Source of the DNA: a virus
Length of the DNA: 45,934 nt
Virus record (IMG/VR): IMGVR_UViG_3300050821_010368
Location: 1 to 45,934 of that record
Direction: 5' to 3' (one strand)
Shown: positions 1 through 45,934 of the stretch, piece by piece
Numbering within the stretch: the stretch's first letter is position 1
Layout of the letters: each line of letters starts with the position of its first letter
Made by a program: the position numbers and the translations under genes
The notes under the pieces: generated by a model
The model's database searches: none
What the model was told of the DNA's origin: nothing
The model's input: only the letters and a program-made list of their open reading frames with translations

Positions 1-117
1 AGGCGTCGGCGGAGGCGGCGGAGGCGGCGTCGGCGGAGGCGGCGTCGGCGGCGGCGTAGGCGGCGTAGGCGGCGTAGGCGTCGGCGGCGTAGGCGTCGGC
101 GGCGGCGTAGGCGGCGT
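1..117 (-). repeat. GGCGNN hexanucleotide tract, left part
   Basis: Tandem GGCGTA, GGCGTC, GGCGGA and GGCGGC units, read on the minus strand as Ala followed by Tyr, Asp, Ser or Ala. It is the coding repeat of the Imm-5-like gene and continues at the other window end. Confidence 0.9.
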
Positions 118-409
118 TCCTGTTCTTTTCTGTTGGCGCGTCAATCCATGCTTTTGCCGCTTCAATCGCCTTGCGCGCGCGATCGTCACCTGGCCGTTTC
201 TTCTCAAACAACGGCAGCACTTTCTCAGCGTAGAACACCGCCAGTTTCACCCAATCCACTTTCTCCGCCTTCATCCTCCGACGCGCATACCAGACCATCC
301 ACGCGGGTTCCTGACACGCGTTCCACGCGGCTTTGAGCGTTCTGAATTTAGCGGCGAACTCCACACCCTCATCACAGGCGCTTAACTCCGTCAGTATTTT
401 GTGTTTCAT
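1..409 (-). CDS. Imm-5-like Ala-repeat protein, N-terminal part (cut by window edge)
   Basis: The gene starts with ATG at 409 behind a good AAAGGA ribosome site and stays open to base 1, giving 136 codons. Residues 1-97 form a globular, Trp-rich domain (LSACDEGVEFAAKF, WMVWYARRR, then VLPLFEKKRPGDDRARKAIEAAKAW). This pattern is known from the 'putative immunity protein' Imm-5-like family found in phages and bacteria. From about residue 98 the chain becomes a two-residue repeat of Ala plus Ala, Tyr, Asp or Ser, encoded by a GGCGNN tract. The 3' half is at the other window end. It lies between the replication initiator and dnaB, so it is probably expressed early. The function of the family is not established; the immunity role is only a name. 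Confidence 0.75.
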   Translation of the reverse strand, partial: MKHKILTELSACDEGVEFAAKFRTLKAAWNACQEPAWMVWYARRRMKAEKVDWVKLAVFYAEKVLPLFEKKRPGDDRARKAIEAAKAWIDAPTEKNRNAAYAAADAYAADAYAAYAAYAAADAASADAASAASADA

Positions 410-448
410 GGTTCCTTTGTTTGGTTGTTTTTATTTTTGGCGTAAAAT

Positions 449-1372
449 TCAAGTCGCGGCCCTCATCTTCTCCTCCAATTCCCGAATCTGCGCGCACAAT
501 TTTTCATACTCATCCTCCAATTCCTGCGGCCCGTCCGGCACATACGCGGACGCCCCCCGATTTCCTGGATGCGTGTTCGCCTCGTGCCGCAACTCCTCCA
601 ACCGCTGCTTCAACCCCCACGTCCCATCCTGCCGTACCACCAACGCTCCGCCATTTTTTCCGGCGTTTTTTTGACCCCACATCCGCCAGTCACTCCGCCA
701 TGCGGACACAATCGCCCGCTGCCATTGAACCGGCCACTCCCCGCTTCGGGCGCACATGCGCGCCAGCCAGGCCGACACCCACTCCGGATCCATCACCGGA
801 ACACCGCGAGCCATGTCGCCCGGATAAGCCGCCCCAAACTCGATCACCTCATCGTCCGATGGCATGTGCGCCCCGCCGGCCCCGCTCTGAGAAGAAGAGA
901 CTGTACTTCCCTGTACTGCACTGCCCTGTACTGGAGGCTGTTCCAGCCTCGGATTGGCTGCAATGTCTCGCAGGGTATCCGCTAATCTGGGATACTTGGA
1001 GCAAAGTGCGTCCCTCAAAACACCAGGCAACGCCGAGGCCTCTGTTATAACTGACCTACCAATAGGCACCTTCACATTAATCTGGCTCATCGAAAGGTTG
1101 TGCTTGATGAAGTTCAAGCACAGAACAAGCAGGGTATTCCTATCCTTGAGAAAGGCTGTCGAACTAGACAGGGTAGGTTCTAGGCTGGATAGGCTGTCAT
1201 AGGGTAGCCCGGTGTCGAACTCAAACCGGGCTTTATCCGCCTTCGACAGCCCCACATTGTTCCGTGTATCGTTCGTCAGCAGCCAGAAGAACGCGAGTTT
1301 GCCGGCCGGATCCAGCGCGTGAAAATCGGAGTCCGACCATATCTCCGGCTTGATCATCGCCCGCATGCTCAT
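449..1372 (-). CDS. Phage replication initiator-like protein (DnaD/O-type, winged helix)
   Basis: 307 residues. The start ATG at 1372 overlaps the previous stop as ATGA and has GGAAGGAG upstream, so the longer frame to 1498 is rejected. The N-terminus (MIKPEIWSDSDFHALDPAGKL, then WLLTNDTRNNVGL) matches the winged-helix start of many phage replication initiation/primosome proteins. The C-terminal part (DDEVIEFGAAYPGD, WPVQWQRAIVSAWRSDW) resembles phage O/DnaD-like proteins. The last 25 residues form a charged coiled coil. Across the circular junction it lies one gene upstream of dnaB, which fits a helicase-loader or initiator role. A linker near residue 145 (NPRLEQPPVQGSAVQGS) comes from a short hairpin-bearing repeat at 905-950. 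Confidence 0.65.
   Translation of the reverse strand: MSMRAMIKPEIWSDSDFHALDPAGKLAFFWLLTNDTRNNVGLSKADKARFEFDTGLPYDSLSSLEPTLSSSTAFLKDRNTLLVLCLNFIKHNLSMSQINVKVPIGRSVITEASALPGVLRDALCSKYPRLADTLRDIAANPRLEQPPVQGSAVQGSTVSSSQSGAGGAHMPSDDEVIEFGAAYPGDMARGVPVMDPEWVSAWLARMCARSGEWPVQWQRAIVSAWRSDWRMWGQKNAGKNGGALVVRQDGTWGLKQRLEELRHEANTHPGNRGASAYVPDGPQELEDEYEKLCAQIRELEEKMRAAT
905..950 (-). repeat. Linker repeat with hairpin inside the initiator gene
   Basis: Three CCTGTACT-type units are followed by a perfect 7-bp hairpin (GAGGCTG, loop TTC, CAGCCTC at 934-950). It encodes a Gln/Pro/Ser linker between the two domains of the initiator, and looks like another dispersed repeat inserted in frame. Confidence 0.5.
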
Positions 1373-1683
1373 GAAAACGCTCCTTCCGGCGCCCGGGACA
1401 CCAAGTCCACCATTTGCCTGACCCCCGCTGATACAATGTTCCCCGTGGAACACCGCTTTTTTTGCCGGTACCGCCACCGCCGATACTCCGCCGCCCACCC
1501 CAAAAGCTTGATCTCCGCCGGCGTCAACACCAGGAACAGCTTCTGGCGCGTCTGAAAACCATGCCCCGGCACGTTGTTCAGCACGTCCGTCAAGTGCGGC
1601 CGGCTCGTCAAAAGGATCGCCGCCAGTTTTTTGGTGTCCAAACCACGCGCATGCAACCGCCGATAGAACTCACGATTCTTCAT
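1369..1683 (-). CDS. Small HTH-type protein
   Basis: 104 residues. The N-terminal half (FYRRLHARGLDTKKLAAILL, TSRPHLTDVLNNVPGHG) has the spacing of an XRE-like helix-turn-helix, with recognition-helix residues SRPHLTDVL. The rest is basic (RRWRYRQKKR). It overlaps the next gene by ATGA and begins inside the end of the preceding one, so it belongs to the early operon. A DNA-binding regulator or replication accessory role is inferred. Confidence 0.6.
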   Translation of the reverse strand: MKNREFYRRLHARGLDTKKLAAILLTSRPHLTDVLNNVPGHGFQTRQKLFLVLTPAEIKLLGWAAEYRRWRYRQKKRCSTGNIVSAGVRQMVDLVSRAPEGAFS

Positions 1684-1864
1684 GTTTTTTGACCCACGCC
1701 CCGCCGTTCAGCTTAAAATCCCACTCCACGCCCTGCGGTGACACCAGGCGCAGCCGCACGCGTTTTTTGTCCTGGACCTTGCGCCACGTCCAACGCCGCC
1801 CGTCCGGCCTCTCCTGCGTCAACCTGACGACCGTGACCCACTTTATGTGACGCCACCCAGTCAT
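1670..1864 (-). CDS. Small basic protein, unknown
   Basis: 64 residues from ATG at 1864, which overlaps the upstream stop as ATGA and has a GGGGAGGGGAAGG ribosome site; the frame to 1957 is therefore not the start. Basic and Trp-rich (GWRHIKW, RRWTWRKVQDKKRVRLRL). It overlaps the next gene by 14 bases. No family recognised. Confidence 0.55.
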   Translation of the reverse strand: MTGWRHIKWVTVVRLTQERPDGRRWTWRKVQDKKRVRLRLVSPQGVEWDFKLNGGAWVKKHEES

Positions 1865-2178
1865 CCATACCTTCCCCTCCCCCTGGCGCTGAGATTGAAT
1901 GGGTGAAAGTCTTGTTTGTGGCAGCGGTCCTGCATTCCGCCCTTGCCTAGCGGACACTGGTCAGCACACGTGCATTGGCAGAAACCGTCGCGCCCGAACG
2001 TCACCGACCTCGAGACATCCACAAATAATCCCCGCTTCAGTTCACCGGACGGGCGCCCGGCCCTCCCGGCCGCCCCCGACCCCCCCCCCTCCCTCTCCGC
2101 CCGCCGGCGCGCGCACCAGGCCAGCGACGCACCCAGCCTATGACCAATCAAACTCATGTCATTCAACCACTTACGCAT
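1861..2178 (-). CDS. Cys-rich small protein, unknown
   Basis: 105 residues, ATG at 2178 with GAGGTG upstream. The C-terminal third holds a Cys cluster (CQCTCADQCPLGKGG, then CHKQ) that could bind zinc. The middle is basic and Gly-rich. Translationally coupled to the following gene (ATGA). The function is unknown. Confidence 0.55.
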   Translation of the reverse strand: MRKWLNDMSLIGHRLGASLAWCARRRAEREGGGSGAAGRAGRPSGELKRGLFVDVSRSVTFGRDGFCQCTCADQCPLGKGGMQDRCHKQDFHPFNLSARGRGRYG

Positions 2179-2226
2179 GGTTCACCTCGCAACTGAATAT
2201 AATATGAATTGTGCGCATGTTATTCA

Positions 2227-2751
2227 CTAACCAGTTGCATTGCAATCGCTTACATCGTTAAGCACAGGTCGTGCCAAGCCTTTCGACTCCAGGAACCGCC
2301 TCACGCGATCCCGCGCGTCCACCGCCGAGCCCGTCTCTATGTCCACAATCTTTTCCCCCTCCACCTCAGCAGTCAAAAGTACCTCGTTACCACGCTGGAC
2401 AGCCATGCTGCCCATCATGGCCAGCTGCAAAGCACTGGCCTCGCCCTCTTTAAGCACCGCCAGGCCGAACCACCGACCACCGAGCGCATGCAATCCCGCA
2501 CCAAACGCTTTCTTATCACTTGCTACCTTTTGAGCATCACGCCCGGCGAGCGCCTGGACCGTGCGCACACTCACCGCGGCATGCGTCGCAATGTCCGTCA
2601 CCGGCACTCCGGCAGACACGCACAGCAGGATAAGCCCGCGCTTCGCTTCCAATGCCCGAACCTGCGCTGCTGTATATCGCTTCGCCACCACATCAGGAGG
2701 CAAAAAAAGCGCGCCGTCCGACTCAGCATCGAATAAAGCAATCTGTTCCAT
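2227..2751 (-). CDS. HTH-domain protein, first gene of the early operon
   Basis: 174 residues. Residues 47-75 (VPVTDIATHAAVSVRTVQAL) form a clear helix-turn-helix with a typical VSVRTV recognition helix. The C-terminal half (LQLAMMGSMAVQRGNEVLLTAEV) resembles nothing I can name. It is the first gene downstream of the control region on the minus strand, so a repressor or early activator acting there is a reasonable inference. Confidence 0.6.
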   Translation of the reverse strand: MEQIALFDAESDGALFLPPDVVAKRYTAAQVRALEAKRGLILLCVSAGVPVTDIATHAAVSVRTVQALAGRDAQKVASDKKAFGAGLHALGGRWFGLAVLKEGEASALQLAMMGSMAVQRGNEVLLTAEVEGEKIVDIETGSAVDARDRVRRFLESKGLARPVLNDVSDCNATG

Positions 2752-2839
2752 GTGTCAGGAAAAACCGTGCGGCATACGTAGCACCAAGAAAAACACACGG
2801 CCCGCGAACCCACAAGAAAAATCTTAAACAATCTTCAAC

Positions 2840-2860
2840 TGATACAATCCTGATACAATC
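2840..2860. repeat. Direct repeats TGATACAATC, candidate operator or iterons
   Basis: TGATACAATC occurs at 2840-2849 and again at 2851-2860, exactly one helical turn (11 bp) apart. A third TGATACAAT is at 1429-1437 inside the HTH gene. The position just downstream of the minus-strand -10 fits an operator; iterons are the alternative. Confidence 0.45.
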
Positions 2861-2870
2861 TCACAACTCA

Positions 2871-2876
2871 ATTATA
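2871..2876 (-). promoter_or_regulatory. Candidate early promoter -10 (minus strand)
   Basis: Reads TATAAT on the minus strand. No good -35 is seen at 17 bp. The expected start point (about 2864) lies next to the 10-bp direct repeats at 2840-2860, as in a repressed promoter. Confidence 0.35.
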
Positions 2877-2916
2877 TTGTCCATCAATATATTACACACA
2901 ATCGCAAAAATAATCA

Positions 2917-2945
2917 TTGACCACAAACCCGCGCCATGCTAACGT
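2917..2945 (+). promoter_or_regulatory. Candidate promoter of the plus-strand operon
   Basis: TTGACC at 2917-2922 and TAACGT at 2940-2945, spaced by 17 bp. The -35 match is good and the -10 weak. Transcription would start near 2952, at the edge of the structured leader. Confidence 0.3.
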
Positions 2946-2949
2946 CATT

Positions 2950-3061
2950 TTGCGATGCTCGATAAAAAAAACCCTTTAGCCAACGCGCGCAGGCATTCCG
3001 CGGATCACCCGCGGCGAGCATCGCAACTTCGACGCCGGCGCGCGTTGGTGATCATCACCAA
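2950..3061 (+). promoter_or_regulatory. Candidate pseudoknot leader / RNA switch
   Basis: Arm A (2950-2961, TTGCGATGCTCG) is perfectly complementary to A' (3015-3026). Arm B (2980-2990, CCAACGCGCGC) is perfectly complementary to B' (3038-3048). The order is A-B-A'-B', which is pseudoknot topology. Between B and A' lies a hairpin CCGCGG-ATCAC-CCGCGG (2998-3014). A further palindrome (3045-3061, TTGGTGAT-C-ATCACCAA) ends one base before the ATG at 3062 and covers the GGTGA ribosome site. Its left arm shares 3045-3048 with B', so the two pairings exclude each other. As DNA, the same arms could instead be protein-binding sites. Confidence 0.5.
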
Positions 3062-3226
3062 ATGAAAACCACCACCGATTGCTGCCGCTATTGCGGCGAG
3101 CCAGTCAGCTTGCATGATTCAGGCGTTACTTACAAAAACGGGGAATGCGCCCACGAAGAGTGTGACGCCGCCGAAGAGTTTCGCCAGGCCAACGCCGCGG
3201 ACCTCGACGACAGACAAGAGGCGTGA
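3062..3226 (+). CDS. Small zinc-ribbon protein
   Basis: 54 residues, too short to stand out by length. Start ATG follows the palindrome at 3045-3061 directly. It has a zinc-ribbon pattern CCRYCGEPV ... CAHEEC (C7/C8, C11, C29, C34) and an acidic C-terminus. First gene of the three-gene plus operon, one base before the next start (TGA-T-ATG). Metal-binding small protein, role unknown. Confidence 0.65.
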   Translation: MKTTTDCCRYCGEPVSLHDSGVTYKNGECAHEECDAAEEFRQANAADLDDRQEA

Positions 3227-3227
3227 T

Positions 3228-3395
3228 ATGACCTATTACCTCCCATCCCACTGGACACACCGCCAAGTGCGCGCGTGGTATAATCTGGCGCCGTTCCTCG
3301 GGCTCTTCCAGGTTGAACTCCTCAACGGCCACTATCACCTCGCCTGCTTGCGCGCCATCGGCCGCACGCGCACCGTAAAATCCTCGCTCCCATGA
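3228..3395 (+). CDS. Small protein, unknown (plus operon gene 2)
   Basis: 55 residues from ATG at 3228, with AAGAGG upstream and one base after the previous stop. The start at 3114 is rejected because it lies inside gene 1. Aromatic-rich (YYLPSHWTHRQVRAWYNL). It overlaps the next gene as ATGA. No family recognised. Confidence 0.55.
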   Translation: MTYYLPSHWTHRQVRAWYNLAPFLGLFQVELLNGHYHLACLRAIGRTRTVKSSLP

Positions 3396-3940
3396 AACAC
3401 CGCGCACCCCAATTCGATCTACCCGGCCAGGCCCACGCCTTCAACCTTGCCGGCCAAGTTCAGTTAACCTCAACACCACAAACTCAAACTCCTAAAAAAA
3501 ATATGCTCGACCGCACAACAGAACTATTCGGAAGCCCCGTATTCACCTATACACGTGCCGAGGCGCTCGCGGATGGTGTCCTTGTGGACATGACGCAGGC
3601 CGTCACTCCGTGCCCGTTCAAATGGCCCGTCGCCATGACGCGCCCCGCCTACGAAGCCACCATCGCCGCCGGCGGTAAATGGGTCCCGCTCGTCAAACCC
3701 ACCCCGGAAGCCAGCGAACACCTCGTGCTACCCAACGGCCAGGACATCCCCGGCCGAGCTTGGGACGTGTTCAACATGATCCTACGCGGGATCCGCCCGG
3801 GCGAAAGTCGCGTTGACTTCATTGTATTGGTGGACATACACGGCTTGGGTTGCCCCGTTCCCGTTCACATGTATTCCCTTGCCGGTCCAGGCGACAACGG
3901 AGAACCCGTCATCACCATCATGTTGCAAGGAGAAGATTAA
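3392..3940 (+). CDS. DUF6573 family protein
   Basis: 182 residues. The body (LFGSPVFTYTRAEALADGVLVDM, then PFKWPVAMTRPAYE and WDVFNMILRGI) is the pattern of DUF6573, a small domain common on phages and plasmids with no known function. Domain-like sequence starts near residue 40, so translation may instead begin at the internal ATG at 3503, although the ATGA overlap favours 3392. The C-terminus (VHMYSLAGPGDNGEPVITIM) is typical of the family. It ends ten bases from the convergent GT2 gene with no visible terminator. Confidence 0.75.
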   Translation: MKHRAPQFDLPGQAHAFNLAGQVQLTSTPQTQTPKKNMLDRTTELFGSPVFTYTRAEALADGVLVDMTQAVTPCPFKWPVAMTRPAYEATIAAGGKWVPLVKPTPEASEHLVLPNGQDIPGRAWDVFNMILRGIRPGESRVDFIVLVDIHGLGCPVPVHMYSLAGPGDNGEPVITIMLQGED

Positions 3941-3950
3941 CCCTCCCTCA

Positions 3951-4643
3951 CTACGTCCCCGCAAACTCACTCAACGGCGTGCGCCGGTTCACCGCGTGCA
4001 CGCCGTCAACCATTTTGAACGGCCACCTTGACGCCAGCCGCTCCATGAAATGCCCGTCACAATCCCCGCGCCTCGCCGGATCCTCCGGCCACGCCTCGCC
4101 GTGATACGCGTGCGCCGCCGCCTCAAATGCCGCCTTGCTGTGGCACATTTGCAAGTGATTGCACAATCCCGCCCGCGGACTGCCCTTCGGCAGGCAATGC
4201 CCCAAATGCCCGCCATCGCCGCCGTCCTCATTCACCCGCACAATCTCAACCCCGGTCCACAGGCACTCCGGCGGATAATACTGCCCCTCGATCGCCGCCG
4301 CGAACGCCGCCAAATAGCTGGGCTTGTATAAATCGTCATCATGCAGATACGTGACATACCGCCCGCGCGCCTCGGGCACCCACCGGTTGCACACCCAGGC
4401 CAGCACCGCCTTCGTCCGCACAATTTCCTCCGTCTCACCGTTCAATTCCACCCGCACGCCCGGCAACCCGCCGTAATCCGCCACCAGGCGACCGAACAAC
4501 GCCCCGCTGTCCACAATCAACAGCTCGTAATCCTCGAACGTCTGCGCCAGCACACTCTGCACCGCCTCATGCACCAGCGACGGCTTGCAATGGCTCGTCA
4601 ATAGGACGGTAAACAGCGGGCTGGCCTTGGTTTGTTCATTCAT
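3951..4643 (-). CDS. GT2-type glycosyltransferase
   Basis: 230 residues from ATG at 4643. N-terminal GT-A signature (LFTVLLTSHCKPSLVHEAVQSVLAQTFEDYELLIVDSG) and the metal-binding triad YLHDDDLY at residues 100-106. Family 2 enzymes transfer sugars from nucleotide sugars. In phages this could modify DNA, virion proteins or host surface glycans. Preceded by an FGFRISD-type repeat and the ATP-grasp gene. Last gene of the long minus-strand run before the control region. Confidence 0.8.
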   Translation of the reverse strand: MNEQTKASPLFTVLLTSHCKPSLVHEAVQSVLAQTFEDYELLIVDSGALFGRLVADYGGLPGVRVELNGETEEIVRTKAVLAWVCNRWVPEARGRYVTYLHDDDLYKPSYLAAFAAAIEGQYYPPECLWTGVEIVRVNEDGGDGGHLGHCLPKGSPRAGLCNHLQMCHSKAAFEAAAHAYHGEAWPEDPARRGDCDGHFMERLASRWPFKMVDGVHAVNRRTPLSEFAGT

Positions 4644-4668
4644 AAAATGGGCAATCCGCAATCGCAAA

Positions 4669-5934
4669 TCAAAAATGTATCCCCTCCTTCTCCCCATTCT
4701 TGATCACCTCCCGAACCTTCGCAATGGCATCCGTCCCCACCTCAATCAAATGCCCGTCCACCTGCTTCGCGTTCTCTTCCACGGCCGCCACCGCCGCCTC
4801 GAGGCTCGACCCCACGCCCACCACGCCGGCAATATTCCCCGGCTGACCCTGTGGCAAACTGTAACTCTTGCCGTCCTCGCGGTAGCCATTTCGCAGCTTC
4901 ACCCATTGATCGAGCGCCTTCGGATAAAACAACGGCTGACAATTCTTGCCGCTTTGTTCCGAATAAATCATCAGGCACATGCCATACTCCGCGCCCTTCA
5001 CCGGCACCGGACTCGTCATCACACCCTGCGCGGCATCCCACATGCAGCGAGCCCAGCTCTCCGCCGTAAACATTTCCTGCAACAATTCATTGCTCGGACT
5101 GCCGGCGCGCGCGCAGGGATCGAGAAAAAAACGGCCCTGAATCTCCGTTGACCACAGCCCCGCGTAATCCATCTTCCGCAGATACGGCGAAAACTTCCCG
5201 TTGATCAATCGTATGGACGCCGCCAGCTCCGCGTATCGCTTCACGTGCCCGGCCATGCCCAACCCCTTCACCTCGTAAGCCTGCATCGCGTATTCCGGCC
5301 ATTGACCCAGCACCGCCGGCCCGTCGTAACCGATCTCCGACGCCTTCGGCACCTGGTCCATGATTAAAAACTCCGTGCTCTTCTTGAACACGCCCAGGTC
5401 ATACTGCATCTCGTCCAGCACCCCCTCGCCGATCTGGTCATTCTTGTACTTCCACGTCTCCTTGTCCCCGCGCGCATAACCAAACCGCAGCTTGATAAAC
5501 TTGTCCTTTTGTCCCTTGAGTTTCTTGCGCAACGCCTCCACACCCGTCACCAGTTCCACCCCCGGCACCGGTAAATCCAGTTCATGCAGCTTCCCGATGA
5601 AATCCCACCGGTCCAGCTCGATCTCCTCGCCCAGGCCCGCGCCGAACACCCGGGCGCCGCGCTCGCGCAGCATCACCTGCAGGTCCGCGCTGTACACGTC
5701 CAGGAACACCCACAAATCAATTTCATCCGCCAGCAACAGCGGATACTTCACCTGCTCAAACTCCGGAAATCCCTCCCACAACCGCAACTGATTCGACTTC
5801 GGAAACTGCCCGCGCCACGCCGGCGCATAATACGCCTTCTTAAAAAACGGCGCCACCTTCCGCGCGAACGCACCAAACAGCCCGTTGCCCACAAAACAAA
5901 CCGTCTTCGTCTTCAATTCCGCCAAGGTGATCAT
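4669..5934 (-). CDS. ATP-grasp ligase-like protein
   Basis: 421 residues. The N-terminus has a nucleotide-like VCFVGNGLFG. The middle (DRWDFIGKLHELDLPVPG, then KDKFIKLRFGYARGDKETW) and the C-terminus (GNIAGVVGVGSSLEAAVAAVEENAKQVDG) look like the ATP-grasp fold and PurD-like tail. Such enzymes join a carboxylate to an amine using ATP. Substrate unknown. It follows the 143-residue gene by ATGA and precedes a glycosyltransferase, which suggests a small-molecule or surface modification task. Confidence 0.6.
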   Translation of the reverse strand: MITLAELKTKTVCFVGNGLFGAFARKVAPFFKKAYYAPAWRGQFPKSNQLRLWEGFPEFEQVKYPLLLADEIDLWVFLDVYSADLQVMLRERGARVFGAGLGEEIELDRWDFIGKLHELDLPVPGVELVTGVEALRKKLKGQKDKFIKLRFGYARGDKETWKYKNDQIGEGVLDEMQYDLGVFKKSTEFLIMDQVPKASEIGYDGPAVLGQWPEYAMQAYEVKGLGMAGHVKRYAELAASIRLINGKFSPYLRKMDYAGLWSTEIQGRFFLDPCARAGSPSNELLQEMFTAESWARCMWDAAQGVMTSPVPVKGAEYGMCLMIYSEQSGKNCQPLFYPKALDQWVKLRNGYREDGKSYSLPQGQPGNIAGVVGVGSSLEAAVAAVEENAKQVDGHLIEVGTDAIAKVREVIKNGEKEGIHF

Positions 5935-6362
5935 GCTCTCTCCAAAATCACAAGTCCGCCTTTGGTTTTCCCGCAGTTTCTCCAGCCTGCACTCTTAAAA
6001 CAGAATCCAGGGTTTGCTGACCTGATGCGTCGCGCATTGACAAAGGTATAATGCCGCACACCAGGCCAGCAGAAATCAGCAACGGCGTCAGCCTGTCGGA
6101 TAAGGATGCTTGACCTGTGCTGACTTTCGTTTCTAAACACGGCACAATTGATACCTGACTGTCCGGAGTCATCCTTAAATCGTCGCCACACAAATAAAGC
6201 GTCTCCTTCCCAGGTCCGAAGGACGAGTTTCTCCCCGGGGCCGCAAAACAATTTGACGGACCGGCCATCTCGGTAGGCGCGGCGTGAGTAGTGTCGATCA
6301 TACAGTCGCTTGCAAACTTCATCTCCGTCTCTTGAAATCCACCATAACGGCGCGTCACTCAT
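5931..6362 (-). CDS. Conserved phage protein, possible GNAT-like fold
   Basis: 143 residues with a recognisable conserved pattern (WWISRDGDEVCKRLYDRHYS, KLFCGPGEKLVL, SGINCAVFRNESQHRSS, NPGFCFKSAGWR). I recall this kind of protein from many phages and bacteria, without an assigned function. Overlaps both neighbours by ATGA. Base composition is less GC-rich than the flanking ejection-protein gene. Confidence 0.6.
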   Translation of the reverse strand: MSDAPLWWISRDGDEVCKRLYDRHYSRRAYRDGRSVKLFCGPGEKLVLRTWEGDALFVWRRFKDDSGQSGINCAVFRNESQHRSSILIRQADAVADFCWPGVRHYTFVNARRIRSANPGFCFKSAGWRNCGKTKGGLVILERA

Positions 6363-6547
6363 GGCAGCAAACTTTGCGTTCTAACTTTGACCCCTCTCCG
6401 ATTCGCCTTTTCCCGCAGCGTCTCCCGCACCGCCGCCGCGTCATACTTCAACTCCCATTCCTGCTTGGGTGGAACGGGCGACCCGCCCGTCGCGTCCGGC
6501 GACCCGCCGGACGCCTCACTGCCCACTTTCTCACTCACGGTTTTCAT
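6359..6547 (-). CDS. Small protein carrying the GGSP element
   Basis: 62 residues. Residues 12-27 are the in-frame repeat peptide SGGSPDATGGSPVPP, so one quarter of the protein is repeat. The rest (WELKYDAAAVRETLREKANRRG) is a charged helix. Its ATG follows directly on the CGCTAAT-type repeat that also ends the upstream gene. ATGA overlap with the next gene. Confidence 0.5.
   Translation of the reverse strand: MKTVSEKVGSEASGGSPDATGGSPVPPKQEWELKYDAAAVRETLREKANRRGVKVRTQSLLP
6468..6514 (-). repeat. Two-hairpin element, copy a
   Basis: Second stem GTCCGGCG/CGCCGGAC. In frame in the 62-residue gene as SGGSPDATGGSPVPP. Confidence 0.85.
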
Positions 6548-6575
6548 TAGCGTTCATCAGCGCAGATTAGCGATT
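6546..6575 (-). repeat. CGCTAAT repeat 1
   Basis: Gives the TAA stop of the 1846-residue gene; the ATG of the 62-residue gene (upstream in transcript) abuts its other side. Confidence 0.8.
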
Positions 6576-9500
6576 GTCAACCGACGCCTTCATCTTCACC
6601 CGCTCCCTCAAGAACGGCACCCCTTCCTCGATATGCTCCCCCATCGACTCCGGCGCCCGTCTCATTCCGCTCCCCGGCTTCGTCGCCGTGTCCTGCCACT
6701 TGGCAATGTTCTGCAACAACTGCGGCACAATCAAACTCTTTCCCAGCTCCCCGAAAAACGCCTGTTGTTCCTGCACATTAAATGCCTTTGCCAGGTCCGT
6801 TATCTCACCCAAAAACGGCGCCTGCGCCGCCATCCCCAGCGCCCCGGCCATCGCCCCGCTCGTCAATCCCCGCGTTGTCGGACTCCGCTTCGCCTGTTTG
6901 CTGTCCTGCACGTGACGTATCGTTGCGCCCAACTGAAACACCATCAGCAGCGGATTGTCCAGCAAAAAACTCGGGATGTTCACCCCGCCAATCTTCAGGC
7001 TGCCCCACCGCGGATTGCGCGGATCCCGCTTCGCGCCTGGCTGCCAAAATCCCCCGGCATATTGCGGCATAAAATACCCCGCCAACATCACCGCCGCCCC
7101 GATCGTTCCCTTCTTCAAATGCCGCATCACCAAATCCGCCTCCTGTGGCGTCAACGCCGCCACCTCCTGCCCAAACGCCTTGCGCAAGCCCCGACTGGCG
7201 AATCGGATGCCCTCCGCCGGCAGTCCCAGCGCATACTCAAACGCCTCCGCCACCACGTTCGTGGGAATCCGCACAATCGGAAACGCCGTGTTCCCGATCA
7301 AATGCCACGTCTTCTCCCAAAACGTTGCGTTCGGACCCTCATGCAGCATCAGCCGCAGCCGCTTCACCAGAAAATTGTTCTGCGAAAATATCGCCCGGTT
7401 CGCGTCCTCATATGCCTCCGCGTTGATCCGCATTTTCACCAGCGGATCCGTGATGTCCACCCCAGCCGCCGCCAGGCTCGCCGACCGCTTGTAATAACTC
7501 CGCTCAAATTCCGCCATCTTCGCCGGCTGTTTCAGCGCCTGATGCAGCCGCCCCAGGAACCCGATCATGTCCACCGGATAATCCCGGTCCCGCCCGAAAG
7601 CCTCGTCAATCGTGCTCTTCCCCGTCCGCACCACCTTGCCCATCTCCGCGACCCCGCGCATCAGGCCGTCCGTGATTGCCCGCACCTCCGCCCGCGTGCT
7701 GAATCCACCCTCCCGCGCCGCCTTGCTCGCCAGCCCCGGAAACATCGCGCTCCAGCCCGCGCCCACCGCCTCCTCCGCCGGCGTGAACGCAATCCGTTCC
7801 GCCGCCGCGGCTGTCAGCTTCGCCAGCGTCAACGGACTGCTCAATAACTGCGCCCTCCGGAACTTCACCCAATACTCCCGCAGCTTCGCCGACATCGGCC
7901 GGTTCGCGCGCTGAAAATTCTCCAGCCCCCGCTGGAATTTATTCTTTGCCGACTCCGCCGCCGCCTTCAATTGCAGCGCCGTGTGATCCAGCTTGATCTC
8001 TTTCTTCTCCCGCTTCTCGAAATCGCCGCGCGCCAGCCGGTCCTCATAATCAGCGGCCCGACGCGCCAGCACCTTCTTGTACGTGTCCAGCGCCGAAGCC
8101 AGTTGCGTCTCCGGATCTGAAATCGGTATCTGAAATTCCCGCTTCGCCTGGTTCACCTTCTGGATCAGCTTGCGCCGCGCCTCCGTCACCTCGCCCCGCT
8201 GCACACCCGTCTTCAACGGCGGCTTGCCGCTCGCCATGTCCTCCAGCTTCGCCACCTCGAGCATCTCGCCCTTTAACCCGCGCAACCGCACCGAAATCGC
8301 GTCCTTGCTCAATTGCTTCCAATCGCCGTAACCCGAAATCGCGTCCATCGTGTCCCGCCGCGTCATGTCCGGCAGCACCTCTTGCATCACCTTGTGCACC
8401 GCATCCAGCAGCGCCTCCCGCTCCGAAATTCCGTCCGCCACAAACGCCCGCGCCACCCGCTGCACATAATACGTCAACTCCTTCTTGATGTCGGGTGGAA
8501 CGGGCAACTTGCCCGTCGCATCCGGCGACCCGCCGGATGCTTTTGTCTTCGCCTCCTTCACCTTCTCCTTCATCACCTCCGCCGCCGCCACCCGCTGCTC
8601 CGCCGGCGTCTGGCTCTTCTTAAACACCGCCTTCACCGCCGCCGGCGCGTCCACCGTGTCCCGGTAAAACAGCGCATTGCTCGCATCCCGCACCTCCTTC
8701 AAATGCGGCCGGATCCATTCCCCCGCCTCCGCCACCATCCGCGCCCCCCACTCCGCCGCGTCCACCAGGTTGTGCGCCAGATGACTCGCCCCAATCTCCG
8801 CCAAATCCGCTAGTATGGTAGGATCCACACCGGCACTAACTCGACCAAGCTTCTCGCGTAAGCGGACTCTCGCGGCATTTGCTCGAGTGTCAAGCTTCGC
8901 AACGATGTCTTTCGCGTACTGGAGGACCCGCGGATGGATGTTTTGCGCCCGCTCCGCCGCTGCGGCTTTGGCTTCCGCAATCTGCCGTTCAATTCCCGCC
9001 TGTCTGATTTTCTCTTCGCTCGCTGCGACGTATTCATCCAATGCCTTTTGTTTATTCGCTATTTCCTGATGCAACCTGGCCACTTCGCTCTCCTCCGCCG
9101 GCGTCAAGGGCGCGCCGCCCTTGCTGGCCCTTGTCGCCAGCCGCATCTCCACCAGGCTGAAATCCGCCGTGTTCCCCGCCATCTTCTGCGCGTTCAAACT
9201 CCGACCCGCCTCGCTCCCCGTCCCGTTCCGGCCCACCGCCTCATCCAGCCGCTGCAAATCATCCTCCACCTTTGCCGCATACAACCTGGCCTCCGCCTGG
9301 TCCCCCTCCCGGCCGTCCTCAAACGCCCTGTTAATTCTGGCAAACGCATTGTTCAACTCCGCCTTGAGCTTGGCCCGATGCCACACCAGACCCGCGTTTT
9401 CCCACGACAACAACGGCCGCGGATGGTTCGTCACCTCGTCAATCAGGTTAGGGATCCATCCCGGCTCCCGGTTCATCTTCGTCAACGCCCGCGCATTGTC

Positions 9501-12107
9501 CTCGTCCCACGATCGCGGATTCGTGTCCGGCATCGGCGCCTTCCCCATCGCCTTCCGGTCCGCGTCAATCGCCGCAAACATGTTGCTCACAAAACTCCCC
9601 GGCTGCGACACCTCGTTATACAGCGCATTCCCCATCCCAATATGGTCCCCCTCCGTCACCGGCCCCACACTCCAATCTGGATCCCCCTCCGTGGGTGGAA
9701 CGGGCGACCCGCCCGTCGCGGCCGGCGACTCGCCGGGCGCTGCCTTGATTCTCTCCTCATCCGCCTTCGTCTGCCCCGGCACAAAATCCGCGTCCTTCGG
9801 CAGGTAACTCCCTTCGTCCACATGAATCACCTCCGTGTTCGCCGGGTCAATCCGTTGCACCCCGAACTTCGGACCGTCCTTCACCGTCAAGCTCGTCAGA
9901 AATCCGTCCGCGTCAAACTCATGCTCCTTCACCGTGAACTCATGCCCCATCACCTCAAACTTGTCCCCGGGCAGCAAATCGCCCACCTTCACCTGCACCG
10001 GCGCCCGCCAGTCCCATTTCGGCCGCTGACCCCGCACCACCACCTTGCCAAACGCATCGGTCTGTTTCGCCTCGACCGCCAGGCCCCGGTTGTCCGCCGC
10101 CGCCTTCTTCTTCGCCGCCGCCCGCGCCGGCCCCGCCTCGTTCATCGCCTCCAAAAATTCCTGCACCTGCTCGCCGGCAACATGCTGCATCACCCCTTCC
10201 CGATGCAGCCCGCTCAACACCTGGTCCGGCGAAAAACCGCCCTCCTTGACGAAGTATTTCCGGGCCAAACTCGTCGGTTTGAAACCCGGAATTACCCGCC
10301 GCGCCTCCGCCAGGTTGATCCGCCGGCCGCCATACTTGTCAATGTAATCCAGCACATCCGGCGGCCGCTCTTCTCCCAAACCTCCAGCTCCCGGTTTCCC
10401 CGCGCCCAGCGCCCCGGACCCCGCGCCTGCGGTTACGCCGGCCGCAGCCCCTTCTTCCGCTTTGCCACCTGCTGCTGAAACCCCTGGTGTCCCGGCCGCC
10501 GTTTCATCCCCGGGCTTCCGTGATACATTTTGGTCCCGCCCGCCTTGCCCTTCATCATCTGCACTCCCTTCGGCTTTTGTGTTTTGAATGACATTGTTAT
10601 CACCCCCTTTCGTTTTCGCTCTTAATTGTTCCATCACCTGCTGCCCCGTCGGCAAATCCTTCACGAAATCCGTCCCCACCAAATCCTCGCTGTGCAACAT
10701 CCCCGGCACCATCGGCTTCTTCCCCGTCAACCGCTCAAACACCGGTGCCGCCTCCTGACGTGTGATGAATTTGCCGTTGTGCAAAAAGCCGCTCTCCTCT
10801 TCGCCCGTCAAAAATTCCCCGTCCTCCTTCGACGCCTCGAGTATCCGAATCCCCGCATGGTCCGCCGACCCGCTGTACACCTGCCCATCCTTCCGCAGCG
10901 CCGGCACCAGCGTCTCCGGCTCCGATTCGCGTGGATTAGCGTTCATTAGCGGTGGCACTGTCTTTGCCCCAAACCCGGTCAAATCTTTCTCCTTCACCTC
11001 TTTCCCCAGCATGTACGCCAGCGCCTCCGCCTTGTCCGGGAACCGCGCGGCCACTTCCTCCGGATCATACCCCTTCTCCACGTCCCCCTCTTTAATCCCA
11101 TACCCCACCGCCCCCAGCATCAGCAAATGCTGCCCGGCATCCCCCAGCGCCCCCCACTTCTCCGCCCGCGTGCTCTTCGGATCCTGAAACACCTTCACCG
11201 TGTTCGTCAGGGTTTCCGGCGCCGACGCCACAATCTGCGCGCCAAACAGCGCCCGCACCACCTTCAACTCGCCCAGCGGCAATGTCGCCAGCATCTCCGG
11301 CGTCTTCAAACTGTTCGCCGTCTTCGCCGCCGACCCCTCGACCCCTTCCATGAACTCCGGCGCGTATTTCTCCGCCAAAACCGTCGTCGTCGGCGCCAGC
11401 CGATGCAAAATGTCCCGGATGCCCTGCTTCGTCACCGCCGGTCCCACCGTCTTGCCCGCCTCGAGCCGATCCACCGGCCCCCACATCCGCGTAATCCGCC
11501 CCATCGTGTTGTAAAAATCAATCGGTATGTTCCCGGCCGTTGCCGCCGCTGTCCCAACCCCGTGCATCGCCTGTCCCAATCCCTCGTTTATCGTGTCCGC
11601 CGCCTGGCCCACCGCCGACGGCGCCGCCTCCGTGTCCGCCGCATCGCGTATGGCCGTCATTCCCGTGCCGGCAATGGCCGCTGCGAGGCTTTTGCGCTCA
11701 TCCGGACTCAACCCCGCCCCTGGTGGCGCAGGCGTCCCCGGCGTCCAGCCGGTAGCACTACGCACCTGTTCGGCCTCACTTGCCCCGCGCCCTGCGCCCC
11801 GCGCCCCCAGCCCCGCCTCCACCGCAAACACCGGATCGTCATGCACATACTCCGGATGCTTCGCCGCCACCGCCGTCGCCAGCGCCGTGTCCGTCATGTC
11901 CCCGTACTCCGGATACTTGTCCCGCAACCCCTGCAACGTCGGACTCCGCTTGTCCATCAGCACCCGGCCCGCCGCCTCCGCCGCGAACGCCTTGTCCTGC
12001 TCGGCATACACCGGATACTTCGCCGCCACCGCCGTCGCCAGCGACTGATCATCCATGTCCGCATACTGCGGATACTTCGACCGTATCGCTGTCAACGTGT
12101 CACTCAT
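6567..12107 (-). CDS. Giant ejection/internal virion-like or polyvalent protein
   Basis: 1846 residues, the largest gene. The N-terminus has three copies of a motif like LxxLRxKYPxYxDMxDxxLATAVAAKHPEY (residues 1-90), seen in phage internal virion and polyvalent proteins. A low-complexity Gly/Ala/Glu stretch lies around 510-590, long charged coiled-coil regions follow (about 960-1130, 1320-1460), and hydrophobic segments lie in the last third. It sits next to two other ejection-like genes, as in podoviruses. Repeats are inserted in frame: GESPAATGGSPVPP near 790, SGGSPDATGKLPVPP near 1190, and LMNANPRE near 385. The TAA stop lies in a CGCTAAT repeat. No catalytic motif recognised. Confidence 0.6.
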   Translation of the reverse strand: MSDTLTAIRSKYPQYADMDDQSLATAVAAKYPVYAEQDKAFAAEAAGRVLMDKRSPTLQGLRDKYPEYGDMTDTALATAVAAKHPEYVHDDPVFAVEAGLGARGAGRGASEAEQVRSATGWTPGTPAPPGAGLSPDERKSLAAAIAGTGMTAIRDAADTEAAPSAVGQAADTINEGLGQAMHGVGTAAATAGNIPIDFYNTMGRITRMWGPVDRLEAGKTVGPAVTKQGIRDILHRLAPTTTVLAEKYAPEFMEGVEGSAAKTANSLKTPEMLATLPLGELKVVRALFGAQIVASAPETLTNTVKVFQDPKSTRAEKWGALGDAGQHLLMLGAVGYGIKEGDVEKGYDPEEVAARFPDKAEALAYMLGKEVKEKDLTGFGAKTVPPLMNANPRESEPETLVPALRKDGQVYSGSADHAGIRILEASKEDGEFLTGEEESGFLHNGKFITRQEAAPVFERLTGKKPMVPGMLHSEDLVGTDFVKDLPTGQQVMEQLRAKTKGGDNNVIQNTKAEGSADDEGQGGRDQNVSRKPGDETAAGTPGVSAAGGKAEEGAAAGVTAGAGSGALGAGKPGAGGLGEERPPDVLDYIDKYGGRRINLAEARRVIPGFKPTSLARKYFVKEGGFSPDQVLSGLHREGVMQHVAGEQVQEFLEAMNEAGPARAAAKKKAAADNRGLAVEAKQTDAFGKVVVRGQRPKWDWRAPVQVKVGDLLPGDKFEVMGHEFTVKEHEFDADGFLTSLTVKDGPKFGVQRIDPANTEVIHVDEGSYLPKDADFVPGQTKADEERIKAAPGESPAATGGSPVPPTEGDPDWSVGPVTEGDHIGMGNALYNEVSQPGSFVSNMFAAIDADRKAMGKAPMPDTNPRSWDEDNARALTKMNREPGWIPNLIDEVTNHPRPLLSWENAGLVWHRAKLKAELNNAFARINRAFEDGREGDQAEARLYAAKVEDDLQRLDEAVGRNGTGSEAGRSLNAQKMAGNTADFSLVEMRLATRASKGGAPLTPAEESEVARLHQEIANKQKALDEYVAASEEKIRQAGIERQIAEAKAAAAERAQNIHPRVLQYAKDIVAKLDTRANAARVRLREKLGRVSAGVDPTILADLAEIGASHLAHNLVDAAEWGARMVAEAGEWIRPHLKEVRDASNALFYRDTVDAPAAVKAVFKKSQTPAEQRVAAAEVMKEKVKEAKTKASGGSPDATGKLPVPPDIKKELTYYVQRVARAFVADGISEREALLDAVHKVMQEVLPDMTRRDTMDAISGYGDWKQLSKDAISVRLRGLKGEMLEVAKLEDMASGKPPLKTGVQRGEVTEARRKLIQKVNQAKREFQIPISDPETQLASALDTYKKVLARRAADYEDRLARGDFEKREKKEIKLDHTALQLKAAAESAKNKFQRGLENFQRANRPMSAKLREYWVKFRRAQLLSSPLTLAKLTAAAAERIAFTPAEEAVGAGWSAMFPGLASKAAREGGFSTRAEVRAITDGLMRGVAEMGKVVRTGKSTIDEAFGRDRDYPVDMIGFLGRLHQALKQPAKMAEFERSYYKRSASLAAAGVDITDPLVKMRINAEAYEDANRAIFSQNNFLVKRLRLMLHEGPNATFWEKTWHLIGNTAFPIVRIPTNVVAEAFEYALGLPAEGIRFASRGLRKAFGQEVAALTPQEADLVMRHLKKGTIGAAVMLAGYFMPQYAGGFWQPGAKRDPRNPRWGSLKIGGVNIPSFLLDNPLLMVFQLGATIRHVQDSKQAKRSPTTRGLTSGAMAGALGMAAQAPFLGEITDLAKAFNVQEQQAFFGELGKSLIVPQLLQNIAKWQDTATKPGSGMRRAPESMGEHIEEGVPFLRERVKMKASVDNR
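8493..8540 (-). repeat. Two-hairpin element, copy b
   Basis: First stem CGGGCA/TGCCCG (both arms changed), second CATCCGGCG/CGCCGGATG. In frame in the 1846-residue gene as SGGSPDATGKLPVPP. Confidence 0.85.
9692..9741 (-). repeat. Two-hairpin element, copy c
   Basis: Second stem CCGGCGA/TCGCCGG. In frame in the 1846-residue gene as GESPAATGGSPVPP. Confidence 0.85.
10935..10953 (-). repeat. CGCTAAT repeat 2 (inside a gene)
   Basis: Short copy read in frame as LMNAN in the 1846-residue protein. Confidence 0.7.
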
Positions 12108-12550
12108 TTACACTTTTCTGCTTCCCCTGCTCAGAATCAGGTCAAGCAACGCAGAGAACATTCCAACGGCGCGTTGCAACTGCGGAAATCCAAATCCCTG
12201 CGAACTCCCGGCAAAATAAATCCCCTGCCTGCCGGTTCTGGCCTGATGCGCCTTCCGCCGGCCCCGACTGCAATACAAGGGTAGTTTTGTGTTGTCTTTC
12301 ATAATTAGCGTTTATCAGCGTTCATTAGCGGTTAAAACTTCTGCCGGACAACAGCATGACTCCCGATGAAAGCAGGCTCCGTGCCACCTTGGAGGGGCCG
12401 CAGGGGATGCGGACTTGAATATGGGGCACCAGGCGCTCCCGCGCCCGTCCGCCATAGCGCATCCGTAGCGCGAAGGCGGATTGCTTCCATCTGCTGTCGC
12501 CGGCAAAATTCATAAATTCCCACCCTCAACCATCAACTCCCACCCCTCAA
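12108..12550. other. Gene-free repeat patchwork
   Basis: About 440 bases between the two ejection-type genes with no convincing gene. It contains a CGCTAAT-type repeat at 12304-12335 and a stretch with GCGCATCCGTAGCGCGAAGGCGGA (12458-12482 region). Several overlapping short frames (12108-12302, 12315-12529) look like repeat-derived translation rather than proteins. Confidence 0.55.
12304..12335 (-). repeat. CGCTAAT repeat 3
   Basis: In the gene-free patchwork at 12108-12550. Confidence 0.8.
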
Positions 12551-13579
12551 CTACTTCCCCCTCAACCCCAACGGATCCTTCGCGTCCACCGCCGCAGGCG
12601 CAGCCGACCCCGCGCTCCCGCTGCGCACCTTCGCCAACTGCTCATTCAATTGCTCGTTCAAATCATCCAGTTTCTTCTGCAACAACGGCTTGTCCTTCAC
12701 GTCCGTCTGCGGGCTGTTCAACTGGCTCGTCACCGCGCTGATGCTCTTCTGGATGATCGTCGCCGCCTCCGTCGGGCTCTTGTCCTTCGTCGGCACCACA
12801 AAGCGCGTTCGTCCCCCGGCCTCGATGATCGTCGTTCCATCGTCCAGCTTCGTCTCCTTCACCGGCGCCTGATACGTCCGGTCCGGCACCACCCGGAAAG
12901 ACCCCTTCCCGTCCGGCGCATAAATATACCCTTCCGGCGCCGGCCCCATGTTCGCCGAACTCGTCCGGTTCACCAGCTGCATCAGCAACGACTGCCCCTC
13001 CGGCGTCTGCACCGCCGCCGGATTCGCCTGTATCCCCGCCAGCAACCGCGCCGCAAAATCATTCTGCCCGGGTGGAACGGGCGACCCGCCCGTCGCGGCC
13101 GGCGACCCGCCGGGCGCACCTGATAATATCCCCGCCCCTGCCGCCACACCCACCCCGGGTGGAACGGGCGACCCGCCCGTCGCAGCCGGCGACCCGCCGG
13201 CTGCCCCCCCCACCGCCCTTGTCAACGCGTCCAGCGCCGCCTGTTTCGTCTTCGCCTGCTGCGTGTCCAAAATCTGCGCCTGCATCCGCGCCTGCTGCTC
13301 CTTTTGCGCCTGCGCCACGATGCTGCCCTTCATCACCGAAATCTGCTGCGCCGCGCTCATGTTGGCGAACTCATCCGCCGAATACCCTGTCACCTTCGGC
13401 GCATCATCCCCCAGGCTCTTGTAATACTTCGCCGCCGCGTCCGATTGATCCTTCAACTGCTTCTGCTGATCCGCCCGTTTCGACAGCGCGTCCCCCAGCA
13501 TCATCCCCAAATTAGACAATCCCCGCCCCAGCGATTCCCCCGCCGTGCTCACCACCCCAGGATTGTAACTCAGCGCCAT
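12551..13579 (-). CDS. Ejection/internal virion-like protein
   Basis: 342 residues. Starts MALSYNPGVVSTAGESLGRG just after a CGCTAAT repeat with no clear ribosome site. Residues 30-125 are Gln/Ala/Lys-rich helix (KRADQQKQLKDQSDAAAKYY, QEQQARMQAQILDTQQAK), and the C-terminus is another coiled coil (LLQKKLDDLNEQLNEQLAKV). It carries two in-frame GGSPAATGGSPVPP elements about 25 residues apart. Composition and position between the giant protein and the Gly-rich 292-residue protein fit a podovirus ejection protein. Function inferred from context. Confidence 0.55.
   Translation of the reverse strand: MALSYNPGVVSTAGESLGRGLSNLGMMLGDALSKRADQQKQLKDQSDAAAKYYKSLGDDAPKVTGYSADEFANMSAAQQISVMKGSIVAQAQKEQQARMQAQILDTQQAKTKQAALDALTRAVGGAAGGSPAATGGSPVPPGVGVAAGAGILSGAPGGSPAATGGSPVPPGQNDFAARLLAGIQANPAAVQTPEGQSLLMQLVNRTSSANMGPAPEGYIYAPDGKGSFRVVPDRTYQAPVKETKLDDGTTIIEAGGRTRFVVPTKDKSPTEAATIIQKSISAVTSQLNSPQTDVKDKPLLQKKLDDLNEQLNEQLAKVRSGSAGSAAPAAVDAKDPLGLRGK
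13069..13118 (-). repeat. Two-hairpin element, copy d
   Basis: Consensus stems. In frame in the 342-residue gene as GGSPAATGGSPVPP. Confidence 0.85.
13156..13204 (-). repeat. Two-hairpin element, copy e
   Basis: Second stem GCAGCCGGCG/CGCCGGCTGC, differing from copy d on both arms. Same gene and frame as copy d. Confidence 0.85.
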
Positions 13580-13581
13580 AA

Positions 13582-13611
13582 ATTAGCGTCTATCAGCGTT
13601 CATCAGCGGTT
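13582..13611 (-). repeat. CGCTAAT repeat 4
   Basis: Gives the TAA stop of the 52-residue gene; the next start (13579) follows two bases on. Confidence 0.8.
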
Positions 13612-13741
13612 TCTGTTTCCGCCTCTTTCCTCTCACCTCGTTCCCCGCACCCCGCGCCCTGCCGGTATGGCAACACCCCTTCAACAGCGGATAATCACCC
13701 ACCGGCTTCACCATCACCGCCGGTCCAATTTGTCTCGCCAT
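13583..13741 (-). CDS. Small protein with repeat-derived C-terminus
   Basis: 52 residues from ATG at 13741 (GGAAGTGAGAACA upstream). The first 25 residues (MARQIGPAVMVKPVGDYPL) look like a real conserved phage peptide. The rest (GRARGAGNEVRG ... LMNADRR) is read out of an ARGAG-type repeat and a CGCTAAT repeat, which supplies the TAA stop. The repeats may have truncated or extended an older gene. Confidence 0.4.
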   Translation of the reverse strand: MARQIGPAVMVKPVGDYPLLKGCCHTGRARGAGNEVRGKRRKQKPLMNADRR

Positions 13742-13789
13742 ATTGTTCTCACTTCCAAAAGTCCGCACTCCGGTCTCCGCACTCCGCAC

Positions 13790-14092
13790 TTATTCGGCCA
13801 CCGGCCCCGCCGCCGGCCTGTCCTCGGCCGCCTTCTCGTCCTCGGGGACCGCCTCGTATTCCGCCTCAAACCGGTCCGGTTTCACCGCGATAAAAAATCC
13901 GTTGCCCATGTCAATGATCCAGTCCCCGTCCTGCACCGCATGACTTCCGTGATCCGACGTATGCACATGCGGCCGGCCCGGGTATTCGCTCCCGCCGTTC
14001 GCGCACACGCACAACCCCGGCGGCTGCTTCGCCTCGCCGCGCTTGAATTGTTCCGCCTCCATCTCCCGCCATTTCAATTGGTATTTTGCCAT
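13790..14092 (-). CDS. Conserved small phage protein
   Basis: 100 residues, ATG at 14092 after GTGAGAATATT. The pattern PHVHTSDHGSHAVQDGDWIIDMGNGFFIAVKPDRFEAEYE is widespread among phage genomes ('GDWII ... KPD.FE..YE') but has no assigned function. Sits among the structural genes. Confidence 0.6.
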   Translation of the reverse strand: MAKYQLKWREMEAEQFKRGEAKQPPGLCVCANGGSEYPGRPHVHTSDHGSHAVQDGDWIIDMGNGFFIAVKPDRFEAEYEAVPEDEKAAEDRPAAGPVAE

Positions 14093-14140
14093 AATATTCT
14101 CACTTTCCCAAATCAGCAATCCGCAATCGCCAATCCGAAA

Positions 14141-15019
14141 TCAAGCACCGGCTCCCGAAAACAGCGATAGCAATGAACTTAACCCGCTGCTGCCTCCGCC
14201 TCCACCACCCCCGCCGCCGCCCAGCAGCCCCCCAAACATGCTGAGCAGTCCGCTCAACGTCGCCGCCTTGTTGTTCCCGGTCTGGATGTTGCTGGCCGCA
14301 ATCGAATTATACGCCGTGTTCAACGTGTTCTCCGGATCCGTCAGCGTCGGTCCGCTCGGTCCCGCAATCGCCAACCCCTGCCCAATCGTGTTCTCCGCCA
14401 GGCCCGGCGCCGCGCTGCTGCCCGTGATCAAACTCAATGCCGGATTCGTTGTCAACATGTTGCTGAGGTTCAACGCGCTGCTGGATGCCCCCTCGTTCTG
14501 CAATAACTGGTTCTGCCCGCCGCCGTACAGGTTCAACGCCTGGTCCAGCATCGCCGGGTCCGTCCCGCCCAACCCCCGGTTCGCCCAGTTGCCCAGCACC
14601 GAATTGTTGATGTTCGATGTCGCCTCCGGCGTCAACTGCGTCCCCGCCCCCAGATTCGTCGCCGTAGTCTGCAACAACTGGCTCAACTGATTGCTCTGCG
14701 CCGGATTCACCGCGCTCACCGCCCCGGCCGCTCCCGGACCCAGCGCGCTCACCGTGTTCACGTTCCCGCCCGCCTGCGCCTGGTTCGCCGTGTTGATGCC
14801 CCCGGCCAACCACGGCAACGCGCTGCTGAAACTCGCCCCCAACCCGCCCGCCCCGCCCGCCGCCTGCAAAATCTGACTCAACGTCGTCCCGGTGAACCCC
14901 GGCGCATACGTCTGCTGCGCGCTCAACGCCGGCGACAGCAGCGAACTCTCGTCCGCCATCAGCCCGCTCGCCTGGCTTCCCACCTGGCTTATCTCCGGCG
15001 GTCCCACGTCATTACCCAT
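14141..15019 (-). CDS. Gly/Ala/Asn-rich virion (ejection-type) protein
   Basis: 292 residues, low in charge, rich in Gly, Ala, Ser, Asn and Leu. It has a run of ten Gly near the C-terminus (residues 265-280) followed by SSGLSSLLSLFSG, a membrane-active-looking tail. Overlaps the upstream acyltransferase-like gene by 8 bases. The composition matches small podovirus ejection proteins that form a channel in the envelope; this is an inference from composition and order. Confidence 0.5.
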   Translation of the reverse strand: MGNDVGPPEISQVGSQASGLMADESSLLSPALSAQQTYAPGFTGTTLSQILQAAGGAGGLGASFSSALPWLAGGINTANQAQAGGNVNTVSALGPGAAGAVSAVNPAQSNQLSQLLQTTATNLGAGTQLTPEATSNINNSVLGNWANRGLGGTDPAMLDQALNLYGGGQNQLLQNEGASSSALNLSNMLTTNPALSLITGSSAAPGLAENTIGQGLAIAGPSGPTLTDPENTLNTAYNSIAASNIQTGNNKAATLSGLLSMFGGLLGGGGGGGGGGSSGLSSLLSLFSGAGA

Positions 15020-15485
15020 ACATTGCCTTTCCGTTCACCTCATGCCCAGCGCCTCGTGCCCCATGCCCATCCTCGCTTGCGAGGAGGTTCTTTGCAAACA
15101 AAAAATGCTCCCCCACTTCCATATACCCCAGGTCCCCCGCCAGATGCCCGTGCAACGGCGCCCCGCGCGGACTCGGCACCACGATCCATCGCATCCCGCA
15201 CCCGCGCCCAAAATTTTCCATCAGATAAAACACCCGCAGCGTGTCCCGCGGATTCAGCTTCTCCTGATGCAGCCACGTGTGCACCAACGGCACGTTCCCG
15301 ATGCTCGCGCACCCCACCACCTCGCCGCGCTTCACCACCGCATGCGTCGGGAACATCTGTCTTCGATGCCCGTCCGCCTCCGCGGCCGACATCACCTCCG
15401 CCCGCTGCGCCTCGCTCGTGATCAACACCAGCCCCGGCCAGTCCTTCAGACTGCCCCGGTCAATGATATTAAACTGGTTTTGCAT
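15012..15485 (-). CDS. Acyltransferase-like (gp13-type) protein
   Basis: 157 residues from ATG at 15485. The pattern of a beta-strand rich N-terminus, HAVVKRGEVVGCASIGNVPLVHTW and LMENFGRGCGMRWIVVPSPRGAPL, followed by LGYMEVG, resembles GNAT-fold proteins found next to ejection genes in T7-like phages (gp13). No catalytic assignment is possible. The C-terminus ends in an ARGAG-type repeat (DGHGARGAGHEV). Confidence 0.45.
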   Translation of the reverse strand: MQNQFNIIDRGSLKDWPGLVLITSEAQRAEVMSAAEADGHRRQMFPTHAVVKRGEVVGCASIGNVPLVHTWLHQEKLNPRDTLRVFYLMENFGRGCGMRWIVVPSPRGAPLHGHLAGDLGYMEVGEHFLFAKNLLASEDGHGARGAGHEVNGKAMYG

Positions 15486-15518
15486 TCCGCAATTCACAAT
15501 CCGAAATCCGCAATTACT

Positions 15519-16439
15519 TCACTGCCACGCATAACATTTCAAATTCCAGTTCGCCAGCGTGATCTGCTCCGGCCCCGCCCCCGTGCTGCCGTCAATCACA
15601 AAATAATTGCCGCCGTACGCGCTGCAAAACACGCTCGTCGCGTTCCCCCCGCCGATCAATGCCGGCCAGCCGCTGTTCGCCGCGTTCGCAAACGCCCCCA
15701 CGTCCACCTCCTGACCCTGCGTGTAACCCGAATCCCCGCCCGCGCTCACCTCCACCATCACCCACCGCACCAGCCGCGGCGTCCCGTTCGTCATCCCGTG
15801 CGCCGCGTTCGCCACCAGCCCGCCGTGGTTCGTAAACGTAATCGGCCCGTACGTGAAATTCGTGATCTGCAGCGTCCCGCCGGCCACGACCGCCATCGGC
15901 GATACACAGGGCACCTGCGCCCCGCTCCCGCTCGGCACCGCGTTGCTGGTCCCCGCCAAAATCAAATGCCCGCCGCCGTCCACCGCAAACTGGTTCGTAT
16001 TGATGACCCCCAGGTAATTCACAAACAACGGCACGCCCGTCACCCCGTTCCAGCCGCCGCCAATCCCCGCCCCGGCCAGGTTCGTCGAAACCTGGTTCGG
16101 CCCCACCCCGCCGTTCGTCACTTCGAGCTGACGCGGACTCGCCGCGTTGAACCCCAGCGTGATCCCGTCCACCACCGAGTCCTTCAGCAAATCGCCGGTC
16201 ACACTGTTCGGCGCCAGCGCCGCGCTGCCCGCGATCGTGCCGGAAATCGCAATCCCCGGCAGCCCCAGCAGATTCAATGTGGCCGTGGTCGGCGCCTCCC
16301 CCGGCGCAAACGTGTACCCCGGACTCACCGTCGCCGTGAGTTGCGCGAAACTGGTTGATGGTTGGGAGATGATGGCTGAAAGCAGCGCAAAGGCCACCAC
16401 CACGCGTCTCCGGCAATCCACCATCAACTCTTTAACCAT
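15519..16439 (-). CDS. Secreted-type appendage protein, paralogue 1
   Basis: 306 residues from ATG at 16439 (GGGGAACTAAGC upstream). Signal peptide: basic start VDCRRR, hydrophobic VVVAFALLSAI, cleavage after SFA. After it comes TVSPGYTFAPGEAPTTATLNLLGLPGIAISG, a motif shared with the next gene. The body is Gly/Asn/Thr-rich beta structure, as in tail fibres. Four bases downstream of paralogue 2. Probably a tail appendage; export would be odd for a virion part. Confidence 0.6.
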   Translation of the reverse strand: MVKELMVDCRRRVVVAFALLSAIISQPSTSFAQLTATVSPGYTFAPGEAPTTATLNLLGLPGIAISGTIAGSAALAPNSVTGDLLKDSVVDGITLGFNAASPRQLEVTNGGVGPNQVSTNLAGAGIGGGWNGVTGVPLFVNYLGVINTNQFAVDGGGHLILAGTSNAVPSGSGAQVPCVSPMAVVAGGTLQITNFTYGPITFTNHGGLVANAAHGMTNGTPRLVRWVMVEVSAGGDSGYTQGQEVDVGAFANAANSGWPALIGGGNATSVFCSAYGGNYFVIDGSTGAGPEQITLANWNLKCYAWQ

Positions 16440-16443
16440 ATGC

Positions 16444-17376
16444 TTAGTTCCCCACATACGCTTTCAATCCAAAATCACTCGCCGTCACCAGCGTCGGCTG
16501 GCCGTTCGTCTTGTTGATCAACCACAACACCTGGCTCGGTTGATCCAAAAACACGTTCGTCCGGTCCGCAATTTGCGCGAAAAACAACCCATACCCGTTC
16601 GGGTCCGATTGATTGTTCATCCGCAGGCATTTGATGTCCATTTCATCGCCCACCGCCCACCCGCTTTGCGCCGCCAGGCAAATCATCACCCAATGCACCC
16701 GCCGCGGCACGGTCCCGTAATTGTGCGTCAACGGCGGATACAACCCCGCCCCCGGCCCGTAAAACCGGTTCGTGACCAGCGTGGACAGCGCCAGACCCTG
16801 CGGCGTGATTGCCAGCGGCAGCGTGACGGCCAGGTCCAGCACGTTCGTCCCGCTCGGCGTCCCCAAAATGCTGCCCGGCGTCTTGCCCAGCAGCAAATCG
16901 GACGATTGCCCGGCAAAATTCAGCTTCCCGGCCGTCACCCCGAAAACCGTCGTGTCCAGCACGGAATGAAAATCCACGCTCACCGCGCTGCCACTCCCGC
17001 CCGTCAGCCCCGCCCCCAGGCTGCTGCCGTTGAACTGGTTGACCCCCACCCCGCCGCTCTTGATCTCCAGCGCCCGCGGCACGCTGCCGTTGAAATCCAG
17101 CGTCGCCCCGTCCGGCAGCGAGTTCGTGAACTGCGACCCGTCAATGCTCTTCGCCCCGATCGGCACGTTCAAGTTTGTCCCGCCAATCGCCAGGCTCGGC
17201 TGCCCCGCCTGATTCAGCTTCTCCGTCGTCGGCAGTTCCCCCGGCGAAAACGTGTAACCCCGATACACCGTCACCGTAAACCCGTTGGTGCTCGCCGCGC
17301 GCGCGAAAATCCCCGACAACAGCAAAATACTCGCCGTCCTCAATCGCCAATCCGAAATCCGAAATCCAAAATTCAT
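16444..17376 (-). CDS. Secreted-type appendage protein, paralogue 2
   Basis: 310 residues. ATG at 17376 sits in TGATG with the nozzle gene's stop. The first 12 codons (MNFGFRISDWRLRT) are read from an FGFRISD-type intergenic repeat; the hydrophobic ASILLLSGIFARAAS then completes a signal peptide. Residues about 33-55 (VTVYRGYTFSPGELPTTEKLNQAGQPSLAIGG) match paralogue 1. Ends in the same style (FGLKAYVGN versus WNLKCYAWQ). Tail appendage by context. Confidence 0.6.
   Translation of the reverse strand: MNFGFRISDWRLRTASILLLSGIFARAASTNGFTVTVYRGYTFSPGELPTTEKLNQAGQPSLAIGGTNLNVPIGAKSIDGSQFTNSLPDGATLDFNGSVPRALEIKSGGVGVNQFNGSSLGAGLTGGSGSAVSVDFHSVLDTTVFGVTAGKLNFAGQSSDLLLGKTPGSILGTPSGTNVLDLAVTLPLAITPQGLALSTLVTNRFYGPGAGLYPPLTHNYGTVPRRVHWVMICLAAQSGWAVGDEMDIKCLRMNNQSDPNGYGLFFAQIADRTNVFLDQPSQVLWLINKTNGQPTLVTASDFGLKAYVGN
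17340..17374 (-). repeat. FGFRISD-type repeat (best copy)
   Basis: Heptamer-like GGATTTC/GCGATTG units on the minus strand, encoding FGFRISDWRLR at the start of a virion gene. Other copies: 4648-4680, 14112-14143, 15487-15514, 20121-20158, 24819-24850, 28697-28735, 41866-41893, each at a gene boundary. Confidence 0.75.
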
Positions 17377-20009
17377 CACGTCTGACTCCTCGCCGGCAAC
17401 CCCACCGGATTCGCATAAATCTGCACGCTGTTGACCCGGCTGCTTCCCTTCGCGTTCGCTATCACCAGTTGCGGACTCCGCCCCCGCGCCCGCAGCCAGA
17501 ACGGTTCGATGTGGTTCTGATGCACGTCAAACGGCACGCCCGGACTGTACAGCCCCGCGTCAATGTTCATCGAATAATCCTGCCGGTCCGGCTGCGTGAA
17601 ATCGTTGTCCGGCGGTTTCGTCGTCGAATATTGCTGGTCCGAATACGTGAAACCCGACGCCATCACGTTCCCGCTGTTGTAACTCCGGTTCTTCCAGCTC
17701 ACCGTCAGGCTGGGCGCGAACGTGTCCCAGTTGATCAAACACGGCAGCGCCAGCACCTGCCGGTCGTGAAAATACGCCCGCGTCGTCAGGCTGGTCTGGA
17801 TGTCCAGCCCGCTGTCCGTGAAATCGTCGCTGTACCAGCACACAAACCCCGTCGCCTGGTCCACCCACGTCAACCGCTCGTCCCCGTCAATCTTCAGCCG
17901 CGCAAACGCCTTCGGATTCATGAACGGCCCCGTCCACCCCGTCCCGCCCCCTGTCTCCCAGCCCTGATTGATGGTGCTGTACGTCAGCACGGTGTTGTTC
18001 AAAATCGTCGCCCCAGGCGCAATCGGCTGGCTCCGAAACGGCAGTCCCACAAAAAATCGGTTGTTCCACGATTGCGCGCACGCGCTGCCCGCCTTCGACC
18101 ACAATACCTGCCCCAGCGTGTTTCGGATCTCGTCGCTCACCGGCAGCGCCACCCCGGAAATTTGCCCAAACTCGGTCTGCTGGATGCTCACCACGCCCTT
18201 CCGTCCCACCGCCCACACGTCCGACCCCACATGCGTCACGGACAGCGGGCTCGTCCACCCATATTCCCGCGTCACTTCCACCAGCGCCCAATTCGCCTGC
18301 GCCTGGCTCAAATTTTGCAATGCCAAAATCAGCGAGTTGAACCCGATCAACAGCGTGTCATACGCCAGCGGATGCACCGCCACCACGCTTTCATTGTCCC
18401 CCAGGTTCGCCGTGATGGTCCCCGTCATCGGCGTGAAATGCAGCGGATCCACCGGGTCCGAAATCAAAATATTGTTGAACCCGTTCACGATGATCACCCG
18501 TTGCAGCAGGTAAATCCCCTCGCGCCCGCCCGGCATCGGCACCCCGCTCGCCGCCTGCTTCTGCAGCGTCCCCGTCAACGATCCATCCACCAAAATCAAT
18601 CCCGTCCCGCCGTTCACCCCGCCCGCAATCGCCTCCGCCTCCGTCGTGAACAAAAACAGCGTGCCCGGACTCAGCGGACACGCATACGCCGTCGTCACCG
18701 GAGTGCTGCTCGCCGTGATCCCCGTCAGCGTCACCTGGTCCCCGGGCACCAGACGGTGATTCGGCGCCGTCACCAGATGCGTCGTCCCGTTCGTCGCCGT
18801 GATCGCGCAATTGACCGGCGCCGGCGAAAATCCCGCCTGAAAACTGGTCTGCGAACTGGTGTTCTGCATCAGCAACCCCGGCGGCACGTTCCCATACGCG
18901 CCCGGATTCACCGCCTGCCGTTCCAGATAAAACGTCCCCACGCTGGCCGGGCTGCTCGGGAACGTCAGTTGCGTGCTCAACCCGGAGTCCGTGTACAGCT
19001 TGATGGTCGTCGCCGTAACGTTCTTGACGTAATATTGCGTGTTCGGCTGCGCCCCGTAAAGCTGGCTCGCCGGCGTCGCAATGTTGAACAGCACCAGTTC
19101 CGCATTGTTCCACGCCTGCGGCCCGTTCAACGTGATCACCCCCGTGCTGGTGTTCACCGCCGCCGCCCCGAAATAATGCCGCTCATTCCCATGCCGCAGC
19201 AGGATCAGCCCGTTCAAGCAGGGTATCAGCCGGCACTCACCCCACACGTCCTGCCCGTTCAACGGGATCGCCTGCGGAATGTTGCCCGGATTGATCCGCC
19301 ACGCCCGCCCCACCCCGCCGTCCTCCCCCGCCTGGTCCCGCGGATCATCCGTCAAGAGCACGCAATTGTCCGTCCCATCCTCCGCCGTCCACCTCGAATA
19401 GCCCCGCGGATTCTGGACCTGATAAATATCGCTCACCAGCCCGTCAGTGGGAGAGACCGAGTTGTTCGCGTAAAAATACAGGTAATACGTGGTTGCTGTG
19501 GCGACGAACAGGCCCGGCTGTATATACGGCCCGGTCGGTTCAGTCCCAAACGAAGGAGCTTGCGTCGTCAGGCCGGCAAACGCCTGTACCGTCACTCCTT
19601 CTGCCGGATTCGTGAACTTCACAAACGGAAAGGCATAGTACGTTCTCCCCACAATGAACCCCGAAATCTGGTAATAATTCCACGTCGCCGGCGGCAGTGG
19701 CGGGCTCGTGTGTGCGCCCAGATACTGCGGTATGCCCCTCACTGGATTTTGCGAGACCAAACCCCTGTCCACCCTCCCCCATTCCTGGCTGCCCACCCCG
19801 TATCGCGGCAGGCATTGCCCGTTCTCAAACCGCTGGTTCATCGCCGCCGCCGCCACCCCCGGCGGCAATACCTGCGGCGCGTCCCGGTCATTCACCTTCT
19901 GGAAATATTCGTCCCCGTCTTCCAGTTGATAAACCTGTCCGCTCGCTGGTTGTGCCATTGCCGGCATAATCAATCCCAATATCGTAACCGCGGTCCATAG
20001 ACCGCGCAT
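17376..20009 (-). CDS. Tail nozzle / DNA-stabilisation-like protein with signal peptide
   Basis: 877 residues from ATG at 20009; AGGAAGG lies eight bases upstream, so the extension to 20084 (repeat-derived) is rejected. Signal peptide MRGLWTAVTILGLIMPAMAQ. The C-terminal half has motifs of phage nozzle proteins of the P22 gp10 kind (SDEIRNTLGQVLW, AQSWNNRFFVGLPFRS, NTVLTYSTINQGWE), typical of a beta-propeller that closes the tail. It lies next to the adaptor gene, as expected. The signal peptide is unexpected. Confidence 0.6.
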   Translation of the reverse strand: MRGLWTAVTILGLIMPAMAQPASGQVYQLEDGDEYFQKVNDRDAPQVLPPGVAAAAMNQRFENGQCLPRYGVGSQEWGRVDRGLVSQNPVRGIPQYLGAHTSPPLPPATWNYYQISGFIVGRTYYAFPFVKFTNPAEGVTVQAFAGLTTQAPSFGTEPTGPYIQPGLFVATATTYYLYFYANNSVSPTDGLVSDIYQVQNPRGYSRWTAEDGTDNCVLLTDDPRDQAGEDGGVGRAWRINPGNIPQAIPLNGQDVWGECRLIPCLNGLILLRHGNERHYFGAAAVNTSTGVITLNGPQAWNNAELVLFNIATPASQLYGAQPNTQYYVKNVTATTIKLYTDSGLSTQLTFPSSPASVGTFYLERQAVNPGAYGNVPPGLLMQNTSSQTSFQAGFSPAPVNCAITATNGTTHLVTAPNHRLVPGDQVTLTGITASSTPVTTAYACPLSPGTLFLFTTEAEAIAGGVNGGTGLILVDGSLTGTLQKQAASGVPMPGGREGIYLLQRVIIVNGFNNILISDPVDPLHFTPMTGTITANLGDNESVVAVHPLAYDTLLIGFNSLILALQNLSQAQANWALVEVTREYGWTSPLSVTHVGSDVWAVGRKGVVSIQQTEFGQISGVALPVSDEIRNTLGQVLWSKAGSACAQSWNNRFFVGLPFRSQPIAPGATILNNTVLTYSTINQGWETGGGTGWTGPFMNPKAFARLKIDGDERLTWVDQATGFVCWYSDDFTDSGLDIQTSLTTRAYFHDRQVLALPCLINWDTFAPSLTVSWKNRSYNSGNVMASGFTYSDQQYSTTKPPDNDFTQPDRQDYSMNIDAGLYSPGVPFDVHQNHIEPFWLRARGRSPQLVIANAKGSSRVNSVQIYANPVGLPARSQT

Positions 20010-20155
20010 CCATTGCCTTCCTGTCCACCATTTTGCATTTTGAATTTGTAATTTTGAATTGTCTGCTGGCGTGTTGTAGTTCATTCCACGCTTCTACTAC
20101 CGTTGACACATTTCTGTCAATCCAAAATCGCAAATCCGAAATCCGAAATCCAAAA

Positions 20156-20812
20156 TCACCTTCTTCTCCCATTCCTCCGCCACCGCGGCATCGTCATCTC
20201 CGGCGCGCCGGACTGCCGGTCCAGTTCCATCTCCGCCCCCTGGTCCACCACCAGCGCCTGCTGCGTCAGCCCGTCCGCCTTCAACAGCCAGCTCGCCCCC
20301 TTGCAGCTCAACGGAATGTTGAACCGCACCGGGATCACCGTCGCATACAACGCCGCCTGGCCCGCCGTCCCGCCTCCGGCCGTGTTGTAAATCCCCACCA
20401 GGTCCGGCGCCGGCAGTTGCCAGTCAATCCACACATTCCCGCCCGGGGTCGGACCGCACCACCGGCCCAGCAGGTAAATCTGCCCGTTCCCGATCTCAAA
20501 ATCTATCTGCCGCGCCGCCTGCGCCGTGCCCCGCGGGTCCGCGCTCCAGCACCCCAGCACGTCCCCGATCTCCGTCGCCCCCGCGCCTTCGTTCTTGCTC
20601 ACCGTCGCCGTGTTGTTCGTGCCCACCACCGGCGTGTAACTCTGCAAATTGTCGCACAACTCCGGCCAGCAGCACCGGTTCCACATGCTCGCCAGTTCCA
20701 TCCCCAAAAAATTCATCAGCATCAGCCCTTCGGCCGACGGAATCTTGTCCCGCGTCCGGCCCGCCATCTCCGCCGCCTGGTTCAGGATGTTTAAATACGT
20801 CGTCGTCTTCAT
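20156..20812 (-). CDS. Head-tail adaptor-like protein
   Basis: 218 residues. N-terminus MKTTTYLNILNQAAEMAG, followed by EGLMLMNFLGMELASMWNRCCWPEL, is typical of adaptor or tail-tubular-A-type proteins with an N-terminal helical bundle. The middle is beta-rich and the C-terminus is strongly basic (RWRRNGRRR). Upstream of the nozzle-like gene. The role of joining portal to tail is inferred from pattern and order. Confidence 0.6.
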   Translation of the reverse strand: MKTTTYLNILNQAAEMAGRTRDKIPSAEGLMLMNFLGMELASMWNRCCWPELCDNLQSYTPVVGTNNTATVSKNEGAGATEIGDVLGCWSADPRGTAQAARQIDFEIGNGQIYLLGRWCGPTPGGNVWIDWQLPAPDLVGIYNTAGGGTAGQAALYATVIPVRFNIPLSCKGASWLLKADGLTQQALVVDQGAEMELDRQSGAPEMTMPRWRRNGRRR

Positions 20813-20817
20813 TCATC

Positions 20818-20997
20818 TTAGCTCTCCCGCCAGCTCTGCAAAAAATTCTCCTCCGTCATCCTCAACACCCCCAGCAGTTCAATCATCGTCAAATCACTCT
20901 CCTTCGCCCACCGGTCAATTACATTCGCCAGTTCCTTCCGTAACTGCTCCGCGTCCGCCTTCGCTTTCGGCAATTTCGTTTCAGAATTAGCGTCCAT
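20818..20997 (-). CDS. Small helical phage protein
   Basis: 59 residues. The start ATG GAC GCT AAT lies inside a CGCTAAT-type repeat that also ends the upstream gene, so the repeat gives the first four residues (MDAN). The body (KADAEQLRKELANVIDRWAKESDL ... LLGVLRM) is helical and resembles small phage proteins that precede adaptor genes. Confidence 0.6.
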   Translation of the reverse strand: MDANSETKLPKAKADAEQLRKELANVIDRWAKESDLTMIELLGVLRMTEENFLQSWRES

Positions 20998-21016
20998 CAG
21001 CGTTGATTAGCGGTTA
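20986..21016 (-). repeat. CGCTAAT repeat 5
   Basis: Gives the stop of the lipoprotein gene (21014) and the start MDAN of the 59-residue gene (20997). Confidence 0.85.
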
Positions 21017-21511
21017 AAAAGTTCCCGTCACAAACCACGCCGGGTGGTTTGCGTATAGATTGGTCATGCGCCACACCGCCGGTCCCGCCCACCAGAAGTC
21101 AGTGACGGCGGTCCAGTGCTTCATGTCCTCGCTGCCCCAGATGTGGTAATGCGTGTTGGTCGTGTTCGTGAATGCAAACGTCACCACCATCCCGTTGACG
21201 GCCGGCGTCGGATTCGTCACCGTAAAACACCGCACCTTCCCCGCCATGTTCGTCAAACACTCCGTCTGTCCGTTTGTCGGCCCCAGCCCGCTCCTCCTCA
21301 GCACCAGCATCACCGCCGGCGGCGGCATCGGTGGCGCGGGTGGCGCAGCCGTCCCGGCTGTGCTGACATTGTTTGTGGCGCATCCGCTCGCCATCAGCAC
21401 CAGCCCCACAAACACCAAAATGATGAGGACACAGAAAATCAGCCAGTCGAGCCAGTCCCGGCTGGTCGTTTCCATGTCCCCGTCATCATGATTGTCGTCG
21501 TACGGATGCAC
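21014..21511 (-). CDS. Lipoprotein / membrane-anchored protein
   Basis: 165 residues with a GTG start at 21511, or 153 from ATG at 21475. The hydrophobic stretch WLIFCVLIILVFVGLVLMASGC ends in a lipobox (MASGC). A linker from the CAGCCG hairpin repeat at 21338-21369 follows (STAGTAAPPAP), then a beta-rich domain (THYHIWGSEDMKHWTAV). TAA stop lies in a CGCTAAT repeat. In the membrane-protein cluster, possibly lysis-related. Confidence 0.55.
   Translation of the reverse strand: MHPYDDNHDDGDMETTSRDWLDWLIFCVLIILVFVGLVLMASGCATNNVSTAGTAAPPAPPMPPPAVMLVLRRSGLGPTNGQTECLTNMAGKVRCFTVTNPTPAVNGMVVTFAFTNTTNTHYHIWGSEDMKHWTAVTDFWWAGPAVWRMTNLYANHPAWFVTGTF
21338..21369 (-). repeat. CAGCCG-hairpin repeat, copy 1 (in lipoprotein gene)
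   Basis: GGGTGGCG, then hairpin CAGCCG-TCC-CGGCTG (21346-21360), then TGCTGACAT. Read in frame as part of the Ala/Pro linker of the lipoprotein. Confidence 0.7.
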
Positions 21512-21547
21512 TTGCTTTCTTTCCCGCTCTCAACCGTCAACTCTGAA

Positions 21548-21703
21548 CTATTTGTGAATCGCCGACCCAAACACCTGCCAGCCCAACAGCGCCAGCAGGA
21601 TGAATAGCGCGATGTTCGTCGGCCACGACCGCCGGTCGGATGTCGCGCAACCCACCGCCAGCCACACCAACATCAGCACCCAAAATGCCAGTCCAATGCT
21701 CAT
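21548..21703 (-). CDS. Small two-helix membrane protein (holin candidate)
   Basis: 51 residues from ATG at 21703 (GGGAATAAAATT upstream). The longer frame to 21841 reads through a repeat. Two transmembrane segments (GLAFWVLMLVWLAVGC and TNIALFILLALLGWQVFG) with a short basic loop SDRRSWP. Similar small proteins are common in phage lysis or tail regions. Holin-like but not proven. Confidence 0.6.
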   Translation of the reverse strand: MSIGLAFWVLMLVWLAVGCATSDRRSWPTNIALFILLALLGWQVFGSAIHK

Positions 21704-21723
21704 AATTTTATTCCCATGCTTGC

Positions 21724-21755
21724 GGATGGCGCAGCCGTCCCGGCTGTGCTGACAT
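21724..21755 (-). repeat. CAGCCG-hairpin repeat, copy 2 (intergenic)
   Basis: Hairpin CAGCCG-TCC-CGGCTG at 21732-21746 with the same flanks as copy 1; sits between two small membrane-protein genes. Confidence 0.7.
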
Positions 21756-21761
21756 GTCCGC

Positions 21762-21998
21762 TCAGTTTCCCGTCGCCGCCGACGCTTCCTCCGCCGCCAG
21801 TTCCGCCTTCGGCAGATCGCTGCCCGGCACAAACTGCGCATAAGTCTCCGCGCTCACCTGCGCCCGCAGCGCCGCGTAGTCCGCCGGCGTCGGATTCCCC
21901 GACGCAAACAGCCGCTGTAAATCCGCAATCATCGTCGGCGCATACTGAATCGCAAACTCGATGATCGTTGCAAATGCCATGATCGTTGCCGGTGTCAT
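21762..21998 (-). CDS. Small protein, unknown
   Basis: 78 residues from ATG at 21998 (AAAGAACAAG upstream). Moderately hydrophobic N-terminus (TPATIMAFATIIEFAIQYAPTM), then an acidic Ala/Glu-rich tail. Possibly membrane-associated. No family recognised. Confidence 0.5.
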   Translation of the reverse strand: MTPATIMAFATIIEFAIQYAPTMIADLQRLFASGNPTPADYAALRAQVSAETYAQFVPGSDLPKAELAAEEASAATGN

Positions 21999-22045
21999 AA
22001 TCTTGTTCTTTCTCTTCGTTTTTCTTCGTTTGCTTCTGTTCAAAA

Positions 22046-22076
22046 TCCGTGTTTATCTGTGTTCAGCCGTGGTTAA
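22046..22076 (-). repeat. CCGTGTTTATC-type intergenic repeat, copy 1
   Basis: CCGTGTTTATCTGTGTTCAGCCGTGGTTAA, just after the stop of the lipoprotein gene ending at 22078. It is a second intergenic repeat family, of similar layout to the CGCTAAT family. Confidence 0.7.
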
Positions 22077-22077
22077 T

Positions 22078-22482
22078 TCACCTTACGGTGTTCGTCCACG
22101 GACTCCCGTTCGTCAGGCTCGTGATCAAATTCAACAGATCCAGCTGCGCCGCCGCCACCGCGTTCAGCGCCGCCTGGCTCGTCGTCGTGTTCGTCGGATT
22201 GTTCGCCAGGCTCGCCGTCGAATCAATCAGCAGCAGTTCCGACTGCTTGTAAATCTGAAAGGCGTCGAACACCTTCTGCTCCTCGTTCGTGCCTGGATGA
22301 TACATCCCCACATACACGCCCCAGCCCGTCATCGCCGCGGCCACGGCCGTCTGCGTCGCCACCTCCCCCTTGTACGCCGCCGTCGTCTGGCTCGTGCTGC
22401 ACGCCGTCAGCAGCGCCCCCGCCACCACCCCCGTCGCCACGATCACCGCCAGCACCATCTGAATCTTCTTCGTCATTTTCAT
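22078..22482 (-). CDS. Lipoprotein
   Basis: 134 residues from ATG at 22482 (AAAGGC upstream). Classic lipoprotein signal: MKMTKKIQMVLAVIVATGVVAGALLTAC, with lipobox LTAC. The mature part is Ala/Thr/Asn-rich and helical (FDAFQIYKQSELLLIDSTASL). Envelope-anchored. May act in lysis or superinfection exclusion; this is inferred only from the location. Confidence 0.65.
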   Translation of the reverse strand: MKMTKKIQMVLAVIVATGVVAGALLTACSTSQTTAAYKGEVATQTAVAAAMTGWGVYVGMYHPGTNEEQKVFDAFQIYKQSELLLIDSTASLANNPTNTTTSQAALNAVAAAQLDLLNLITSLTNGSPWTNTVR

Positions 22483-22511
22483 TCTGTTTTGCCTTTCGTT
22501 TCCGTTTCCCA

Positions 22512-22543
22512 ATCAGCGTTCATCAGCGCAGATTAGCGGTTAA
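22512..22543 (-). repeat. CGCTAAT repeat 6
   Basis: Gives the TAA stop of the holin-like gene. Confidence 0.8.
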
Positions 22544-22830
22544 CTTCCCGCCTTTCCGTCCGTCCCCACACTCGGCGTCTTCACCGTCGTCTCCACCGTC
22601 TGCGTCTTCGTTGTATGCACCGTGTCAAAATTCACCTGGTCCGCCGGATGCTGCTGCAAAAACAGCAGCAAATCCTTCCCAATCGCCACCCCCAGATTCA
22701 CCGCGAACAAAATGTAAATCTGCTGCCGCGTCAGGCCCACCGCCAGCCCCGCCAGGGCCCCCACCAACCCCGATGCCAGGCCCGTCAGCACCGCCACAAA
22801 CAACCCCAGTTTCCATTGTTTCCAGTTCAT
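22540..22830 (-). CDS. Holin-like membrane protein
   Basis: 96 residues from ATG at 22830 (ATGA overlap with the upstream gene). Two transmembrane helices (LFVAVLTGLASGLVGALAGLAVG and IYILFAVNLGVAIGKDLLLFL) with a hydrophilic Thr-rich tail, typical of class II holins. TAA stop lies in a CGCTAAT repeat. Confidence 0.55.
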   Translation of the reverse strand: MNWKQWKLGLFVAVLTGLASGLVGALAGLAVGLTRQQIYILFAVNLGVAIGKDLLLFLQQHPADQVNFDTVHTTKTQTVETTVKTPSVGTDGKAGS

Positions 22831-23225
22831 ATGTTCGGATACGGTTTCGGGTCCTTCAACAGCTTGTGCGCGCACACCGCGTTGATCCATGCCGCCAGTT
22901 GCCGCTCGCCCTTCGCCAGCAGCTCGTCATTCACAATCGCTTCCGTCAACTCCGCCAGCTTCTGCCATTCCGCCGGCGTCAGCTCGTAATGCCGCCGGAT
23001 GTATTCGTCCCGGAACTTTTCCAGCAACACGTCCATCTCCGGCGTGTGCGGCGAGTGCAGCACCGTCGCCACCCGCTCCGAGTACAGCGAATTGATCGTC
23101 TCGATCTTCACCAGCCGCTTGTCCAGGCCCAGCACCGTCCGCAGCAGCCAGCCCGTCGCCATCAGCAGCGCGCTCAGCACAAACGTCAACATGCACCCGA
23201 TGATTGCCGGCCAGGGCTCGGACAT
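22827..23225 (-). CDS. Membrane-anchored coiled-coil protein (possible spanin-like)
   Basis: 132 residues from ATG at 23225 (TGATG with the previous stop). One N-terminal transmembrane segment (AIIGCMLTFVLSALLMATGWLLRTVLG), then a long charged helical domain (EMDVLLEKFRDEYIRRHYELTPAEWQKLAELTEAIV). This architecture and coupling to a holin-like gene fit an i-spanin or similar lysis protein, but no family is recognised. Confidence 0.5.
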   Translation of the reverse strand: MSEPWPAIIGCMLTFVLSALLMATGWLLRTVLGLDKRLVKIETINSLYSERVATVLHSPHTPEMDVLLEKFRDEYIRRHYELTPAEWQKLAELTEAIVNDELLAKGERQLAAWINAVCAHKLLKDPKPYPNI

Positions 23226-23365
23226 CACTTCTTCTTTCCCTTCTTCCTACCCTTCGGCTTGCTCACCCGCACGCCGCCGTTCGTCGGCACATAATCCCGC
23301 GAAAAAGTCTGGCTTCCCCGCCTCAACTTCTCACGTTTGCGCTTCGGTTTCATCAGCTTGACCAT
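23225..23365 (-). CDS. Small highly basic protein
   Basis: 46 residues, ATG at 23365, nine bases after the fibre gene. About 40% Lys/Arg (MKPKRKREKLRRGSQ, SKPKGRKKGKKK). Coupled by TGATG to the next gene. Possibly nucleic-acid binding. Weak ribosome site, so the start is uncertain. Confidence 0.45.
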   Translation of the reverse strand: MVKLMKPKRKREKLRRGSQTFSRDYVPTNGGVRVSKPKGRKKGKKK

Positions 23366-23374
23366 GCGGCTCGA

Positions 23375-24859
23375 TTATTGACTGGCATTCCACACTAAGA
23401 ATCTTATTTCCACTTCGCCGGTTGCGGCGGCGTTCAAAAAGAATGTGCAACTTCCTGTTGCTGGAACTGCCTGACAAGAAGTTGCGGTAGTGTCATGCGT
23501 TGCGATTACGGGATAGACAATAGAATTAGTAGTAATAAGATTGTCCGTTAAGACGACACTTGATCCAGCCGCTGCAATACGAATACTTCCAGAAGGAAAA
23601 TTAATGGTCTTTGCTCCAGTCTGGCCTGCAATTTTTAAATCAAAAGGACTTTGTGGTCTCCACATTGCAACCTTTAGCCACGCGTGATTATTGGTGGAAT
23701 AATTGTCTGTGGCTGTGACTGTCGGTGCGCCAGTGAGTCCTATGTCCCACGTATTGTCATTTCCGCCACCATTGCCGTTGCCACCAGTTGGAAATATGCC
23801 ACCATCCCCGAATGTATGAGAGTTTAATCCCATGCAAAACATAACAGTGGAACCATCATATACCACTTCTCCAAAGTTGGCTGCACCCATCAATATGCCT
23901 TCAGTCCCGGACACATCGAAGTATCCAGATAGCGTAGCTGCGGCGGTCGAGTTTGCCGATTTTAGAAAGAAATTGGTGGCCTGAACGGTTGCATTTCCAA
24001 AGTTCGCCGGGCCAACATCTGCCGGGTCAATCGCATTGGCTGTGTTCAACCTGCCGTTGGCCTTAAAAACCTGACCAAAAGTTGTATTTATCGGAGTCAA
24101 AACGGTGAATATGCCGCTGGCCGGATTATACACTTCCACGTTGCCGTTATTCTGGTTCACTTCAAACAACTTGGAAACAGTTGCCGCTTGAAAATAGATG
24201 TTCGTTCCACCAATACTATACCCAGTAGTTAAGGGCTGATGGGGAACGGTGCCAACGACGCCAGACTCATAGGGAATCTCAACCAAATCTCCGTTGGTCG
24301 TGTCACCGACGGTCATTATGTTGTAGGTGTTGTAGCCCGAATGAGCGTGCAAGATACCAAGAGGCCACGGAGAATTGGCTATCATGTAACCCATCATGGG
24401 TGTATCGAAGTTCGGCCCTTGCATCCCAATCATGCCGACGTTCATTGCGATGGGGTCAACCACATAATATCCGTTGGCGTCAATGTTTCCCGCAATGGGA
24501 TTGGTGGTCTGCATCTTAAATCCAACACTCGCCCCAGAAGTGAAAGGAGAGCCGGTCACATACATAACCTGGTCGGTATTGGTGTTGCTCGTGGCAGGAA
24601 AAGTGAATGTGGTGGCGGTGCTTCCGTTGTTCAAACTGATGGTTGGCGTCACCAGCGTCGTGTTGGTGCCGTGTCCGTTGGACTGCTGGATCCCGTTTGT
24701 CGCGCCCCCCGTGCTGCTCCCGCCCCCGGGACTGATCACAATCCCGCCTCCGCCCACCCCCTGCGCAGGCAGGCGCACGGCCAGGCATAACATCGCGGCT
24801 AATACGATCCCCGCCTTCAATCGCAAATCGTAAATCATAAATCCAAAATTATGTGCCAC
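23375..24859 (-). CDS. Tail fibre-like protein with signal peptide
   Basis: 494 residues from GTG at 24859, or 487 from ATG at 24838. Residues 14-33 (LKAGIVLAAMLCLAVRLPAQG) form a signal peptide; the codons before it come from an FGFRISD-type repeat. The body is Asn/Thr/Gly-rich beta structure (SGYFDVSGTEGILMGAANFG, ANFGNATVQATNFFLKS), typical of distal fibre or capsule-binding proteins. Base composition is clearly more AT-rich than its neighbours, suggesting module exchange at a receptor-binding protein. Confidence 0.6.
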   Translation of the reverse strand: MAHNFGFMIYDLRLKAGIVLAAMLCLAVRLPAQGVGGGGIVISPGGGSSTGGATNGIQQSNGHGTNTTLVTPTISLNNGSTATTFTFPATSNTNTDQVMYVTGSPFTSGASVGFKMQTTNPIAGNIDANGYYVVDPIAMNVGMIGMQGPNFDTPMMGYMIANSPWPLGILHAHSGYNTYNIMTVGDTTNGDLVEIPYESGVVGTVPHQPLTTGYSIGGTNIYFQAATVSKLFEVNQNNGNVEVYNPASGIFTVLTPINTTFGQVFKANGRLNTANAIDPADVGPANFGNATVQATNFFLKSANSTAAATLSGYFDVSGTEGILMGAANFGEVVYDGSTVMFCMGLNSHTFGDGGIFPTGGNGNGGGNDNTWDIGLTGAPTVTATDNYSTNNHAWLKVAMWRPQSPFDLKIAGQTGAKTINFPSGSIRIAAAGSSVVLTDNLITTNSIVYPVIATHDTTATSCQAVPATGSCTFFLNAAATGEVEIRFLVWNASQ

Positions 24860-25232
24860 TCACCGGCCACCTCAATCCTTCCGCCGTGATCTTCGCCCAC
24901 GCGGTCCCTATCAGCGTGCCCAGCACCCCGCCGGTGCTTTGGTTGCTCACACACCGCACATACAGACCCCGATAAAACTGCGAATGCGTCAGGCTGAACG
25001 TGTCGCCCGCCGGCACCCAGGAGCTGTACCGCGGCGTGTTCGAGCCGTCCACCGCATTCCCCGCGTCCGCCGCGCTCGTGCAGTCAAACACCTCCACATA
25101 CGCCCCCGCGCTCGCCGTGCTCAGGCTCACAATCAGCGCGTGCGCCCGGTAATTATACGCCGCAATGGCCAGGTCCTTCGACAAATCCGCCGTGATCGGC
25201 TTGTCCCCAATATACCCCTGTATCAAAATCAT
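24849..25232 (-). CDS. Small virion protein, unknown
   Basis: 127 residues. Beta-rich, Ala/Ser/Thr-rich (AAYNYRAHALIVSLSTASAGAYVEVFDC, YRGLYVRCV), looking like a head decoration or adaptor domain. Lies between the capsid gene and the fibre. TAA stop overlaps the possible GTG start of the fibre. No family recognised. Confidence 0.5.
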   Translation of the reverse strand: MILIQGYIGDKPITADLSKDLAIAAYNYRAHALIVSLSTASAGAYVEVFDCTSAADAGNAVDGSNTPRYSSWVPAGDTFSLTHSQFYRGLYVRCVSNQSTGGVLGTLIGTAWAKITAEGLRWPVSGT

Positions 25233-25261
25233 AATTTGCCTTTTCTCTCAACTCTCAACTC

Positions 25262-25708
25262 TCAACCATAATTCTTCACCACCGTCCGCGGCCCCGCCCC
25301 AAACCCCACGCCCGTCACCTTGCCGCTCACCGCCTTCACCCGGCATTGCGGCCACCGCTTCAAAATATCCCGCATCCCCTCGTCGCTCATCAGCCCCTCA
25401 AACCCAAAATTCTCCTGCTGCTGCAATTGAAACCACACCGCCTGCGGAATCCGCGCCTCGATGCGCCCCCACTCATGCCCGTCGTCCTCCAGCGGACGCG
25501 CCGTCCGCTCCATCACCTGCGAGGCCCGGCCCAGCTTCGCCTCCGCCACCGCGCAATGCAGCACCTGTTTGTCCGCCAGCGTCCGCATCACGTCAAACGC
25601 CCGCCGCGGATCCATCCCCTGGCTCTCGCAAAACTCCGCCAGCCCCACAATGTCCTTCGGACGTTGCTTCGCCGCCGGCCCCCGGCCCTGTTCGGTCATG
25701 CTGAACAT
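25262..25708 (-). CDS. Conserved protein downstream of capsid gene
   Basis: 148 residues from ATG at 25708 (GAAGGAAACGG upstream); the extension to 25789 is rejected. Features: DIVGLAEFCESQGMDPRRAFDVM and FQLQQQENFGFEGLMSDEGMRDILKRWPQCRVK. Position just after the capsid gene suggests head completion, but no motif proves it. Confidence 0.5.
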   Translation of the reverse strand: MFSMTEQGRGPAAKQRPKDIVGLAEFCESQGMDPRRAFDVMRTLADKQVLHCAVAEAKLGRASQVMERTARPLEDDGHEWGRIEARIPQAVWFQLQQQENFGFEGLMSDEGMRDILKRWPQCRVKAVSGKVTGVGFGAGPRTVVKNYG

Positions 25709-25848
25709 TCCGTTTCCTTCTCCGCGCCCTTTGGGAAAGCCCCGCCGGCCGCCGCAAGCGGCCGACGGGACCAACCATTGAACGAACAACTACTAACTTC
25801 CCGTTTCCCGCCGAAACGCCAGTATCGGCGGAAACTTGTTTTCTTTCC

Positions 25849-25899
25849 GGGGTGGCTCGGGCGACCCGCCCGATCTGTCCGGCGACCCGCCGGACAGTC
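25849..25899 (-). repeat. Two-hairpin element, copy f (downstream of capsid gene)
   Basis: Intergenic, 12 bases past the capsid stop. First stem TCGGGCG/CGCCCGA and second stem CTGTCCGGCG/CGCCGGACAG both carry base-pair-preserving changes against other copies. May cap the capsid mRNA. Confidence 0.8.
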
Positions 25900-25910
25900 C
25901 CCTGCACAGC

Positions 25911-27050
25911 CTAACCCGTGTAATAGAACATCCCGAAATACATCGGGTTGTACACCACCAGGCTCAGCAGGCATTTCACGTCGAACGTGTCGCCGCCGCC
26001 GTTGTCCGGCAGGGGCATTTCAAACATCGGCACGCCCCAGCGTTTTGCAAACATCCCCTTCTTCAGGATGTACGCCGCCTTCGGCGCCTCCAGGAACACC
26101 CGCGTCGACCGGTTCCCGCTCGATGCCACCGCGCCCCCCGTGCTGTTCGTCGTCGTGGTGCCGATGAACCGGCTTTCCACCACCGCAAACCGCCCGAAGT
26201 CCGTGCGAATGACATCAATGCTGATCCCCAGCTCGCTGTCCTGGATCTGCTGCTGCAGCATCCGCACCTGCGTCGCCGCGATGCCGCCGCCCGTCACCGT
26301 CGCCGTCTGCGGGTCCGTCAGGAACGTGATCTGCTCGCGCAAATCCAGCCCTGTCAGGAACACATAATCCCCGGCCGCCGCCGCGCTCTTCCGCAACGCC
26401 TTGCTCATGCTCCGCATCGCGCTCAAGTTGAAACTCGTCGCCATGCTCGCCCCGGTCGTGAACGCCCCCGTCGCCGCAAACTGGATGTCCGTCGGCGCCC
26501 CGTACGTGAACCCGCTCGGGCTCGCATACGAATTGGCGTTGTCGATCATCTTGCGCATCCCGCTCATCAGGCTGCCCGTTGCCACGCCGGAATCCAGATA
26601 CGCCACCTGGTCCACCGATGCCAGCGCGCACTCCGCGTCCTGCTTCAGCAGCACATACGCGTCCGCCCGGCCGCGGCTGATGATGTTGCCCTTGCCCACG
26701 CCGGCAATGTTCGGGATCCGCTGCGCTATCCAGCCCGCGCCGTACGCCCGGCGGAAACCCTGCCCCACGTTGCCCATCTTCCGCATGTTCGTCGTCACGT
26801 CGCGCACCGGCGAATTGCCGCTCGCCACGTCCTCGCCGTCCGCCACGCCCAGCGCGCCCAACGGCACCGGAATGGTGTCCACGTTCCACGCAAACTCCGT
26901 GGCCGTCAGATCCATTTCCCTGCCCGCCATCGAATACATGGGCGTCAACTCGGGCTGCACCCGGTCAATCGTGTCCATGTAATCTTCAATTGTGATGTTG
27001 TCGTACAGCGCATTCGGCTGCCGCAACCCTGGTTCCAATGTCAATGCCAT
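25911..27050 (-). CDS. Major capsid protein (DUF5309/SU10-like HK97 fold)
   Basis: 379 residues from ATG at 27050 with GGAAAGAAA upstream; the longer frame reads through an intergenic repeat. The N-terminal pattern (IDRVQPELTPMYSMAGREMDLTATEFAWNVDTIPVP) and C-terminus (KAAYILKKGMFAKRWGVPMFEMP) fit the DUF5309/SU10-type major capsid proteins, HK97 fold. Preceded by the scaffold. Flanked on both sides by two-hairpin elements, which may protect or punctuate its mRNA. Confidence 0.8.
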   Translation of the reverse strand: MALTLEPGLRQPNALYDNITIEDYMDTIDRVQPELTPMYSMAGREMDLTATEFAWNVDTIPVPLGALGVADGEDVASGNSPVRDVTTNMRKMGNVGQGFRRAYGAGWIAQRIPNIAGVGKGNIISRGRADAYVLLKQDAECALASVDQVAYLDSGVATGSLMSGMRKMIDNANSYASPSGFTYGAPTDIQFAATGAFTTGASMATSFNLSAMRSMSKALRKSAAAAGDYVFLTGLDLREQITFLTDPQTATVTGGGIAATQVRMLQQQIQDSELGISIDVIRTDFGRFAVVESRFIGTTTTNSTGGAVASSGNRSTRVFLEAPKAAYILKKGMFAKRWGVPMFEMPLPDNGGGDTFDVKCLLSLVVYNPMYFGMFYYTG

Positions 27051-27084
27051 GTTATTTCTTTCCTTCCGGGCCGGCCAGGTTCTG

Positions 27085-27133
27085 GGGTGGCACGGGCGAC
27101 CCGCCCGTCGTTTCCGGCAACTTGCCGGGAACT
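27085..27133 (-). repeat. Two-hairpin element, copy g (upstream of capsid gene)
   Basis: Intergenic between scaffold and capsid. Second stem CCGGCA/TGCCGG keeps pairing although both arms differ from the consensus CCGGCG/CGCCGG. Confidence 0.8.
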
Positions 27134-27155
27134 TCCCAACCAAAATCCGCCGTCC

Positions 27156-28526
27156 CTACCGTCTTCCCGCCCCGGGCCTTTGACCCTGCGGGACCGCTTT
27201 CTCCAGGAAATCCGCAAACGACTGCTTTGAATGAGTTTTCGACACCTTTTCCATCGCCTTCGCAATCTCGCTCTTGCTGCTCGGCTGCCGCGCCCCCGCT
27301 GAACCCCCGCCGGCTGGTAAACCTCTACGCACGCCCCCGGCTGCTGGTGCCGCAGGCCTCTGGCCTGTGCTGACCGGCCTCGCGCCCGGCGTTCCGCGCC
27401 CCGCGCCCAGCACAGGCTTCACCTGCACCATCTCGTTGAGCGCCTTCTCCCCCAGCGCCAGCATCACGCCCACCATCGGACCCAGCGGATGATTCCGCAC
27501 CTCGGCCGTGCCCATGAACATCTGCGCCCGGCGCCCCAGCGGATCCTCCGCGTTATGAACCCACGCCAGTTTCGGATGCGACCGTATGTTTTGGGACACC
27601 CGCTCCCGTTGCGCTGCCGATTGCCGTCCCGCCACCAGTTCCTTTTCCCGGTTCGGCAAATGCACCTGCAACGCCTCGTTCGCCTCGATGCCGATGTCAA
27701 TCACCTGGTCCGCGTTCACCTCCCGGCCTTCATACGTCCCGCCGTTCGGATTCCGCGCCGCCCACGCCATCGCCTTCAGGCATTCCGCCCGCATCTTGTC
27801 CAGGTCCGCCGCGTTCTTGACCACGCCCGCGAACGGATTCGTGCTCGCCGACGCCGCCGCCTCCGCCGGCGCGCTCGCCAGTTGCGTCTCCAGCTCCGTA
27901 ACCCGCTGCTGCAACGTCTCCGCCGTCGCCTCCGTCTGCCGCAATTGCACCACCAGTTTGCCGATGCGTTTTACCTCACCGACCTGCAATTGTCCCGCCG
28001 CCAGCAGCTCCGCCAGTTCCGTCACGTGGGCTTTGGCCTCGTCCGTCAACCCGGCATACCCGCTGTCCGCCTGCGCCTGCGCCGCCTCGGCCTCCGCCGC
28101 CTCGCGCGCTTCCTTCTCTTCCGGTGTCTCCCCGGCCCGGGCCTCGGCCTCCGCCGCCTCCCGCGCCGCTCTCTCCTCATCCGTCTCTGCTCCGGCTTGT
28201 CCACCTTCGTGTCCTTCTGTGGAACTTCCGGCTCCGTCTGCGTTTCCCTCGTCCGCCGCCCCGCCTTTCCCTGCCGCGTGCGCCGCGTTCGGATCTGCGC
28301 CCGCTCCAGGTGCCGCCGAATCATCGGCCGCAGTATTGGAACCGTCTTGAAATTGAGTCTTCCCTGGATCGATTCCCGCCAGCATGGTTTCCAGTGACGA
28401 CTTTGGCACCGGCCCGTCCCCGGCCGGAGCCGTGAACGACAGTGCCGCGCTTCCGTTTCCCGCGCCGTTGCTGGCGACGCGGAGGGCGTTCGGAGAACCC
28501 GGCCGATTCAATACATTTGCAGGCAT
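27156..28526 (-). CDS. Capsid scaffolding protein
   Basis: 456 residues. Low-complexity Ala/Gly/Glu-rich N-terminal third, long acidic coiled coil at about 110-225 (TDEERAAREAAEAEARAGE, LQQRVTELETQL), and a basic C-terminal helix (KAMEKVSKTHSKQSFADFL) as used by scaffolds to bind capsid protein. Lies directly upstream of the capsid gene. A CAGGCC hairpin repeat is read in frame near residue 388. No ribosome site is evident; ATG at 28526. Confidence 0.7.
   Translation of the reverse strand: MPANVLNRPGSPNALRVASNGAGNGSAALSFTAPAGDGPVPKSSLETMLAGIDPGKTQFQDGSNTAADDSAAPGAGADPNAAHAAGKGGAADEGNADGAGSSTEGHEGGQAGAETDEERAAREAAEAEARAGETPEEKEAREAAEAEAAQAQADSGYAGLTDEAKAHVTELAELLAAGQLQVGEVKRIGKLVVQLRQTEATAETLQQRVTELETQLASAPAEAAASASTNPFAGVVKNAADLDKMRAECLKAMAWAARNPNGGTYEGREVNADQVIDIGIEANEALQVHLPNREKELVAGRQSAAQRERVSQNIRSHPKLAWVHNAEDPLGRRAQMFMGTAEVRNHPLGPMVGVMLALGEKALNEMVQVKPVLGAGRGTPGARPVSTGQRPAAPAAGGVRRGLPAGGGSAGARQPSSKSEIAKAMEKVSKTHSKQSFADFLEKAVPQGQRPGAGRR
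27344..27374 (-). repeat. CAGCCG-hairpin repeat, covarying copy 4 (in scaffold gene)
   Basis: Hairpin CAGGCC-TCT-GGCCTG (27353-27367) with the family flanks (TGCTGACC); both stem arms changed together compared with CAGCCG/CGGCTG. Confidence 0.55.
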
Positions 28527-28707
28527 AACATGGTTTTGTTTATTTGACTCAGCGCCAAGTTGCTGAGTTATTCGCCATGTTGTCCGCCTTCCCTCCCGTC
28601 CTCACAAGCCAATCTATTACCACCGCCCCCCCAAACCCCTCCAAACCACCCCAAAAACCTCCAAACCACTCAAAATGAGTTTCACCCTCCCCTCCGTTTC
28701 TGAAATC
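28527..28707 (-). promoter_or_regulatory. Intergenic region with hairpin and G-rich tract
   Basis: 181 bases between the methyltransferase and scaffold genes. A hairpin ACTCAGC/GCTGAGT (28547-28568) and, at 28618-28674, a minus-strand run of GG, GGGG and GGGGGGG blocks separated by T-rich spacers. This could fold as a G-quadruplex in the transcript leader of the capsid module. No promoter is recognised. Confidence 0.4.
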
Positions 28708-29916
28708 TCAAATCTCCGATCTCAAATTTTCCACCGCCTGTATCCTCTCCCCCAGCCATCGTATCACCGGCACCGCCATGCTGTTTCCCAGCGCCCGATA
28801 CCGCGGCCCGTCGCACGCCGGCTTGCCGCGATACGTCACCAGCGTGTAATCATCGGGAAATCCCTGCAACCGCTCGCATTCCCTCGGCGTCAGCCGCCGC
28901 ACGGCCATTCGTGTCGCCACCGCCGGCGCATGGCCTCCTTCTGCCAGCGGATGACACGCATCACCGGCCTTCGGACTCGAATAATTTCCCTTGCTCGTCA
29001 CCTGCGTGGTGTCAAAAACAATCGGCGCCTCATGGTTGCACGTCAGCGACGGCGAGCCGTCGCTGACCATCTCCGCCCCAGCCTGACCGTGGGCAATGAC
29101 AATCGGCGTTCCCCGCCCCGTTCCGTCCTCGCTCGCGTCAAATCCATCAGCGCGGAGGCTCTGCGCCACCGCATGCCTGGCCTTACCCTTCAACGGCGGA
29201 CTCCCGTTCTCCGTATAACCCAGTTGCGTGTCCCCGCCCTGTTTGGAATCGAATCCGATCGCAATTACGGCTCCATCGCAGTCGGCATCGCTTCCAGGCC
29301 CGCCACCGCCTTTAGTGCGTGCGCTAATTGTGGGGGCAGTTCCTTGCCCCGGCGTTCGGCCCGGCGCAGGATGCCCGCACAGGCTCGCGGCGTCAAAAAG
29401 AACCGCCGCGGCACGCTGCCACTGTCCTCCAATATGGCCGACAACGAACACGCGCTTCCGCCGCTGCGCCAGTCCGAAGTATTGAGCGTCCAAAACTGCG
29501 TAGGCGAACCCATACCCGACGGCCCCCAGCCCTCCAAGGAAGGAGCCAAAGTCCCGTCCGCCTGCGGATGACAGCACACCGGGGACATTTTCCCAAACGA
29601 CCCAGGTGGGAGCCAGCCGCTCAACAATGGCCAGAAATGTGAGGGCAAGGTTGCCACGCGGATCTGCCAGTCCCTTTCGCAGTCCGGCGACGCTGAAGCT
29701 CTGGCAGGGCGTGCCTCCAATAAGAACGTCAATTCGTTCTCGCGGCCAGTCTCGGAATTTCGTGATGTCGCCATAATTCGGTGTGTCCGGGTAATGCTGC
29801 TTCAAAACCGCGCAAGGAAACGGCTCGATCTCCGCCGTGAACGCGCAACTCCAACCCAGCGGACTCCATGCCACCGTCGCCGCCTCAATCCCGGAACATA
29901 TCGATCCGTATGTCAT
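28708..29916 (-). CDS. DNA cytosine-C5 methyltransferase
   Basis: 402 residues from ATG at 29916 (the TTG extension is rejected). Motif I (YGSICSGIEAATVAW), motif IV GGTPCQSFS with catalytic Cys near residue 71, motif VI WENVPG near 108-113, and the C-terminal GNSMAVPVIRWLG (motif X). Transfers methyl from SAM to C5 of cytosine, probably to escape host restriction. The central target-recognition part (GFDSKQGGDTQLG ... CHPLAEGGHAP) is typical of phage Dcm-like enzymes. The gene is a little less GC-rich than the structural genes. Confidence 0.92.
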   Translation of the reverse strand: MTYGSICSGIEAATVAWSPLGWSCAFTAEIEPFPCAVLKQHYPDTPNYGDITKFRDWPRERIDVLIGGTPCQSFSVAGLRKGLADPRGNLALTFLAIVERLAPTWVVWENVPGVLSSAGGRDFGSFLGGLGAVGYGFAYAVLDAQYFGLAQRRKRVFVVGHIGGQWQRAAAVLFDAASLCGHPAPGRTPGQGTAPTISARTKGGGGPGSDADCDGAVIAIGFDSKQGGDTQLGYTENGSPPLKGKARHAVAQSLRADGFDASEDGTGRGTPIVIAHGQAGAEMVSDGSPSLTCNHEAPIVFDTTQVTSKGNYSSPKAGDACHPLAEGGHAPAVATRMAVRRLTPRECERLQGFPDDYTLVTYRGKPACDGPRYRALGNSMAVPVIRWLGERIQAVENLRSEI

Positions 29917-29923
29917 CAGAGTC

Positions 29924-29954
29924 AATCAGCGTCAATCAGCGCAGATTAGCGGTT
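29924..29954 (-). repeat. CGCTAAT repeat 7
   Basis: Gives the TAA stop of the 121-residue gene just before the cytosine methyltransferase start. Confidence 0.75.
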
Positions 29955-30311
29955 GCCTTGCTCTTCCTGCTCCCTTCTCTTCATTTCCGCCAGCCGCGCC
30001 TCCCTCGCCTCCTCCCGCGCCGCCTCCACCCGGTCCAGCAGCGCATACAACGCCGCCGCCCGGCCCCGCTGATACTCCACCCGGCTTTGCCGGATCCGCC
30101 CGCTCAACAACCCCTGCATCTCCTGCTCAAACTGGTCCGTCACCAGTTCCATCAGCGACCGCGCCGCCGCGTCCCCCTCCGCCATCCGGCCCAGCGCCGC
30201 CAGCAGCTCCGCGTCCTCCATCCGCCGCTTCTTCCGCCATCGCTCCGGCCGCACAAAATCAAAAATTGCGCGTAACCGCTGCCGAATTGTATCAATCTTT
30301 TCCATGTTCAT
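29946..30311 (-). CDS. Helical protein, unknown
   Basis: 121 residues, overlapping the methyltransferase-like gene upstream by ATGA. Entirely charged helix (MEDAELLAALGRMAEGDAAARS, then RVEAAREEAREARLAEMKRR coiled coil). TAA stop lies in a CGCTAAT-type repeat. No family recognised; possibly a partner of the adjacent modification genes. Confidence 0.5.
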   Translation of the reverse strand: MNMEKIDTIRQRLRAIFDFVRPERWRKKRRMEDAELLAALGRMAEGDAAARSLMELVTDQFEQEMQGLLSGRIRQSRVEYQRGRAAALYALLDRVEAAREEAREARLAEMKRREQEEQGNR

Positions 30312-30862
30312 AGCGGCTTTTGGAAGATGGAGAATAACCGAATCATTCGGTTCGCTCCAGTGACAACCCCGATCAATGCTATGAAATTCCAGTCTGCACG
30401 CTTGAATGAAGGATAGCGTGTGTGCAATAGTGCGTAATATCCGCCTGGTCGTAGCACGCGCCGCGCTTCATCCATCGCCTTCTTCAGCTTGAACGGCGGC
30501 GTGCCGTATTTCTCTGAATCTGCGTTTGAGTATGGCGGATCGCTGATATACAAATCAAAACTTGCCTCCTTAAACGGCAGCTTCTCCGCGCTGGCAATGA
30601 TTTGTGGGTTACGCTGCGCGTCCCGGACCAAATCCACCGTCACCCCAGGACCGCTCAGTGTCCCACATGGGCACTGCAGGATGTCTTTTGCTCCAGGAAA
30701 CAGCGCCAGAACCCGTTTCAAAAACGTCAGCGGAAATTGCCCGTAAAAATGCGTCTTCATCCACGCCGTGGGGCAATACCACACTCCGTAAACCCATCCT
30801 TTATCCGTCACTGTGATTGGATACTTTGGAAATGTCCGATTCAAATGTTCCACGTCCATCAT
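30308..30862 (-). CDS. SAM-dependent methyltransferase, DPPY type
   Basis: 184 residues. Motif IV YISDPPYS (residues 105-112), with a preceding acidic strand and KKAMDEARRVLRPGGYYALLHTRYP, the usual shape of N6-adenine/N4-cytosine DNA methylases and related small phage MTases. The SAM site (ILQCPCGTLSGPG) is Cys-rich and unusual. The start ATG (30862, or 30859) follows directly on a CGCTAAT repeat. Less GC-rich than its neighbours. Confidence 0.75.
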   Translation of the reverse strand: MMDVEHLNRTFPKYPITVTDKGWVYGVWYCPTAWMKTHFYGQFPLTFLKRVLALFPGAKDILQCPCGTLSGPGVTVDLVRDAQRNPQIIASAEKLPFKEASFDLYISDPPYSNADSEKYGTPPFKLKKAMDEARRVLRPGGYYALLHTRYPSFKRADWNFIALIGVVTGANRMIRLFSIFQKPL

Positions 30863-30863
30863 A

Positions 30864-30896
30864 ATTAGCGTCCATCAGCGTTCATTAGCGGTTAAC
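30864..30896 (-). repeat. CGCTAAT repeat 8
   Basis: Gives the TAA stop of the GT4-like gene; the methyltransferase ATG follows directly. Confidence 0.85.
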
Positions 30897-32112
30897 TCTT
30901 CTTCTCCCCCTCGCGCCCCGCGACCCGCGCCACAAACCCGTTCACTATCTCCCACCGCACCTCATTCAGTTTCTTCCCCGCCACGTTTTCCTTGATCCAC
31001 GCCCGGCTCTCCTCCACGTCACTGTGAATCGCCCGCGCCCCGTCCATCATTCGCGTCCCGCCCTTCGCAAACGCCATCGCCTGGCCCAGCGCGAAATCAT
31101 TGATCGCCCGCTGCAAACAATTCTTGAAACTGTCCGGCCCATCATACACTTCCCCCTCGCGCCCCGCGCCCCGCGCCCCGCGCCCTCCATCGTAATTCCT
31201 CACCCCCGGCCTCAACCACTCCTCCCACGCCGGCGCCAGCGTGATCGCCCCCGCGCAACTCGCCTCGATCCACGCCAGGTTGCTCCGACACCTATTAAAC
31301 CCGTTCTCCTTCAGCGGCACAATCTGCAGCCACGGCCGCAAATGACACAACATCCCCATGTAAAGCATCGGGTCCGCCCCTGTGTCATGCTCCAGATTCC
31401 CCGACGGTATCGCCTCGCTCACCTGCCACGGCGGCTCGCCCAGGAACGCCCATTTCCACGCCGCATTCTTAGGGTCCCGCGCCACCGCCTCAATCGCCGG
31501 CAACACCTCCAGCAAATCCGCGTCATGATTCCCCCAGCCCCGCCACACAATCCGCTTCGTCCGCGGCCCCTCCGTAAACGGCCACTGACATCCATTCGGC
31601 AGCACCCTGATCTTCCCCTCCCCGGGTGGAACGGGCGACCCGCCCGTCAACTTCGGCGACTCGCCGAAGTTTCCCTCCGGCGTCCTTCTCCGCTTGATCT
31701 CCTCCGTGCTCACCGTCACCACGTCCGCCAAGTTCACCAGCGTGTCCAGCACCGGCCGGATCTCCTCCGCGTTGAACGCCCCGCAGTTCGGATTATAAAT
31801 CGGCACACAACACAGGTCATCATCCCAGTCCACCCACACCGGCAGACCCATCATCTTCGCCATCCGCGCCAGGTTGCCATGATGCCGCGTGTACGGCGCG
31901 CTCATGAACAATGCGTCCAACCCCGCCAGCCAGCTCCAACCCATGCTGCGCTCGCCCTGACCCGTTGAATGCGGCAGCACCAGTTCCAGCCGCCGATCCT
32001 CCCGCGCCATCGCCGACAGCGGCCCCAGCGCCCGCATCAAACTCACCCCCCCGTTCGCATCCGGCGTCACCACCCCCAGCCGCATCCGCACCACCCATTC
32101 AGGTAATTTCAT
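30892..32112 (-). CDS. GT4-like glycosyltransferase
   Basis: 406 residues. GT-B style: N-terminal RLGVVTPDANGGVSLMRALGPL; VWVDWDDDL at 92-100; C-terminal donor-site pattern (GFNRCRSNLAWIEASCAGAITLAPAWEEWLRPG). Carries two repeats in frame: GESPKLTGGSPVPP at 150-163 and a GRGARGAGREGE stretch near 310. TAA stop lies in a CGCTAAT repeat; ATGA with the ASCH gene upstream. One of three glycosyltransferases here, so glycosylation of virion, DNA or host surface is likely. Confidence 0.7.
   Translation of the reverse strand: MKLPEWVVRMRLGVVTPDANGGVSLMRALGPLSAMAREDRRLELVLPHSTGQGERSMGWSWLAGLDALFMSAPYTRHHGNLARMAKMMGLPVWVDWDDDLCCVPIYNPNCGAFNAEEIRPVLDTLVNLADVVTVSTEEIKRRRTPEGNFGESPKLTGGSPVPPGEGKIRVLPNGCQWPFTEGPRTKRIVWRGWGNHDADLLEVLPAIEAVARDPKNAAWKWAFLGEPPWQVSEAIPSGNLEHDTGADPMLYMGMLCHLRPWLQIVPLKENGFNRCRSNLAWIEASCAGAITLAPAWEEWLRPGVRNYDGGRGARGAGREGEVYDGPDSFKNCLQRAINDFALGQAMAFAKGGTRMMDGARAIHSDVEESRAWIKENVAGKKLNEVRWEIVNGFVARVAGREGEKKS
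31622..31672 (-). repeat. Two-hairpin element, copy h
   Basis: Second stem AACTTCGGCGA/TCGCCGAAGTT. In frame in the GT4-like gene as GESPKLTGGSPVPP. Confidence 0.85.
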
Positions 32113-32492
32113 AGTTTTAATTGTTCAGTTATTTCCGCGCTAAAAAATCCCAGCGCCCCATTAAGCGGCTGGAACGGCAACGGTTTGGCCTGTTGTAGGA
32201 CAAACCCAAATTCTCCACAAAACCAAGGGCTGTCCGATGCACTTACACAGTCCACCAGGTTTGCTTGTCCAACGATTCCACCCCGCTTAAGATCATTATA
32301 ACCTGGGATTTGTATGCTCGAAATGCCGGCTACAAAAATAGCGCACGCATCATAATCGTCACGGGTCATCATTTTGCTTGCATGAATCAGTATCCGGCCC
32401 CGCTGGTTTGTCGGCCAGTTACGGTTTTCGATATCCTTGTGCCCATTTACGATCAGCCATGCCCATGGCTGCCGGATAGAAAGCACTTTCAT
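32109..32492 (-). CDS. ASCH-domain protein
   Basis: 127 residues from ATG at 32492, coupled as ATGA to the Nudix gene; the longer frame is rejected. N-terminal MKVLSIRQPWAWLIVNGHKDIENRNWPT is the ASCH/PUA-like signature, followed by RGRILIHASKMM. ASCH domains bind RNA or modified nucleotides, and some remove acyl groups from modified cytidines. The tight link to a Nudix hydrolase suggests joint action on nucleotides or RNA. Confidence 0.85.
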   Translation of the reverse strand: MKVLSIRQPWAWLIVNGHKDIENRNWPTNQRGRILIHASKMMTRDDYDACAIFVAGISSIQIPGYNDLKRGGIVGQANLVDCVSASDSPWFCGEFGFVLQQAKPLPFQPLNGALGFFSAEITEQLKL

Positions 32493-32959
32493 ATTGTCTC
32501 CGCAAATGGTTGCGCGCCGTACTGCGCGACTACTTTTGTGGGCGGATAGACTCCTTTGCCGCAATCAATCGCCAGCGCCACCAGCCACGGCAAATTGCCA
32601 ATTGTCTTCTCAGCGCCTGACGCCACCACCGATGCCGGCACCACCTCCAGTTGCTCTGCTTCCATCGAAGTCAACCGATGCGGTTCGCCCACGCTCCAAA
32701 AAAACCACACCTCAAATTCCGCACCGTCGTTATTGACCCCGCCCATGATGCAAAACTGATGCCATACGGTATGCGAGCCCCCGGTCTCTTCGTGGAACTC
32801 GCGGCACATGGCTTCCATGGCGCCTTCGCCGTTCTCTATCTTGCCGCCCACCCCGTTTAACAGTCCTCGTTGCCACTCCGGTTTCTGCTTCCGTATGAGC
32901 ACGACGTTGGACATCGACCTGTCGAACATAAACCCGACCACAAACCTGTTTGATTTCAT
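32489..32959 (-). CDS. Nudix hydrolase
   Basis: 156 residues. The Nudix box is complete at residues 39-61 (GKIENGEGAMEAMCREFHEET, then GG: G-x5-E-x7-REUxEExG). Hydrolyses nucleoside diphosphates linked to another moiety, such as damaged nucleotides, caps or sugars. AAAGAGAA upstream of ATG at 32959. Translationally coupled to the ASCH gene. AT-richer than the virion genes. Confidence 0.9.
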   Translation of the reverse strand: MKSNRFVVGFMFDRSMSNVVLIRKQKPEWQRGLLNGVGGKIENGEGAMEAMCREFHEETGGSHTVWHQFCIMGGVNNDGAEFEVWFFWSVGEPHRLTSMEAEQLEVVPASVVASGAEKTIGNLPWLVALAIDCGKGVYPPTKVVAQYGAQPFAETI

Positions 32960-33014
32960 TTGGCGTTCTCTTTCGTTCTTGGTTTACTTCGTTTGCTTCT
33001 GTTCAATTTTCCCG

Positions 33015-33046
33015 TCCGTGTTTATCCGTGTCCATCCGTGGTTAAA
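33015..33046 (-). repeat. CCGTGTTTATC-type intergenic repeat, copy 2
   Basis: TCCGTGTTTATCCGTGTCCATCCGTGGTTAA; supplies the TAA stop of the sigma-like gene ending at 33042. Confidence 0.75.
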
Positions 33047-33305
33047 GCTGGCTGCATTTGTACTTCGCCGGCATGAACCCCGGGTCCTTCATCCGCACCG
33101 CGATCTTCCACCAAATCTCCCGCTCCATCTGCTGGAACCTCGATTGACTCATCCCCAGCACTTGCGCCGCCTCGCTCTGCGTCCTCAGTTTCACCGCTTC
33201 AAACGCCTCCCGCAACTTGCGGCCCTCCAGCCAGTGCGCCTGGTTGCGCGGCGCCTGACGCCGCTTCCACTCCCGATAATATTCCTTGCCCGCCTTCGCG
33301 CTCAT
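33042..33305 (-). CDS. Sigma-70 region 4-like HTH protein
   Basis: 87 residues from ATG at 33305 (ATGA with the glycosyltransferase). The second half (LRTQSEAAQVLGMSQSRFQQMEREIWWKI) is a near-textbook sigma region 4 helix-turn-helix, of the form Q-E-x-A-x-x-L-G-x-S-x-x-R-x-Q-Q-x-E. There is no region 2, so it cannot be a full sigma factor. A small activator or appropriator of host RNA polymerase for late transcription is inferred. Confidence 0.65.
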   Translation of the reverse strand: MSAKAGKEYYREWKRRQAPRNQAHWLEGRKLREAFEAVKLRTQSEAAQVLGMSQSRFQQMEREIWWKIAVRMKDPGFMPAKYKCSQL

Positions 33306-34234
33306 CTTAATTTCCGGGCAGCCTCTGCGGGTGGCGCAGCCGTCTCGGCTGTGCTGACATTTTCTGGTCCCGGCCCCTTCTCCGGCGTCAAATTCAAACA
33401 ATGCCGGAACACCGCCAGTTCGCCCTCTTCCTCGCGCCCCGCGCCCCGCGCCCCGCCGCCTATTCGGACCCGCCCCTCTCCATCAAAAAAACAGTCTTGG
33501 GGCAGTCCGAAGTGCCCATGCACATGAATCGTCCGCGGCAGCAGCCGGTGCTTCAGCCACCGCCCGATGCAATAACACAGACACCACTGTATCGCCGCGT
33601 AATGTTCAAACACACTCTCCACCACCGGCAACAACGCCCGCGCCATGTCATGCAACCGCCGATACGTCTCCACCCGGCACACCAGCACCCCGCAATTCCA
33701 GACCGGCAGCTCGCGCCAGCCGGGAAACATTTGTTCAAAAATCCACGAATCAAAAATTGCATGGTCTTTCCGGTTTACTGAACTGGCCTCCAACAGTCTG
33801 GCCTCCTCCAAAAGCGTGTCCCCCTCCTTCCCGTTCACCCCCAGCCACACCTCGTCCTTGCCCGTAAAATGGAAGTCATACAACTCGTCGTACGTAAACG
33901 GCCGCTGCATCACCATGTCTGCGTCCGTGAAGATCACCATGTCCCGCGGACTCCCCGCATTCAACGCATCCAGAAACGCCCCGTGCTGCAAACTCTTGCA
34001 CCGGTTCCCCGGCACCGGCACATGCAGCCCGTGCAGGATCCGGTTTGTTCCGGCGTGCTCATAGCGCCACAGGGCATTCTTGAATCCGCAAAGAAAAACA
34101 CGCGGCTGAAATTCAATCGCCGGACCGGCCGCGCCCTTCATCTGGACATTGACCGGGACATGCCGCATCACGCTCGCCACGTAACCATCCAGCCACGGAT
34201 ACCCCTCGGTGGCGCCGGTACATAAGTGAATCAT
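33302..34234 (-). CDS. GT-A type glycosyltransferase-like protein
   Basis: 310 residues from ATG at 34234 with GGAGGTGG upstream. DxD motif in IFTDADMVMQRPF (Asp104-Asp106), and a following acceptor-side region (WELPVWNCGVLVCRVETYRRL). The fold looks like family 8/92-type nucleotide-sugar transferases. Near the C-terminus an ARGAG-type repeat (GGGARGAGREEEGE) and a CAGCCG hairpin repeat are read in frame, so the last 40 residues are repeat-derived. Confidence 0.65.
   Translation of the reverse strand: MIHLCTGATEGYPWLDGYVASVMRHVPVNVQMKGAAGPAIEFQPRVFLCGFKNALWRYEHAGTNRILHGLHVPVPGNRCKSLQHGAFLDALNAGSPRDMVIFTDADMVMQRPFTYDELYDFHFTGKDEVWLGVNGKEGDTLLEEARLLEASSVNRKDHAIFDSWIFEQMFPGWRELPVWNCGVLVCRVETYRRLHDMARALLPVVESVFEHYAAIQWCLCYCIGRWLKHRLLPRTIHVHGHFGLPQDCFFDGEGRVRIGGGARGAGREEEGELAVFRHCLNLTPEKGPGPENVSTAETAAPPAEAARKLR
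33329..33360 (-). repeat. CAGCCG-hairpin repeat, copy 3 (in glycosyltransferase 3' end)
   Basis: Hairpin CAGCCG-TCT-CGGCTG at 33337-33351 with the family flanks. Encodes part of the C-terminal Ala/Pro tail (VSTAETAAPPAEA) of the gene at 33302-34234. Confidence 0.7.
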
Positions 34235-34248
34235 AATCCACCTCCAGC

Positions 34249-34282
34249 TTGTCCGCCGTAGCCTCGGCGGAGGCGGATCACC
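34249..34282. repeat. Intergenic GTCCGCC ... GGCGGA palindromic repeat
   Basis: GTCCGCCGTAGCCTCGGCGGAGGCGGAT between the zinc-ribbon and glycosyltransferase genes; contains complementary CCGCC/GGCGG blocks. Of a type I recall as dispersed in several bacterial phyla. Confidence 0.5.
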
Positions 34283-34298
34283 CCCGCGCACAGATGGA

Positions 34299-34496
34299 TC
34301 ATTTCACCCTCCGTTTCGGTGTGAAGAAATTAGTGGCGGTGAGTTCGACCTTTTCAGCACACGATGAACACAACTCCCACCTGGCAGTCTCCACATGTGT
34401 CTGTGATTCCAATTCCTGCTTCACCTTGACCAATACAGCTTCGTGCCATAATTTCCCAAGGCGTTTTCCGCATCTGTCACAAAATCTCTCTTGCAT
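34299..34496 (-). CDS. Small zinc-ribbon protein
   Basis: 65 residues. Two CxxC knuckles (FCDRCGKRLG and LCSSCAEKV) 35 residues apart, a standard zinc-ribbon layout. Downstream of the DHH gene. Role unknown. Confidence 0.65.
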   Translation of the reverse strand: MQERFCDRCGKRLGKLWHEAVLVKVKQELESQTHVETARWELCSSCAEKVELTATNFFTPKRRVK

Positions 34497-34552
34497 GGCG
34501 TGTTCCCTTTCGTTGTGTTCACTGCATTGGTTGTTTGTTTCTTCGTTCCAAA

Positions 34553-34584
34553 ATTAGCGTTTATTAGCGTCCATTAGCGGTTAA
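34553..34584 (-). repeat. CGCTAAT repeat 9
   Basis: Gives the TAA stop of the DHH gene. Confidence 0.85.
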
Positions 34585-35482
34585 CCTCCTTCGGCAAAAA
34601 CGGCAGCGTCTTCACCCGAAACCCGCACGCCCCTCGATGCCCCCCGCCGCCGTGTTTCACCGCAATCAGCGACAAGTCCAAATCCTTGCGGTGCTCCGCG
34701 TGGTACAGACTCACCCGCCATTCCTGTTTCGGACCGTCCCAGTTAAACCCCAGCAGCGCCTCATGCTCCGGCCGCACGCCCGCGGTGAACAACTGGCTGT
34801 TGAACCGCGCATGATTGCACGCCAGAAACTTCAACCCCTCAAACTCCACATCGAAACCATACGCCTTGATGATGGACGCATTTTGCTCCGTCTGCACATA
34901 CTGGATCGCTTCACCTGCATGCAGCAAGCCACGCACCAAATCGTCCTCGATTTGCGTGTCACGCTGTGTGATCAACATGGTGTCCCAGTCTCCGCCGTTC
35001 AATTCCCTTGACCGCAATCCATGCTGAAATAATTCCGCATCCGGGTCCCGTTTGTCCCAAATATCGTATTCGCCCGCCAGCCGCACCGCCAGCGGCTCCA
35101 TCACCTTGCGGTCAACAAAGTCCTGTCGGTTCGGAATGAATGCACCCGGCTCTTTCGGAAAAAACCATTGCCACGCCAGACGGCACGCCGCCACTCCGTC
35201 CATTTGAATCCCCGGTTTCGCCCAAGGTTTTCCGTCTTTCGTGGCATACTTTTCAATCGCGCTCTTGTGATGGTCAATCCAGATCAACCGCGGATGATCC
35301 ATCAATCCCTCCACGCTGATGTCCAGCATGTAAAGACTTTCCAAGTCGGACGGTAATTCCGGCACCGGGTCCCCGTAATCCCACCCGATTAATTCTGCCC
35401 CTTGGGTCATAAACTTCCGCGCAATTTCCCGGCAAAAAATGCCGTCGAAATCAGCCCGATGATATATCACTACTGTCTTCAT
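34574..35482 (-). CDS. DHH-family phosphoesterase
   Basis: 302 residues from ATG at 35482 (AAAGGGAAC upstream). N-terminal YHRADFDGIFCREIARKF (His8, Asp11, Asp13), the LIWIDHHKS motif (DHH near 70-72), and C-terminal KHGGGGHRGACGF, the DHHA1 substrate-binding loop. Family members cleave short oligonucleotides, cyclic dinucleotides or pyrophosphate using manganese. A phage enzyme of this kind could degrade defence second messengers or recycle nanoRNA; the substrate is not shown by the sequence. TAA stop lies in a CGCTAAT repeat. Confidence 0.85.
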   Translation of the reverse strand: MKTVVIYHRADFDGIFCREIARKFMTQGAELIGWDYGDPVPELPSDLESLYMLDISVEGLMDHPRLIWIDHHKSAIEKYATKDGKPWAKPGIQMDGVAACRLAWQWFFPKEPGAFIPNRQDFVDRKVMEPLAVRLAGEYDIWDKRDPDAELFQHGLRSRELNGGDWDTMLITQRDTQIEDDLVRGLLHAGEAIQYVQTEQNASIIKAYGFDVEFEGLKFLACNHARFNSQLFTAGVRPEHEALLGFNWDGPKQEWRVSLYHAEHRKDLDLSLIAVKHGGGGHRGACGFRVKTLPFLPKEVNR

Positions 35483-35524
35483 GGCGCGTTCCCTTTCGTT
35501 GTTGTGTTGTGTTTTGGTTTCCAA

Positions 35525-35556
35525 ATTAGCGTTTATTAGCGTCCATTAGCGGTTAA
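35525..35556 (-). repeat. CGCTAAT repeat 10
   Basis: Gives the TAA stop of the portal gene. Confidence 0.85.
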
Positions 35557-37877
35557 ACTCCCTGTCCCATCGGCTTCACCCCGATCCTCCCAATCTGCTT
35601 GTTCTGCTGCTGGCTTACGCTCTGCTGCAAATTCTTCGCGTACTTCTCCATCAGCAACGCCTTCCGCGGATTATGCTGCGGACTTTGCGGATGCAACTCC
35701 GCCATCCAGTCCGGATTGTTGCTCACCAGTTGCTGCAAAAATTGCAGCTTCATCTGCGCCGTCGGGTCGTTCTCGGAATACACCGCCTCGTTCCCCTGCA
35801 TGATCTGGCTCGCCTCCCCGCGCACGTCCTTGAACACCGCCTGCGCCGCCCCCGCCTTGTTCGTCATGATCTCCGGCCCGATGCTCGGGTCCAAATATCC
35901 CACCAGAATGTCCACCAGCTTGGAATGATCAATCTCCCCGCCGCTGTCAATCTGTATCAACTCCACGATATGCTTGAACAGCGTGTCCACCCAGTCCTCG
36001 TCCAGGCCCTTCGCGTCGAAATGCAACTGCAGCCGTTGCTTCAACAGCTTCTCCATCGTCAACAACGGCGGATGCCCGATGATTTCCGCCAGTTCCGCCG
36101 GCTTCAAATGCTGATACGTCAGCACCGCCAGCTGCCAGTAACACCGGCCCCACACCGCCAGCCAGCGGTTGATTTGTTTCTGCCGCAGTTCGGCCGCCAT
36201 CGCCGGCGGATTCGCCGTGCTCACAATCCCCCAGGCCGCGTCCCGCTCCTGCTTGATCTGGTTGATCAATTCAAACGCCACCTGCGGATTCCCCGGCGGC
36301 GGCGGAAACCAGCTCCAATCGTTCTGCCCCACAAAATTAAACACCGCCAGCGGCCCGAAATCCGGCGGCAGCTTGCTCGCCCGGCTCCCCATCTTCTTCA
36401 ACGGCGGAGTAATGCTCAACTCCGTGTACGCAAACAGCCCGTCCCGCTGCGTCTTCCCCTCCGATTGCTGCGTGCTCAACCGCTCCGCCACCCCGCGCGA
36501 ATCGCTCGGCCGCTTCCCTGTCACCTCCAGGCGATAGTCCAGCAGCGCGTCATGCCCGTGCGCAAAATCCAGCAGAAAATGCGTGCCATACAACGGCCCG
36601 TCCGTGAACGCCAGCTTGCCCTCCGGCGACGGCGCCCCCTCAACTCCATCGTTCTTTCCGGCACCGCCCCGCGCCCCGCGCCCCGCGCCCTGCTCATTTT
36701 CCGTCCTCGTTCCCACCGCCACCAGGTTCGGACTAAACACCGTGCACCACACCCCTTCCACCCCGTCCTTCACCTGATGCACAAACGCCGTCACAATCTC
36801 GATCATCCGCATGTTCTCGTCCAGTTCCGTCTCCTCCGTGATCGTCAAGTCACTCGCAATCCCCGCCGTTCCCTTCACCGCGTCCACAAACTTTTCATCC
36901 CACGGATTGTCCGGGTCCTCGTTCGCCGCCGTGATCAAATCCGCCTCGTTGTAATACCGCCGCAAAAACCAGCACCGTTTCCTCGATAGATAAGTCATCT
37001 CCACCGGCGTCACCGCGTCCACCCCCGGCACCAGCACCTCCAGTTCCGGCCGGTTCTCCACCACCTCCGGCACCTGGAACTCCGCCTCCCCGTTCTCCCG
37101 CAAATCGTCCACCAGCTGCCTCGCCTGGGCATCCGTCAAATGTGGATCCCCTGTGTCCTCGTCCTGCAAAAACCGGTGCACCAGCGCCACCGCCGCCTCC
37201 ATCATGTCAGACCGCCCATTTTCCTCTTCCGTCCCCGCGCCCCGCGCCCCGCGCCCCGCGCCACTTCCCATGATTATGTTCACCGCATTGCTCGCCACGT
37301 CTGTCGCTGGAAACCTGGCCGCATACATCTGCACCTCCTCCATCGTCACCGTCTTGTTCACCCACGCCTTCCGCTTCACCCAGCTCGGATGCAGATAACA
37401 AAATCCCAGCGTCAACCCCACCTGCGCCAGAAATTCCACGTTGTCCGCCAGGTTGTCCGCCAGCACCCCGCCCGTGATCCATGTCACCACCGCCCGCAGC
37501 TCCGCCGCCTCCGCCAGCGTCAGCTTGCTCGTCGATACCGGCGCCGGATTCACCCGCGCGCCCTTGTGCGCCACCAGCAGCATCGCCACCAGCGTGTTGA
37601 TCGTGTCGTCCGCCAGCGGAAAACGCGTGTCCGGCCCGCCCTCATACGGCCGGCACGGGCGGTCATGCCCCAAATTCTTGCTGTAGATCCGGCCGTCCCA
37701 GCTTTGGCCGCGCCACCGCGTGTAGCGCGTGTCCTCCGCCACGATCAACCGTGCGCAGCCGTTGATGAATCCCACCCCCTGCGTCCACGCCTTCTCGTAC
37801 TCCTGCTGCAACGCCGGCACATCCGGCTCGTCCGCCGCCGCCGTCATCGGATCCCGATTGCTGGTTTCCATGCTCAT
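35553..37877 (-). CDS. Portal protein
   Basis: 774 residues from ATG at 37877 (GGAAGGAAATTT upstream, ATGA with the previous gene). The size, helical wing-and-stem regions and motifs (EMTYLSRKRCWFLRRYYNEADLI, QIKQERDAAWGIVSTANPPAMAAELRQKQI, a Gln-rich C-terminus) fit large podovirus-type portal proteins. Two ARGAG repeats are inserted in frame (GAGRGARGAGTEEEN near 215; GAGRGARGGAGKN near 405). Lies on the path from TerL to scaffold/capsid. Ends with TAA in a CGCTAAT repeat. Confidence 0.7.
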   Translation of the reverse strand: MSMETSNRDPMTAAADEPDVPALQQEYEKAWTQGVGFINGCARLIVAEDTRYTRWRGQSWDGRIYSKNLGHDRPCRPYEGGPDTRFPLADDTINTLVAMLLVAHKGARVNPAPVSTSKLTLAEAAELRAVVTWITGGVLADNLADNVEFLAQVGLTLGFCYLHPSWVKRKAWVNKTVTMEEVQMYAARFPATDVASNAVNIIMGSGAGRGARGAGTEEENGRSDMMEAAVALVHRFLQDEDTGDPHLTDAQARQLVDDLRENGEAEFQVPEVVENRPELEVLVPGVDAVTPVEMTYLSRKRCWFLRRYYNEADLITAANEDPDNPWDEKFVDAVKGTAGIASDLTITEETELDENMRMIEIVTAFVHQVKDGVEGVWCTVFSPNLVAVGTRTENEQGAGRGARGGAGKNDGVEGAPSPEGKLAFTDGPLYGTHFLLDFAHGHDALLDYRLEVTGKRPSDSRGVAERLSTQQSEGKTQRDGLFAYTELSITPPLKKMGSRASKLPPDFGPLAVFNFVGQNDWSWFPPPPGNPQVAFELINQIKQERDAAWGIVSTANPPAMAAELRQKQINRWLAVWGRCYWQLAVLTYQHLKPAELAEIIGHPPLLTMEKLLKQRLQLHFDAKGLDEDWVDTLFKHIVELIQIDSGGEIDHSKLVDILVGYLDPSIGPEIMTNKAGAAQAVFKDVRGEASQIMQGNEAVYSENDPTAQMKLQFLQQLVSNNPDWMAELHPQSPQHNPRKALLMEKYAKNLQQSVSQQQNKQIGRIGVKPMGQGV
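37231..37263 (-). repeat. ARGAG-type GC repeat (representative copy)
   Basis: GCGCCCC units read as GRGARGAG in the portal. Other in-gene copies lie near 11779-11810, 15040-15062, 31156-31185, 33432-33455, 36664-36691, 38410-38442. Confidence 0.7.
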
Positions 37878-38233
37878 AAATTTCCTTCCGGTTGACAATC
37901 AAACATTCCCGCCGCCCGCATCTCTTCCTTCTCCCGCCAGTATCGCTGCCGGTCCACCCGGTTTAACATGCTGAATTGAGTCACATTACTGTTCTTGTCT
38001 CGGATGTTTGACCACAACCCGGCCAGCCCAACATGCAAATCCACATGACATTTCCCATCTTCTCCACGGGTAAATATTTGCCAGAACGCCCGCATTCTCC
38101 GCCGGGACACCACCGCCGGATGCCGTGTAATCGTATTATAAATCTGATGCTGCGCGAATGTCACCGTAGACACATGCACCTTCGGCTCTGCGTCTTTGCG
38201 CCTCTGCGTCTCTGCGTTAAAATTAGCGTTCAT
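37874..38233 (-). CDS. Unknown protein starting in repeats
   Basis: 119 residues if it begins at the ATG at 38233. That ATG and the first 18 residues (MNANFNAETQRRKDAEPK) are read entirely from two adjoining intergenic repeats. A GTG at 38179 is the other plausible start. The body (VVSRRRMRAFWQIFTRGEDGKCHVDLHVGLAGLW, RQRYWREKEEMRAAG) is basic; no family recognised. Coupled to the portal gene (ATGA). Confidence 0.5.
   Translation of the reverse strand: MNANFNAETQRRKDAEPKVHVSTVTFAQHQIYNTITRHPAVVSRRRMRAFWQIFTRGEDGKCHVDLHVGLAGLWSNIRDKNSNVTQFSMLNRVDRQRYWREKEEMRAAGMFDCQPEGNL
38184..38220 (-). repeat. AETQRRKDAE-type repeat
   Basis: On the minus strand AACGCAGAGACGCAGAGGCG, then CAAAGACGCAGAGCC, a tandem-like GACGCAGAG element adjoining a CGCTAAT repeat. 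I recall this as a common dispersed element in several bacterial genomes. Confidence 0.7.
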
Positions 38234-38253
38234 CAGCGCAGATTAGCGGTTAA
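38222..38253 (-). repeat. CGCTAAT repeat 11
   Basis: Gives the likely ATG (38233) of the 119-residue gene; adjoins the AETQRRKDAE repeat. Confidence 0.85.
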
Positions 38254-38256
38254 AAT

Positions 38257-38451
38257 TCAGCTGTTGCTCTCAATCTGTTTCCACAGTTTCGCCCGCCACC
38301 TGGCGTGGCCATACAGCCGGCATGACCCGTAGCGCGCGTCAAACATGATGTTAAAATTCCTGATCTTCGTCTGAAACCCAAAATTCAACATGTCCACCGG
38401 CACCTTCGGCCTCGCGCCTCGTTCCCCGCGCCTCGCGCCTTCAGTTTTCAT
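38257..38451 (-). CDS. Small protein, unknown
   Basis: 64 residues, ATGA overlap with the gene upstream. The first 16 residues come from a GARRGERGARP-type repeat. The rest is basic and aromatic (IMFDARYGSCRLYGHARWRAKLWKQ). May be a degraded or repeat-extended gene. Confidence 0.4.
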   Translation of the reverse strand: MKTEGARRGERGARPKVPVDMLNFGFQTKIRNFNIMFDARYGSCRLYGHARWRAKLWKQIESNS

Positions 38452-38708
38452 TTCGCATATCGCCCGTCCTGCCGTTTCATTTCCTCGATCTGGCTCCGAT
38501 AATACAACTTCTTCACCCGGGCTGTAGGCTGGAATACCTTGAACACCCCCGCCGCGTCAAGTTTTCTTGCATAATCCCGGCCCCGACCCAGCAACCGCAC
38601 CACCTCCTTGAATGGGATCAGTTCATCCACCAGCGCCGCCACCGTCACCACCAGCGCCGGCGGCCGATTTGCCGCCGGCGCACCCTTCGTTGTCGCGTTT
38701 CCGCTCAT
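38448..38708 (-). CDS. Small HTH (MerR/excisionase-like) protein
   Basis: 86 residues from ATG at 38708 (TGATG with the YfdQ gene stop). Residues 27-80 (LIPFKEVVRLLGRGRDYARKLDAAGVFKVFQ, YYRSQIEEM) have the winged-helix pattern of excisionase or DNA-packaging small-terminase-type HTH proteins. Between TerL and portal, so a small-terminase-like function is possible but unproven. Confidence 0.5.
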   Translation of the reverse strand: MSGNATTKGAPAANRPPALVVTVAALVDELIPFKEVVRLLGRGRDYARKLDAAGVFKVFQPTARVKKLYYRSQIEEMKRQDGRYAK

Positions 38709-39538
38709 CACACCTTGAACGGCGCCACTTTCGTCTTCGCTTCGATCTGCGACAGCACCTCGCCGGCAATGGTCCGGATGACCAGGTGCGCCGCCACCGT
38801 CTCATACCAGAAGCTGATTTTCCGGTCCGCAATCCGGTACCTCAGTCGCGCCTCCATGCTGTAGTAACCCACCCCTACAAACGGCGTGATGCTCACCTTG
38901 AACTTGTTCGGCACCACCATGTCCCCCGGCTTTTCGCTCGTCGCTCCTCCGCGCAATTCCACGTCCTCCGTGAAATTCAGTTTCACCGCGCCGTTTTGCA
39001 ATTTCACCGCCTGGGTGATGTTCACATGGCTCTTGCCTTCCAGCGTCTGCACCAGTTCCAGCAGGTCCGTGCCCTTCGGCTCCGAGAACAAATCCGCATT
39101 GTCCTCCAGGAATTGCGCGAACTGCGCCTGCGTCATCTGCTTCTTGTTGTTGTCCGTCCAGATTTTCCATTCCAACGTCGGCGACAGCGCCACGCTGCAT
39201 TTGTGTTCCCGGAACTCCGGCTTGTCGCCGTGAAAATCCAGCTCCCCCTCAAACTGCACCGCGTTGTCCCGGATCGTCGCAAAAATCCGGCTGTCCTCCG
39301 TCTTGTGTTCGTTGAAGTAACGGATGAAGCTGTCCACGTCCTCAAACTTGAACAGTCCCCGCTTCCGCTTCGGCCGCTCCAGCCACGGCTCGATGTCCTC
39401 CAGTTTTAGTATTTGTGTGTCACCTTCCGGAAGGACGATGACCGGCGCGCCGTTCGACGCGGCGACAAATTGAATCGCCGCCATCACCTTCCCGGCCTCG
39501 ATCGCCGCCTCAATATCGTGTACGTTTGGTTTTGACAT
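38708..39538 (-). CDS. YfdQ/DUF2303 family protein
   Basis: 276 residues. Recognised by DIEAAIEAGKVMA, FEDVDSFIRYFNEHKTEDSRIFA, WKIWTDNNKKQMTQAQFAQFLEDN, and the C-terminal GVGYYSMEARLRYRI. DUF2303 (YfdQ) proteins are common in tailed phages; their function is not firmly known. AAAGGAAC ribosome site before ATG. It travels with the next gene (39585-39959), as in other phages. Confidence 0.85.
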   Translation of the reverse strand: MSKPNVHDIEAAIEAGKVMAAIQFVAASNGAPVIVLPEGDTQILKLEDIEPWLERPKRKRGLFKFEDVDSFIRYFNEHKTEDSRIFATIRDNAVQFEGELDFHGDKPEFREHKCSVALSPTLEWKIWTDNNKKQMTQAQFAQFLEDNADLFSEPKGTDLLELVQTLEGKSHVNITQAVKLQNGAVKLNFTEDVELRGGATSEKPGDMVVPNKFKVSITPFVGVGYYSMEARLRYRIADRKISFWYETVAAHLVIRTIAGEVLSQIEAKTKVAPFKV

Positions 39539-39584
39539 AACTGTGTTCCTTTGTTTGGTTTGGTTGTTTTGATTGATTGATTGA

Positions 39585-39959
39585 TTAGCCCGCCGCCGAT
39601 TCGTCCACCGCCTCCACCGGCTGCGCCTTCACCACTTCCAGCGCCATTTCCGTCTGATGCGGGTCATCCCGGACCAGCCGGTTGTCGTCCGTCGTGTAAA
39701 ACAAACTGGCCCCCTGCGGTTTCCTGGGCAGCTTCACTTTTACTTCGTCCTGCAAACGCACCGCGCTCGCATCCCCGTTCGCCGGGTCAATGGTCAGTAC
39801 CAGCGTCACCGTTGCCGGTTTGCTGTGCTCCTTCACCGCCATCACCGCCTCCGATAGTTTTGTGGATAACTCCGCCAGCAGCGCGCCTCGGCGTTGATTG
39901 CGCACCACCAGTTCAAACGAGTTTCCACCCGGCTCCGTCCCTGATTTTACTTGGCTCAT
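39585..39959 (-). CDS. Phage protein paired with YfdQ
   Basis: 124 residues. LLAELSTKLSEAVMAVKEHSKPATVTLVLTIDP and RLQDEVKVKLPRKPQGASLFYTTDDNRL are a pattern seen in phage proteins encoded beside DUF2303. AAAGGAAC before the ATG, the same upstream motif as its partner. Function unknown. Confidence 0.65.
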   Translation of the reverse strand: MSQVKSGTEPGGNSFELVVRNQRRGALLAELSTKLSEAVMAVKEHSKPATVTLVLTIDPANGDASAVRLQDEVKVKLPRKPQGASLFYTTDDNRLVRDDPHQTEMALEVVKAQPVEAVDESAAG

Positions 39960-39995
39960 GACTTTGTTCCTTTGGTTGTTTGGTTTACTTCAAAT

Positions 39996-41873
39996 TCACC
40001 CCATCCTGCCCCATCCTCCCCCGCCCACCACCGCCGGCACGTTCGGATCCTGATACGGCGTCTCTTCGCAAAACAAATACCGCGGCGCGTCCACCCCGTC
40101 CTTGAACGGACTGTCCTGCTTCCCATCCCAGTTCAGCCAGCAGCGCACGATGTTCTGGCACCGGTCCGAAATATACAGCCGAGGCTGGTTCTCCGGCGTC
40201 AACGGCCTTTGCGTGTCGTACGCCAGCTTCGTCACCACCATCTCCAGGTCCATGTCCACCGTCTGCCGGATCTTCGCCGGATAAAACGTCATCGCCTCCT
40301 CCTCCGGCTGCTCGCCGTCCGCGCCGAACAACTCGAACAAATTCACCCCGCCGTCCGCGTGCGCCGCCGCCGTCGCAAACGCCCGCGGATCCCCAAACCG
40401 TTTCTCCGCCTCGATCCCGTGCTCCCGTTCCCGCTCTCGTATGTGCCGTTTGTACCAATTCGACCCCATCCCCGCAAACACTTTCTGGCCGTCCCCCGGC
40501 GCGCCGTCCGCCGCCACCCATTCCCCCTCCGTGATCCGAGGGCTTTCATCAAACAAATATTCGTTCCCGTCCGCGTCCACCCCCTTCCACGCCAGGAAAT
40601 AACTCCGCGCCGTCGCCGGGTCCGCCGCCATGTAAGTCGTCAGCCGCCCCTCCTTCAACAGTTTCTCGATCCGTTCATGCGGAATCACGTGCACGTTCGG
40701 ATCAAAATTCGCAATCCGGCACCCCGCCAGCTTCTCCACCCACCCGAACAACCGCACCCGCACCTGCCACTTCGCCCGCCCCACGCACTTGTCGAACAAC
40801 GCCGGCATCTTCGGATTCCACCGCCCGCCCGTCGGCAGAAATGGATTCCAATGGCACCACGTAAAAATCACCCCCTGCGCAAAATCCAGCGGCTGCATGA
40901 TGTACGGCATATGCCCCGCCGGACACCCCTTCACCTGCACCTCATCCAGGCTCAACTCCGGAAACGTCAACGCCGGATTGACCGCTCCTCTCCCTTTCCC
41001 GGGTGGCACGGGCGACCCGCCCGTCATTTCCGGCGACCCGCCGGAAACATTCCCCTCTTCCGGTTTTGAATTTTGAACTTTGAGTTTTGAATCGTCCGCC
41101 AGCCAGTCCCACTGCATCGGCAGCGTCTTGATGATCCGCGCCCCGTCCAAAACACTCGCGCATGTCGCATCATACCCGTGCACCGCCGTGAACGTGAAAA
41201 ATATCTTGCCCCCCACCTTCCCCACGCGAAACCGCAGCGTGTCAATCAGCGGCAGCGGCCCGCCCTCGTCCAGCCACACCAGGTCATACGACGGCCCCTC
41301 AAACGAAATCGGGTCCCGCAGATACTGCGCCACCGTCTTGAACCAGCACTGGCTCCGGTTCGGCCACACCAGCGTGTTCTCCGTGAACCCGCCCGCCTGG
41401 CTCCAGTTGATTTTCGTCACGCTCCCCCGCCGCTTCCGCACCTGCGTGTTCCAGTCCCGGCACGCCTTCGGCAGATACGTGTAAACCGCCGCCTGCTGAT
41501 ACGTCACGCTGGATTCATCATTCGTCGCCACACACAACACCTTCGCCCCGCGCTTCTCCCCCATCACCTTGTTCACCAGCCGGCCGCCGTACTCCGTCTT
41601 CCCGCTCCCGTTCGCCCCCAGGTTGAACGTCTCCGACTTCTGCCCGATCATGTGCCACAAATCCGGCCAGTGCGGCAGCTCGAAACCGTGCCGCAACGGA
41701 TCCACCGCCGCCAGCTTCAACCGCCGTTCGTGCCCTTCCACATACTGCGCCAGCGCGCCCTCGCCGTCCGGTTCCTCCATCAACGCCCGGATCTGCGCGT
41801 CATCCAACGGCGGCCATTCCCGGTCCCAAATCGGATGCGGCGTGAACAACGGCGTTGTTTCCTCTGTTTTCAA
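39996..41873 (-). CDS. terL: Terminase large subunit
   Basis: 625 residues. ATPase: Walker A GANGSGKT at 86-93, Walker B DLVWLDEG at 197-204. RNase H-like nuclease: first acidic residue in YMAADPATA (about 414-422), with further Asp/Glu downstream (YLFDES). Packages DNA into the prohead. Between the ATPase and nuclease domains a 30-residue insert (about 261-295) is made of two dispersed repeats: KLKVQNSK-type, then SGGSPEMTGGSPVPPG. It must be tolerated by the motor. The small terminase is not identified. Confidence 0.9.
   Translation of the reverse strand: MKTEETTPLFTPHPIWDREWPPLDDAQIRALMEEPDGEGALAQYVEGHERRLKLAAVDPLRHGFELPHWPDLWHMIGQKSETFNLGANGSGKTEYGGRLVNKVMGEKRGAKVLCVATNDESSVTYQQAAVYTYLPKACRDWNTQVRKRRGSVTKINWSQAGGFTENTLVWPNRSQCWFKTVAQYLRDPISFEGPSYDLVWLDEGGPLPLIDTLRFRVGKVGGKIFFTFTAVHGYDATCASVLDGARIIKTLPMQWDWLADDSKLKVQNSKPEEGNVSGGSPEMTGGSPVPPGKGRGAVNPALTFPELSLDEVQVKGCPAGHMPYIMQPLDFAQGVIFTWCHWNPFLPTGGRWNPKMPALFDKCVGRAKWQVRVRLFGWVEKLAGCRIANFDPNVHVIPHERIEKLLKEGRLTTYMAADPATARSYFLAWKGVDADGNEYLFDESPRITEGEWVAADGAPGDGQKVFAGMGSNWYKRHIREREREHGIEAEKRFGDPRAFATAAAHADGGVNLFELFGADGEQPEEEAMTFYPAKIRQTVDMDLEMVVTKLAYDTQRPLTPENQPRLYISDRCQNIVRCWLNWDGKQDSPFKDGVDAPRYLFCEETPYQDPNVPAVVGGGGWGRMG
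40998..41050 (-). repeat. Two-hairpin element, copy i
   Basis: Second stem TTTCCGGCG/CGCCGGAAA. In frame in terL as SGGSPEMTGGSPVPP. Preceded (transcript sense) by a KLKVQNSK-type repeat at about 41068-41092. Confidence 0.85.
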
Positions 41874-41876
41874 ATT

Positions 41877-42362
41877 TCAAATTTCCGATTTTAAATCGCC
41901 CCGCCCCTCGACCTTCATCTCCATCTGCCCCTTAACCTCCTTGATGGCGGCGAGGGCTTTGCTATTTGTCTTTCTACAGTTACAGTAATCACCGTCTGGA
42001 TTACTAAATATATTGTCATCGTAAGTGCATCCAAAATCATGGCCATCACGACGGATTGATTGTCTAAGCGCCCCCTCACACAGTTCGAGTGCTACGGTGG
42101 CGTTGGCCAGCTTGCAGATTGGACAACCAGTGAATATCTTCACGCGCTCGGCGTCGTTATGATGGATACAAACCTTGTCGTTCTGCACCATCAGCACGCC
42201 TTTCAACCTCTCAAGCTCCTCACGCTCGGCGCGGCGGGCGGTGGTGATGAGTTGGATGGATTCGGTTAATGGGTCGCTTTCACGCGAGGAAAGCCAGCTT
42301 TGTATTATTGATTCAGCCAACTCCCTGTCCTCTGCCGAGTGGTCTTGTGGTTGTGTATTCAT
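41877..42362 (-). CDS. Cys-containing helical protein, unknown
   Basis: 161 residues. N-terminal charged helix (HSAEDRELAESIIQSWL, AEREELERLKGVLM), then Cys/His pattern (VCIHHND, CPICKLAN, CTYDD, CNCRK) that could bind zinc. Three bases upstream of terL. AT-richer than terL, as are the next four genes. Confidence 0.55.
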   Translation of the reverse strand: MNTQPQDHSAEDRELAESIIQSWLSSRESDPLTESIQLITTARRAEREELERLKGVLMVQNDKVCIHHNDAERVKIFTGCPICKLANATVALELCEGALRQSIRRDGHDFGCTYDDNIFSNPDGDYCNCRKTNSKALAAIKEVKGQMEMKVEGRGDLKSEI

Positions 42363-42501
42363 AAATCTTTGCCCCTACTGATTCACTTGAACGTTCGGGG
42401 CGTAGTTGCAGCTTGCCGTTAATGTAGTGCAAATCAATGCGACTATAGCCGTTGACCTCGCCCTTGAGGTTGGTTTCATCCCATCCGAAATGCTTCCACA
42501 T
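42313..42501 (-). CDS. Possible small protein (frame 1 of two alternatives)
   Basis: 62 residues, MWKHFGWDETNLKGEVNGYSR ... reads like a real soluble protein with GC-rich third positions, but no ribosome site. It overlaps the next gene by 50 bases and the alternative frame at 42375-42518. Confidence 0.4.
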   Translation of the reverse strand: MWKHFGWDETNLKGEVNGYSRIDLHYINGKLQLRPERSSESVGAKIYEYTTTRPLGRGQGVG

Positions 42502-42518
42502 ATTGGTTGTGCTGTCAT
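42375..42518 (-). CDS. Possible small lipoprotein (frame 2 of two alternatives)
   Basis: 47 residues from ATG at 42518 behind AAGGTGGTGAAG, with compact spacing to both neighbours. The sequence STAIVALICTTLTASC is lipoprotein-like (lipobox weak). It competes with the frame at 42313-42501; both may be translated. Confidence 0.35.
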   Translation of the reverse strand: MTAQPICGSISDGMKPTSRARSTAIVALICTTLTASCNYAPNVQVNQ

Positions 42519-42573
42519 GGTTTCTTCACCACCTTTCTTAAAGTTTTCATATCACTGCTTTGAGGTTGAGGGG

Positions 42574-42885
42574 TTATTTGTTGGTGGCATTGGTGAAAGT
42601 AACCTTCCAAGGACACTCTCTATTATTGGTATCGAATGTTACAAAAGGTTTGTAGTGGAAGTTAATCTCAATATTAGAAGGATGCTGGAAATCGAGACCC
42701 ATATAGGTATCAATGTTTGTGAATGTGATATTGTGAAACTCACAAAATGCTGGTTCATATTTATTTGTGAGCCAAAGTATATCTCCATCCGTCATATTAG
42801 TGTCCCAATAAACATTGGCATTGGTAACATCATTTGTTCCGGCGACGGCAGTAGAACACATCAAGCATAATATTAGTTGTTTCAT
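42574..42885 (-). CDS. Small secreted protein
   Basis: 103 residues. Signal peptide MKQLILCLMCSTAVAG. Mature part rich in Asn, Thr, Phe and Tyr (VTNANVYWDTNMTDGDILWL, FHYKPFVTFD), beta-like. ATGA overlap with the upstream membrane gene. AT-rich, as the whole 42-44 kb block. Function unknown; periplasmic or outer membrane exclusion is possible. Confidence 0.6.
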   Translation of the reverse strand: MKQLILCLMCSTAVAGTNDVTNANVYWDTNMTDGDILWLTNKYEPAFCEFHNITFTNIDTYMGLDFQHPSNIEINFHYKPFVTFDTNNRECPWKVTFTNATNK

Positions 42886-43034
42886 TCGTCACCTTTCTTC
42901 TTGTCCGCGTTGGTGGATTTGTGTTCGAGTTTGCGTAGGCGTTTCTCATGGTCACGAAGGATTACTTCATGCATTATGATGAGCATTATTGCGAAGCTGG
43001 ATATAAAGAGTGCTAATTGAATTTCATCACTCAC
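42882..43034 (-). CDS. Small membrane protein
   Basis: 50 residues. The GTG start at 43034 overlaps the previous stop as GTGA and has GGAGG five bases upstream, so it is preferred over the ATG at 43064. One transmembrane helix (LALFISSFAIMLIIMHEVIL), then a strongly charged helix (RDHEKRLRKLEHKS). Confidence 0.65.
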   Translation of the reverse strand: MSDEIQLALFISSFAIMLIIMHEVILRDHEKRLRKLEHKSTNADKKKGDE

Positions 43035-44053
43035 ACTCCCTCCTTGCTCTTGGCGGCGTGCCATTTGATGTAGTTGCGAACAGCATTTGTGATTAGAAGC
43101 TCCGTTACTTTCACTTCAGGAACTCCGAACTCTTTTAACCATTCACTGAAACCGCCGTCATCATCGCTCGCGGTGGGAGTGGTCTGCTCCTTAACCCATC
43201 TTAACCTCCGCGCTACTGATTCCAGTTCGTTGAGTGCGATGGAGATTTGTATATCTTGTTCCGTCAACCTCTCCTTCACAGATATTGGTTGGGGAGGGGG
43301 TTGAGAAACATCAACCGATAACTTCCATGAATATTTACACCGAGGACAATTACATTCAGTTGAGTAAAGCTGCGGCCCCTTAGCATCAGCCTCTTTGGGC
43401 GTTGGTTTGGAAAATTCTTGTTGAATATGCTGTTCGTAATACTCATTACCCATGCCCATTTTACACTGGGAGCAATAGAAATTATCGTGTTCTTTGCTAT
43501 AATAAGTAACAGCATGTTTACAAATCTCCTGCCCCGTATTGCTCTCAACTGGAACGGGGCCACTACCAGTCGTAACCTTTGGTGAAGGTTGAGATTCATT
43601 CACAAATCGGCCCGATGGCGTGAAGTATTGACCGCCATTAAAACAAGTTGGGCAACGAGTATTGGGAGGATGAGTCTTGTCACAAAGTTTGCATACTTCT
43701 TTGACAGGCCACTCCTGCTCCACGCGGACGCGGATGGCGAGGATGTTTGTTCCTTTGATAAGCTCGTCACAGTCTGTTTGTGAACTAATAAAACAGGACT
43801 GCCAATTAAGACCGTCACAAGAGCAATCGTATGCGCCGGTCACATAATCACCGAGTTCCACAATCCTCCACGTCCCCGGCTCGGAGTCAGCGTTGGGGTT
43901 GATTAGGCGGCGGCGTTCGTGGCCACAAGTAATGCCTAAATGAGCATCACACTTGAGCCAACCTTTTGCGTAGTGTTTGTGTTCATCCCCCTCCCTAGCA
44001 TCCGGCGGGTTCATCTGATACCAGTTGTCACCGTCTTTGATTGCGTAGTTCAA
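43031..44053 (-). CDS. Multi zinc-ribbon protein, unknown
   Basis: 340 residues, apparent TTG start at 44053 overlapping the dnaB stop. Several Cys pairs: CSCDG...C, CKLCDKTHPPNTRCPTC (a full CxxC-x8-CxxC knuckle), CKHAV ... CSQCKMG, CNCPRCKY, which suggests a chain of zinc ribbons. The C-terminus is helical (LTEQDIQISIALNELESVARRL). Directly after the helicase gene. Looks like phage ead/Ea22-type hypothetical proteins. AT-rich. Confidence 0.6.
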   Translation of the reverse strand: MNYAIKDGDNWYQMNPPDAREGDEHKHYAKGWLKCDAHLGITCGHERRRLINPNADSEPGTWRIVELGDYVTGAYDCSCDGLNWQSCFISSQTDCDELIKGTNILAIRVRVEQEWPVKEVCKLCDKTHPPNTRCPTCFNGGQYFTPSGRFVNESQPSPKVTTGSGPVPVESNTGQEICKHAVTYYSKEHDNFYCSQCKMGMGNEYYEQHIQQEFSKPTPKEADAKGPQLYSTECNCPRCKYSWKLSVDVSQPPPQPISVKERLTEQDIQISIALNELESVARRLRWVKEQTTPTASDDDGGFSEWLKEFGVPEVKVTELLITNAVRNYIKWHAAKSKEGV

Positions 44054-45684
44054 GGCGTTTCCTCCTCCGCTTCGTTTTCTTCGTTGCTTGGTTGTTGATT
44101 CATCCCTTCAGATATCAGCGTCTCTTCGCGCTCGTTGTCGCTTCCTTTCGCCGGGTTATACGCATCCGCAAACCGCGTCCACGGCTTGATGAACAACATC
44201 AGCGCCTCCACACCAGACTCCCCGTCCCGCTGCTTCTGCACTGCGCACTTCATGATCGTCAAATGGTCCCGCCACTTCCCACCGCCCGTCTCCGGATAAA
44301 ACCCCTTCCACTCCTCCGGCACCTGCGCCCGGCTCAACACCTCCGGTATTCTTTTTTCCCTCCAGTAATTCGCCGTCAAATCCGGCCGATACAAAAACAT
44401 CGCCACATCCGCATCCTGCTCCAGCTGGCCGGTGTCCTTCAAATCACTCAGCCGCGGACACCGCTCTGTGTCCTTGTCAATCTCCCGATTCAACTGTGCC
44501 AGCAGCACGATCGGCACATTCAACTCCATCGTCAATCCCTTGATCCGCATGCTCACCTGGGCCATCTCATCCGCCCGGCTCCATTGCCGTTGCTGCTGTC
44601 GCACAAACATCAGTTGAAAATAATCCACAAAAATCACCTTCACCCCGTTCCGAACCATCCGCCGCGCCCGCACCTCAAAATCCTCCACCGCCAGCCGCGA
44701 CGACTGGTCAATCTGTATCGGCAGCTTCGCCAGCTCCGCGCTCGCCTTCGCCAGGTCCGCCACATCCGCATCCGTCAAAAACCCGTTCAAGAACGTCCGC
44801 CGATTCACCCCCGCCCGCTGAAACTGCGCCCGCAACGCCAGGCTCCGGCTCGTCATCTCCAGCGAGAAAAATCCCACCGGCACCTTTTCATGCTCCGCCA
44901 TGTGCTCCGCCACTTGCATCGCCATCGCCGACTTCCCGTTGCCCGGCCGCGCCGCAATCACCGTCAGCGTCCCCGGCGCCAGCCCGGGAATGATGTTGTC
45001 CAAATAATTAAACCCCAGGCTCGGTCCCATCTTGAACTTCACCCCGCGCTGGAATTTTTCCAGCACGTTCTCCGACGCATCCCGCAAACACTCCGCCATC
45101 GTCGCCGGCTTGCTCGATTCCCGCGTCTCCGTCACCCGCATGATGTCCCGCTCCACCGTGTCCAGCAACGTCTGCACCTCCCCCTCATGCTCGTAAATCC
45201 CGACCGCCGCCGCCGTGCACGTGTGCAGCAACCGCCGCAACATCCACTTCTCCTTCACGATCTCCAAATACATCGGCAGATTCGCCGCCGACGGCACACT
45301 CTCCCGGCATTGCTCCAGGTAATTCACCCCGCCAATCTCATCCAAATTCCCTGCATCCCGCAACTCCTGCATCACCGTAATCAAATCCATCACTGGCATG
45401 GTAGGGACGGATTCCACTCCGTCCCTGACATTTTCCATTCCCGCCGCCGGCCCGCTCCGCCCCGCCCTCAACTTCACCAGCGCGCCCCAAATCACCTGAT
45501 GCCTCAAATCATAAAACGCCGACGCCTGGGTTATCACCTCGCTCACGTCATCAATCGCCGTCGCCGGATCCAACAAACAACACCCCAACACCCCGGCCTC
45601 CGCCTCCGGCGAATGCGGCGGCAACCTGTCCGTTTGGAGTTCACGCTTTGGCTTGTCCCTGTTCGTTTTTCCATTAGCGTTCAT
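44050..45684 (-). CDS. dnaB: Replicative DNA helicase, DnaB type
   Basis: 544 residues. N-terminal DnaB domain (LPPHSPEAEAGVLGCCLLDP), Walker A AARPGNGKSAM at 244-254, Walker B VIFVDYFQLM at 350-359, and downstream QLNREIDKDTERCPRLSDLKDTG typical of the family. Unwinds DNA at the fork, loaded by the initiator encoded across the window junction. The start ATG (45684) lies in a CGCTAAT-type repeat. A 9-bp hairpin repeat is inserted in frame at 45403-45426, giving VRDGVESVPTMPV near residue 86. Confidence 0.92.
   Translation of the reverse strand: MNANGKTNRDKPKRELQTDRLPPHSPEAEAGVLGCCLLDPATAIDDVSEVITQASAFYDLRHQVIWGALVKLRAGRSGPAAGMENVRDGVESVPTMPVMDLITVMQELRDAGNLDEIGGVNYLEQCRESVPSAANLPMYLEIVKEKWMLRRLLHTCTAAAVGIYEHEGEVQTLLDTVERDIMRVTETRESSKPATMAECLRDASENVLEKFQRGVKFKMGPSLGFNYLDNIIPGLAPGTLTVIAARPGNGKSAMAMQVAEHMAEHEKVPVGFFSLEMTSRSLALRAQFQRAGVNRRTFLNGFLTDADVADLAKASAELAKLPIQIDQSSRLAVEDFEVRARRMVRNGVKVIFVDYFQLMFVRQQQRQWSRADEMAQVSMRIKGLTMELNVPIVLLAQLNREIDKDTERCPRLSDLKDTGQLEQDADVAMFLYRPDLTANYWREKRIPEVLSRAQVPEEWKGFYPETGGGKWRDHLTIMKCAVQKQRDGESGVEALMLFIKPWTRFADAYNPAKGSDNEREETLISEGMNQQPSNEENEAEEETP
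45403..45426 (-). repeat. Hairpin element inside dnaB
   Basis: AGGGACGGA (45403-45411) and TCCGTCCCT (45418-45426) form a perfect 9-bp stem with a 6-base loop. In frame in the N-terminal domain of DnaB. Confidence 0.75.
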
Positions 45685-45703
45685 CAGCGTCGATTAGCGG
45701 TTA
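45673..45703 (-). repeat. CGCTAAT repeat 12
   Basis: Between the Imm-5-like stop and dnaB; gives the dnaB start (MNAN). Confidence 0.85.
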
Positions 45704-45718
45704 CTTTCAATTTTGTGG

Positions 45719-45934
45719 TCATTTCACAAACTTAAAGTTGACCCGTATATAATCACAAATCTCCCCTTTGATTTTTATTCTGGCGTGTGCGGAGGCGGAG
45801 GCGTAGGCGGCGGAGGCGGCGGCGGCGTCGGCGGCGGCGTCGGCGGAGGCGGAGGCGGCGGAGGCGGCGGCGGCGTCGGCGGCGGCGGCGGCGGCGTAGG
45901 CGGCGTAGGCGGCGTAGGCGTCGGCGGAGGCGGC
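45719..45934 (-). CDS. Imm-5-like Ala-repeat protein, C-terminal part (cut by window edge)
   Basis: An open frame enters from the window edge, encodes about 48 residues of the same Ala/Tyr/Asp/Ser repeat, and ends in a short non-repeat tail (RIKIKGEICDYIRVNFKFVK) with TGA at 45719-45721. The tail resembles the usual charged C-terminus of this family. It has no start of its own, whereas the piece at 1-409 has no end. Position 45934 is the first base of a codon and position 1 is also the first base of a codon, so a direct join would be out of frame by two bases. The true junction must hold extra repeat sequence. Joined, the protein is at least 208 residues. Confidence 0.75.
   Translation of the reverse strand, partial: AASADAYAAYAAYAAAAAADAAAASAASASADAAADAAAASAAYASASAHARIKIKGEICDYIRVNFKFVK
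45791..45934 (-). repeat. GGCGNN hexanucleotide tract, right part
   Basis: Same hexanucleotide tract as at 1-117. It is in frame with the C-terminal part of the Imm-5-like gene and richer in GGCGGC/GGCGGA units. Confidence 0.9.

Follow-up and report, generated by a model that had tools for sequence, protein, structure and literature searches.

We describe a 48-bp repeat, made of two consecutive hairpins behind a GTGG tag, that occurs nine times in a viral record of 45,934 nucleotides (the whole stretch analysed, hereafter the window) and is read through in frame in five phage genes, including that of the packaging motor. As judged from sequence comparison, the unit is a dispersed repeat family of Verrucomicrobiota, not a phage invention. 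We consider it likely that single units of this GTRG-tagged family entered the phage in trans through a host enzyme, and that their reading frame was selected afterwards.

Searched with a degenerate first-hairpin pattern, the window gave nine matches, always on the plus strand, against a shuffled expectation of 0.01, with the GGTGG motif starting at 6468, 8494, 9694, 13071, 13158, 25851, 27086, 31625 and 41002. The nine tandem two-hairpin copies of roughly 50 bp that a first-pass annotation had read by eye were all found where it placed them, at 48 bp each (Table 1). The layout is GGGTGG-N, a 7-bp stem, an ACY loop and the return arm, then a single N, a 10-bp stem, a second ACY loop and its return arm. 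Counted from GGTGG, the units align without gaps over 47 columns, and since a further G precedes the motif in all nine, the natural unit is 48 bp, or 16 codons.

Table 1. Two-hairpin units, their carrier genes and related features of the window
Feature	Position	Strand	Remarks
Unit a, 48-bp double hairpin	6467..6514	+	inside 62-aa ORF (ASGGSPDATGGSPVPP); 74.2 bits
Unit b	8493..8540	+	inside 1846-aa gene; stem 1 CGGGCA/TGCCCG; 69.6 bits
Unit c	9693..9740	+	inside 1846-aa gene; 69.1 bits
Unit d	13070..13117	+	inside 342-aa gene; 66.6 bits
Unit e	13157..13204	+	inside 342-aa gene; 72.4 bits
Unit f	25850..25897	+	intergenic, downstream of capsid gene; stem 1 TCGGGCG/CGCCCGA; 70.7 bits
Unit g	27085..27132	+	upstream of likely capsid start codon; 68.4 bits
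Unit h	31624..31671	+	inside glycosyltransferase gene; missing in five viral relatives; 69.4 bits
Unit i	41001..41048	+	inside terL; missing in relative L056; 68.7 bits
terL	39996..41873	-	carries unit i; 39% identical to L056, 26% to phage C75C1
Glycosyltransferase gene	30892..32112	-	carries unit h; phrog_7162
1846-aa gene	6567..12107	-	carries units b and c
342-aa gene	12551..13579	-	carries units d and e
62-aa ORF (putative gene)	6359..6547	-	carries unit a
SU10-type major capsid protein ORF (SU10_MCP match)	25911..27143	-	flanked by units f and g; true start likely inside ORF, near 27050
Single-hairpin GTGG-tagged relative (GGTGGCGCAGCCGTCCCGGCTGTGCTGACA)	21339..21368	+	codes VSTAGTAAPP in frame; 19.2 bits
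Single-hairpin GTGG-tagged relative	33330..33359	+	near end of second glycosyltransferase-like gene; 14.9 bits

The stems differ between copies and remain paired: 98.0% of cells were paired in the nine units, compared with 87.3% after shuffling, 8 of 17 pairs (16 cells) had changed on both sides, and none of 500 shuffles reached the observed values. Sliding one arm by a single column reduced pairing to 34–43%. The earlier claim of stems that vary while staying paired thus passes a formal covariation test, with the reservation that stem 2 contains one G-G mismatch each in the copies at 9694 and 13071, and that the copy at 41002 has A-C at the stem 2 base. A covariance model, the check proposed at the outset, was built from the nine units together with 14 other copies and recovered exactly these nine in the window at 67–74 bits, the next match, at 19 bits, being a single-hairpin relative; as the nine were part of the input they match by construction, and the informative part is the gap to the next match. 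Hairpins predicted from either strand are stable, at about -25 to -35 kcal/mol, and the G-T and A-C cells, compared as a strand test, were both rare (5 and 1 in A2, 18 and 11 in A3), with no clear bias.

Searches with the model also retrieved copies from Verrucomicrobiota genomes, and a scan with an exact pattern, covering 84,980 genomes of bacteria and archaea, returned 53 loci. Where a true second hairpin was present, the source was mostly Verrucomicrobiota (Limisphaerales and Pedosphaera-like members among them), some few records being labelled only 'bacterium'. Actinobacterial matches of the first pattern had no second hairpin and were dismissed as fortuitous. Bacterial copies have the 47-column architecture and spacing of the window units with different stems, for example CCGGTCGGCG/CGCCGACCGG, CTCGGCGGCA/TGCCGCCGAG and ACAGGCC/GGCCTGT. 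Model searches counted at least 150 copies in genome G004 (JACQWK01), at least 93 in G001 (PLQC01), and 47, 24, 16 and 13 in others; among 195 genomes drawn across the phylum, 192 had none at E<=1e-4, with 31 candidates scored per genome. In 51 copies from G004, 96.4% of cells were paired and the covariation score was 0.555 versus 0.167 shuffled, equalling the preceding set in strength, in an alignment that was fitted to the model and leans towards structure. Most copies in G001 and G004 are paired in inverted orientation, their GGTAG or GGTGG tags facing outwards; with a spacer of 4 or about 61 bp, the paired unit measures 98 or about 155 bp. Some pairs in G004 lie within longer inverted repeats (AGAGCGTGTTTTGAAAATGGGTGG...). 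The phage host is probably itself a member of Verrucomicrobiota. Host assignment through an AGCG repeat was abandoned, its exact pattern occurring in 0 of 388 genomes, and the other repeat families of the window are nearly absent from the genomes sampled.

The covariation could, in principle, have arisen by intrastrand template-switch repair of imperfect palindromes, with neither a selected function nor recognition of the hairpin by a transposase. That neither strand is clearly favoured is what a DNA-level process would be expected to produce, but such repair leaves unexplained the ACY loops, the loop-to-loop spacing of 21 nt and the GTRG tag, all of which are constant across genera, and we regard this account as somewhat unlikely. 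It nevertheless qualifies the initial description of a structure-selected mobile linker repeat: dispersal, conserved pairing and an expendable linker stand, whereas the arms could be matched by template switching without selection for structure.

Seven units lie in five minus-strand genes, namely the 62-aa ORF, the 1846-aa and 342-aa genes with two each, the glycosyltransferase-like gene and terL; at least six genes had been proposed. The remaining two (25851 and 27086) stand on either side of the capsid gene, as had been noted. The earlier observation that the intragenic units all use one frame holds without exception: seven of seven are in codon phase 0 and in a common orientation, coding for xGGSPxxTGGSPVPP or close variants of it, GESP and GKLP being examples. 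In seven of the nine units all five alternative frames are open, so the choice of frame was not forced by stop codons, and the probability of one frame out of three for seven units, given their orientation, is about 0.001. The view that the unit codes for an expendable, harmless-looking linker is supported. Neither the 1846-aa protein nor the glycosyltransferase had a relative in the phage collection searched, and the 342-aa gene and 62-aa ORF gave no useful match among the loci compared.

For two carrier genes, relatives without the insert were available. The alignment with the L056 TerL, from a viral contig, spans the entire protein and has a gap where unit i lies, and five viral glycosyltransferases do without about the 16 residues coded by unit h. 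The gene carrying unit i is identified as terL by homology to phage C75C1 (tblastn, E 7e-31), whose protein matches PHROG_2 (terminase large subunit) at 1.3e-15, and by synteny with the portal gene; direct comparison with PHROGs and Pfam, and with PDB sequences, gave no match. Motifs and the alignment place unit i between the predicted ATPase and nuclease domains. An AlphaFold model of TerL from two sequences had a pLDDT of 32 and was discarded as a basis for placing the insert. A second TerL insert, SKLKVQNSK (about 41049–41090), adjoins unit i and is also missing in L056. Among the relatives compared, which are 26–39% identical, no case was seen of a recent insertion matched by an empty site of identical sequence. 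With covariation formally significant and the inserts missing from TerL and glycosyltransferase relatives, neither of the outcomes that the first-pass annotation had listed as contrary to its reading (covariation failing a formal test, or linkers conserved at the same sites in unrelated homologues) was observed.

The absence of the insert from these relatives also bears on the idea that the units are functional protein linkers, or regulatory RNA hairpins in the mRNAs. Hairpin stability on both strands and the two units around the capsid gene would suit such roles, but the peptide is common to unrelated genes, the unit occurs at many places in bacterial genomes, and a search of Rfam with the two-hairpin unit matched no family, making this explanation very improbable.

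Beyond the window, the pattern for both hairpins was found in 14 stretches of viral contigs, one contig (G205) having seven copies in 33 kb. An in-frame copy follows the Portal_Mu domain of a Mu-type portal protein (PF06074, 1.1e-35) in L152, another lies near the N-terminus of a transposase-like protein in L154 and two near-identical contigs, and further putative in-frame copies occur in long unassigned ORFs, picked by length, of L155, L157 and L151. Such viral in-frame copies are read as antisense xGESPxxTGGSPVPP or sense GGTGDPPVxxGDPP, not in the Arg-rich frames, and in L002 two short ORFs end in the antisense reading. Hence, the repeat described earlier as residing in a phage is indeed present in phage genes but is not special to this phage, being a bacterial family found in several. 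That the record is a metagenomic viral contig raises the question of an assembly artefact or a chimera with bacterial DNA; the copies, however, are in phase inside long open phage genes, the TerL-portal relatives are syntenic, and the pattern is repeated in other viral contigs, so that an artefact is extremely improbable.

Two further observations concern these contigs. In L151 (5317–5417), an inverted pair of units is read through in frame in a 256-aa viral ORF (GSTGNLPVLPGNLPGNPTAPGKLPGGTGGSPVPP), and the stretch L002:5873–7873, from a repeat-rich virus, contains a ParB-like gene, recognized by eye, and other in-frame dispersed repeats (DRLKPGLQP, NTKHQTPNTRETPKVQTPNS).

The window harbors several other repeat classes. 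GC-rich heptad repeats of CGCGCCC units at 36655–36690 and 37221–37262, in the portal gene, and also at 11771, 30904, 31150 and 33425, code for GARGARGAG-like inserts in several genes and constitute a second in-frame dispersed repeat class of this phage; both portal inserts are gaps in L056, and one is also a gap in phage C75C1. Twelve copies of ACCGCTAATnnACGCTGATnnACGCTAAT lie on the coding strand (6546–6574, 10925–10953, 12304–12332, 13582–13610, 20986–21014, 22512–22540, 29925–29953, 30864–30892, 34553–34581, 35525–35553, 38222–38250 and 45673–45701), many of them at junctions between genes, to which they contribute a stop or start codon (as in MNANGKTN and MNANFNAE), and one inside the 1846-aa gene; exact matches were found in 0 of 388 verrucomicrobial genomes. 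Single-hairpin repeats (GGTGGCGCAGCCGTCCCGGCTGTGCTGACA and variants) at 21339, 21725, 27346 and 33330 have the orientation of the nine units and code for VSTAGTAAPP-like peptides. AT-rich AATCCGAAATC repeats between or at the ends of genes (4645–4676, 14110–14141, 17327–17373, 20111–20157 and 24808–24850) have sparse copies in some verrucomicrobial genomes. Both contig ends (1–162 and 45757–45933) lie in one 9-nt GGCGGCGTA-type array, which would fit a circular or permuted genome interrupted within a tandem repeat.

All nine window units share a single orientation (two-sided p 0.004), and on the GGTGG strand their flanks are 81% pyrimidine compared with 59% overall, a value reached by none of 20,000 random draws. 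Other viral copies have a weaker pyrimidine excess (0.61 versus 0.51, p 0.004), and the outer flanks of bacterial copies have none. One orientation and pyrimidine-rich flanks fit insertion by an HUH enzyme into single-stranded DNA, with the purine-rich, charged codons of the linkers as a confounder. Consistent with the earlier statement that a RAYT-type transposase is lacking, no Y1/RAYT transposase was found in the window, which may be an incomplete record; Y1 transposases were present in all 11 genomes tested. Mobilization in trans is plausible, but the two-hairpin unit flanked none of 20 RAYT loci scanned in repeat-bearing genomes; the sole unit within 1 kb, about 500 bp from a RAYT in L109, was judged incidental. 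Two Y1 transposase genes of G004 (L110, L111) are flanked by single GTAG hairpins (CCGTGGC..GCCACGG, CCCACAGC..GCTGTGGG) and thus represent ordinary REPtrons, present alongside the double-hairpin family in one genome. A TnpA-REP is able to cut GTGG substrates, with lower efficiency at CA and also at CC (PMC8266576).

According to the mechanism we favor, units would be copied into phage DNA while it is single-stranded by a host enzyme recognizing the GGTRG tag and hairpin, the leading candidate being a TnpA-REP-like HUH transposase, and insertions translated as a Gly/Ser/Pro linker would then be retained by selection. Trans-acting transposition is ahead of its main rival, recombination with template switching. 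Under the latter, the phage would have acquired units from its host by recombination, and template switching or gene conversion would have multiplied them in its genome, with no transposase acting on phage DNA, as might be suggested by the lack of a Y1-kind transposase in the window and by the spread of several unrelated repeat classes in one phage, which would point to a general process instead of one enzyme. Gene conversion from one source, however, would not give units with sharp ends, no common flanking sequence and outer stems that mostly differ, as observed here, and we consider this route unlikely.

Among known repeat systems, GTAG-type REPs come closest. In the verrucomicrobial species Opitutus terrae, Di Nocera et al. 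(PMC3733652) found GTGG to be the tag of most GTAG-20 repeats, and they describe the species as having the most intragenic GTAG REPs. Like our family, these REPs have a GTRG tag 5' of a stem-loop rich in GC, stems whose variants are complementary, many copies per genome (at least 150 in G004 and 93 in G001 for our family), head-to-head dimers and intragenic copies, and they occur in the same phylum. The tag is unpaired at one end of the unit and reads GTGG in all nine window copies, with both GTAG and GTGG in bacterial ones. Unlike GTAG REPs, which are single stem-loops of 20–40 bp, in the aligned copies each tag is followed by two hairpins within a constant 47–48 bp, the window copies are single and lie in phage genes, and linkage to RAYTs was not found among the 20 loci. 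Because the single hairpin and the RAYT linkage are both lacking, we do not file the two-hairpin family as a GTAG REP, although it works like one; no published family matching the unit was found, the GTAG-20 consensus being compared by description and not letter by letter. The bacterial inverted pairs, with tags outside and spacers of 4 or about 61 bp, resemble REPINs and BIMEs (PMC3116915, PMC3733652), except that each arm is a double hairpin, that the inverted repeat of some copies continues into the flanks in a MITE-like manner, and that all nine window copies are unpaired singles. Tag and hairpin on one strand also recall IS200/IS605-type and TnpA-REP HUH transposition, a likeness of tag, orientation and flanks that is known here from sequence, the enzyme being a candidate only. 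The comparison originally drawn with Rickettsia palindromic elements (reviewed in PMC10969869), also palindromic repeats in frame in unrelated genes, holds for behavior, by analogy; those elements are about 100–150 bp and come from Rickettsia, whereas the unit here is 48 bp, has no Rfam match and belongs to phage and Verrucomicrobiota, and its closest kind is GTAG/GTGG REPs and their inverted dimers (REPINs), of which Verrucomicrobiota have an abundance.

What is new, then, is the presence of two hairpins per tag and the phage setting; GTAG/GTGG REPs in Verrucomicrobiota and intragenic copies were already known. REPs and REPINs are viewed as chromosome-bound repeats, inherited mainly vertically with their RAYT. 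A more far-reaching interpretation, in which phage genomes are targets of active transposition, via single-stranded DNA, by a REP-like element with two hairpins that leaves codon-aligned linkers in essential structural genes and is carried by phages from one member of Verrucomicrobiota to another, making REPs something other than strictly vertical chromosomal passengers, is offered as a tentative possibility. Unit density is about one per 5 kb in two viral genomes and one per tens of kb in bacteria, where the counts are lower bounds. These findings indicate that viral genes, packaging motor included, have acquired a dispersed repeat of bacteria whose kind is roughly known. Should the units have arrived while the phage was replicating, the linkers would mark sites where packaging proteins tolerate insertion, and phages would provide a small, countable system for studying REP mobility and its requirement for single-stranded DNA.
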